Made by a program: the position numbers and the translations under genes
Assembly (NCBI GenBank): GCA_947627215.1
Contig: CANQVD010000033.1
Span: 1-40,554, forward strand
Length of the DNA stretch: 40,554 nt
DNA from: an uncultured Eisenbergiella sp.
GTDB lineage: Bacteria; Bacillota; Clostridia; Lachnospirales; Lachnospiraceae
Direction: 5' to 3'
Part shown: piece after piece, positions 1 to 40,554 of the stretch
Position numbering within the stretch: position 1 is the first letter of the stretch
How the letters are laid out: each line of letters begins with the position of its first letter
The notes under the pieces: model-generated
What the model was told of the DNA's origin: nothing
What the model saw: only the letters and a program-made list of their open reading frames with translations
Database searches by the model: none

Positions 1-62
1 TGGGCTGGCGGTCTCCTGCTCAGGCACTGAAGGATTACAGGGCGGGACAGTGTAACACATGA
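1..62 (+). CDS. Transposase C-terminal tail (partial)
   Basis: Read in the frame that stops at 60-62, this segment encodes GWRSPAQALKDYRAGQCNT. The GWRSPAQAL part resembles the C-terminal G-[WY]-x-[ST]-P-[AE] segment found near the end of DDE (rve-type) transposases such as IS3, IS30 and IS481. Only about 19 residues are visible, so the catalytic domain cannot be checked. The same tail is encoded in opposite orientation at the other end of the window. Confidence 0.5.
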   Translation, partial: GWRSPAQALKDYRAGQCNT

Positions 63-76
63 TTGACAAACCTACA
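1..76 (+). mobile_element. Right end of an insertion sequence (cut by window edge)
   Basis: Bases 1-76 are identical to the reverse complement of 40478-40553, and similarity stops abruptly after CCTACA on both sides. The segment carries the last codons of an apparent transposase (stop at 60-62) followed by about 14 bp ending in CA, as in elements with TG...CA termini such as the IS3 and IS481 groups. The rest of the IS lies outside the window. The visible length may simply reflect where an assembly broke in a repeat. The family assignment is tentative. Confidence 0.6.
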
Positions 77-77
77 G

Positions 78-111
78 AAAAACGGCGGCCCATTCCGCAA
101 TGGCGCCGCCG
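78..111 (-). terminator. Rho-independent terminator of the recombinase-like gene
   Basis: A GC-rich hairpin (CGGCGG...CCGCCG, with an inner CCATT/AATGG pairing) lies at 83-111. On the minus strand it is followed by a T run at 78-82. It sits downstream of the gene ending at 199. The IS end begins one base beyond the T run, so the IS landed right behind this terminator. Confidence 0.75.
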
Positions 112-198
112 CTTCGTGCTTTCTTTTCGTTCACTTTTTGTTTTGTCTCCGGATCCCTTTGCGCGCCGGTTCCCGCGCGCTTTTCCTTTTCGGGCGCT

Positions 199-1011
199 TC
201 AGGCGTCCCAGCCCACCGCGACCTGTTCCTGATCGAACATCTGCTCATAGGCCTGATCCACCAGAGCCTCGATATTTGACCGGATCCCGTCATAAGTATT
301 CTGATACATCTGCCACAGACTGCGCGGGCTGACTTTTCCCTCATCCACATGCGCGTCCCGGCAGACGGACTTCACGCTCTTCCAAATGCTGGAGCGGATC
401 AGCGGCGTCCCCTCCTGGGTGACGAACACCGGCCCCTTGCGTATGTCCTCCCGGTCCACAAAATCCAGCAGCTCCTTGCGGAACGACGCGGGAATCCGCA
501 GCCTTCGCTTCCGGTTATAGCACTCCAGCATCACCTCTCCGGCCTGCACGGCCTCCACCGTGATCTGGGACAGCTCCTGAATCCGTACGCCCACGCCTCC
601 CAGCACCTTGATGAGCAGATAGGGCTTCTCCTTTCCCGCGGCCTTCGCCGCCCGCAGGAGCCGCATATACTCCGCCCTCGTCAGCTCCTGCCGCTCAGCG
701 TCCATCCTTCTGGAAAAATGGATCATCTGCCAGTCCCGCCGGTCCAGATAGGAAAGCAGGCTGTTCAGCGTCGATAACCGGGAATTGACCGTCCGTTCCG
801 AATACCCCTGCCCGTTCAGCCAGTCTCTCCATTCCACCACGGTGCTCTTGCTCAGCATTTTATCCTCAGGAAGATAATCATACAGCCCCATCAGGATCAG
901 GTAATAATTCTGCAAAGACCCCTCCCTTCGGCCTCTGTCAGACAGATCCTGTAAAAAATCATGTATGACTTCTGATGTCAGCGGAATCTGTTCCCCCTTT
1001 GTGGCTGCCAT
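199..1011 (-). CDS. Tyrosine-recombinase-like protein with degenerate catalytic C-terminus
   Basis: This 270-residue protein has the layout of a XerC/phage-type tyrosine recombinase: an N-terminal SAM-like core-binding domain (about 10-95) and a catalytic-domain start with the first arginine in GGVGVRIQEL. The region where the HxxR box should lie reads PRSLWQMY, so both His and Arg are replaced. No H/W-x-G-H segment or nucleophilic Tyr context follows, and the protein ends in a different helical tail (residues about 225-270). It is therefore unlikely to cut DNA. From memory, similar C-termini occur in other Lachnospiraceae, which would suggest a conserved repurposed family; this is unchecked. 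The ATG at 1011 has AAAGGAG seven bases upstream. It is monocistronic, with its own promoter and terminator. Confidence 0.75.
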   Translation of the reverse strand: MAATKGEQIPLTSEVIHDFLQDLSDRGRREGSLQNYYLILMGLYDYLPEDKMLSKSTVVEWRDWLNGQGYSERTVNSRLSTLNSLLSYLDRRDWQMIHFSRRMDAERQELTRAEYMRLLRAAKAAGKEKPYLLIKVLGGVGVRIQELSQITVEAVQAGEVMLECYNRKRRLRIPASFRKELLDFVDREDIRKGPVFVTQEGTPLIRSSIWKSVKSVCRDAHVDEGKVSPRSLWQMYQNTYDGIRSNIEALVDQAYEQMFDQEQVAVGWDA

Positions 1012-1141
1012 AGTACTGCTCCTTTCCGGCTGCGCGCCGTCCGCACAGTCAACTCTAACCCGTTACCTCGTTTCCTTTCTAAAGTTTGTCAAAATTCATA
1101 TTTTGCTTATGTCATTCCGCCAGACAACCTTTGGTATTATA

Positions 1142-1171
1142 ATTATATTCCCCTTCTCTCCTCTCTGTCAA
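1142..1171 (-). promoter_or_regulatory. Sigma-A promoter of the recombinase-like gene
   Basis: On the minus strand there is a perfect TTGACA (-35, 1166-1171), an 18-bp spacer and a perfect TATAAT (-10, 1142-1147). This predicts a leader of about 125 nt before the ATG at 1011. Confidence 0.75.
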
Positions 1172-1205
1172 TTCCTTTCCCGAAAAAATTTGTATTCTTT
1201 TTGAT

Positions 1206-1240
1206 CTTTTTTGTCTAAAAGGGTGACATTTTAGAAAAAG
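1206..1240. repeat. AT-rich interrupted inverted repeat
   Basis: CTAAAA and TTTTAG flank the loop GGGTGACA. An outer CTTTTT/AAAAAG pair extends the repeat after a small interruption. It lies about 35 bp upstream of the promoter at 1142-1171, in the otherwise empty 1012-1322 interval. It could be an operator or a weak terminator for the gene ending at 1323. No other gene is seen in this interval. Confidence 0.4.
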
Positions 1241-1322
1241 ATTATTTTTTCAGGCGGACCGGTTTCCGCGCCGGCCCTCTGCTCAAAATTCCTGTTTTGA
1301 TATCGGCATGGCATCTCCTCCG

Positions 1323-1817
1323 TCAGCCCAGATATGGCCCGCATGCCTGCCTCCAGCTCTCCGTCAGCCGTTCCAGAGACCAGGCGGCGTTGGCCGGAGA
1401 GGTGGACGGCAGCCGGACCGCCCTCAGCCCGCAGACTGCCTCGCAGTATCTCACATACAGCTCATATGCTTTGCCGCCGTTGGCGAACACCGCGCAGATC
1501 CCGGTCTTCTGCAAAAGCCCCGCGATATCGTTGGGCGTCACATGGCGGATGGAGCTGTCGGAAGACCCCTGGATCTCACAGGAGGCAATCACATCCCAGA
1601 CCGCAATGTGCGCCTTCAGAAGCATGGCCTTTTTCTCCGCAACGGTCTCCGGCACCGAAGCCCCCGCCAGGGCCGCGGCCACCTTCCAGAAACGGTTCTG
1701 CGGATGGCCGTAATAGAACCTGTTTTCCCGGGATTTCACCGAAGGAAATGTTCCCAGAACCAGAATCCTGGAATGCCCGTCAAAGACCGGTTCAAATGTA
1801 TGGACCAAAACGGCCAT
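1323..1817 (-). CDS. Hypoxanthine-DNA glycosylase (UDG superfamily, family 6)
   Basis: This 164-residue protein matches the small HDG family that removes deaminated adenine (hypoxanthine) from DNA, starting base-excision repair. The N-terminal segment VLGTFPSVKSRE, followed by the Y-G-H-P-x-N-R-F-W box at about residues 36-44, is the family hallmark. The C-terminal LPSTSPAN loop is typical of the DNA-intercalating motif. The length is normal for the family. The ATG at 1817 follows GGGAGG. It lies 32 bp downstream of argC on the same strand and is probably co-transcribed with it, although the two functions are unrelated. Confidence 0.85.
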   Translation of the reverse strand: MAVLVHTFEPVFDGHSRILVLGTFPSVKSRENRFYYGHPQNRFWKVAAALAGASVPETVAEKKAMLLKAHIAVWDVIASCEIQGSSDSSIRHVTPNDIAGLLQKTGICAVFANGGKAYELYVRYCEAVCGLRAVRLPSTSPANAAWSLERLTESWRQACGPYLG

Positions 1818-1849
1818 CGCGTCTTATCCTCCCCTCTCCTGCGAAAATC

Positions 1850-2917
1850 TTAAGGGAACACCGGAGCTGACCGCAGCCCTTCCTCCTCCGCTTCGCCGAA
1901 CATCAGGTTCATATTCTGCACGGCCTGTCCCGCCGCGCCCTTGACCAGATTATCCATGGCGCCCATCATGATGACACGCCGGGTGCGCGGATCCACCTTT
2001 ACGTTTATATCCACGAAATTGCTTCCCTCCACCCAGCGGGTCTCCGGACAGACGCCGGGCGCCAGGAACCGGACAAAGAATTCCTTCTGATAATATTTTT
2101 CATAGGCCGCGCGCACCTGCTCCTCCGTGGGGAAGACGATGCCGCCCTCCGGCCCCGTCCGCCCCTTCAGGGAAGCGTAGGCCGTAACCAGAATGCCCCG
2201 GTTCATGGGCACCAGGTGCGGCGTGAAGCTGACGACCACAGGCTCTCCCGCAGCGCAGGAAAGCTGTTCCTCGATCTCCGGCGTGTGACGGTGATTCGTC
2301 ACACCGTAGGCCTTGATGTTTTCGTTCACCTCACAGAAAAGATTCGCGGTCTTCGCGCCCCGCCCCGCTCCGGAAACGCCGCTCTTGGCATCGATGACGA
2401 CGGTAGACGGATCGATCAGCCCTTCCTTTAAAAGCGGATAAACGGAGAGGATGGAACAGGTGGGATAACAGCCGGGATTCGCCACCAGCCTGGCCCCGCG
2501 CACTGCCTCCCGATGGAGCTCACAGAGCCCGTAGACCGCCTCCCCAATCAACTGCGGCGACCTGTGCTCGATGCCGTACCACTTTTCATAGACAGCCACA
2601 TCGCTGATCCGGTAATCGGCGCTCAGATCCACCACCTTCACCTTCGAGAGAATATCCGCGTCCAGCACGGAGGCCAGAAAGCCCTGCGGTGTGGCCGTAA
2701 AGATCACGTCCACCTCCTGCGCAAGCTGACGCAGATCGTCGTCCCGGCACACATCCTCTACCAGACGGAACATGTTCTGATAGACCTCCGCATACTTCCG
2801 GTCGATATAGCTGCGGGACCCGTACCATTTAATCTGTGCATTCTTATGTCCCAGCAGAAGGCGCACCAGCTCGCCTCCCGCATATCCTGTTGCCCCGATG
2901 ATCCCGATCCTGATCAT
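1850..2917 (-). CDS. argC: N-acetyl-gamma-glutamyl-phosphate reductase
   Basis: ArgC catalyses the NADPH-dependent reduction of N-acetyl-glutamyl-phosphate to the semialdehyde, the third step of arginine/ornithine synthesis. The N-terminal GATGYAGGELVRLL is the nucleotide-binding Rossmann motif, and NPGCYPT (about 148-154) holds the catalytic cysteine. At 355 residues it is the normal length for the long ArgC type. The ATG at 2917 follows AGGAGGAG. It is divergent from argG across a region with candidate ArgR boxes. No argJ, argB or argD follows, so the pathway is scattered in this genome. Confidence 0.96.
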   Translation of the reverse strand: MIRIGIIGATGYAGGELVRLLLGHKNAQIKWYGSRSYIDRKYAEVYQNMFRLVEDVCRDDDLRQLAQEVDVIFTATPQGFLASVLDADILSKVKVVDLSADYRISDVAVYEKWYGIEHRSPQLIGEAVYGLCELHREAVRGARLVANPGCYPTCSILSVYPLLKEGLIDPSTVVIDAKSGVSGAGRGAKTANLFCEVNENIKAYGVTNHRHTPEIEEQLSCAAGEPVVVSFTPHLVPMNRGILVTAYASLKGRTGPEGGIVFPTEEQVRAAYEKYYQKEFFVRFLAPGVCPETRWVEGSNFVDINVKVDPRTRRVIMMGAMDNLVKGAAGQAVQNMNLMFGEAEEEGLRSAPVFP

Positions 2918-2945
2918 GTTTTCTCCTCCTCATTTTTCCTCGGCG

Positions 2946-3027
2946 TTATGCATAATAATACCTGATATTCTCATATTATTCAGATAAATTGGGAATAAAA
3001 TACATAATTATGCATTATATGCGCATA
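2946..3027. promoter_or_regulatory. Candidate ArgR operator (ARG boxes) between argC and argG
   Basis: The divergent argC/argG region holds matches to the arginine-repressor box (TGMATWWWWATKCA). TACATAATTATGCA at 3001-3014 matches 13 of 14 positions, and TGCATAATAATACC at 2949-2962 matches 12 of 14. Palindromes TTATGCATAA (2946-2955), TTATGCATTA (3008-3017) and TATGCGCATA (3018-3027) overlap or adjoin them. The arrangement suits shared arginine-dependent repression of both genes. Confidence 0.6.
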
Positions 3028-3046
3028 TTTTTGTTCCAATTATCCC

Positions 3047-3075
3047 TTGCAATTCTCCCTGCCCTGATGTATAGT
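3047..3075 (+). promoter_or_regulatory. argG promoter
   Basis: TTGCAA (3047-3052), a 17-bp spacer and TATAGT (3070-3075) form a good sigma-A promoter. It predicts a leader of about 80 nt. This excludes the longer reading frame from 2989 and supports translation from 3163. Confidence 0.65.
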
Positions 3076-3162
3076 ATTGGAAGAATGTGGCGCGTGTACA
3101 TGTGTTCATCTTGCCACAAATCGAAAAAAAAAGCAACTGCAATAAAGGAGAGAACACCGATT

Positions 3163-4392
3163 ATGAAGGAAAAAGTCATTCTGGCGTATTCCGGCGGTCT
3201 GGACACCACCGCCATCATTCCCTGGTTAAAGGAGAACTTTGATTACGAGGTCATCTGCGTATGCATCGACTGCGGACAGGGCGAGGAGCTGGACGGCCTT
3301 GAAGAGCGCGCGAAGTTCTGCGGCGCTTCCAAGCTGTACATTCTGGATGTAGTGGATGAATTCGCGGACGAATACATCGTTCCCTGCGTACAGGCCAACG
3401 CGGTCTATGAGAACAAGTATCTGCTGGGCACTTCCATGGCGCGCCCGCTGATCGCCAAAAAGCTGGTGGAGATCGCCCGCAAGGAAGGCGCGGCGGCCAT
3501 CTGTCACGGCGCCACCGGCAAGGGCAACGACCAGATCCGTTTTGAGCTGGGCATCAAGGCGCTGGCCCCCGATCTGAAGATCATCGCTGCCTGGCGCAGC
3601 GACAAGTGGACCATGGACTCCCGGGAATCCGAGATCGAATATTGCAAGGCTCACGGCATCCATCTGCCCTTCTCCGCGGATTCCAGCTACAGCCGGGACC
3701 GCAACCTCTGGCACATCAGCCATGAAGGGCTGGAGCTTGAGGACCCTGCCAATGAGCCCAACTACGACCATCTGCTGGTGCTGGGCACCACGCCGGAGAA
3801 GGCCCCCGAGGAAGGGGAATATGTGACCATGACCTTCAGGGCCGGCGTCCCGACATCCGTCAACGGACAGGAAATGAAGGTGTCCGATATCATCCGCACG
3901 CTGAACGCGCTGGGCGGCAAGCACGGCATCGGCATCGTGGACATCGTGGAGAACCGTGTGGTCGGTATGAAATCCCGCGGCGTATACGAGACGCCCGGCG
4001 GCACCATCCTGATGGAGGCCCATCAGCAGTTGGAGGAACTGATTCTGGACCGCGACACCTACGCGCTCAAAAAGGATTTGGGCAACAAGCTGGCCCAGGT
4101 GGTCTATGAGGGCAAATGGTTCACGCCTCTGCGGGAGGCTCTGCAGGCCTTCATCACCTCCACGCAGAAATATGTGACCGGCGAAGTGAAGTTCAAGCTC
4201 TACAAGGGCAACATCATCAAGGCCGGGACCACCTCTCCCTACTCCCTTTATAATGAAAAGATCGCTTCCTTTACCACAGGCGACCTTTACGACCACCACG
4301 ATGCGGAGGGCTTCATCAATCTGTTTGGCCTCTCCTGCAAGGTGCGTGCCATGAAGCTGAACGAGGCGAAAAACGCGGGACTCGAAATCTGA
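3163..4392 (+). CDS. argG: Argininosuccinate synthase
   Basis: ArgG joins citrulline and aspartate, with ATP, to give argininosuccinate. The N-terminal AYSGGLDTT is the PP-loop of ATP pyrophosphatases, and the following CIDCGQGEE and HGATGKGNDQIRFE segments are typical of the family. At 409 residues it has the usual length. The start at 3163 is chosen because AAAGGAG lies upstream and the protein then begins MKEKVILAYSGG as in homologues; the frame is open for 58 more codons upstream but crosses the promoter. It is probably regulated by arginine through the boxes shared with argC. The small DUF1294 gene follows 60 bp later. Confidence 0.97.
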   Translation: MKEKVILAYSGGLDTTAIIPWLKENFDYEVICVCIDCGQGEELDGLEERAKFCGASKLYILDVVDEFADEYIVPCVQANAVYENKYLLGTSMARPLIAKKLVEIARKEGAAAICHGATGKGNDQIRFELGIKALAPDLKIIAAWRSDKWTMDSRESEIEYCKAHGIHLPFSADSSYSRDRNLWHISHEGLELEDPANEPNYDHLLVLGTTPEKAPEEGEYVTMTFRAGVPTSVNGQEMKVSDIIRTLNALGGKHGIGIVDIVENRVVGMKSRGVYETPGGTILMEAHQQLEELILDRDTYALKKDLGNKLAQVVYEGKWFTPLREALQAFITSTQKYVTGEVKFKLYKGNIIKAGTTSPYSLYNEKIASFTTGDLYDHHDAEGFINLFGLSCKVRAMKLNEAKNAGLEI

Positions 4393-4452
4393 GTCAGCAA
4401 AACCGGAGACGGGACGCGCCGGAGCACGGCGGTCTGAAAAACAGGACATGCC

Positions 4453-4749
4453 ATGGAAGTGATTTTGGTTTTACTGGTTTATTTTCTCGCTGTGAACCTC
4501 ATCGGTTTTGCCGCGATGGGGATCGATAAGCGCAGGGCACGCCGGAGAGCATGGCGCATCCCGGAATCCACGCTCTTTCTGATCGCCCTCATCGGCGGCA
4601 GCATCGGCAGCATCGCGGGCATGTATTTTTTCCGCCATAAGACGCTGCACTGGTACTTCGTCTGGGGAATGCCCGCCATCCTGCTTCTGCAGGCAGCGCT
4701 GCTCCTCTATTTGCTGTTCGCCTCTCCATTCACCTTTACTGTTTTATGA
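4453..4749 (+). CDS. DUF1294 small membrane protein
   Basis: This 98-residue protein has an N-terminal transmembrane helix (about 3-25), the motif MGIDKRRARRRAWRIPE on the positive side of the membrane, and a glycine-rich second helix (IGGSIGSIAGMYFFRHK) followed by a third (about 66-93). This is the DUF1294 pattern; the family function is unknown. It follows argG in the same direction with AGGA upstream of its ATG and is probably the last gene of that transcript, since a terminator follows at once. Confidence 0.85.
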   Translation: MEVILVLLVYFLAVNLIGFAAMGIDKRRARRRAWRIPESTLFLIALIGGSIGSIAGMYFFRHKTLHWYFVWGMPAILLLQAALLLYLLFASPFTFTVL

Positions 4750-4755
4750 TGCAGA

Positions 4756-4781
4756 CAGGAAACCCGCGCACGGGTTTCCTG
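4756..4781 (+). terminator. Terminator after argG-DUF1294
   Basis: A perfect 11-bp stem (CAGGAAACCCG/CGGGTTTCCTG) with a CGCA loop is followed by the T-rich stretch TTGTTGTTCT, seven bases after the DUF1294 stop codon. Confidence 0.85.
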
Positions 4782-4855
4782 TTGTTGTTCTGACGGCACA
4801 TGACAGCCGCCCCGCGGATACGCCGCCGGGCGCGCATTCCATTCCATACAGAAAA

Positions 4856-5359
4856 ATGACATCCTTTCATATCACCGAACTGAAAAACTTCATGGGAAAG
4901 CTGCTGGGCACGGACTGCTTCGATTCCTTTCTGCTGGCGGAGGCATCCATCTCCACCTTTGCCGAATTCACCATCGACGGCCATATCAATCCGGATTTTT
5001 ATACTAAAGAAGAACGGGAGGATCCGGAGGTCTGTCCCTGGGATCTCGCCGCCTGGAGCACCGTCCGCCCCCTGTGCTTCGATATCATCAAAGGCCGGCG
5101 CAGCCCTTCCCGCTTCAAGTTCGTGCTGCATCTGCGGCCGGATTTCATTCCCGGCGTCCTGAAGGGCGCAGACCCTTCCCTGACGCCCGGCCAGGTGCGC
5201 GCGCTGGTTCTCACCGTCCGGTACGACGGGAACGGGGCCTCCATCGTCACGGGCACAGCCTTCTCCTCCTTCGTCATGGACAAAACGCTGGATGTCCAAT
5301 GGGACAAAACCATGCGGCAGTTTCTGACCCGGAAGGGAATCTCTTACCGCGAAGCATAA
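4856..5359 (+). CDS. DUF5721 family protein
   Basis: This 167-residue soluble protein fits DUF5721: an N-terminal F-x-I-x-x-x-K-x-F-M-x-x-L-L region, a FDSFLLAEASI segment, IDGHIN at about 40-45, the centre WSTVRPLCFDIIKGRR, and a C-terminal MDKTLDVQWDKTMRQFL. The function is unknown. I know the family mainly from Lachnospiraceae. There is no transmembrane segment or signal peptide. The ATG at 4856 has no clear Shine-Dalgarno sequence (only ACAGAAAA precedes it), which is unusual here. The gene ends four bases before a very long palindrome shared with the convergent spoVAE. Confidence 0.8.
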   Translation: MTSFHITELKNFMGKLLGTDCFDSFLLAEASISTFAEFTIDGHINPDFYTKEEREDPEVCPWDLAAWSTVRPLCFDIIKGRRSPSRFKFVLHLRPDFIPGVLKGADPSLTPGQVRALVLTVRYDGNGASIVTGTAFSSFVMDKTLDVQWDKTMRQFLTRKGISYREA

Positions 5360-5363
5360 AGTT

Positions 5364-5624
5364 GCCGCCCCGGCGGGAAACTGGGACCGGGCCGTTTTGC
5401 CGGGGGCGAACAGAAGCGGCATGGCCAGCGGGCAGACATATGTTTTCTTCGGACACGCTCTCGCTCGGATAAAAACACAGCGGTACATAACGCCGCAAAG
5501 GACGCGGCGTAAGTACCGGTGTTTTTATACGGTCCGAAGGAATAACATATGTCTGCCCGCTGGCCATGCCGCTTCTGTTCGCCCCCGGCAAAACGGCCCG
5601 GTCCCAGTTTCCCGATGGGGCGGC
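5364..5624. repeat. Long palindrome 1 (71-bp perfect arms) between convergent genes
   Basis: Arms 5374-5444 and 5544-5614 are perfect inverted repeats of 71 bp. Pairing continues outward with GCCGCCCC/GGGGCGGC after a 2-bp mismatch. The 99-bp centre folds again into ATAAAAACAC/GTGTTTTTAT (5469-5478 with 5519-5528), CGGTAC/GTACCG (5481-5486 with 5513-5518) and ACGCCGC/GCGGCGT (5490-5496 with 5504-5510). The whole interval from the DUF5721 stop to the spoVAE stop is taken up by this structure, so it would end or shape transcripts from both sides. Its core is shared with the palindrome at 22409-22641. Confidence 0.95.
5454..5526 (+). other. Conserved bulged-stem core, copy 1
   Basis: The segment CACGCTCTCGCT, five variable bases, then AAAAACACAGCGGTAC (5454-5486) aligns without gaps to 22486-22518. 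Its partner GTACCGGTGTTTTT (5513-5526) aligns to 22543-22556. AG at 5479-5480 is an unpaired bulge in both copies. The two stem differences between the copies are compensatory (A-T to G-C, and A-T to T-A). This suggests a selected structure. I do not recognise the family. Confidence 0.75.
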
Positions 5625-5641
5625 GGCCTTTTGCGAGAGGG

Positions 5642-5998
5642 CTATTTTTTCATTTTGGGGTTGAAGATCAGGCTGGCCAGATAGCCGAAAATGAGTGCCG
5701 CGGAGGTGCCCACCGCGCCGGCCCGAAAGCCCCCGGTGAACAGCCCCAGAAACCCCTGCTCGTCTACCGCCTCCTTTACGCCCCTGACGAGGAGATTCCC
5801 AAAGCCCAGAAGCGGAACGCTGGCCCCGGCCCCCGCGTATTCCGCGAAAGGCTCATACAGCCCCAGAGCGCCCAGCACCGCGCCGGTACACACCAGAAGC
5901 ACCATGATCCGGCCCGGCATCAGCTTCGTTTTTTCCATCAGAATCTGGACAAGGGCGCAGATCAGACCGCCCACCCAAAAAGCGTTGAAATAATCCAT
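5642..5998 (-). CDS. spoVAE: Stage V sporulation protein AE (SpoVAE)
   Basis: This 118-residue integral membrane protein has helices at about 5-22, 31-50, 62-80 (rich in G and A) and 90-112. The sequence from MDYFNAFWVGG through the motif MPGRIMV and the GFGNLLVRGVKEAV segment is typical of SpoVAE, part of the inner-membrane channel that moves dipicolinic acid into the forespore. The start at 5998 is chosen because AAGGAGG ends eight bases upstream; the frame is open further but includes that ribosome binding site. spoVAC and spoVAD, usually adjacent, are not in the window, so this copy is isolated. Palindrome 1 begins 17 bp after its stop codon. Confidence 0.9.
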   Translation of the reverse strand: MDYFNAFWVGGLICALVQILMEKTKLMPGRIMVLLVCTGAVLGALGLYEPFAEYAGAGASVPLLGFGNLLVRGVKEAVDEQGFLGLFTGGFRAGAVGTSAALIFGYLASLIFNPKMKK

Positions 5999-6119
5999 TC
6001 TGAATGCCTCCTTTTTCATAGGATGTACGGCCGCTGTGCAATTTATGCCCAAATGCGCGAAGGCGTCCGCATTTTTCATCAGGAAGGACCGTGCGGACGA
6101 GCTTCTCCGCCTGACGAAA

Positions 6120-6155
6120 AAACCGGCCGTTCCCGGAAGACCGGGCGGCCGGTTT
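6120..6155 (-). terminator. Terminator of the DUF3810 gene
   Basis: The hairpin AAACCGGCCG/CGGCCGGTTT contains a further CCCGG/CCGGG pairing and is followed on the minus strand by a T run. It lies 18 bp downstream of the gene ending at 6174. Confidence 0.85.
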
Positions 6156-6173
6156 ATATACCATCTCCTGCGC

Positions 6174-7286
6174 TCAGAACAGGATCCCGTCATAATGATC
6201 CAGAAGCAGCTTCACCACACCCTCATAGCTCTGCATGCCTTCCTTCACACCGTTCATTTTCAGCGTAGCCGTCGTAACCGCGCGGGAGGCCTTTTTCACG
6301 GTCTGGGTGCTCACCACCGCCTTGTCCTCCACTTTTTCCCATGCCTCCTCCGTCAGAAAAATGTTGTCCGCCCGAACCTGCTCTGAAATGGCCGGATGCC
6401 TGTTATATATTTCCGCGTCCCTTCCGATGGAGCGGAGGAACTCGTTCTCCACATAGTTCAGGACGCCCATATAACCGCTGTAACGGAAAAACGGGTCCGC
6501 AGAATCCACGCAGGCCAGATAACCGATCAGGCTGGCCTCGTCCTCCTGGATAAATCCTTTCAGATGCGCCAGCTCATGGCAGACCGTGGACGGCATATTC
6601 ACCACATACATGGTACGGTTGTAATTGGCCTCCATGGAGAAGGGGAAATAATATCCCATCATGTGCGTCTGACTCAGAAAGTCGGAGCAGAAGATCTGTT
6701 TGGGCGGCGGGTAATAGCCCCCGAGCTGATCATAGACGCTTCCCAGCCGCGTCATCTCCGCAATGGCTGTCCCATGCAGGTCTCCGTCATAAACCAGATA
6801 CCCCCGCTCGTCCCGTGCAAACCGGCCGGACATTTCGTTCAGATTTTCCACGATATAATCCCGCAGAGCCGCCAGCTCCTCCACCGTATATCCATCCGCC
6901 CGGACGGACATATATTTTTCCTCGAACGCGGAAGCATGATACTGAATGAAGCAGTTGCAGGTCATGATCCAGAAAAAAATCAGAAAGAGCCAGCAAAACA
7001 CACGCCCCAGCGCGTGAAATGCCGCCGCCGTCCACGCCCGCCGGACAAAAATCCGCAAAAGCCCGGCGATCAGCAGCGAAAACAGAAAAAGGACAGCCGC
7101 CGCAAGCATCCATTCCCCCGCACTGAACGTAAGAAGCGCCGTGACGCGGGAATATGCCGTCCCCAGAAAAGGAAAAATATGCAGGATATAGAAGTCACAG
7201 AAGGCCCTGCTGCACCACGCGGCCAGATTGACCAGCACCGCAGGCAGGAAAAGTACGATCCACAGCCGTTTTCTTTTGTTTTTCAT
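6174..7286 (-). CDS. DUF3810 membrane protein with metalloprotease-like HExxH
   Basis: This protein of about 370 residues has three N-terminal transmembrane helices (roughly 8-30, 55-78 and 95-118) and a large extracellular domain containing CHELAHLKG, an HExxH zinc-protease-like motif, followed by E-D-E-A as a possible third ligand region. This architecture fits DUF3810, for which peptidase activity is inferred only from the motif. The segment FSMEANYNRTMYVVNMPST precedes the motif, as in relatives. The ATG at 7286 is preferred because the next 14 residues lead into the first helix; an arginine-rich extension to 7457 is open but lacks a well-spaced ribosome binding site. The start is uncertain. 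Confidence 0.75.
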   Translation of the reverse strand: MKNKRKRLWIVLFLPAVLVNLAAWCSRAFCDFYILHIFPFLGTAYSRVTALLTFSAGEWMLAAAVLFLFSLLIAGLLRIFVRRAWTAAAFHALGRVFCWLFLIFFWIMTCNCFIQYHASAFEEKYMSVRADGYTVEELAALRDYIVENLNEMSGRFARDERGYLVYDGDLHGTAIAEMTRLGSVYDQLGGYYPPPKQIFCSDFLSQTHMMGYYFPFSMEANYNRTMYVVNMPSTVCHELAHLKGFIQEDEASLIGYLACVDSADPFFRYSGYMGVLNYVENEFLRSIGRDAEIYNRHPAISEQVRADNIFLTEEAWEKVEDKAVVSTQTVKKASRAVTTATLKMNGVKEGMQSYEGVVKLLLDHYDGILF

Positions 7287-7582
7287 GGCGGTTCCATTCC
7301 GGAGCGTTCCCTCAGAAGCCGTGCGCATACGCCCCGGCGGTCCGTGACGCCCCGGCACAGGCCGCCGCTCCCTCATCGCTGTCCTTATCATACCATGAAC
7401 CTGCGGTTCAGGGTCGCCGCTTACCGCTCGCCGAATGAACAGGTTCATTCTCCTCATTAATGTTTATTATACCACAGGCCCGCTCCGACCGTCCTGAATA
7501 AAATATGAACAAATTGAAAACAGGGCTGACACTTTTTCCCATTCGAACGATCCCGGGTCCGAAACGCAAAAAGACGCAAAAA
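7287..7582. other. Intergenic region upstream of the DUF3810 gene
   Basis: No separate gene is supported here. The interval holds a TATAAT on the minus strand (7466-7471) without a convincing -35, which may drive the DUF3810 gene with a leader of about 170 nt. The part nearest groEL holds that operon's terminator. Confidence 0.4.
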
Positions 7583-7616
7583 GGCCGGGGAAAACGCATT
7601 TCGGTTTTCCCCGGCC
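7583..7616 (-). terminator. groESL terminator
   Basis: A 13-bp perfect stem (GGCCGGGGAAAAC/GTTTTCCCCGGCC) is followed on the minus strand by TTTTTGCGTCTTTTT, 20 bp after the groEL stop codon. Confidence 0.92.
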
Positions 7617-7636
7617 GCCTTCCATCCGGAAAAGGA

Positions 7637-9593
<1,957 letters not shown>

Positions 9594-9635
9594 GATAAAT
9601 GCCTCCTTATATCCGAGATTTGCTTTCTTTTGTTG

Positions 9636-9662
9636 TTAGCACTCAACTTTGTCGAGTGCTAA
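9636..9662. promoter_or_regulatory. CIRCE operator (HrcA binding site)
   Basis: TTAGCACTC, nine bases, GAGTGCTAA is an exact match to the CIRCE consensus. It lies just downstream of the groES -10 box, where HrcA binding would block transcription until heat or misfolded protein inactivates HrcA. hrcA itself is not in the window. Confidence 0.98.
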
Positions 9663-9673
9663 ACACTATCTGT

Positions 9674-9702
9674 ATATTATGAGTCTTTTCCTCAACTTGC
9701 AA
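9674..9702 (-). promoter_or_regulatory. groESL promoter
   Basis: On the minus strand, TTGCAA (9697-9702), a 17-bp spacer and TAATAT (9674-9679) form a sigma-A promoter placed directly upstream of CIRCE. The rest of the 9703-9927 interval is AT-rich and shows no gene apart from a hairpin at 9848-9872. Confidence 0.7.
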
Positions 9703-9847
9703 CACGAAATAGCTCCGCTGTCCTGTCAAAAAGTCCCAATATCTTTTGTTTTCTCGTTTTTTCTCCCGTTTTCTTATTGAACCCTAAAAAGTTGGATTTC
9801 ATATTTTTTTTAGATTTTATTCATCCGGCAGGATACTGAGCGTCTGA

Positions 9848-9872
9848 AATGCCGGATTGCGCCGACGGCATT
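9848..9872 (-). terminator. Possible terminator of the glycosyltransferase gene
   Basis: A 7-bp stem (AATGCCG/CGGCATT) with an 11-nt loop lies 55 bp downstream of the stop at 9928. Only a weak T stretch follows, so efficiency is doubtful. Confidence 0.35.
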
Positions 9873-9927
9873 GCTTCTATAAAATACGCGCCCTTTTCGG
9901 ATCGCGATACTTTGGATCAGTCAGCAA

Positions 9928-11700
9928 TCACCTGTTGACAGCAATTTGCCGTTCCTGCAAAAATTCTTCAAAACCAACAGACAACTGGTCCTGAACTACC
10001 GGTTCCTGCGTGTATCTGTTAAACACTCCCTCATCATCCTTTCGTGCAAAAAATTTTGCAAAAATATCTGTCCCCGATACTGCGCATATTAAAATTCCGC
10101 AAAAACAAACCAGCGCTATTTTTTTACGATATGCTTTTCTTTTTAATAATACAAAATACCATTCCCGATATCCCCAGACACCAAGCGGGAGCAACAGCAA
10201 AAAATAGGGCACCGCATATATATTATCCGCTTCCCAAAACAGATGAAACGTAAATCCCCCAATAAAAATCAAGGGCAACAGGATTTCTTCCCATGAACTT
10301 TTTCTGATCCGAAGAACTGCATACAGCAGACTTCCTGCCAAAATCCATGTTTGAACTAAATTTACAAAACCAATATATATTGCTCTTGCTCTCTCTCCAT
10401 ACAGAAGCCAATCCAGAGAATTCGTTCCGTAACTTCGGCCAAGAATGCGCAATGATGAAAAGGTCGGATTATTCCACTGCGATGCGATTTTTTTCACAAA
10501 GAACCCTACCGTCGCTTTCATATTTGTCGATGCATTTTTAAAAAAATGAACAATCTGCGTATTCGAGATTTCCTTTGCCATTTCATAATCGTAATGGCTT
10601 TCCGTATATACCCGGTTATTAAATCCGTTATACCATCCCGGAGCCGCTTTCCCATCTTCAAGCCCCATGGCCACCCAGGCTACCATGGGGGTTCCATCGA
10701 TCGGCTCACCATCATTCAAATATGTAAGAAATCGCATACTTCCGACCGATTCAAGCCAACAGCAAACAGACATTATTACGGTAAAAATGATTCCGGCGTA
10801 TACTGTCTTTTTATTCTTTCCGACATTTTTTATCACACTGCCTCCTATATAAATTACAATTCCGATATAGAAGATCAGATAATTTGATTTTACAAAAACC
10901 GCTGCCGCCATGCAGAATCCGCCTAAAAGCGGCAAATACCATTTATAGTTTTTTAAATACAATATTGCAAAATAGCATGCTGCAAGCGCAAAAAAGAGCC
11001 CGACCACATTCCCGTACAGAAACACGGCGTAAAACAGATATGGCAGAAAAAGTGCCGCTGCAATCAGCGCAGCATTTCCCAGTTTTTTATTTTCACCGGT
11101 CAGCCGTCCCAGAATCTTCGCCAGCAAAATATAAGAGAATACGATTAACAATATATTGACCAATTGAAATGCGGTTATATTTAAGCTCCCGAATAAATAA
11201 GACAATATCCAATAATATACAATCACTCCTATTTGAAATGGCCACAAATAAACATAGCCTCCCGGCTTCAAATCCGTAAAATCACCCGCCATAAATGCTG
11301 CTGCATCCTCTATCACATGCTGCTGATCCGTGCTTGGATAATATTGTCCTGCGAGAACGATATAACCGGCTATGAGCACGGAAATACATAAAGCCCCCAC
11401 CCCAACTGCCTTAGAAAGCTTCAGAATCGAATCTTTCCTTTTTCCGAGTATCAATAAGAAACAGGAAAAAAGAAGAAAGACGATGATATGCGGAATCGGA
11501 TTGTCATCCATATAAAACGTATGTTCCCAATTAAACTCAATATCTCCTGCCAAAGTGGAATATTGGATCGCTCCCAAATAACAGGTGCTGAATATGCTTG
11601 CTATGAATAAATATCCAATTATAACCAAAAACAAAAGCCAGATCGCTTTCTGAAATATATACATCATTTTATCTCTCACTTTACATCTCCCTTTATCCAT
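9928..11700 (-). CDS. GT-C fold membrane glycosyltransferase (GT39/PMT_2-like)
   Basis: This 590-residue protein has an estimated 11-13 transmembrane helices. Its first long extracellular loop contains the acidic segment YYPSTDQQHVIEDAA followed by a GDF...GGYVYLWPFQ segment, the pattern of lipid-phosphate-sugar-dependent glycosyltransferases of the PMT_2/ArnT type. It would move a sugar from a polyprenyl carrier onto a cell-surface acceptor; donor and acceptor are unknown. The ATG at 11700 follows GGGAGG; a later ATG pair is a possible alternative. The gene is conspicuously AT-rich compared with all neighbours, and a GH2 hydrolase lies 65 bp upstream on the same strand. Both points suggest acquisition by transfer. 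Confidence 0.75.
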   Translation of the reverse strand: MDKGRCKVRDKMMYIFQKAIWLLFLVIIGYLFIASIFSTCYLGAIQYSTLAGDIEFNWEHTFYMDDNPIPHIIVFLLFSCFLLILGKRKDSILKLSKAVGVGALCISVLIAGYIVLAGQYYPSTDQQHVIEDAAAFMAGDFTDLKPGGYVYLWPFQIGVIVYYWILSYLFGSLNITAFQLVNILLIVFSYILLAKILGRLTGENKKLGNAALIAAALFLPYLFYAVFLYGNVVGLFFALAACYFAILYLKNYKWYLPLLGGFCMAAAVFVKSNYLIFYIGIVIYIGGSVIKNVGKNKKTVYAGIIFTVIMSVCCWLESVGSMRFLTYLNDGEPIDGTPMVAWVAMGLEDGKAAPGWYNGFNNRVYTESHYDYEMAKEISNTQIVHFFKNASTNMKATVGFFVKKIASQWNNPTFSSLRILGRSYGTNSLDWLLYGERARAIYIGFVNLVQTWILAGSLLYAVLRIRKSSWEEILLPLIFIGGFTFHLFWEADNIYAVPYFLLLLPLGVWGYREWYFVLLKRKAYRKKIALVCFCGILICAVSGTDIFAKFFARKDDEGVFNRYTQEPVVQDQLSVGFEEFLQERQIAVNR

Positions 11701-11765
11701 ACCTGAAAACCTCCCCCGAATCCGTTTTTTCCGGCTTTTGCCTGATATCAATCAGACGGCATCCT

Positions 11766-13412
11766 TCACCAACGGAAAATCTGCCGGACGGTTTCAAACG
11801 CCAGCTTTCGCTGCCGGTTCCCATCCACGACGCCCTTGTTATTCTTACAGCCGGGCCTCCCGTAAAAATTCTCGTCCGGCACGCGGCCGTCGCAGAACTG
11901 CCAGATGAACAGGCCGCTCGCCGGTCCGAAGGAGAGCACGCCCTCCAACTGCTCCCTTAAAATATCGCTCTGCCTCTCTTCCGACCATTTGGGCCGATGC
12001 GCGGCATGATAACCGCTGATGCCTCCGGCCCCGATCTCGCTGACGAGCAGCGGCTTCCCGGCCCCGCCCGCAGTCTGGATCCACCCGTATTCTTTTTCCA
12101 GGCATTCCCTCACCGGTTCTTCATGATACCAGCCCGGATAGAGATTGACCGACACGATATCGCAAAGATCCAGACAGATATCGGTAAAATGGCGGCAGGT
12201 AGCGGAAGTGAGCGGCCTGCTCCCATCCAGGCTGCGCAGCTTATCATACTGCTCCCGGTACACCGTTCTTCCGTATGCGGTATCGCTGGCGCATTCATTT
12301 AAGATGCCCCAGACGAAGATCGAGGGATGGTTGTAATGATTTTCCACCATCTCTTCCAGACAGTCCAGGCTTTGTCTGCGGAAATCCGGATGCCTCATCT
12401 GCTCCTCGCTCAGTCCCCTGGCATGCCCTTCCTCCCAGACCAGGATTCCTTTTTCATCACACAGGTCCAGAAATCTTTCATCATTGGGATAATGGCAGGT
12501 GCGCACGGCGTTTGCGCCCATCGCCTCCATGAGCCGCAAATCCTGATCCATCGCCTCCACCGGCAGCGCACACCCGAACTGCGCATGCTCCTCATGCCGG
12601 TTAAAGCCCCTGATCGCCAGCGGCTTCTCATTGAAATAGATCCGATCCTGCCTGACCGTGATCTCCCGAAACCCGATTCTGTCGATCAGATCGTCCTTCG
12701 CCGTCCCTCCCTGCTCCAGCAGCGCCTGTATCCGGTACAGCTTCGGCACCTCCGGCTCATAGGTCTCCGCATCAGGGAACTGCAGTTCCTCCTCCCACAC
12801 CGTTTCCCCGGGTTCCATTGCAAGCTCCGCCCGGCAGATGAGATCGTCCTCCAGGCGGATGCACAGAACATTCCACTGCGTCTCATCCGTCAGGTTTTCC
12901 ATCCATACCCGTACAACCGCCGTCCAGATCCCATGCTTTCTGGCAGGCGTCACATGAATCCGCTTCACCCAGCAGTCGCCCAGCGTTTCCGCTGTCACCG
13001 GACGGCTGATCCCTCCATAATTATAATAATCGTTCACCACATGCAGAGAGGAATGCGGGTGGCAGGAATTATCCGCCGTCACGCGCAGCATATGCCTGCC
13101 CCGTCCGACATGCTTTACGACGAAATCAAACGGCGTATAGGCATTATAATGAGTCCCGATGCTTCTTCCGTCCAGAAAAACCTCCGCAGTGTGGCTGACG
13201 CCCTTAAAGCAGAAGCGTATGTTTCCTTCCAGAAAAACTTCTTTTTCAAATACACTTTTCCCCCGGTAATTCTCATAACCGGGATAGGTTTCCACACAGC
13301 TCGGCACCGCCACGCTCCGCCGGTCCGCCGGATCGGTTTCCGGATAAAAGGTCCACACACCGTCCAGATCCTTCGTTTTCCGAACCTCATGCGTTTCAAA
13401 AAGACGTTCCAT
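11766..13412 (-). CDS. Glycoside hydrolase family 2, probable beta-glucuronidase
   Basis: This 548-residue protein has the GH2 order: N-terminal jelly-roll sugar-binding domain (about 15-145), immunoglobulin-like domain (about 148-255) and TIM barrel (about 258-548). The acid/base Glu373 lies in ILNECAS and the nucleophile Glu459 in VSEIGAGG. NLYPGWY (423-429) resembles the NRYYGWY of E. coli GusA, and NNKG (524-527) fits the N-x-K-G motif that recognises the glucuronate carboxylate. The activity is therefore more likely glucuronidase than galactosidase. There is no signal peptide, so it is cytoplasmic. It is slightly shorter than GusA (603 residues). The ATG follows GGGAGG. It is grouped with the AT-rich glycosyltransferase; no transporter or GntR/TetR regulator is adjacent. 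Confidence 0.8.
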   Translation of the reverse strand: MERLFETHEVRKTKDLDGVWTFYPETDPADRRSVAVPSCVETYPGYENYRGKSVFEKEVFLEGNIRFCFKGVSHTAEVFLDGRSIGTHYNAYTPFDFVVKHVGRGRHMLRVTADNSCHPHSSLHVVNDYYNYGGISRPVTAETLGDCWVKRIHVTPARKHGIWTAVVRVWMENLTDETQWNVLCIRLEDDLICRAELAMEPGETVWEEELQFPDAETYEPEVPKLYRIQALLEQGGTAKDDLIDRIGFREITVRQDRIYFNEKPLAIRGFNRHEEHAQFGCALPVEAMDQDLRLMEAMGANAVRTCHYPNDERFLDLCDEKGILVWEEGHARGLSEEQMRHPDFRRQSLDCLEEMVENHYNHPSIFVWGILNECASDTAYGRTVYREQYDKLRSLDGSRPLTSATCRHFTDICLDLCDIVSVNLYPGWYHEEPVRECLEKEYGWIQTAGGAGKPLLVSEIGAGGISGYHAAHRPKWSEERQSDILREQLEGVLSFGPASGLFIWQFCDGRVPDENFYGRPGCKNNKGVVDGNRQRKLAFETVRQIFRW

Positions 13413-13486
13413 CCTCCTATCCTCCCATCAACGCCGCAGGCACCGGCAGAGCAGACAGTCCCGTTTGCCGCATCCGATGAGACTGC

Positions 13487-13525
13487 GAAAAAAACTCCAC
13501 CCGTCCGTTTCCGGAACAGGTGGAG
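13487..13525 (-). terminator. efp terminator
   Basis: CTCCACC/GGTGGAG with an inner GTTCCG/CGGAC pairing is followed on the minus strand by eight Ts (13487-13494). It lies 73 bp downstream of efp. It separates efp from the GH2 gene, so the latter should have its own promoter in 13413-13486, where I see none that is convincing. Confidence 0.85.
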
Positions 13526-13598
13526 CTGTATAAATGTCTGACGAATAAGACGGATCCCCGGGCCGCAGGGTCCGGGCCGCCCCTTCGCGCGTTCCGGT

Positions 13599-14156
13599 TC
13601 AGACTCTGGACAGATACTCGCCGGTACGGGTATCGATCTTGATCACATCGCCCTCGTTGACGAACAGCGGCACATAGACCTGTGCGCCGGTCTCCACGAT
13701 CGCGGGCTTATTGGCGCCGGTCGCCGTATCGCCCTTGAAGCCGGGCTCCGTAGAGGTGATGGCCAACTCCACGAACAGCGGCGGCTCTACCGCGAAAACG
13801 CTGCCGTTGTGAGAACAGATGCGGCACGTCTCATTCTCCTTGACAAACTTGAGCGCATCGCCGATGGTATCCTTATTCAGAGAAAGCTGATCGTAAGTCT
13901 CCATATCCATGAAGGTGTACAGATCGCCGTCGTTGTACAGATACTGCATATCCCTTCTGTCGATGTGCGCCGTAGGGCATTTCTCGGTGGGGCGGAACGT
14001 GCGCTCCACCACGCCGCCGTTCTTGATGTTCTTTAACTTCGTCCTGACAAACGCCGCGCCCTTGCCGGGCTTTACATGCTGAAATTCAATGATCTGATAG
14101 ACATTGCCTTCGTATTCGATCGTCACGCCATTTCTGAAATCGCCTGCAGAAATCAT
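13599..14156 (-). CDS. efp: Translation elongation factor P
   Basis: EF-P relieves ribosome stalling at consecutive prolines. The protein is 185 residues with the three usual beta-barrel (OB-like) domains. The tip loop reads KPGKGAAF; the lysine in PGKG is the residue that carries a modification in many bacteria. The C-terminal [17 protein letters not shown] is typical. The ATG at 14156 is chosen over the upstream one at 14177 because AGGAGG lies nine bases before it and homologues begin at MISAGDF. Confidence 0.97.
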
Positions 14157-14200
14157 ATCAAAAGTCCTCCTAATCAAATGTCGCGTATGAATCTGCTACA

Positions 14201-14229
14201 AGTGTATCCTATACGGCGCTATTTTTCAA
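14201..14229 (-). promoter_or_regulatory. efp promoter
   Basis: On the minus strand, TTGAAA (14224-14229), a 17-bp spacer and TACACT (14201-14206) form a good sigma-A promoter about 45 bp upstream of the efp start codon. Confidence 0.6.
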
Positions 14230-14269
14230 CAACTTTTTTTCAAAAATGGCGGATTCACGGCCGCGGGCC

Positions 14270-15757
14270 TCATTCGCCGTCCTGCTCCTTCACCAGCTCC
14301 AGCTCGAACCAGAAGGCCACGCCGTCCCCGTAGTTGCGCACGCCGTACTTCTGGTTCATGGACTCCATGATGGCCCGGACGATGGAAAGCCCGATGCCGC
14401 TGCCGCCGTACTCTCTGGTCCGGGCCTTGTCCACCTTGTAGAATTTCTCCCACAGATGCGGGATCGCTTCCTCCGGAATGGGCTGTCCCGTATTGAACAC
14501 CGAAATCCGGGCACGGCCCTCCTGCCGGCTGACGCGCACGTCGATCAGGCGCTTCCCCTCACAGTGGTTGACCGCGTTGGAAAAATAGTTCATCAGCACC
14601 TCTTCCGTTTTGAACTCATCTCCCCAGACGAAAACCGGCTCCTCCTGCGCGAACGTGACGGTGATCCCGTTCTGTTTTGCCAGAAGCCCCGCGGACTGCA
14701 GATAATTCTGAATCAGCGCCGTGATATCGAACCGCTCCATGGTGACTTTATCGCCGCCGGATTCCAGTTGGTTCAGCGTCAGGAGCTTTTTCACCATCTC
14801 GTTCATCTTCGCGGCTTCGTCCGCAATGACCTCGCAGTAGAAATTCCGGCTCTCCGCGTCGTCACTGACCCCCTCCATCAGCCCCTCCGCATAGCCCTGG
14901 ATCAGCGCGATGGGCGTTTTCAGTTCATGGGACACATTGGAAAGGAACTCTCTGCGCATCTCATCGATCTCGTTTTTCTTCTCGATATCTCTGGTCAGCT
15001 CGTTGTTTGCGGTTTTCAGCTCGGAAATGGTCTTCTCCAGCGTCTCCGACAAATAATTGATGTTTTCCCCCAGGACCGCCACCTCGTTATGACTCTTTCC
15101 CTCATATCTGGCCTCAAAATCCAGATGAGCCATACGCCGGGAAATCTCCGTCAACTGCAGGATCGGCTTGGTCACCTGTCTGGATACCGCCCAGATGATG
15201 ACGCCGCTTGCCAGGGCGGCCAGAAGTCCCACATAGGCCAGAAAACGGTTGGCGATCTGCACGCTGTCCTGAATGCCCTCCAGCGCGGTGCGGATGATGA
15301 AAAAATTCCCGTTCCCCAGAACGCCCCACAGTTCAATATATTCCATCTGGGACAGGGAATCCCCCACCCGCTGAACGACATACTGGGGCGTCTCCTCCAT
15401 CACCGTGGCATTTTCCCCCGGACGCATGAACACGTGCTGCAAAAGCTGCCGTTTCATGAAATCGGAATCGTTTCCGGAGATCTTGATGGTCCTGGAATTG
15501 GCATCCACCACCAGCAGGGAGAGGTTGTGCTTCGCACAGCTCTGCTGCAGCTTCAGGTCATAGCTTTCCGAATCCAGCGTCCCCGTCTCCACCGCGCGCT
15601 GCAGGTCGGCATAAACATCCAGCAGGACGGTTTGCTTGTTCGTGATATAATACCGCTCCAGAAACGTGTTGTTCAAAAACCAGCACAGTAAAACCGTCCC
15701 GGCCATCAGTCCGATGAAAATGCCCGCGAACTGTCTGCGGATCGAATGCTTTCCCAT
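14270..15757 (-). CDS. Sensor histidine kinase, HAMP/HisKA/HATPase
   Basis: This 495-residue membrane kinase is partner of the regulator just upstream. Transmembrane helices at about 9-30 and 172-192 flank an extracytoplasmic sensor of about 140 residues. They are followed by a HAMP linker (about 193-245), a dimerisation/H-box with His277 in SNVSHELKTP, and an ATPase domain with N-box YFSNAVNHC and G-box GGSGIGLSIV. The layout is that of the ordinary class I kinases of Firmicutes. The stimulus is unknown. Four bases separate it from the regulator gene, indicating coupled expression. No target such as a transporter is adjacent. Confidence 0.93.
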   Translation of the reverse strand: MGKHSIRRQFAGIFIGLMAGTVLLCWFLNNTFLERYYITNKQTVLLDVYADLQRAVETGTLDSESYDLKLQQSCAKHNLSLLVVDANSRTIKISGNDSDFMKRQLLQHVFMRPGENATVMEETPQYVVQRVGDSLSQMEYIELWGVLGNGNFFIIRTALEGIQDSVQIANRFLAYVGLLAALASGVIIWAVSRQVTKPILQLTEISRRMAHLDFEARYEGKSHNEVAVLGENINYLSETLEKTISELKTANNELTRDIEKKNEIDEMRREFLSNVSHELKTPIALIQGYAEGLMEGVSDDAESRNFYCEVIADEAAKMNEMVKKLLTLNQLESGGDKVTMERFDITALIQNYLQSAGLLAKQNGITVTFAQEEPVFVWGDEFKTEEVLMNYFSNAVNHCEGKRLIDVRVSRQEGRARISVFNTGQPIPEEAIPHLWEKFYKVDKARTREYGGSGIGLSIVRAIMESMNQKYGVRNYGDGVAFWFELELVKEQDGE

Positions 15758-15761
15758 CTGT

Positions 15762-16439
15762 TTACGCCTCGAATTTATATCCCATGCCCCAGATCGTCCG
15801 GATCATGTCGCCCTTTTCTCCCAGCTTGCTGCGCAGCTTTTTGACATGCGTATCGATCGTCCGGGCGTCTCCAAAATAATCGTAATTCCATACGTTGTTG
15901 AGAATCTTTTCCCGGGAAAGGGCCAGTCCCCTGTTTTCCATGAAATAGGCGAGCAGCTCAAATTCCTTATAGCTCAGCTCCACATTCTGCCCGCCGATGG
16001 TGACCAGATGGGCCGCCTTGTCCAGGCGGATGCCGCCCGCCTCCAGGATCTGATCCTCCGCCTCCGCCTGACCGGTCCGTCTGAGGATCGCCTCCACCCG
16101 GGCCACCAGGATCCGCGGAGAAAAGGGCTTGGAAATATATTCGTCCACGCCCAGCTCAAAGCCGAGAAGCTCATCCTTCTCATCTCCCCTGGCCGTCAGC
16201 ATGATGATGGGGACTCTGGAGTAGTTCCGGATCTCCCGGCACACCTGCCAGCCGTCCATCTTCGGCATCATCACATCCAGGATCACCAGCGCGATCTCCT
16301 TTTCCGCAAAAAAAACATCCAGCGCTTCGCTGCCGTCTCCGGCCTCCAGCACCTCGAAATTCTCCCGCTGCAGAAAATCCTTCACCAGTTTGCGCATCCT
16401 GCTTTCATCATCCACCACAAGCACTTTCCGCTTCTCCAT
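15762..16439 (-). CDS. OmpR-family response regulator
   Basis: This 225-residue regulator has a receiver domain (VLVVDDE at 6-12, phospho-acceptor Asp55 in VILDVMMPKMDG, switch Lys in SKPFSP) and a C-terminal winged-helix DNA-binding domain ending in IRTIWGMGYKFE. It is phosphorylated by the downstream kinase and should regulate transcription. The start at 16439 gives the canonical MEKRKVLVVDDE; the frame is open to 16520, but that start nearly abuts a -10-like TATACT. There is a modest AAAGG upstream. Confidence 0.93.
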   Translation of the reverse strand: MEKRKVLVVDDESRMRKLVKDFLQRENFEVLEAGDGSEALDVFFAEKEIALVILDVMMPKMDGWQVCREIRNYSRVPIIMLTARGDEKDELLGFELGVDEYISKPFSPRILVARVEAILRRTGQAEAEDQILEAGGIRLDKAAHLVTIGGQNVELSYKEFELLAYFMENRGLALSREKILNNVWNYDYFGDARTIDTHVKKLRSKLGEKGDMIRTIWGMGYKFEA

Positions 16440-16524
16440 ATCCGTGCCGCCTTTCTCTGCGTTCCTCCTGCCGGGTTCCCTTACGCCGGACAAAAACATA
16501 CTCCCAATGTCCCTGTCCATTGAG

Positions 16525-16530
16525 AGTATA
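16525..16530 (-). promoter_or_regulatory. Likely -10 box of the two-component operon
   Basis: TATACT on the minus strand lies about 85 bp before the regulator start. No good -35 is seen at the right distance, so it may need an activator, possibly the regulator itself. Confidence 0.4.
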
Positions 16531-16623
16531 GCACGTAAATATGTTTAAATTGTGATAAACCGGAAAAAACGCCAAAAAACTTCGCTCCGCGGACGTCCTG
16601 GCCAACGGGCCGCGCCGCTTCGG

Positions 16624-17382
16624 TCAGCAATACATCACCGGCCCGCAGCAGCCCGCGCCGCCGCAGCAGAGATTGCAGATGATATTGGCAAGACAGAGCT
16701 TCCAGCAGAGGTTCCCGCCGCCGTAGGAGGGCATACCGCCATACATGGTCTGCCGTCCCGTATACCAGGTCTGTCCGGATTCCATCTGCCGGACCCAGCC
16801 GGCATACTGTGCATTCTGGGGGTCCATCGCCTGCGCCTTCCTGGCATACTCCATCGCCTGCGCGTTGTTGCCGAGCCCCTGATTGGCGAGGGAACTATAA
16901 TAATACCAGTCGGCTGTCCGCTCCGAAATGCCATCCAGCACATTCAGGGCCTCCTGGAAATGCCGGCTGTTGATATAGTTGGCCGCCGCCCGCATGTGCA
17001 CCGTATATTCGTCCTCTCCGGCGGACGCGCGCTGCCCGTAACCGGAACGGCCCCCAAAGCCGCCGCCGAAAAAATCCCCGAAGAAATCGTCGAAGGGGCC
17101 GCGGTAACCGCCATAGCCGTTCCCATAGGAGCCGCCGGAACCGTTTCCTTCATAGCCGCCCCCGGCTTCCTGACCGTAAGAAGTATAACCGCCCTCCCGC
17201 TCCTTCATGATCTGCTGGTAGGCCTGCTGGATCTCCTTGAATTTTTCCTCCGCCTGTTCCTTGTTCGGATTGTTGACATTGGCGTCGGGATGATATATGC
17301 GGCTCAGCCTTCTGTATGCTTTTTTGATTTCTTCTTCCGAGGCCCCCCGCTGTATGCCGAGGACCTGATAGGGATCACGCAT
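16624..17382 (-). CDS. J-domain protein with glycine-rich linker and cysteine-rich tail
   Basis: This 252-residue protein starts with a J domain (about 1-68, with the HPD motif in RIYHPDAN) that would stimulate a DnaK-type ATPase. A Gly/Tyr-rich linker follows (about 85-130), then a helical, TPR-like region (about 145-205; [18 protein letters not shown] and [17 protein letters not shown]). The tail has nine cysteines in the last 28 residues ([18 protein letters not shown]). There is no DnaJ zinc finger or client-binding domain, so it is not DnaJ. The tail could bind metal or insert in the membrane. The ATG at 17382 overlaps the DUF5685 gene by eight bases, indicating translational coupling. 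Confidence 0.88.
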
Positions 17383-18223
17383 TTTCTTTGCTTTCCTTTT
17401 TCCTCCGTGCCGCCTCGTATCTGCACCAGACGCCGGAATAGAGAATATTGCGCAGGATTTCCACATTTTCCAGAATGGGCAGCGTTTCAAAGGCTCGGGA
17501 GCATTCCGCCATCATCATTCGCAGCACGCCGTCCGCATAGGCCGCAAACGCCGTCTCATCCGCCATCTCCCGCCGTTTCATCAGGAGAACATTATAATTT
17601 CCGGTCCGCGCGTCCCGGTCCATATCCTCCCAGGCGTCCATCAGATAGATGAATTTGCCCAGGAAAAAGCCCATCCTGCGAAGACTTTCTTCCCATTCAT
17701 CCCGGCGGCAGGCGAAGACCTCCGCCATGATCTCCCCGAAATACCCGCTGGCCAGATCGGGATTGCGCTCCCCGTCCTCCTCGCAGCGGCGTATCTTTTC
17801 CATCAGCACGCCGATCTGCTCCGCTTTCCGGAGATATTTTGCGGCGACGGCGTCCTTCTTTTTTTGCAAAAAAGCCATGGACACCCTGCTGGCCGGGCTG
17901 TGCTCGTCATCCCAGTCGTCCGCCCGCTTGTACCAGGAGAGCAGGATGTTCATGTCCGCCGCGTAGTCCGTAAATTCGCTGCGCCGGTTCAGGTGCGGCG
18001 TAAAGGGATGTGCGATGCAGCGGGATTTTCCGGCTGCCGTTTCCGGCTCGTAGAGCCCTGTCAGAAGCAGGATCAAAAACGTCATATCGTAGCTCAGCGT
18101 CATCTGCCCGACAATGCCATAGTTTTCCTTCAGGCTGCGGCACAGACCGCAGTACCAGGACTGGTAGCAGTCGAACTCGCGAAATTTCAGCTCCGGCTTA
18201 TTGACGATCACATATCCGAACAT
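17375..18223 (-). CDS. DUF5685 family protein
   Basis: This 282-residue, mostly helical soluble protein begins with [12 protein letters not shown], followed by YCGLCRSL (two cysteines), a [10 protein letters not shown] segment and, in the second half, [22 protein letters not shown]. This is the DUF5685 pattern; its function is unknown to me. The acidic D-A-W-E-D-M-D-R-D run recalls the Mg-binding aspartate motifs of helical prenyl-transferase folds, but that is only a resemblance. It lies between the zinc-ribbon gene (9 bp gap) and the J-domain gene (8 bp overlap), so the three products probably work together. Confidence 0.8.
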
Positions 18224-18232
18224 GGCGCTTCT

Positions 18233-18628
18233 TCAACTCCGTTTCACAAAGGTCGCACTGCATTTGGGACAGCGGATCTCGATCTTTCCGTGTCCCCTGG
18301 GAACGCGGATCTTCTGCCCGCAGGAAGGACACTTATAAATATGGTGGGTCTTTCGCTGTGCCAGCCTGCGCCGCCCGCCTGCCAGCCGTCTGCGCAGCCC
18401 CGCCGTCAGCGTCAGATATTTCTGATTCTCCGCATACCGTGCGGGAATGTTGCGCGAAAACATTCGGAAATAGTTACAGACCAGCACGAGCACCGCCAGC
18501 AGGAACCAGGCCCGATGGCTGGAAAACAGGGAGATCACCAGAAATGCCATGCTGACGCCGGACAGCAGCCTGCAGAGATTGTCGGCCCCGTAACGCCCCT
18601 GCATAAAACGCATAAATTTTTCTCTCAT
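18233..18628 (-). CDS. Membrane protein with C-terminal zinc ribbon
   Basis: This 131-residue protein has a hydrophobic region of one or two helices (about 27-62), a basic stretch (GLRRRLAGGRRRLAQRK) and a C-terminal zinc ribbon with CPSCGQ and CPKCSA about 20 residues apart. I do not recognise a named family. The start at 18628 is chosen because AAAGGAG lies ten bases upstream. It is the first gene of the three-gene unit with DUF5685 and the J-domain protein. Confidence 0.75.
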   Translation of the reverse strand: MREKFMRFMQGRYGADNLCRLLSGVSMAFLVISLFSSHRAWFLLAVLVLVCNYFRMFSRNIPARYAENQKYLTLTAGLRRRLAGGRRRLAQRKTHHIYKCPSCGQKIRVPRGHGKIEIRCPKCSATFVKRS

Positions 18629-18737
18629 CGCGAACAGACTCCTTTTCAACGCCTTCTTTTTCCCATTTTACGCGCTTTGTATGAAAAAGCAAGGAATTAT
18701 CCCGCAGCGAATTGTTAAAAAAGGATAAAGGAGCCGT

Positions 18738-19532
18738 TCAGTCCGTCCGCAGACCCTTTTGCCGGTCCGCAAGGATCAGCCGCCGCAGCGCCTCCACCCC
18801 GGCCCGGACCGCGCCGTCGGTATCATGTACCACAGGATTGGGAAGCCCCGCCCTTTCCCGTTCCTGATTGGCCACCGTCAGGAAAACGGAGCCGCAGCGC
18901 ACCTTCAGATAACTGGCCACCACGAACAGCGCCGCCGATTCCATCTCGGAGGCCTTGCAGCCCAGCCGCAGCCAGGCGCTCCATTTCTGCTCCAGCTCGT
19001 AATGCACCGGCATGAGCTGCGGCTCATGCTGCCCGTAGAAGGAATCCTTGCACTGTACCACGCCCACGTGACAGGGCAGGGACAGCGCGGCTGCCGCCTC
19101 CCGCAGCGCGCATACCACATCCGGATCGGCCACCGCCGGAAACTCGATGGGCGCATATTCCCGGCTGATCCCCTCCGCCCGGACGGCGCCCGTGGCGATC
19201 ACGAGGTCGCCGCTCTTCACCGCCGGATCCATGCCGCCGCAGGTCCCCACACGGATAAAGGTGTGCGCTCCCGCCTTCACCAGCTCCTCCATGGCGATGG
19301 CGGCGGAAGGGCCGCCGATGCCCGTGGATGTCACGCTGACCTTCGTCCCCTCCAGCCAGCCGTTGTATGTAAGGAATTCCCGGCTGTCCGCCACCGGAAC
19401 CGGATCCTCAAAATACCGGGCGATCTTCTCACAGCGCTTCGGATCCCCCGGCAGGATCACGTATTTTCCCACTTCACCGTCATGGATCTGCAGATGATAC
19501 TGCGTCCCCGCATCCGCATATTTCATTCCCAT
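18738..19532 (-). CDS. udp: Uridine phosphorylase-type nucleoside phosphorylase
   Basis: This 264-residue enzyme of the PNP/UDP superfamily cleaves a nucleoside with phosphate, most likely uridine to uracil and ribose 1-phosphate. [13 protein letters not shown] at the N-terminus, [16 protein letters not shown] and IRVGTCGGM bind phosphate and ribose. The C-terminal [10 protein letters not shown] holds the ribose-binding Glu. The start may be the ATG at 19532 or the one at 19526; GGGGG lies just upstream. It is the last gene of trxA-cbiG-udp, with 15-bp gaps. Confidence 0.87.
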
Positions 19533-19547
19533 ACCCCCGTTTTCCGC

Positions 19548-20570
19548 TCAGAAATGCAGCGCCGTCTTCTTTTCATAGACGGAAACCGCCCGATCCTCCT
19601 CTGTCCGGCACCGCACCAGACAGTTCCCGTCCCCGCTGCCCATCCGGGCGCACCGGTCACAGATCTGTCCGTCCTCCGGCTCCGTTTGCCGCACATCGTA
19701 TGTAAAAAAAGGCACATCCATCCAGTCGGCCAGCGCCACCAGCGCGGGCTCCTTCGCCAGCGCCGCGTCGGAATACACGGCGCAGACCCGCTCCCTGGAG
19801 AGATGGCTGTCAGCCAGCGCCCCGATCACCGTCTGCTGAAGCATCTGGGCGTCGCAGCCCTCCCGGCATGTCACGCCGACAACCAGGTTGACGGGAAACA
19901 TCCTGCATTCCTTTTCAAAATGAGGCGCCTCCCAGTCGTCCGTGACAGAGATCCCGCACTCCGGCGGGCGCCCCTCTCCGGCGTTTTCGCCCGCCATGAC
20001 GGGCCCCACGCCCACCATGCCCTCCGGCATCACACCCTCGATCGGATAATCGCTGTAGACTCCCACCGTCTGTCCGGCGGCCAGCGCCTCCGCCATCGTC
20101 TGGATACGGAAAAGATCCTGAATGAACAGCCCGTTTTTCCGGGCAAAGGCGTCCACCTCAAACCGCCTGGCCTTTTCGCTCTGAGAAAGGATGACCGGCG
20201 TCGCGCCCACCAGATCGGCCAGCCTGCGGCACCAGCCGTTCAGCCCGCGGATCCGCCCCCTGGAAAAGGGGATCAGGAACCTTCCTTCCTCATCCATCAC
20301 CACGGCGGCCGGTCCCGGCTCCCGCTCTTTCATAAAAGAGACAAACACACCCGCGACCTGTTCCAGATCTCCCAGGAACAGAAACACCTCCTGGCTGTCC
20401 CACAGATCCTCCAGAAGCAGCCGGAGGGATTTGAAGGGGATCAGACGGCGGCCCGTGACCGTGTGCCAGCTATAGCTGGCCGCCTGATGGTTTTTCGCCT
20501 GCAGGGCGGCGGTCAGCTCCAGATTTTTTTCCGCGCCGGCGCGGGTAAAGGAGATCACGCTGATTTTCAT
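19548..20570 (-). CDS. cbiG: CbiG-like cobalamin biosynthesis protein
   Basis: This 340-residue protein fits CbiG, which opens the lactone ring of cobalt-precorrin-5A in the anaerobic B12 pathway. It has the N-terminal CbiG domain (about 1-85, MKISVISFTRAGAE), the middle region (about 95-210) and the C-terminal domain (about 228-300, VNLVVGVTCREGCDAQML and ALAKEPALVALADWM). The last 35 residues add C-D-R-C-A and a further cysteine pair not usual in the family. No other cobalamin gene is nearby; it lies between trxA and udp. The assignment rests on overall pattern and is less certain than its neighbours. Confidence 0.7.
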   Translation of the reverse strand: MKISVISFTRAGAEKNLELTAALQAKNHQAASYSWHTVTGRRLIPFKSLRLLLEDLWDSQEVFLFLGDLEQVAGVFVSFMKEREPGPAAVVMDEEGRFLIPFSRGRIRGLNGWCRRLADLVGATPVILSQSEKARRFEVDAFARKNGLFIQDLFRIQTMAEALAAGQTVGVYSDYPIEGVMPEGMVGVGPVMAGENAGEGRPPECGISVTDDWEAPHFEKECRMFPVNLVVGVTCREGCDAQMLQQTVIGALADSHLSRERVCAVYSDAALAKEPALVALADWMDVPFFTYDVRQTEPEDGQICDRCARMGSGDGNCLVRCRTEEDRAVSVYEKKTALHF

Positions 20571-20585
20571 AACGCCACGCCCTTC

Positions 20586-20894
20586 CTATCTGTAAAGATC
20601 CATTCTCCGCGCCAGCTCCGCTCCGCTCTGGACGCCCACCATGCGGTCCACCTCTTTCCCGCCCTTGAAGATGATCAGCGTCGGGATATTCATGACCTGA
20701 TATTCCATCGCAAGCCCGGACTGCTCGTCCACATTCACCTTGCCGGCCTGATAGCCTTCCTCCGCCAGCTTTTCCACCGCCGGGGCCTGCATCCTGCAGG
20801 GGCCGCACCACTGAGCCCAGAAATCCACCAGCACCGGTCCCTCTGCGTTCAGCACTTCCGCTTCAAAATTGTCAGATGTGAGTATTTTCGCCAT
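20586..20894 (-). CDS. trxA: Thioredoxin
   Basis: This 102-residue thioredoxin has the redox motif WCGPC (about 30-34) in [14 protein letters not shown] and the cis-proline loop [11 protein letters not shown]. It reduces protein disulfides in the cytoplasm. The ATG follows AGGGAGG by eight bases. A TATACT on the minus strand at 20974-20979 is the likely -10. A strong GC hairpin without a T run (20932-20964) lies in the leader. It is first in the operon with cbiG and udp. Confidence 0.96.
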
Positions 20895-20931
20895 ATTCTC
20901 AGCCTCCCTTGTTCCCTGACTCCTTTTTCAC

Positions 20932-20964
20932 AGCGTTCCCGGCACGGCTGCGCCGGGGGACGCT
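20932..20964 (-). other. GC-rich hairpin in the trxA leader
   Basis: AGCGT/ACGCT and CCCGGC/GCCGGG form a stable stem-loop between the predicted transcription start and the trxA ribosome binding site. No T tract follows, so it is more likely an mRNA stabiliser or leader structure than a terminator. Confidence 0.4.
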
Positions 20965-21020
20965 GCTGCTTCTAGTATACCTGTTTTCTCTCATAAAATC
21001 CACGGTTATTTCTTCAGATT

Positions 21021-22343
21021 TCAAAGTTCTTCGCCCGGCCCGGCGATCTCCCGGCGCAGCAGCCACAGGCAGAGAAGGTTGGGCAGCGCCATACAGGCAT
21101 TGGCCAGATCCGAAAGGTTCCATACAAGCTCCAGCGACAGGACGGCCCCCAGATATACGAACACCATATAGACGGTCTGAAAAAGCTTCACACCCCGCTC
21201 CCCCCACAGATAGCGGGCCGCGCATTCCCCGTAAAAGCTCCAGCCAATGATGGTGGCGAAGGCGAACAGCACCAGGCAGAGGGACAGAAGCGCTCCGCCC
21301 GCGAAGGGCAGGCTCTCAAAGGCCACGAAGCAATAGGCGTCCTCCCCCGCCGCCAGATAGGGCGCCGGATTTTGGACCATATCGCTCAAAACGGCGAGGC
21401 CCGTGACCGCGCACATCACCAGCGTATCCCAGAAAATCCCCGTCATGGAAATGATCGCCTGCTGCCGGGGCGCGGTCCCCGCCACGACGGCCGCCGCCAT
21501 GGGCGCGGAGCCCATTCCGGCCTCGTTGGTGAAAAGCCCCTTCGCCACGCCGACGCGGATGCCCGTCATCACCGCGTATCCCGCCGCGCCGCCGATCAGG
21601 GAGCGGGAGGAAAAGGCGCCCTGAAGCACCGCCGAAACCGCCGCCGGAAGGCAGGCCGCATTTCTAGCGATCACGAACAGGCAGCCCCCCAGATAGATCA
21701 GACACATCACCGGCACCAGGCAGGTACAGACCCTGGCGGTCTTTTTCGCGCCGCCGATCAGCACGCTGCCCGCCAGCACGGCCGCCGCGATTCCCACCAG
21801 ATGCGGCGATACGGGGAGGTGCCGGGTCACCGCCGCCGTCAGGGAATGGGCCTGTACGCCGCTGCCCACGCACAGCGCCGCCAGAACGGCAAACAGGGCG
21901 AACAGCACAGCCATCCCTCTTCTGTGCAGCACATGCTCCATCACATACATGGGTCCGCCGTAAACGCTGCCGTCCGCTCTCCGGTTCCTGTACTTCGCGG
22001 AAAGAAAACACTCCGCATAGCAGGTCGCCATGCCGAGGAGTCCGCAGATCCAGCACCAGAACAGCGCTCCCGGCCCGCCGACGGCGATGGCCGCAGAGAT
22101 CCCGACGATATTTCCGGTCCCGATGGTGGCTGCCAGCGCCGTTGACAGCGCCTCCCAGGCCGAAACCCTCGGCCCTTCCTCCTTCCTGCCCGAAAAGCTC
22201 ATCCGGATCCCCTGCGGGACCTTTTTCTGCACAAAGCCCAGCCTGACCGTGAAATAGAGATGCATCCCCAGCAACAGCGCCGGCATGGGAAAGCCCCAGA
22301 GAAAATCGCAAAGCGTCCTCACCAGGCCGCTGATCCGTTCCAT
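21021..22343 (-). CDS. Sodium:alanine/glycine symporter family protein (AgcS)
   Basis: This 440-residue transporter has about 11 transmembrane helices and belongs to the alanine or glycine:cation symporter family. Typical segments are the N-terminal LWGFPMPALLLGMHLYFTVR, the substrate-site region ALAATIGTGNIVGISAAI, GGPGALFWCW, YGGPMYVMEHVL and KGLFTNEAGMGSAP. It would import a small neutral amino acid with Na+ or H+. The start at 22343 aligns with relatives and has AGGA nine bases upstream; an earlier ATG at 22364 is possible. It is divergent from glmS, with palindrome 2 between them. Confidence 0.93.
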   Translation of the reverse strand: MERISGLVRTLCDFLWGFPMPALLLGMHLYFTVRLGFVQKKVPQGIRMSFSGRKEEGPRVSAWEALSTALAATIGTGNIVGISAAIAVGGPGALFWCWICGLLGMATCYAECFLSAKYRNRRADGSVYGGPMYVMEHVLHRRGMAVLFALFAVLAALCVGSGVQAHSLTAAVTRHLPVSPHLVGIAAAVLAGSVLIGGAKKTARVCTCLVPVMCLIYLGGCLFVIARNAACLPAAVSAVLQGAFSSRSLIGGAAGYAVMTGIRVGVAKGLFTNEAGMGSAPMAAAVVAGTAPRQQAIISMTGIFWDTLVMCAVTGLAVLSDMVQNPAPYLAAGEDAYCFVAFESLPFAGGALLSLCLVLFAFATIIGWSFYGECAARYLWGERGVKLFQTVYMVFVYLGAVLSLELVWNLSDLANACMALPNLLCLWLLRREIAGPGEEL

Positions 22344-22408
22344 ATGCGCGATCCTGCCCAACATCCGTTTTCTCTGTAAAGAATATGCGCCGGAACCGGA
22401 AATAAAAC

Positions 22409-22641
22409 CGGGAGGCCCCGGGAAAAGCCGCGCGCCCCAGGCCCCTGTCCGGCCGGCGTCCGTATGGCGCGGCGCGCATGTCAGGCACGCTCCCGCTTCA
22501 TGAAAAACGCAGCGGTTCTAAGCTCGTGGAATACCTCGCCAAGAACCGGCGTTTTTCAGGAGCGCTGACATTTTGCACCGCGCCATACGGACGCCGGCCG
22601 GACAGGGGCCTGGGGCGCGCGGCTTTTCCCGGGGCCTCCCG
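22409..22641. repeat. Long palindrome 2 (64-bp perfect arms) upstream of glmS
   Basis: Arms 22409-22472 and 22578-22641 are perfect inverted repeats of 64 bp and very GC-rich. The 105-bp centre folds further: TGTCAG/CTGACA, CGCTCC/GGAGCG, TGAAAAACGC/GCGTTTTTCA and CGGTTCT/AGAACCG. Together they form one hairpin of about 230 nt in the 22344-22724 interval between divergent genes. The arms differ from those of palindrome 1, but the core is shared. The glmS promoter starts 12 bp beyond its right edge. Confidence 0.95.
22486..22556 (+). other. Conserved bulged-stem core, copy 2
   Basis: CACGCTCCCGCT, five variable bases, then AAAAACGCAGCGGTTC (22486-22518), with partner GAACCGGCGTTTTT (22543-22556), is the second copy of the core at 5454-5526. 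The AG bulge (22511-22512) is kept. Its two stem differences from copy 1 preserve pairing. Confidence 0.75.
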
Positions 22642-22653
22642 ACAGCAATTTTC

Positions 22654-22681
22654 TTGACATCAGGCCGCGAACGTGTATACT
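22654..22681 (+). promoter_or_regulatory. glmS promoter
   Basis: TTGACA (22654-22659), a 16-bp spacer and TATACT (22676-22681) form a strong sigma-A promoter. It leaves a leader of only about 37 nt, too short for a glmS ribozyme. Confidence 0.75.
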
Positions 22682-22724
22682 TTACAGAGAAAAGAACTAT
22701 TTCGTATTCAGGGAGGACGAATTT

Positions 22725-24551
<1,827 letters not shown>

Positions 24552-24552
24552 A

Positions 24553-24584
24553 GCAAAAACCGGAGCTTTCGCTCCGGTTTTTGC
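24553..24584. terminator. glmS terminator (bidirectional)
   Basis: A perfect 14-bp stem (GCAAAAACCGGAGC/GCTCCGGTTTTTGC) with a TTTC loop lies just after the glmS stop. Its A and T ends let it work on both strands, serving also the convergent gene that ends at 24707. Confidence 0.9.
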
Positions 24585-24690
24585 GCTACTTCTCCATTCA
24601 CCTTGTGAATGGAGAAGGTTCCTTCCTTGCGCTACTTCTCCATTCACACTGTGAATTGAGAAGGTTCTTCCTGCGCTGCTTCTCCGGAAG
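24582..24690. repeat. Tandem hairpin repeat, about 2.4 copies
   Basis: A 44-46 bp unit beginning TGCGCTACTTCTCC occurs at 24582-24627 and 24628-24671, with a partial third copy from 24672. Each full unit is itself a hairpin (CTTCTCCATTCAC/GTGAATGGAGAAG in unit 1; one mismatch in unit 2). It lies between convergent genes and resembles REP/BIME-like intergenic repeats. Confidence 0.8.
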
Positions 24691-24706
24691 TATCCCCTCC
24701 CGCAGA

Positions 24707-25285
24707 TCACAGCACCTCCCGGCAGAAATAACAGGTGTAATCTTCCGGCTTCCGGTACTCGGAGATCAGGTTTTCCGCCGCGCAGTACCTGCAGCGAACC
24801 ACACGGGTGCCCTTCGGCACCTCTTCCCATTCCAGATGGCGCATTCCCGTCATCCGACCGCCGGTCTCCTGATGCAGACGCCTTTCCTCCTGCTGTTTCT
24901 CCCAGGCGTGATCCTTCGCGTCCTCCAGCGCCTTACGGCGCAGATACTCCGTAGTGGACACCTCCGCCCCATCCCCGGCGTCCGCGCCGTTCTGAGCCGC
25001 TCCTGCGGATCTTCGGGCCGTCCCGGCGCTGCCCCTTCCGGCAGCGGACGTTCTGCTCCCGGCCCTGTTCCCGGCCGCAAAGGCCCTGCTTCCGGAACCG
25101 CCTGTTCCGGTTTCCGTACCGGAGGCGCTACGGGACCGCCGCCCTTCTCCGACGGACTTCGCCGTCCGGTCTCCGGTTCCCGGCCGGGATGCGGAGGGCT
25201 TATGCGCCCCATCCCTTTTCTTTTTCGCGATGAGATTGCTCACAACAAAAAACAAAACGATCAGATAGATCAGTGTACCCAACAT
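24707..25285 (-). CDS. Membrane-anchored protein with C-terminal zinc ribbon
   Basis: This 192-residue protein has one N-terminal helix (about 2-20, MLGTLIYLIVLFFVVS), a long Ser/Gly/Ala/Arg-rich low-complexity linker (about 25-110), a charged helical part (about 118-150) and a zinc ribbon with CRYCAAEN and CYFC near the end. No family is recognised. The start at 25285 follows AGAGGG by six bases and places the helix at the N-terminus. It lies downstream of ftsQ on the same strand and may be the last gene of the division cluster. Confidence 0.7.
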   Translation of the reverse strand: MLGTLIYLIVLFFVVSNLIAKKKRDGAHKPSASRPGTGDRTAKSVGEGRRSRSASGTETGTGGSGSRAFAAGNRAGSRTSAAGRGSAGTARRSAGAAQNGADAGDGAEVSTTEYLRRKALEDAKDHAWEKQQEERRLHQETGGRMTGMRHLEWEEVPKGTRVVRCRYCAAENLISEYRKPEDYTCYFCREVL

Positions 25286-25358
25286 GACGTTCCCTCTCTT
25301 TCGCAGCGTTTCCGTTTGCGCGCTTCCGGGGCCTTTGGACAACGGTTTCCCGAACGGA

Positions 25359-26252
25359 TCATTCCGCCGGCGTTCCTTCCGTCTCTTCCGTTTCCGCGGT
25401 TTCCTCCGTTTCCGGGGTCTGCAGAACGCCTGTTTCATCCCGTTCAAAGGTGATGTTGTCCGCGCCCTCCGTATAATTTTCCAGCTTCAGCACGCCGCTC
25501 TCCCCTTCCAGCCGCGGAAGAATATGCTGGAGCTGCATGATCTTCTCCTCGTAATTGCCGCTGCCCAGCCGCACCCGGACATCCCCGAAATACAGGGTGA
25601 CGGAATCGCTCTCATTGAAAAAAATCTTGTCCGTGACGATCTCATATTTGGACAGCATCTGGGTGATGGAGAGAATCTGCTGAAAAATGGAGGCGTCCTC
25701 CACCGGCAGCGGCTCATAGAGCACCACATGATCGAACTGTACGCCCGTCACCTGGGGAACCCCCATGGTCCTGGTCTCCGAGGATTCCACCACCACGCCG
25801 TCCCGGTCAAAATACAGAAACCGCCCCATGTATTCCACATAGCCGGCCACCGTCTTTTCATAGACGATGATGCGGATGGAATCGGGCGCCTCCACGCTGA
25901 CGCTCATGGTCTGGATAAACGGAATGTTCTCGATCTTCCGGTTCCTGTACTTTAACGTCAGGTAGAGCGAATTATAGGAGAGCCTGTCCGTCATCACCAT
26001 GTCGATGATCTCTTCCCTGGTATAATGCAGATTGCCCTCCACCGTTATGTTTTCCACCCGGAAGCGATTCGCCGCGAACAGAACGGCCCCTGCCGTGAGA
26101 CAGAAAAAGACCGCCAGAAAGGCCAGGATGGCACGCCTTCCCGGTGATAAGCGCGCTTCTCCGGCCGGGCGGGTCTTTTCCTCCCGGCCGGACGCCCTCC
26201 GTCCCGTATTTTCCTTCCGTCTGCCCGCTTTTTCGCCCTTTCCTCCGGGCAT
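25359..26252 (-). CDS. ftsQ: Cell division protein FtsQ/DivIB
   Basis: This 297-residue bitopic protein has a basic cytoplasmic N-terminus (about 1-45), one transmembrane helix (about 46-65), a POTRA domain starting at RVENITVEGNLHYTREEI and a beta domain (about 140-270). It ends in an acidic Glu/Thr-rich tail. It belongs to the divisome with FtsL and FtsB/DivIC and links septal wall synthesis to the ring. The start at 26252 is four bases after the murA stop; no strong ribosome binding site, so it is probably coupled to murA. Confidence 0.85.
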   Translation of the reverse strand: MPGGKGEKAGRRKENTGRRASGREEKTRPAGEARLSPGRRAILAFLAVFFCLTAGAVLFAANRFRVENITVEGNLHYTREEIIDMVMTDRLSYNSLYLTLKYRNRKIENIPFIQTMSVSVEAPDSIRIIVYEKTVAGYVEYMGRFLYFDRDGVVVESSETRTMGVPQVTGVQFDHVVLYEPLPVEDASIFQQILSITQMLSKYEIVTDKIFFNESDSVTLYFGDVRVRLGSGNYEEKIMQLQHILPRLEGESGVLKLENYTEGADNITFERDETGVLQTPETEETAETEETEGTPAE

Positions 26253-26256
26253 CAGC

Positions 26257-27516
26257 TTAAAGTCCCGTTTTGTCGCCAATGTCTGCTCCCAAACGCCGAA
26301 GATCGCGCACGATATCCTCATATCCCCGGTCAATGAACTGCCTGCCGCGGATACGGGTGATCCCCTCCGCGCAGATACCGGCCAGCACCAGCGCCGCGCC
26401 GCCGCGCAGCTCCCGCGCCGTCACATCCTGTCCGTACAGTCTGCTGCCGCCCGTCATACCGGCGCAGCAGCCGTCCACCCTTATGGACGCCCCCATGCGG
26501 TTCAGCTCCTCCGCCACCGCCAGCCGTCCGTTGAAGATCCGTTCGGCCAGGCGGCTCTCTCCCTCCGCCTGGCACAGCGCCACCAGAAGGGGGGACTGCA
26601 GATCCGTGGGAAAGCCGGGATAAACGCCGGTCTCCACATATCCCGGCGCGCACAGCCTGCCCCTGCGCTCCACATAGAGCCCGCCGGTCTCCGCCGACAG
26701 CTTCGCGCCCATCCGTCCGGCCAGCGCCGTCACGCTCGCCATCTGCCGCACCGGCGCATTTTTCAGGAAAGCGCTGCCGCCCGCTGCCAGAACGCCGATC
26801 AGGTAGGTCCCCGCCACGATGCGGTCCGCCTCCACGCGGTAAACGCTCTCCCGCAGGGCCCCGACCCCCGTCACCCGGATATGCCCCCGTCCCGCCACCG
26901 CGGTCCGCGCGCCCGCGCCATTTAAAAAGGCGCAGAGCGCCATGATTTCCGGTTCCATCGCACAGCCGCAGATATCCGTCTGTCCCTCCGCCAGCGCCGC
27001 CGCCAGAATGACATTCTCCGTGGCTCCCACGCTGGGGAACGGCAGGACGACCCTCCCGCCGCGCAGCCTGCGCGCCCGCGCCGTCACCAGGCAGCCGTCC
27101 TCCTCAAATTCCGCGCCCATCTGTCCAAGCGCCCGGATATGCCAGTCGATGGGCCGGTCGCCGATCACGCACCCGCCGGGTGTGTGCAGATGCACTTCTC
27201 CGCACCGCCCCAGCATGGCTCCCGCCAGGATCACGGAGGAACGCATCCGCATCACCAGCTCCTGCGGCGGATGGCAGGACGAAAGATGAGAGGCGTCGAT
27301 GCGAAGCGCATCCTGACAGCGCTCCACCTTTGCGCCCAGACTCTGCAGCAGCCGGCACATGCAGCAGACATCGGAAATATCGGGACAGTTCTGCAGCACC
27401 GTGACGCCGCGCACCAGCAGACAGGCCGCCATCACGGGCAGCGCCGCGTTTTTGGAACCCTGAACGGCAACCTCCCCGCACAGGGGAGCGCCGCCTTTGA
27501 TCTGAATATATTTCAA
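26257..27516 (-). CDS. murA: UDP-N-acetylglucosamine 1-carboxyvinyltransferase
   Basis: MurA transfers enolpyruvate from PEP to UDP-GlcNAc, the first committed step of peptidoglycan synthesis. GSKNAALP (20-27) binds substrate. The catalytic loop HTPGGCVIGDRPID holds Cys116, the residue alkylated by fosfomycin, so the enzyme should be sensitive to it. At 419 residues it has full length. It starts with TTG (27514-27516) behind GGTGG. It occupies the slot between ftsW and ftsQ where many Firmicutes carry murG/murB. The 122 bp before it hold a small hairpin, so it may have a separate promoter. Confidence 0.95.
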   Translation of the reverse strand: MKYIQIKGGAPLCGEVAVQGSKNAALPVMAACLLVRGVTVLQNCPDISDVCCMCRLLQSLGAKVERCQDALRIDASHLSSCHPPQELVMRMRSSVILAGAMLGRCGEVHLHTPGGCVIGDRPIDWHIRALGQMGAEFEEDGCLVTARARRLRGGRVVLPFPSVGATENVILAAALAEGQTDICGCAMEPEIMALCAFLNGAGARTAVAGRGHIRVTGVGALRESVYRVEADRIVAGTYLIGVLAAGGSAFLKNAPVRQMASVTALAGRMGAKLSAETGGLYVERRGRLCAPGYVETGVYPGFPTDLQSPLLVALCQAEGESRLAERIFNGRLAVAEELNRMGASIRVDGCCAGMTGGSRLYGQDVTARELRGGAALVLAGICAEGITRIRGRQFIDRGYEDIVRDLRRLGADIGDKTGL

Positions 27517-27638
27517 TTATCCACCATCCACACAAAAAAGCAAGACTTATTGTATTTTATGTGGAAAAGCGGATCCGTTGCCTGTCCTCCCGAAAAACAG
27601 ACAGTTTCCGACACCGGAAAACTCCCTTTTCGGACAAT

Positions 27639-28793
27639 TCAGGCGTCCTTCAGCCGGATTCCCCTGGCGACGCTCATCACCAGTCCCATTTCGATAAGGA
27701 GGAACAGAACGGAAGTGCCGCCGTAGCTGATGAAGGGGAGGGAAATTCCCGTATTGGGAATGGTGTTCGTCACCACCGCGATATTTAAGATCACCTGGAT
27801 GGCGATATGCCCCATGACGCCCACCACGATGAGCGCTCCGAACAGGTCGGGAGCGTTGTTGGCGATCACCATGAAGCGCCAGATCAGGAGAATGAAGATC
27901 AGGATCACCGCGATGGCCCCGAACAGGCCAAGCTCCTCGCAGATGATGGAAAAAATCATATCGTTCTGCTGCTCCGGCAGGAAGCCCAGCTTCTGCATGC
28001 TGTTGCCCAGCCCCTTGCCGAAGAGGCCGCCGGAGCCGATGGCATAGAGCCCCTGCAGGACCTGAAAGCCCTTGCCCGACGCATAGGCCTCCGGATCCAG
28101 CCAGGCCATGATGCGGGCGCTCCGGAAGCCGGTCTCCTCCGTCATGGGAGCCTGGGAAATGAAATAGACCGCACCCGCTACCGCCGCGAGCCCCGCGCCC
28201 ACGATCAGTACGAATTTTTTATAATCGGGGCTGGCCACGAACAGCATCAGGAACGCGATGCCGCCGATAATGATGGCGGAGCTTAAGTTGTCCGTCACCT
28301 GCCAGACCAGCAGGCAGACCACGCCCGCCGAGCCCATGATCAGGAAAAAGGCCTTGGCGGTTTTGATCCCCCGTCCGATCTTGCAGATCAGGGATGCCAG
28401 GAAAAGAATCATGCCCAGCTTGGCGATCTCCGCGGGCTGCACGGAAATGCCGATCTTGAGCCAGCGCCTGGCGCCGTTGGCCTCATATCCCAGGGGCGTC
28501 AGCACCAGCAGGATCAGCACGATGGATACCAGATAGGCCAGCGTGGCGAACCGCTCCCAGAAATGATAGGGAATCCAGGACACCACGATCATGGCAACGA
28601 TGCCGATGGCGGCCGCGCCGCCCTGATGGATCAGATAATACGCCTCGTTGTCCATCTGCCCCGCCGCGTCGTAGGCGCTGGCGGAATAGATCATGATCAG
28701 GCCGAACACCACCAGGAACAGAATGATGAACAGCAGGCTGTAGTCAAAATAACGTTCTTCTTTTTTATGAAACCGATTCCGGACGCCGGCCAT
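27639..28793 (-). CDS. ftsW: SEDS-family lipid II polymerase FtsW/SpoVE
   Basis: This 384-residue protein has about ten transmembrane helices and belongs to the SEDS glycosyltransferases that polymerise lipid II with a class B PBP. Typical segments are GARRWLKIGISVQPAEIAKLGMI, the large loop with GKGLGNSMQKLGFLPEQQNDMIFSII (shown here in parts) and the C-terminal GISLPFISYGGTS. The start at 28793 follows GAGGAG by seven bases and lies four bases after murD. FtsW and SpoVE are paralogues that cannot be told apart here. Confidence 0.93.
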   Translation of the reverse strand: MAGVRNRFHKKEERYFDYSLLFIILFLVVFGLIMIYSASAYDAAGQMDNEAYYLIHQGGAAAIGIVAMIVVSWIPYHFWERFATLAYLVSIVLILLVLTPLGYEANGARRWLKIGISVQPAEIAKLGMILFLASLICKIGRGIKTAKAFFLIMGSAGVVCLLVWQVTDNLSSAIIIGGIAFLMLFVASPDYKKFVLIVGAGLAAVAGAVYFISQAPMTEETGFRSARIMAWLDPEAYASGKGFQVLQGLYAIGSGGLFGKGLGNSMQKLGFLPEQQNDMIFSIICEELGLFGAIAVILIFILLIWRFMVIANNAPDLFGALIVVGVMGHIAIQVILNIAVVTNTIPNTGISLPFISYGGTSVLFLLIEMGLVMSVARGIRLKDA

Positions 28794-28797
28794 ACGC

Positions 28798-30159
28798 TCA
28801 CTCCTCTATCTGTCTGACAAACTCCTTGAACATCCGTCCGCGTTCCTCATAATTTGCGAACATCCCCCAGCTCGCGCAGGCGGGAGAAAGCAGCACCGCG
28901 TCGCCGGGCGCGGCATTCTGTTCGCAGATTTCCATCGCCTCCTGAAAGCTGTCCGCCGTCACCACGTTATACAGCCCGTGCACCTTCGCGCAGGCGGCGA
29001 TCTTGTTTTTCGTCTGCCCGATGAGCACCAGAAGCTTCACCTTCCCGTCAAAGGCCTCGATCCATTCGTCATAGCGGCTCTTTTTGTCATAACCGCCGCC
29101 GATGAGCAGGGTGGGCCAGCGCATGGCCCGGATGGCCCGAATGGCCGCGTCGGGGTTGGTTCCCTTGGAATCGTTATAATAGGCCACGCCCTTTTTTGTC
29201 GCCACGTATTCGATCCGGTGTTCCACCGCCTGAAAGCTTTTCACCGCGGACAGAATCATGTCCATGGGAACGCCGAAGGCTGCGGATACGGCGATGGCCG
29301 CCATCACGTTTTCGTAATTGTGCACGCCGATCAGATTCATCTCGTTCACATTCAGCAGCGTTTCCGGCCCTTCTCCCAGATTCCGGCAGATCGTCTCCCC
29401 GTCCAGATAATACCCGTCCGCAAGCTTCCGCGCGGAGGAAAACCAGATCACTCTGGCCGGGCAGGTCTCCCCGAAGGCGGACAGATAGGGATCCTCACGG
29501 TTCAGCACGCAGAAATCGGATTTTCCCTGATTTTTCGTGATGGATTCCTTGACCGCCGCATAATTCTCCATCGTATGATGGCGGTTGAGATGATCGGGAG
29601 TGATATTCAGGATCGCGGACACCTCCGGATGAAAATCCGCCGTCGTCTCCAACTGGAAGCTGCTGATCTCCGCCACCGTCACGCTTTTCTCCGTCATATT
29701 GGGCGCTTCCTGCGTATAGGGGATCCCGATATTGCCCACCACAAAGGCGGAATCGCTGTATTTTTTCAGGATCTCACCCACCAGCGCGGTGGTCGTGGTC
29801 TTGCCGTTGGTGCCGGTTATGGCGATCAGGCGGCCCTTCCCGTAGTGCCAGGCCAGCTCCACCTCGCCCCAGACGGGAATGCCCGCCCTGCGCAGGCTGA
29901 CTGCCAGCGGGCCGTCCGCCGGCACGCCGGGGCTCAGTACCGCCAGGGACAGCCCGGAAAACAGCTCCTCCGGGACCTCTCCCGTGATCACCTCCGTCTC
30001 CTCCGACAGCCCGTTGTCCCTGCGCAGTTTCTCCGCGTCCAGCTTCTCATTGGCGTCATACAGGACGGGTACCGCGCCGAACCTCCTCAGCAGTCCGGCG
30101 GAACCAATGCCGCTCTTTCCGCATCCCGCTACCAGCACTTTTTTCCCGATCAGGTCCAT
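28798..30159 (-). CDS. murD: UDP-N-acetylmuramoyl-L-alanine:D-glutamate ligase
   Basis: MurD adds D-glutamate to UDP-MurNAc-L-Ala. The 453-residue protein has an N-terminal Rossmann-like domain (VLVAGCGKSGIGSAGLL), a central ATPase domain with the P-loop GTNGKTTTT at about 114-122, and a C-terminal ligase domain (VEHRIEYVATKKGVAYYNDSK, LLSPACASWGMF). The start at 30159 gives MDLIGKKVLVAG and has AGAGGA upstream; a longer frame to 30195 is less likely. It is followed closely by ftsW. Confidence 0.96.
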   Translation of the reverse strand: MDLIGKKVLVAGCGKSGIGSAGLLRRFGAVPVLYDANEKLDAEKLRRDNGLSEETEVITGEVPEELFSGLSLAVLSPGVPADGPLAVSLRRAGIPVWGEVELAWHYGKGRLIAITGTNGKTTTTALVGEILKKYSDSAFVVGNIGIPYTQEAPNMTEKSVTVAEISSFQLETTADFHPEVSAILNITPDHLNRHHTMENYAAVKESITKNQGKSDFCVLNREDPYLSAFGETCPARVIWFSSARKLADGYYLDGETICRNLGEGPETLLNVNEMNLIGVHNYENVMAAIAVSAAFGVPMDMILSAVKSFQAVEHRIEYVATKKGVAYYNDSKGTNPDAAIRAIRAMRWPTLLIGGGYDKKSRYDEWIEAFDGKVKLLVLIGQTKNKIAACAKVHGLYNVVTADSFQEAMEICEQNAAPGDAVLLSPACASWGMFANYEERGRMFKEFVRQIEE

Positions 30160-30302
30160 CTTCCTTTTTCCTCTCATTTCCGATCCGGGGCGCATGCCGC
30201 GCCCGGCATCCTTCTATGCTTTTCTCCGGCCCGCGCGGTCTCCTCTTTCCCTTTCCGTCCTCCGCCGTCCGCCCTCCCGCGCGGCGTTTCCCGCACGCCG
30301 CT

Positions 30303-31268
30303 CTAGCAGGCCGCCAGCCCGATCAGACACAGCAGCGCGGTGAGAATGGAAAACACCGCCACCACGCGGGTCTCCGACCAGCCGCAGAGTTCAAAATGAT
30401 GGTGCAGCGGGGCCATTCTGAAGATGCGCCTGCCGCCGCTCAGCTTATAATACCCCACCTGCAGAATCACCGAAAGCACTTCCGCCAGATAGACGAAGCC
30501 CACGACAGGCAGAAACAGCGGCAGGCGGAGCATATAGGCGCAGCCCGCCACGAAACCGCCCAGCGCCAGGGAACCGGTATCTCCCATGAACACGCTGGCA
30601 GGGTATACGTTGAACAGAAGGAACCCCAGCAGGCCGCCCGCCACCGCACAGGGAAGCGGCGTGAGCGAGCTTCCCGTCCCGACGGCCACCGCGGAGAAAA
30701 AGACCGCCACCAGCACCGTCACGCTGCCCGCCAGGCCGTCCAGGCCGTCAGTGAAGTTGGTCCCGTTGACCGTCCCGAGCACCACCAGGAACAAAAACGG
30801 CACGGACAGAGCTCCCAGATCGAGGCGCTCCCCGGGCAGAAACGGGATCCGCATGCTCAGATCCGTATGCCCGCTTTCCATGAGATAAAACACAAAAACG
30901 CCGGTCACAGCCGCCTGTCCCAGAAGCTTCTGCCAGGCCCGCAGCCCCATGGAACGCCGCAGAGCCACTTTAAGATAATCGTCCAGAAAGCCCACCAGCC
31001 CGAAGCCCAGCATGAGGAACAGCACCGGCACGATATCCGGACTGTCCTTTCCGAACACCAGGCAGACCGCCGTCACCCCGGCAAGAAACAGGATCCCGCC
31101 CATGGTGGGCGTTCCGTTTTTTTTCAGATGGCTTCCCGGCCCCTCCTCCCGGACCGTCTGCCCGATCTTCAGCCTTCTTAAGTAAGGAATCACAACCGGT
31201 CCCAGCACGGCGCTCACGCCGAAGGAAATGAGGACCGGCAGCACGACGGCATCCATCATTTTGCTCAT
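30303..31268 (-). CDS. mraY: Phospho-N-acetylmuramoyl-pentapeptide transferase
   Basis: MraY attaches phospho-MurNAc-pentapeptide to undecaprenyl phosphate, forming lipid I. This 321-residue protein has about ten helices. Catalytic acidic residues lie in FLDDYLK and NFTDGLDGLAGS, and the C-terminal MAPLHHHFEL motif is typical. Its ATG overlaps the stop of the upstream transpeptidase gene in an ATGA arrangement (31265-31268), showing translational coupling. A gap of 143 bp separates it from murD; no gene is seen there. Confidence 0.96.
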   Translation of the reverse strand: MSKMMDAVVLPVLISFGVSAVLGPVVIPYLRRLKIGQTVREEGPGSHLKKNGTPTMGGILFLAGVTAVCLVFGKDSPDIVPVLFLMLGFGLVGFLDDYLKVALRRSMGLRAWQKLLGQAAVTGVFVFYLMESGHTDLSMRIPFLPGERLDLGALSVPFLFLVVLGTVNGTNFTDGLDGLAGSVTVLVAVFFSAVAVGTGSSLTPLPCAVAGGLLGFLLFNVYPASVFMGDTGSLALGGFVAGCAYMLRLPLFLPVVGFVYLAEVLSVILQVGYYKLSGGRRIFRMAPLHHHFELCGWSETRVVAVFSILTALLCLIGLAAC

Positions 31269-33016
31269 TCCCTTTCCGCCCCGTTTTCAGGCTGATCTGT
31301 CGTCCCCGTCCTCTCGATGTCCAGATAGGGGAGAATATTTTCAAAGAGCTGCCGGATCACGGGCGCCGCGATCTGTCCGCCATAGTACATGCCCGTGGGA
31401 TGGCGGATGATGCACAGCGCCAGCACCTTCGGGTCCTCCGCGGGCGCGAAGCCCAGAAAGGAGGAAATATACTTTCCCGTGCCTCTGGGAAGGGTTTCGC
31501 TGGTGGCCGTCTTGCCGCCCACCCGGTATCCCTCTACCCTGCCGTTTTTCCCGCCTCCGTTTTCCACCACCTCAAAGAGGATCGCCCGCAGCCTTTCGCT
31601 GGTACGCTCCGACAGGATCCGCTCTCCCGTTTCCCACGGGAAGGGACTGACCGCCTCTCCTCCTTCGCTTTTCGTGCCCACGCCGAAGTGCGGCGTGACC
31701 CTGATGCCGCCGTTGATGAGGGAGGACACGGTGGCGGCCAGTTGGATCGGCGTGATCTGAAAGGACTGGCCGAAGGAAACGGTGGCAAGCTCCACGTTCC
31801 CCATATCCTCCTTCTTATGCATGATCGTTCCGGCCTCCCCGGGCAGGTCCACGCCCGTCTTTTTTTTCAGCCCGAACTGTTCAAAATAGCGATAGTAATT
31901 TTCCACGCCCAGCCTGAGGCCCACCGTGATGAAAACCGGATTGCAGGAGTTCATGGTGCCCTGCACGAACGTTTCCACGCCGTGTCCGCCCACCTTCGCA
32001 CAGCGGATGCGCCGGTCGTCCACCAGAATGAAGCCCGGGCAGGAAAAGGTATCCTCCTCCGTCACCACGCCTTCCTCCAGCGCCGCGGAGGCGGTGATGA
32101 TCTTGAAGGCCGAGCCCGGCTCGTAGGTGTCGTTGATACAGGCATTGCGCCACATCCGGTTCAGGGCGTTCTGCTCCTCTCCCTCCGGAATCGTCTCCGG
32201 CAGGGTAAAGGGATCGTTCAGGTCGTATTCCGGCACATCCACCATGGCCAGGATCTCGCCGTTGTCCGGACGCATGACCAGAATGGAAACGCCTTCGGCC
32301 TCCTTGGCCTTCTGCACCTGCTCCGCGAGCTGGGTGGCATACTGCTGGATGTTCACATCCATGCTGATCACCAGATCGCTGCCCGCCGTCGGCTCGATCC
32401 GCTCCTCCCCCATTTCGGCGATCTGTATGCCTCTGGCGTCCGTCGTCTCCAGTATGGTCCCCGGCGTCCCCCGCAGGTATTCCTCATAGCTGCTCTCCAG
32501 CGCCAGGATTCCCTGATTGTCCGCCCCGGTAAAGCCCAGCACCTTGGATGCCAGCTTTCCATAAGGATAATAGCGTTTGTAATCCTCATCCACCTTGACG
32601 CCCTCCAGGCGATACGCCCGGATAGCGTCCCCGGTTTCCTTGGGAACGTTGCTCTTCACCCGCTCGATGGAGGAAACCTTCTCCACGCGCCTGCGCACCG
32701 TTTCCTCAGAAAGCCCCAGCTCCTTTTGCAGGACGGCGATCACCCGCTCCGGCTCCTTCACCTGGCTGTGAATGACGGAGATCGTGCAGACCGTCCGGTT
32801 GTCCGCCAGCACCGCGCCGGTGGAATCCAGGATCTGCCCCCGTCTCGCCTTGATGGAGCGCTCCCGCTGATGCAGCTCCTGCGCCAGACCGGAATAATGC
32901 TCCGAGCGAAAGATCATCAGCCAGGAGGTGCGCACCGCCAGCCCGAGAAACAGCGCCGTACAGATGAAAAACACGATGACGGTCTTCTTTCGGTGATAGG
33001 TTCTGCTTTTTTCCAT
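31265..33016 (-). CDS. Class B penicillin-binding protein, SpoVD/PBP2-like, with KTA variant
   Basis: This 583-residue transpeptidase cross-links peptidoglycan, probably with a SEDS partner. It has a short cytoplasmic tail, one transmembrane helix (about 12-34), a dimerisation domain (RRGQILDSTGAVLADN) and a transpeptidase domain with the SxxK motif Ser302-Lys305 in EPGSAFK and SxN at 357-359 (SCN). The third motif reads GGKTATSE (K502-T503-A504) instead of KTG. No PASTA domain is present. Its position after another class B PBP and before mraY matches spoVD in Bacillus, but the division and sporulation roles cannot be assigned with certainty. The ATG follows GAGGGG. Confidence 0.9.
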   Translation of the reverse strand: MEKSRTYHRKKTVIVFFICTALFLGLAVRTSWLMIFRSEHYSGLAQELHQRERSIKARRGQILDSTGAVLADNRTVCTISVIHSQVKEPERVIAVLQKELGLSEETVRRRVEKVSSIERVKSNVPKETGDAIRAYRLEGVKVDEDYKRYYPYGKLASKVLGFTGADNQGILALESSYEEYLRGTPGTILETTDARGIQIAEMGEERIEPTAGSDLVISMDVNIQQYATQLAEQVQKAKEAEGVSILVMRPDNGEILAMVDVPEYDLNDPFTLPETIPEGEEQNALNRMWRNACINDTYEPGSAFKIITASAALEEGVVTEEDTFSCPGFILVDDRRIRCAKVGGHGVETFVQGTMNSCNPVFITVGLRLGVENYYRYFEQFGLKKKTGVDLPGEAGTIMHKKEDMGNVELATVSFGQSFQITPIQLAATVSSLINGGIRVTPHFGVGTKSEGGEAVSPFPWETGERILSERTSERLRAILFEVVENGGGKNGRVEGYRVGGKTATSETLPRGTGKYISSFLGFAPAEDPKVLALCIIRHPTGMYYGGQIAAPVIRQLFENILPYLDIERTGTTDQPENGAERE

Positions 33017-33115
33017 AAACCCCTCGCGGGCCGGTCGTCTCTATAATCTATTACCCGTTCCGTGAGGTTATGACGCCCGGGGCGGCTCATTTTCCCGGTC
33101 CGTTGCCGTTTGGGA

Positions 33116-35494
33116 TCATTCGCTTTCCGGCTGGTCCTGCGCGGTGCTCTCCGGCGTCGGGGTTTGTCCGCCCAGGATGCCGGAAACCGGCGTATCAAAG
33201 CCCGCCGTGTCCTCATCCAGCGGTTCCCCTGTGGCGGGATCGATGACCTGCCCGGCTTCATTCACATAGGGATTGGATTCCGATTCCGGTTCGGCGCTGT
33301 TTTCACCGCTCCCCGTCTCCCCGGAAGCGCCGGAGTCCTGCCCGGTTCCGCCTTCCGTAACGCTGTTCTCTCTGCCTTCGACGGGCGCGTTCCCGCCGTC
33401 TTCTCCGTTCTCACCGTTTTCGGAACCGCCTTCCGCGTTTTCTCCCTCCTGGGCGGTCTGCGGCGCGCTGTCGATGAGCTGCTGGCGGATGTCCGCCTGC
33501 ATGGCCTCCAGCTCCTGCTGCTCCTCCTCCGTCAGCGGCTCCGTCATGAAAATGTTCAGATAGGGAAGGATCTCCGTGAATATGTTTTTCGCCATCAGGG
33601 ACGCCTTGCCCGTCTCATTGTCCTGCTGCGCGGAGTTGGGTCGGTTCAGCACGATGTACATGGCGATCTGCGGATCGTCCGCCGGCGCGTAGCACATGAA
33701 GGAGCAGACGTATTCATCCTTCTGACGGGTTCCGTTCGCGGAAACGGTTTCCGCGGTGCCCGTCTTGCCTCCGATCCGATAGCCCGGCGTTTTGGCCCGC
33801 CAGCCGGTGCCGTTCTCACCGTAGACCACCTGCTCGCAGTATTCCCGCACCTTCGCGGAGGTCTGCGCGGAGATCACCTGCTTCAAAAGCCGCGGCTGGA
33901 TGTTTTCCACCACCGAACCATCAGAGGCCGTGATCTTGCTGACCATATGCGGTTCATAATAATAACCGCCGTTGACCAGGGCGCAGAAGCCCGTAATCAT
34001 CTGGATCATGGTCACGTTGAAGCCCTGCCCGAAGCTGGAGGTGGCCAGCTCCGTGGGGCCCATGGTGGTATCGTTGAACACCAGGGAGGCCGTCCTGGCC
34101 TCACCGGCCAGGTCGATATTGGTTTTCAGCCCGAAATTGTATTCCTGAAAATAGCGGAGAAGCTCTTCCTTTCCGATGACCTGGGCCATGCGGATCAGCG
34201 CCACGTTGCAGGAGCGCTCGATGGCCTCGCCGATGGTGAGCCAGCCCTCCGCACCGCTCCGGTAGTTGTGGCAGCGTATGTTCCGGTCCGATACCTGGAT
34301 GACGCCGGTGCATTCAAAAGACTCATTTCCCGTCAGCTTGCCGCTCTCCAGCCCCGCCGCGGCCACAAAGGGCTTCATGACGGACCCCGGTTCATAGGTG
34401 GAATTGATGCAGTAATTTTTCCAGAGGGCATTCAGATTCTGCACCAGCAGATCGTTGTTCTCCTCCTTCATCATGTCCTGCGCCATCTCTTCAGTGATGA
34501 CGGTCTCCGTCATCTTCCCGTCCAGATCGTACATCCGGGAGCCCACCAGCGGCATGGCGTCCCGGTAATTGTTCAGATCGAAAAAGGGATAGCTGGCCAT
34601 AGCCAGGATATTGCCGGTGTTGACCTCCATCACGATACAGCCCACATCCCAGGCGCCGTTGCCCTCTCTGGCCACATTCTTGTTCTCTTCGTTGTATTTC
34701 AGCAGATTTTTCTCCACCACGCCCTGAATCGTGGCGTCGATGGTGGAATATACGTTATAGCCGTCCACCGCGGCACGGGTGGTGCGCTGCAGATTTTCGT
34801 CCGTATCCAGATAGCCGTACTGCCGCCCGTTGACGCCGCAGAGCACGTCGTTGTACTGCTCCTCCAGCCCGTAGGAGGCGGTGCCGTCATTGCGCACGAA
34901 ACCGATCACGTCCGCCGCCAGCGTATTGTTTGGATAGATCCGTTTATAGCTTTCGTCAAACCAGACGCCCTTGATCAGCGCGCTGGTCTCCTTCTGATCC
35001 TCGTCCGCCATCATCTCCTGAAAGGGGCTGATCTCCTCATAGGACATGCGCTTTTTCAGCACATAATACTGGACATTGGGATGCTCCTTGGCATAGCTTC
35101 GCACCTGGGACTTGTCGATGCCGAAATACGTATGGAGCGCATCGATGGTGGCCTCCACGTATTTTCCCTCGTCCCCGTTCATCAGCTTGCAGTCCAGGAT
35201 CAGGTCGTAGACCTTTTCGCTCACCGCCAGCTTGGTCCCCTTCCGGTCCAGAATCTCCCCCCGTTTATAGGGGATGGTCTTGCTGGAATACTGCTGCTGG
35301 GAAAGCACCTGCCGTTTGTACTGTTCGCCGTTGTCCCGGTTGATCAGCACCAAACGGGCGCTTAACCCGGCAAAAGCCAGCAGTACCATGATAAACAGTA
35401 CCACCAGCTTTCTTTGCATCTTCGCGGTAAATTTATTTTTGTTCCAGTCGTTTCCCGTCCCGGCCCCCGTCCGCGCCGGGGTCCGGCCCGGCAT
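33116..35494 (-). CDS. Class B penicillin-binding protein (FtsI/PBP2B-like) with acidic tail
   Basis: This 792-residue transpeptidase has a basic N-terminus, one helix (about 29-50), a dimerisation domain (YKRGEILDRKGTKLAVSE) and a transpeptidase domain with active Ser at about 371 in EPGSVMKP, SxN in RSCNVA, and GGKTGTAE. It is the probable septal transpeptidase working with FtsW. After the catalytic domain comes a tail of about 130 residues rich in Glu, Gly, Ser and Asn, without PASTA repeats and probably disordered. The ATG at 35494 has AGGAG four bases before it; a GTG at 35509 is the alternative. It lies between ftsL and the second PBP gene. Confidence 0.9.
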   Translation of the reverse strand: MPGRTPARTGAGTGNDWNKNKFTAKMQRKLVVLFIMVLLAFAGLSARLVLINRDNGEQYKRQVLSQQQYSSKTIPYKRGEILDRKGTKLAVSEKVYDLILDCKLMNGDEGKYVEATIDALHTYFGIDKSQVRSYAKEHPNVQYYVLKKRMSYEEISPFQEMMADEDQKETSALIKGVWFDESYKRIYPNNTLAADVIGFVRNDGTASYGLEEQYNDVLCGVNGRQYGYLDTDENLQRTTRAAVDGYNVYSTIDATIQGVVEKNLLKYNEENKNVAREGNGAWDVGCIVMEVNTGNILAMASYPFFDLNNYRDAMPLVGSRMYDLDGKMTETVITEEMAQDMMKEENNDLLVQNLNALWKNYCINSTYEPGSVMKPFVAAAGLESGKLTGNESFECTGVIQVSDRNIRCHNYRSGAEGWLTIGEAIERSCNVALIRMAQVIGKEELLRYFQEYNFGLKTNIDLAGEARTASLVFNDTTMGPTELATSSFGQGFNVTMIQMITGFCALVNGGYYYEPHMVSKITASDGSVVENIQPRLLKQVISAQTSAKVREYCEQVVYGENGTGWRAKTPGYRIGGKTGTAETVSANGTRQKDEYVCSFMCYAPADDPQIAMYIVLNRPNSAQQDNETGKASLMAKNIFTEILPYLNIFMTEPLTEEEQQELEAMQADIRQQLIDSAPQTAQEGENAEGGSENGENGEDGGNAPVEGRENSVTEGGTGQDSGASGETGSGENSAEPESESNPYVNEAGQVIDPATGEPLDEDTAGFDTPVSGILGGQTPTPESTAQDQPESE

Positions 35495-35575
35495 TCTTCT
35501 CCTGTCCACGCTTACACCCTGCTTTATCTGAAAATCTGCCGTCCCGCTGCCGGCGGGCGGCGAAAAAACATTTCC

Positions 35576-36214
35576 TTACGGATGGATCTGCGCGTATTGC
35601 CGCACATAGTCGCTTCCCTCGCTGGGGATCTCCACGATCTGTCCGTCTCCGGCGTATACCATGCCCAGTTCGGTAATGGCGATCCTGCGGATCTCGTCCA
35701 GATCGACGCTGCTCTCAATGCGGCTGAGCATTTCGTCGTTTTCCAGCTTCAGATTGTTCAACTGACTTTCCAGCCGGGAGATCTTCTCCACGCTGGTAGT
35801 GATGCCGGACTGCAGCCGGATATAGCCGATCAGCACGAATCCCGTCACGGCCATCGCCAGACTCAGGAACAAAAGATAGGCGGGGTTCATGTAATGCGCC
35901 CGCTGCCGGTTCTTTCTGGCCGTATGGGAGAGCTGCTTTTGGGGCGCTCCGATCTGCCTGTCGATGTCCAGCTTCCGCGCCGCGGAGCCGTACACATAGG
36001 CATCTTCGCGCACGCCGCCGGCGTATCCGGTTCCGGCGCTTCGCGATCCCCCGGCACGTCCGCTCCTGCCGCCTCTCATTTCCCCGGCGTACCCGGACCT
36101 GACGTTTCCCGTCTCCCTGGCATACCCGGTCCCGGCGCTCCCCGTTCTGCCGTTTCCTGTTCGGTTGTATCCCGTTCTGCCGGCGCTGCGCCCGGCTCTT
36201 CCTGCAGCCGCCAT
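35576..36214 (-). CDS. ftsL: FtsL-like division protein with Arg/Gly-rich N-terminus
   Basis: This 212-residue bitopic protein has one helix (about 109-130, AYLLFLSLAMAVTGFVLIGY) followed by a coiled coil (about 135-170, SVEKISRLESQLNNLKLEND) and a short C-terminal region (AITELGMVYAGDGQIVEI), the layout of FtsL. Its position between rsmH and the PBP gene supports this. The first 75 residues are low-complexity, dominated by Gly, Arg, Ala, Ser and Tyr, and much longer than in typical FtsL. The ATG at 36214 follows GAGGAG by ten bases, so the extension is likely translated. Confidence 0.82.
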   Translation of the reverse strand: MAAAGRAGRSAGRTGYNRTGNGRTGSAGTGYARETGNVRSGYAGEMRGGRSGRAGGSRSAGTGYAGGVREDAYVYGSAARKLDIDRQIGAPQKQLSHTARKNRQRAHYMNPAYLLFLSLAMAVTGFVLIGYIRLQSGITTSVEKISRLESQLNNLKLENDEMLSRIESSVDLDEIRRIAITELGMVYAGDGQIVEIPSEGSDYVRQYAQIHP

Positions 36215-36238
36215 ATCCTGATATCTCCTCGTTTCCCG

Positions 36239-37180
36239 TCATTCGGACGGGGCCTTTTCAAAGATTCGAAGCTTCGCACTCTTGGCGCGGGGGTTTTGTT
36301 CCATTTCTTCCTTTGCGGGCAGCACCGGTTTTCTGGTGACCGCCCGTCCGCTGCTCTTTTTCCCGCAGACGCAAACCGGAAACTCCGGCGGGCATATGCA
36401 GGGGTTTTCATTTCTGCGGAACGCGTTTTTCACGATGCGGTCCTCCAGGGAATGAAAGGTGATGACACACAGCCGTCCGCCCGGATTCAGCAGCCCGATG
36501 AACGCATCCAGAGAGGACTCCAGCACCTCCAGTTCCCGGTTGCAGGCGATCCGCAGCGCCTGAAAGGTCCGTTTGGAGGGATGCCCGCCCATCTCCCGCA
36601 TTTTCGCCGGGATCGCCGACCGGATGATCTCGTTCAGCTCCCCGGTGGTCTCGATGGGCTTCCTCCGCCGTTCTGCGGCGATGCGCTTCGCGATGTTCTT
36701 TGCGAATTTCTCCTCGCCGTAATCCCGGAGGATCCGATAAATCTCCATTTCATCGTATTCATTGACGATGGTTCTCGCCGTCAGGGCCTGCCGCCTGTCC
36801 ATCCGCATGTCCAGCGGCGCATCATAGCGATAGGAAAAGCCCCGTTCCGCGCTGTCAAGCTGCCAGGAGGAAACCCCCAGATCCAGCAGGATCCCATCCA
36901 CGCCCGTATAGCCAAGCTCATTCAGAATCGCCGGAAGGTTGCAGTAATTGTCCCGCACGAAAATGACCTTATCCGCCGCAGGCGCCAGCCGTCTCTTTGC
37001 CGCGGCGATGGCCTCATCGTCCTGATCGATCCCGATGAGCCTTCCGGACGTAAGCTGTCCGGCGATCCGGGAGGCATGTCCGCCTCCGCCCAGCGTCCCG
37101 TCCGCATAGATGCCGTCCGGGCGAACGGAAAGTCCCTCGATTGTTTCGTTCAGCAAAACGGACGTGTGCGCAAATTCCAT
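36239..37180 (-). CDS. rsmH: 16S rRNA (cytosine(1402)-N(4))-methyltransferase
   Basis: RsmH (MraW) methylates C1402 in the ribosomal P site with SAM. This 313-residue protein has the N-terminal [13 protein letters not shown], the SAM-binding motif [23 protein letters not shown] and the C-terminal region with [13 protein letters not shown] and [10 protein letters not shown]. It also has a C-terminal cluster [15 protein letters not shown] of four cysteines, as in many Firmicutes RsmH. It lies between mraZ and ftsL, the standard dcw order. Confidence 0.97.
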
Positions 37181-37215
37181 CTCAAATTCCGCTCCCAGCC
37201 TGTATCTTCACGGGA

Positions 37216-37650
37216 TCAGAAGCCAAAATCCATGATATCCAGCCCTTCCGCGATATCCTCCATGGCCCCCTCCTGTTCCTCCTCCTGCGCCCAGCGCCCG
37301 GAATCCCAGATCTCGATGTGGTTTCCGGTTCCCACCAGCGTCACGTCCCTGGTGATGTTCGCCTTCTCCCGGAGCTTGGAGGGGATCAGGATCCGCCCCT
37401 GCTTGTCCACTTCCACTTCCGTGGCGCTGGCCAGAAACAGACGGACGAAAACGCGGTGATCTCTTTTATTGAGGGAAAGGCCGCGGATCTTCTCGCCCAC
37501 GCCGGTCCAGCCCGCATAGTCGTACACAAATAAGCAGCCGTCCATCCCCTTCGTCACCACGAATTTATCCCCCAGCGTCTCGCGGAATTTGGATGGGATG
37601 ATGAGCCTGCCTTTCGCATCCAGTGTATGGTTGTATTCGCCCATATACAT
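37216..37650 (-). CDS. mraZ: Transcriptional regulator MraZ
   Basis: MraZ is the first gene of the dcw cluster and represses its own promoter. This 144-residue protein has two SpoVT/AbrB-like domains: YNHTLDAKGRLIIPSKFRE near the N-terminus and VEVDKQGRILIPSKLRE in the second half, followed by an acidic tail. The start at 37650 gives the family's usual M-x-M-G-E-Y-N-H-T and has AGGTGG six bases upstream; the open frame to 37824 would run through the operator. Phased MraZ boxes are visible about 100 bp upstream. Confidence 0.96.
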   Translation of the reverse strand: MYMGEYNHTLDAKGRLIIPSKFRETLGDKFVVTKGMDGCLFVYDYAGWTGVGEKIRGLSLNKRDHRVFVRLFLASATEVEVDKQGRILIPSKLREKANITRDVTLVGTGNHIEIWDSGRWAQEEEQEGAMEDIAEGLDIMDFGF

Positions 37651-37752
37651 GACAACCACCTGCCGTCCGATGCAAACCTCCAGACCTGTTCCCGGGGAAG
37701 CTTCAGGCATGTCCCGCGCCTCCTTTTCCGGCAAAAGGCCGGTCCGAATGCG

Positions 37753-37788
37753 CCACTTCGTGACATTTCCCTCCACTTCGTACCACTT
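37753..37788 (-). promoter_or_regulatory. MraZ operator: four boxes phased by 10 bp
   Basis: On the minus strand AAGTGG occurs at 37783-37788, 37773-37778 and 37753-37758, with a degenerate AAATGT at 37763-37768, so the starts are exactly 10 bp apart. This matches the tandem AAAGTG-type boxes described as MraZ binding sites. They lie just downstream of the -10 box, as expected for autorepression of the dcw operon. Confidence 0.8.
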
Positions 37789-37800
37789 AAGTACCATCTT

Positions 37801-37806
37801 AGTATA
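37801..37806 (-). promoter_or_regulatory. -10 box of the dcw promoter
   Basis: TATACT on the minus strand lies just upstream of the MraZ boxes. The -35 is poor at standard spacing. Transcription should start near 37794, leaving a leader of about 145 nt that contains the operator. Confidence 0.6.
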
Positions 37807-37835
37807 AAAACATGGCTTTGACAAGACTTTTTTGC

Positions 37836-37877
37836 AAAAAAAATGCGCCCGGTTTCGCCTGAACCGGACACATTTTT
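37836..37877. terminator. ychF terminator, bidirectional
   Basis: CCGGTT/GAACCGG (37849-37867) is flanked by A-rich and T-rich arms (AAAAAATG/CATTTTTT) and works as an intrinsic terminator on the minus strand after ychF. The 37878-37997 stretch holds nothing else that I recognise. Confidence 0.75.
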
Positions 37878-37997
37878 TACGTTAATCCATATATTGTGTT
37901 TTCTGTATTCCGTTATACAAGATATAGATTCATCTGTTACGGAAACGCTTCGAAATCATGACCGAAATATTACGGTCCGGTCTGCCGTGCAGCCCCG

Positions 37998-39095
37998 TCA
38001 TACGTTGAATCTAAACAGGATCACGTCCCCGTCCTGCACCGCATAATCCCTGCCCTCCATGCGCACCAGCCCCTTTTCCCGGGCCGCCGCCAGAGAGCCC
38101 TGCTCCAGCAGATCCCTGTAATTGACCACCTCCGCCTTGATAAAGCCGCGCTCGAAATCCGTATGGATCTTTCCCGCCGCCTGAGGCGCCTTCGTCCCCC
38201 TGCGGATTGTCCAGGCCCTGGTCTCGTCCTCGCCCGCCGTCAGGAAGCTCATCAGCCCCAGCAGGCTGTAGCTGGCCCGGATCAGCTTCTCCAGACCGGA
38301 CTCCTTCAGTCCCAGCTCCTCCAGGAACATCTGCTTTTCCTCATCGTCCAGCTCCGCGATCTCCGCCTCGATTTTCGCACAGACGGCGAACACCTCGCTG
38401 CCCGTTTTCTTCGCGTAATCGCGGACCGCCCTCACGCCCCCGTTGCCCGCGCCGTCGTCGGCCAGCTCCTCCTCCGAAACGTTGGCGGCATAGATCACCG
38501 GCTTTGCGGTCAGAAGGTTCAGCGTCCGAAACAGCGCTGCCTCGTCCTCATCGGCGGGCACATAGCCACTGGCCGGCTTTCCGTCCTCCAGCATTTCCCT
38601 GACGGCGTTCAGCATATCCAGCTCCTTCTCCAGAAGCTTATCGTTGCGCGCCCCTCTGGACACCCGGGCGATCCTTCGCTCCAGCACCTCCAGATCCGCG
38701 AAAATCAGCTCCAGATCGATCGTTTCGATATCCCGCAGCGGGTCGACGCTGCCGTCCACATGCACCACGTTCTCATCCTCAAAGCAGCGCACCACATGAA
38801 CGATGGCATCCACCTCCCGGATGTTGCTCAAAAACTGATTGCCCAGCCCCTCGCCTTTGGACGCGCCCTTCACCAGCCCCGCGATATCCACGAACTCGAT
38901 CACGGCCGGCGTCACCTTTTTGGAATGGTACAGATCGCCCAGCAGCTTCAGGCGTTCGTCCGGCACCGCGACGACGCCCACGTTGGGGTCGATGGTGCAG
39001 AACGGATAATTGGCGGATTCCGCCCCCGCTTTGGTCAGGGAATTAAATAGGGTGCTCTTGCCCACGTTAGGCAGACCGACGATGCCTAATTTCAT
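37998..39095 (-). CDS. ychF: Redox-regulated ATPase YchF (Obg family)
   Basis: YchF (OLA1) is a ribosome-associated P-loop NTPase of the TRAFAC class that prefers ATP. This 365-residue protein has the P-loop GLPNVGKSTLFNSL at the N-terminus, the switch region VVAVPDERL, DIAGLVKGASKGEGLGNQFL (shown only as a typical run), NVSEEEL in place of NKxD, and a C-terminal TGS-like domain ending AVQDGDVILFRFNV. Only GAAGAA precedes the ATG, an unusually weak ribosome binding site; the region just upstream is the border with an integrase-bearing element. Confidence 0.97.
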   Translation of the reverse strand: MKLGIVGLPNVGKSTLFNSLTKAGAESANYPFCTIDPNVGVVAVPDERLKLLGDLYHSKKVTPAVIEFVDIAGLVKGASKGEGLGNQFLSNIREVDAIVHVVRCFEDENVVHVDGSVDPLRDIETIDLELIFADLEVLERRIARVSRGARNDKLLEKELDMLNAVREMLEDGKPASGYVPADEDEAALFRTLNLLTAKPVIYAANVSEEELADDGAGNGGVRAVRDYAKKTGSEVFAVCAKIEAEIAELDDEEKQMFLEELGLKESGLEKLIRASYSLLGLMSFLTAGEDETRAWTIRRGTKAPQAAGKIHTDFERGFIKAEVVNYRDLLEQGSLAAAREKGLVRMEGRDYAVQDGDVILFRFNV

Positions 39096-39113
39096 TTCTT
39101 CATATACCTATCC

Positions 39114-39140
39114 AAAAATCCTTGATTTACAAGGGTTTTT
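39114..39140. terminator. Int terminator hairpin and candidate attachment site
   Basis: CCTTG/CAAGG with an ATTTA loop is extended by a T-G wobble and AAAAA/TTTTT. The near-perfect 11-bp stem can end transcripts on either strand. It lies between the integrase stop and the ychF start, the place where the element joins the chromosome, so it may include the att core. The other att copy is not in the window. Confidence 0.55.
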
Positions 39141-39160
39141 GCCTTTCTCTATTTTTGTGC

Positions 39161-39183
39161 TACGCCCTTTTTACGCCCTTTTT
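39161..39183. repeat. Direct repeat at the integrase 3' end
   Basis: TACGCCCTTTT occurs twice head to tail (39161-39171 and 39172-39182); the second copy contains the integrase stop codon. Short direct repeats near an integrase end are often Int arm-binding sites. Confidence 0.5.
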
Positions 39184-40370
39184 CTATTATCGGCAGGCGT
39201 AGCCATTTCAAATTGCCGTATTGCATTTACCAGAGATTCGTCCGTAACATGAACGTATCTATCCATTGTTGTCTTAATGCTTGCGTGTCCTAATAGTTGC
39301 TGCAAGACTTTCGGCTGCATACCTCGCTCAATAGCCCGCGTAGCGTAAGTATGACGTAGAGCGTGCATACAAAAACGTTTGATTCCGGCTTCATCACACA
39401 ACTTGTATAAATGTGTGTCATAGGAGCTGTTTTTTGCTGGTTCTCCCGTCCGCCAGTTGACAAACACTAAATCACGCATGACAAGGTATTTCGTTTCTCC
39501 CGTTCTGCTGTCGGTATATTCCAAAACCTGTGACAGCGTTTCAGATTCTTTGCGGTTCTCCCTCTCGTCATAGCGTTCTTTGAGAATTGAGTACGCTCGA
39601 TCTGTAAGCGGGATAGTGCGATAACTTTTCCTTGTCTTTGGTGGGCCTGCTCGCCAATAGCCTTGACTGTGCCGATACTCTAAACTCTTGCTCACTGTTA
39701 AGGTGTGCCTTTTCCAATCAATGGAATCCCATGTCAGCCCGATCAATTCAGCCGTCCTCAATCCTGTTTCCAGTAACAGAGCATATTGCCCGTAATTGTG
39801 AGAACGTTTAGCGGCTTCAAGGAATTTCTCTTGTTCCTCAACGGTCAGATACTTAATATCATCAACTGCCCGAACAGGTTTCGTATAACGAACACCGTTC
39901 ATGGGGTGCTTGGCGATAATGTCATTCATAACCGCTGATTTGAACAAGGTTCCCATTGTTATATAAGTCTGTCGAATGGTTGAGCCTGCATAGGTAGTTT
40001 CCATTCGATTAAGAACAGCTTTACAGTGCATAGGCTTTACGTCACCTATACACATGGCTCCAATCACTGGCTGAATGTTCCATTTGTAACGTTCGCGGTA
40101 ATTCCTCTTTGTGTTTGGAGCAAGGTCACAAACGATGTTTTCAATCCAGTAAGTGAACCACTTATCTACCGTCATATCCGGGGACGTGACGATTAGGCAA
40201 TGCCGTTCTTCATACCTTGCGTCAGCAAGCCAGTTTTTAGCTTCCGGCAACGTTTCAAAATACTTTTCCTTTCGTTTGCCGTCTTTTGAATAGTATCTTG
40301 CGGAATATAGACCGTCCTTTCTTTGGTAAATGCCTTTGCCGCATTCTTTACCTTTTAGATTTTTTCCCAT
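39171..40370 (-). CDS. int: Phage/ICE-type tyrosine integrase
   Basis: This 399-residue integrase is intact. An N-terminal arm-binding domain (about 10-55, [17 protein letters not shown]) is followed by a SAM-like core-binding domain (about 65-150). The catalytic domain has Arg in [13 protein letters not shown], the HxxR box [17 protein letters not shown] and the nucleophile Tyr in TTMDRYVHV. It would excise and integrate a prophage or conjugative element. The start at 40370 follows AAAGGAG; the frame is open to 40448 but overlaps the promoter. The gene is much more AT-rich than ychF, which it immediately precedes. The rest of the element is to the right of the window or lost. Confidence 0.95.
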
Positions 40371-40419
40371 TATCTCTGGACTCCTTTCAGAAAGAAAAGA
40401 GAGTCCAACGCAACTATAG

Positions 40420-40448
40420 AGTATATCATAAAAACCACGCCTTTTCAA
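40420..40448 (-). promoter_or_regulatory. int promoter
   Basis: TTGAAA (40443-40448), a 17-bp spacer and TATACT (40420-40425) on the minus strand form a strong sigma-A promoter about 45 bp upstream of the start codon. The IS end lies 29 bp further upstream. Confidence 0.75.
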
Positions 40449-40477
40449 TCTCTATTCACCAAGTATTATCGGGTTTT

Positions 40478-40554
40478 TGTAGGTTTGTCAATCATGTGTT
40501 ACACTGTCCCGCCCTGTAATCCTTCAGTGCCTGAGCAGGAGACCGCCAGCCCAG
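40478..40554 (-). mobile_element. End of a second, opposed insertion-sequence copy
   Basis: The reverse complement of 40478-40553 equals 1-76. The terminus TGTAGGTTTGTCAAT faces into the window and the element extends beyond 40554. It interrupts the region upstream of the int promoter and so separates int from whatever element it served, unless the IS lies inside that element. Confidence 0.6.
40492..40554 (-). CDS. Transposase C-terminal tail (partial), second copy
   Basis: Twenty codons and a TGA encode LGWRSPAQALKDYRAGQCNT, the same tail as at 1-62. It reads from the right edge toward the integrase gene and stops at 40492-40494. Confidence 0.5.
   Translation of the reverse strand: MGWRSPAQALKDYRAGQCNT

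What the first reader, a model, noticed from the sequence alone, without database searches (positions are those of the whole stretch)
5454..22556. Two long palindromes share a covarying bulged core but have unrelated arms
The centres of the palindromes at 5364-5624 and 22409-22641 align without gaps over 33 nt (5454-5486 with 22486-22518) and over the 14-nt partner strand (5513-5526 with 22543-22556). Within the stem AAAAACRCAGCGGTWC/GWACCGGYGTTTTT the copies differ at two base pairs, and both differences are compensatory (A-T to G-C, A-T to T-A). The unpaired AG is kept. The 64-71 bp outer arms are perfect within each element yet different between elements. This is what a selected RNA or ssDNA structure in a dispersed family would look like. 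I know no family with this description.
Basis: partly seen in the sequence, partly recalled or inferred. Interest (0 to 1): 0.85.

Follow-up and report, generated by a model that had tools for sequence, protein, structure and literature searches.

The report
Dispersed bacterial hairpins with flipping cores
The two palindromes are copies of a repeat family found in many gut bacteria of the Lachnospiraceae: a conserved folded core at the tip of a long hairpin whose two arms appear to be copied onto each other, so that they stay matched while their sequence drifts and the core often turns round.

Summary
The two palindromes belong to a dispersed family: 68 full-length copies in this genome, matches in 99 of 250 sampled Lachnospiraceae genomes, and in 8 of 291 class-wide genomes, all 8 of that same family. 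No Rfam match at gathering score in the window.

Each copy has a conserved imperfect core at the tip of a hairpin with 46-134 bp arms (59 copies). The core is a predicted three-way junction with a mini-hairpin whose loop, on one strand, is GNRA in 58 of 59 own-genome and 28 of 30 family-wide copies. Outer arms are unrelated between copies (59% vs 57% shuffled; 92% within a copy; 51 copies). In 11 of 23 orthologous pairs the arms have diverged nearly to randomness (57%; unrelated 52%) yet stay 88% matched within each copy, while the lower core keeps 87%. In 10 of 23 pairs the core is inverted.

So arm complementarity is best explained by arm-to-arm copying (replication template switching), not by selection on a long RNA stem; only the core looks selected. 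Its function and means of spread remain unknown.

The parts
5364..5454 (+). element A, left arm (outer part locus-specific)
   Evidence: 91-nt arm pairing with 5532-5624, 89 of 91 aligned positions identical, 2 gaps; one search gives 5354-5444/5544-5634 at 93%
5455..5531 (+). element A, conserved core between the arms as aligned
   Evidence: R1 match G000:C33:5431-5555, 111.8 bits
5457..5464 (-). element A, mini-hairpin GC[TCTC]GC; on the minus strand GC-GAGA-GC (GNRA loop)
   Evidence: sequence; consensus
5471..5486 (+). element A, core stem 5' strand AAAAACACAGCGGTAC with unpaired AG at 5479-5480
5513..5526 (+). element A, core stem 3' strand GTACCGGTGTTTTT
5532..5624 (+). element A, right arm
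22409..22475 (+). element B, left outer arm
   Evidence: 67 nt, 99% complementary to 22575-22641
22476..22574 (+). element B, inner arm parts and conserved core
   Evidence: R1 match G000:C33:22462-22586, 96.6 bits
22489..22496 (-). element B, mini-hairpin GC[TCCC]GC; on the minus strand GC-GGGA-GC (GNRA loop). The DNA fold of element B alone does not show this mini-hairpin
   Evidence: sequence; consensus
22503..22518 (+). element B, core stem 5' strand AAAAACGCAGCGGTTC with unpaired AG at 22511-22512
22543..22556 (+). element B, core stem 3' strand GAACCGGCGTTTTT
22575..22641 (+). element B, right outer arm

Best explanation
Both palindromes are old copies of a Lachnospiraceae dispersed element (median length 229 bp in this genome). 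It has two parts that evolve under different rules. (1) A core of roughly 80-135 bp at the hairpin tip is conserved. Its predicted shape is an outer stem, a three-way junction bearing a 2-bp mini-hairpin with a GNRA loop on one strand, a main stem with an AG bulge and an A.A mismatch, and a variable apex. (2) The outer arms have little or no conserved sequence between copies. They drift, but a change in one arm is sooner or later copied to the other, because a nascent strand switches template between the arms during replication. The same switching turns the core round. Where genes are in tandem the elements mostly sit just behind stop codons, in either orientation. Shown by sequence comparison: the family and its range, core conservation and covariation, arm divergence between species with matching kept, a paired indel, core inversion, exchange of all or part of the core at sites that keep their arms. 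Inferred: that template switching, rather than another arm-to-arm copying process, is the agent; that selection, and not only exchange between copies, keeps the core; that some machinery recognises the core; that spread was by bursts in some lineages.
For: Family and range: 68 full copies in G000; 7 of 13 genus genomes, with 95 raw rows in G003 and 34 in the 68%-complete G002; 99 of 250 family genomes, G000 included, with 13 candidates scored per genome; 8 of 291 class genomes, all 8 of the same family. Arms: 59 copies, median 72 bp, 4141 of 4343 aligned positions complementary; over the stretch 22-60 nt out, 51 copies: 92% within a copy, 59% between copies, 57% shuffled. Orthologous pairs (22 G000 copies, 23 pairs, two related MAGs): 11 of 23 have between-species arm identity under 70% (median 57%; unrelated arms 52%, sd 7), yet left-right identity 88% and lower-core identity 87%. 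In the 14 pairs with alignable arms, 52 one-arm and 18 two-arm substitution columns and 16 and 16 indel columns; in the 9 others 26 one-arm and 128 two-arm substitution columns (the last two summed from its rows). A 7-nt indel occurs in both arms at L067/L122. Core inverted in 10 of 23 pairs and in 6 of the 14 with alignable arms. Core differs throughout at L050/L187 and in the apex at L046/L147, with arms 97% and 100% alike. Core covariation score 0.718 against 0.193 shuffled and at most 0.158 slid. GNRA loop 58 of 59 and 28 of 30, with the closing C-G pair changed to T-A in 4 of the 30. Mechanism in print: PMC8604942 abstract and passages, PMC8794818 abstract.
Against: No experiment and no reads were available; template switching is inferred from patterns. 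In the 14 alignable pairs 21 substitution and 25 indel columns (of 572) show an arm mismatch kept by both species, 14 of the 21 in one pair (L046/L147), so copying is not fast everywhere; 29 columns fit no class. The spacers inverted in the yeast paper are short (2-5 bp substitutions), ours are about 75-110 nt. The compared assemblies are short-read MAGs; the longest exact arm match is under 77 nt in all 139 elements but at least 55 nt in 16, among them one partner in two of the ten inverted pairs, so a small-k assembler could misorient some cores. Alignments of the arms (74% GC) are noisy. How a new copy gains its arms is not explained: at the empty site L127 (partner of L017) no single-arm precursor is evident by eye. 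G.U against A.C counts point to one strand in some helices and to the other in others.
Confidence: 0.72

Rival explanations
1. The whole hairpin, arms included, is selected as an RNA or ssDNA stem, and every arm change is a compensatory mutation kept by selection.
For: High pairing and covariation; the GNRA loop points to RNA on one strand; in the outermost modelled helix across the family wobble on the GNRA strand exceeds wobble on the other, 22 against 6.
Against: One-arm mismatches are common (52 columns in close pairs); a 7-nt indel occurs in both arms; aligned arm length varies 46-134; in the arms of 139 elements the mismatches are 140 G.T, 107 A.C and 146 others of 5512 aligned pairs, with the larger number on the strand opposite to the GNRA strand; helices 3 and 5 also favour that opposite strand, 17 against 3 and 21 against 8; the core turns round relative to the genes, and orientation between tandem genes is 19 to 16.
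Confidence: 0.12
2. A non-autonomous transposable element (MITE-like) whose arms are terminal inverted repeats used by a transposase.
For: Dispersed, mostly intergenic, uneven between species; arms look partly alike between four copies of one Lachnoclostridium MAG (L150, L151, L181, L182, by eye).
Against: Terminal repeats of a MITE are shared between copies, here the outer arms are unrelated; no target duplication can be defined; 8 of 9 G000 copies with a syntenic G003 site are shared, so movement looks rare; Y1 transposase PF01797 is found in G000 (5 matches) but not in G003 or G002, both rich in copies. Other transposase families were not searched.
Confidence: 0.2
3. The core is an invertible switch flipped by a site-specific recombinase.
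For: Core inverted in 10 of 23 orthologous pairs.
Against: The repeats at the flip have no conserved sequence except the inner 20 nt or so, whose two single-base bulges travel with the core; no promoter-like site in element A, and the one near element B lies outside it. No invertase gene was looked for.
Confidence: 0.08
4. As to use, the elements serve as 3' ends of mRNAs: terminator or exonuclease block.
For: In 35 copies between tandem genes the arm starts a median 12 nt after the upstream stop codon, 29 of 35 within 40 nt, and a median 118 nt before the next gene. T-runs of 4 or more just outside the arms are about twice as common as in nearby stretches, 14 of 118 against 22 of 354. Terminator-like sites lie at the edge of element A (+ strand 5625-5643) and of element B (- strand 22421-22408), but shuffles give 0.8 and 0.6 such sites.
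Against: 104 of 118 arm ends have no such T-run; element B and 7 other copies of 59 lie between divergent genes; a place behind stop codons is also where any insertion is tolerated.
Confidence: 0.3
5. Fold-back assembly artefact.
For: Many records are short-read MAGs.
Against: Matches in 99 of 250 genomes, single-contig ones included (G248, G209); orthologous arms agree between separate assemblies.
Confidence: 0.01

Closest known systems
REP/BIME, ERIC and similar intergenic palindromic repeats
   Same: Dispersed, intergenic, palindromic, no coding capacity; often behind stop codons (the last recalled).
   Different: REPs are 20-40 bp (PMC3733652, start of abstract in the listing); here long outer arms are peculiar to each locus, the conserved core has a predicted three-way junction, and a Y1 transposase is not found in two copy-rich genomes.
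Quasipalindrome correction / template switching between inverted repeats
   Same: Arms made alike and spacer inverted (PMC8604942 passages, PMC8794818 abstract).
   Different: Those papers treat short repeats or RNA genes; here a dispersed family of long-armed hairpins with a preserved core shows both.
Perfect palindromes of nematomorph mitochondria
   Same: Long arms kept identical while the sequence varies between species; template switching proposed (PMC6649704 passages).
   Different: Those lie inside mitochondrial genes; a conserved dispersed core is not mentioned in the passages seen.
Repeated msDNA-like or retron elements, integron attC sites (recalled, not searched)
   Same: Hairpins with strand-specific bulges and a variable tip.
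   Different: No reverse transcriptase or integrase was sought near the copies, so this is a lead only.

Membership tests
REP / RAYT-associated repeats | Y1 transposase (PF01797) in genomes rich in the repeat | tested here: not met
   4 of 13 genus genomes have it (G000, G007, G009, G011); G003 and the 68%-complete G002 do not
REP / RAYT-associated repeats | short palindrome with GTAG or CGTC tag | not tested
   feature from the title and abstract start of PMC3733652; the units here have a median of 229 bp
MITE | terminal inverted repeats shared between copies | tested here: not met
   (51 copies of this genome): outer arms 59% between copies, 57% shuffled; by eye partly shared in one Lachnoclostridium MAG
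MITE | target-site duplication | tested here: inconclusive
   ends cannot be defined; three sites without this element seen by eye (L127 and L140, L057's partner) are too different, and L140 holds another palindrome
Template-switch-maintained inverted repeats | changes copied from arm to arm | tested here: met
   with 21 substitution columns of shared uncorrected mismatch against it
Template-switch-maintained inverted repeats | spacer inversion | tested here: met
   10 of 23 pairs
Template-switch-maintained inverted repeats | occurs during replication, without a dedicated recombinase | not testable with these tools
   needs an experiment
Known structured RNA (Rfam 15) | match at gathering score | tested here: not met
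   0 in the window; 4 sub-threshold matches in 10 loci
Structured RNA in general | stem covariation beyond shuffles and slides | tested here: met
   but template switching could also make it
Structured RNA in general | discrete transcript | not testable with these tools
   no RNA-seq
Intrinsic terminator | U-tract after the stem | tested here: inconclusive
   T-run of 4 or more at 14 of 118 arm ends against 22 of 354 background stretches

The most novel reading that the evidence does not exclude
The three-way-junction core with its GNRA mini-hairpin is the recognition site of an undescribed Lachnospiraceae mobile or chromosome-maintenance system that acts on folded single strands; that system, not chance replication slips, copies one arm onto the other, flips and swaps cores, and builds fresh arms round each new copy. 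The second family of long palindromes with the centre TGTCTGAGCGAAGCGAGTTT would be a sister set served by the same machinery.
Probability: 0.2. Interest if true: 0.88.

Novelty: new variant of a known kind. Interest (0 to 1): 0.7.

Why it matters
It is a repeat found in about 40% of the sampled genomes of a major family of gut bacteria, with no Rfam match at gathering score where tested. It gives dozens of natural replicates per genome of concerted evolution between hairpin arms and of core inversion, so the strength of replication template switching in wild bacteria can be measured. It also warns that strong covariation in a long stem is not proof of selection on RNA. If the core binds a machinery, that machinery is not known to me.

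Tried and rejected
Loss of SbcCD as the reason that long palindromes persist: SbcD (TIGR00619) is found in 12 of 13 genus genomes, G000, G002 and G003 among them. REP-type Y1 transposase: rejected as a general partner. Carriage by viruses or plasmids: 0 matches in viral contigs (one pattern), plasmids and phages (one query element each); weak tests. A partner gene beside a lone copy: the ORFs round the one copy listed for G208 look like housekeeping genes by eye; three other stretches fetched (L301, L302, L303) were not analysed. RNA strand by G.U against A.C counts: mixed. Rfam at lax threshold: four sub-threshold matches in ten loci, two of them microRNA-precursor families lying on the hairpin, one Clostridiales-1 partly on it, one lncRNA region elsewhere. 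Arms as copies of other elements: with the whole window elements as queries the listed matches cover the core and inner arms, none the whole of the outer arms of either (40 candidates scored each). Closer pairs between the two related MAGs: only one pair could be compared. My first count of the GNRA loop (159 of 161 and 50 of 53) is withdrawn, because search patterns had partly fixed those bases; one search counts copies found by BLAST, or by the covariance model, which itself scores sequence. Co-occurrence with candidate genes over many genomes was not done.

Literature searches. None of the titles and abstract starts listed describes this family; most subscription papers and all preprints are missing from the library. 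Seen: PMC8794818 outline with abstract; PMC8604942 outline with abstract, and passages; PMC6649704, PMC13155455 and PMC12306157 passages; the rest in listings only. In PMC13155455 (repeats with spacers up to 8 bp) and PMC12306157 a word search finds no Lachnospiraceae.
Full report
WHAT IS THERE. The window lies in a genome, G000 (4.04 Mb in 108 contigs; window = contig 33), whose genus also holds MAGs named Eisenbergiella, a Lachnospiraceae genus: G003 and G002 have the contig lengths of CANRMT01 and CANQTI01.

FAMILY. BLAST with the elements lists 39 and 38 further places. Of 63 anchored places printed, one was a duplicate, one the opposite strand of element A and two were truncated; 59 complete copies were measured. 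A covariance model made from them (R1) lists 68 full copies in G000 (81 rows less 13 opposite-strand self hits; 150 of 1859 candidates scored). In the genus 7 of 13 genomes have matches. In the family sample 99 of 250 match, G000 among them, with only 13 candidates scored per genome, so this is a floor. In the class sample 8 of 291 match, all 8 of the same family; the listed part shows 3 more family members without a match, and 263 genomes without a match are not listed. No match in viral contigs, plasmids or phages with one query each.

TWO PARTS. The core reads about GACACGCTCTCGCTC-n-GAAAAACGCAGCGGTACTAAGCTCG ... CCTCGCTAAGTnCCGGCGTTTTTC-an-GGTC over the family. It is predicted to fold as an outer stem, a main stem with an AG bulge and an A.A mismatch, a variable apex, and on the 5' side a 2-bp mini-hairpin GC[TYNC]GC, so a three-way junction (DNA folds of single copies show the mini-hairpin in 7 of the 8 strands folded, not in element B). 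Read on the other strand the loop is GNRA: 58 of 59 in the own genome (copies found by BLAST) and 28 of 30 family-wide (found by the covariance model), with the closing C-G pair changed to T-A in 4 of the 30. That GNRA loops are typical of RNA, and that DNA mini-hairpins such as d(GCGAAGC) are unusually stable, is recalled. In most own-genome copies two single-base bulges in the inner right arm are also kept, and they travel with the core. The outer arms by contrast are unrelated between copies: 92% identity within a copy, 59% between, 57% shuffled (51 copies). By eye some arms share a faint GCAGAAAGCGCCGCC-like stretch. Median aligned arm 72, range 46-134, 4141 of 4343 positions complementary (59 copies).

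HOW THE ARMS EVOLVE. Loci of G000 were compared with loci of two related MAGs that a core pattern had picked. Of 26 locus pairs, 2 lack this element on the other side (one of these, L140, holds another palindrome) and 1 was set aside because two elements confound it; 23 pairs, with 22 G000 copies, remain. In 11 of them the arms differ between species almost as much as unrelated arms do (57%; unrelated 52%), but in each species left still matches right (88%), and the lower core keeps 87%. At glmS (element B) the inner signature is shared with G003 and G002 while the outer arms of G000 are quite different (by eye). In the 14 pairs with alignable arms, of 572 columns 52 show a substitution in one arm and 18 in both, 16 and 16 an indel, 21 and 25 (indel) a mismatch that both species share, and 29 fit no class. 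In the 9 other pairs one-arm substitution columns sum to 26 and two-arm ones to 128. A 7-nt indel occurs in both arms at L067/L122. So a change seems to arise in one arm and to be copied to the other later.

THE CORE TURNS ROUND AND IS EXCHANGED. In 10 of 23 pairs the core is inverted relative to the flanks, including 6 of the 14 whose arms still align, so there it turned in place. An 800-kb sample of G003, the same MAG as CANRMT01, gave 9 syntenic sites: 8 occupied (4 same, 4 inverted), of which 6 were already in the first set, and 1 empty. At L050/L187 the arms are 97% alike but the core differs throughout; at L046/L147 they are 100% alike and the apex differs. Exact arm matches are under 77 nt in all 139 elements and at least 55 nt in 16, including one partner in two of the inverted pairs, so misassembly is unlikely to explain most inversions for assemblers with large k.

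SURROUNDINGS. By a simple codon-usage gene caller, which set aside short ORFs lying mostly inside an element, 35 of 59 copies lie between tandem genes, 12 between convergent and 8 between divergent ones, 4 undecided; 14 overlap a predicted gene by 2-76 nt. In the tandem cases the arm starts a median 12 nt behind the upstream stop codon and 118 nt before the next gene; orientation is 19 to 16. T-runs just outside the arms are about twice as common as nearby, but most ends have none.

A SECOND FAMILY. In 801 kb of fetched sequence 126 long palindromes were found (one locus counted twice): 117 filed by script as this family, 6 more by eye among the 9 printed, and 3 with another centre, TGTCTGAGCGAAGCGAGTTT. 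That motif occurs 13 times in G000, 18 in G003, 5 in G002; 18 of 19 printed copies have arms of 91-157 aligned positions, one (L294) 25. At one site G000 has the first family (L022) and G003 the second (L140).

MECHANISM. Template switching between inverted repeats is reported to make arms alike and to invert the spacer (PMC8604942, passages; PMC8794818, abstract), and was proposed for nematomorph mitochondrial palindromes (PMC6649704, passages). It explains arms and inversion together. It should also erase the core's bulges; that these persist over the family argues for selection on the core. Shown: patterns. Inferred: agent, selection, machinery. Unknown: how a new copy gains its arms, how it spreads, what it does.

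VERDICT. Observation confirmed; interpretation partly supported; new variant of the known kind 'dispersed intergenic palindromic repeat', with an unusual division into a preserved core and freely drifting, mutually copied arms.

Noticed in passing
L304-L314, L140:4793-5042, L174:7081-7328, L034:1655-1868: A second dispersed family of long palindromes with the centre TGTCTGAGCGAAGCGAGTTT (contains GCGAAGC); 13 motif hits in G000, 18 in G003, 5 in G002, 1 each in G004, G005, G011.
   Followed up: partly
window 1-80 and 40474-40553: The two contig ends are an 80-bp inverted repeat, 99% complementary; perhaps the contig stops in a repeat, next to an ORF that looks like an integrase (39171-40448, by eye).
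   Followed up: no
window 24581-24667: Two 41-nt tandem copies (93%), each a small palindrome, just behind the glmS stop codon.
   Followed up: no
L032, L036, L046, L070: About 19 extra nt like GAGGTGCGAAGCAGCTCTT near the core apex; absent in L147, orthologue of L046, and in L159, orthologue of L032.
   Followed up: no
L035:468 and L068:209: Truncated copies lacking the right half; downstream of the L068 copy lies what looks by eye like a tRNA gene (ARAGORN not run).
   Followed up: no
L150, L151, L181, L182: In one Lachnoclostridium MAG the arms of different copies are still partly alike by eye, as after a recent burst.
   Followed up: no
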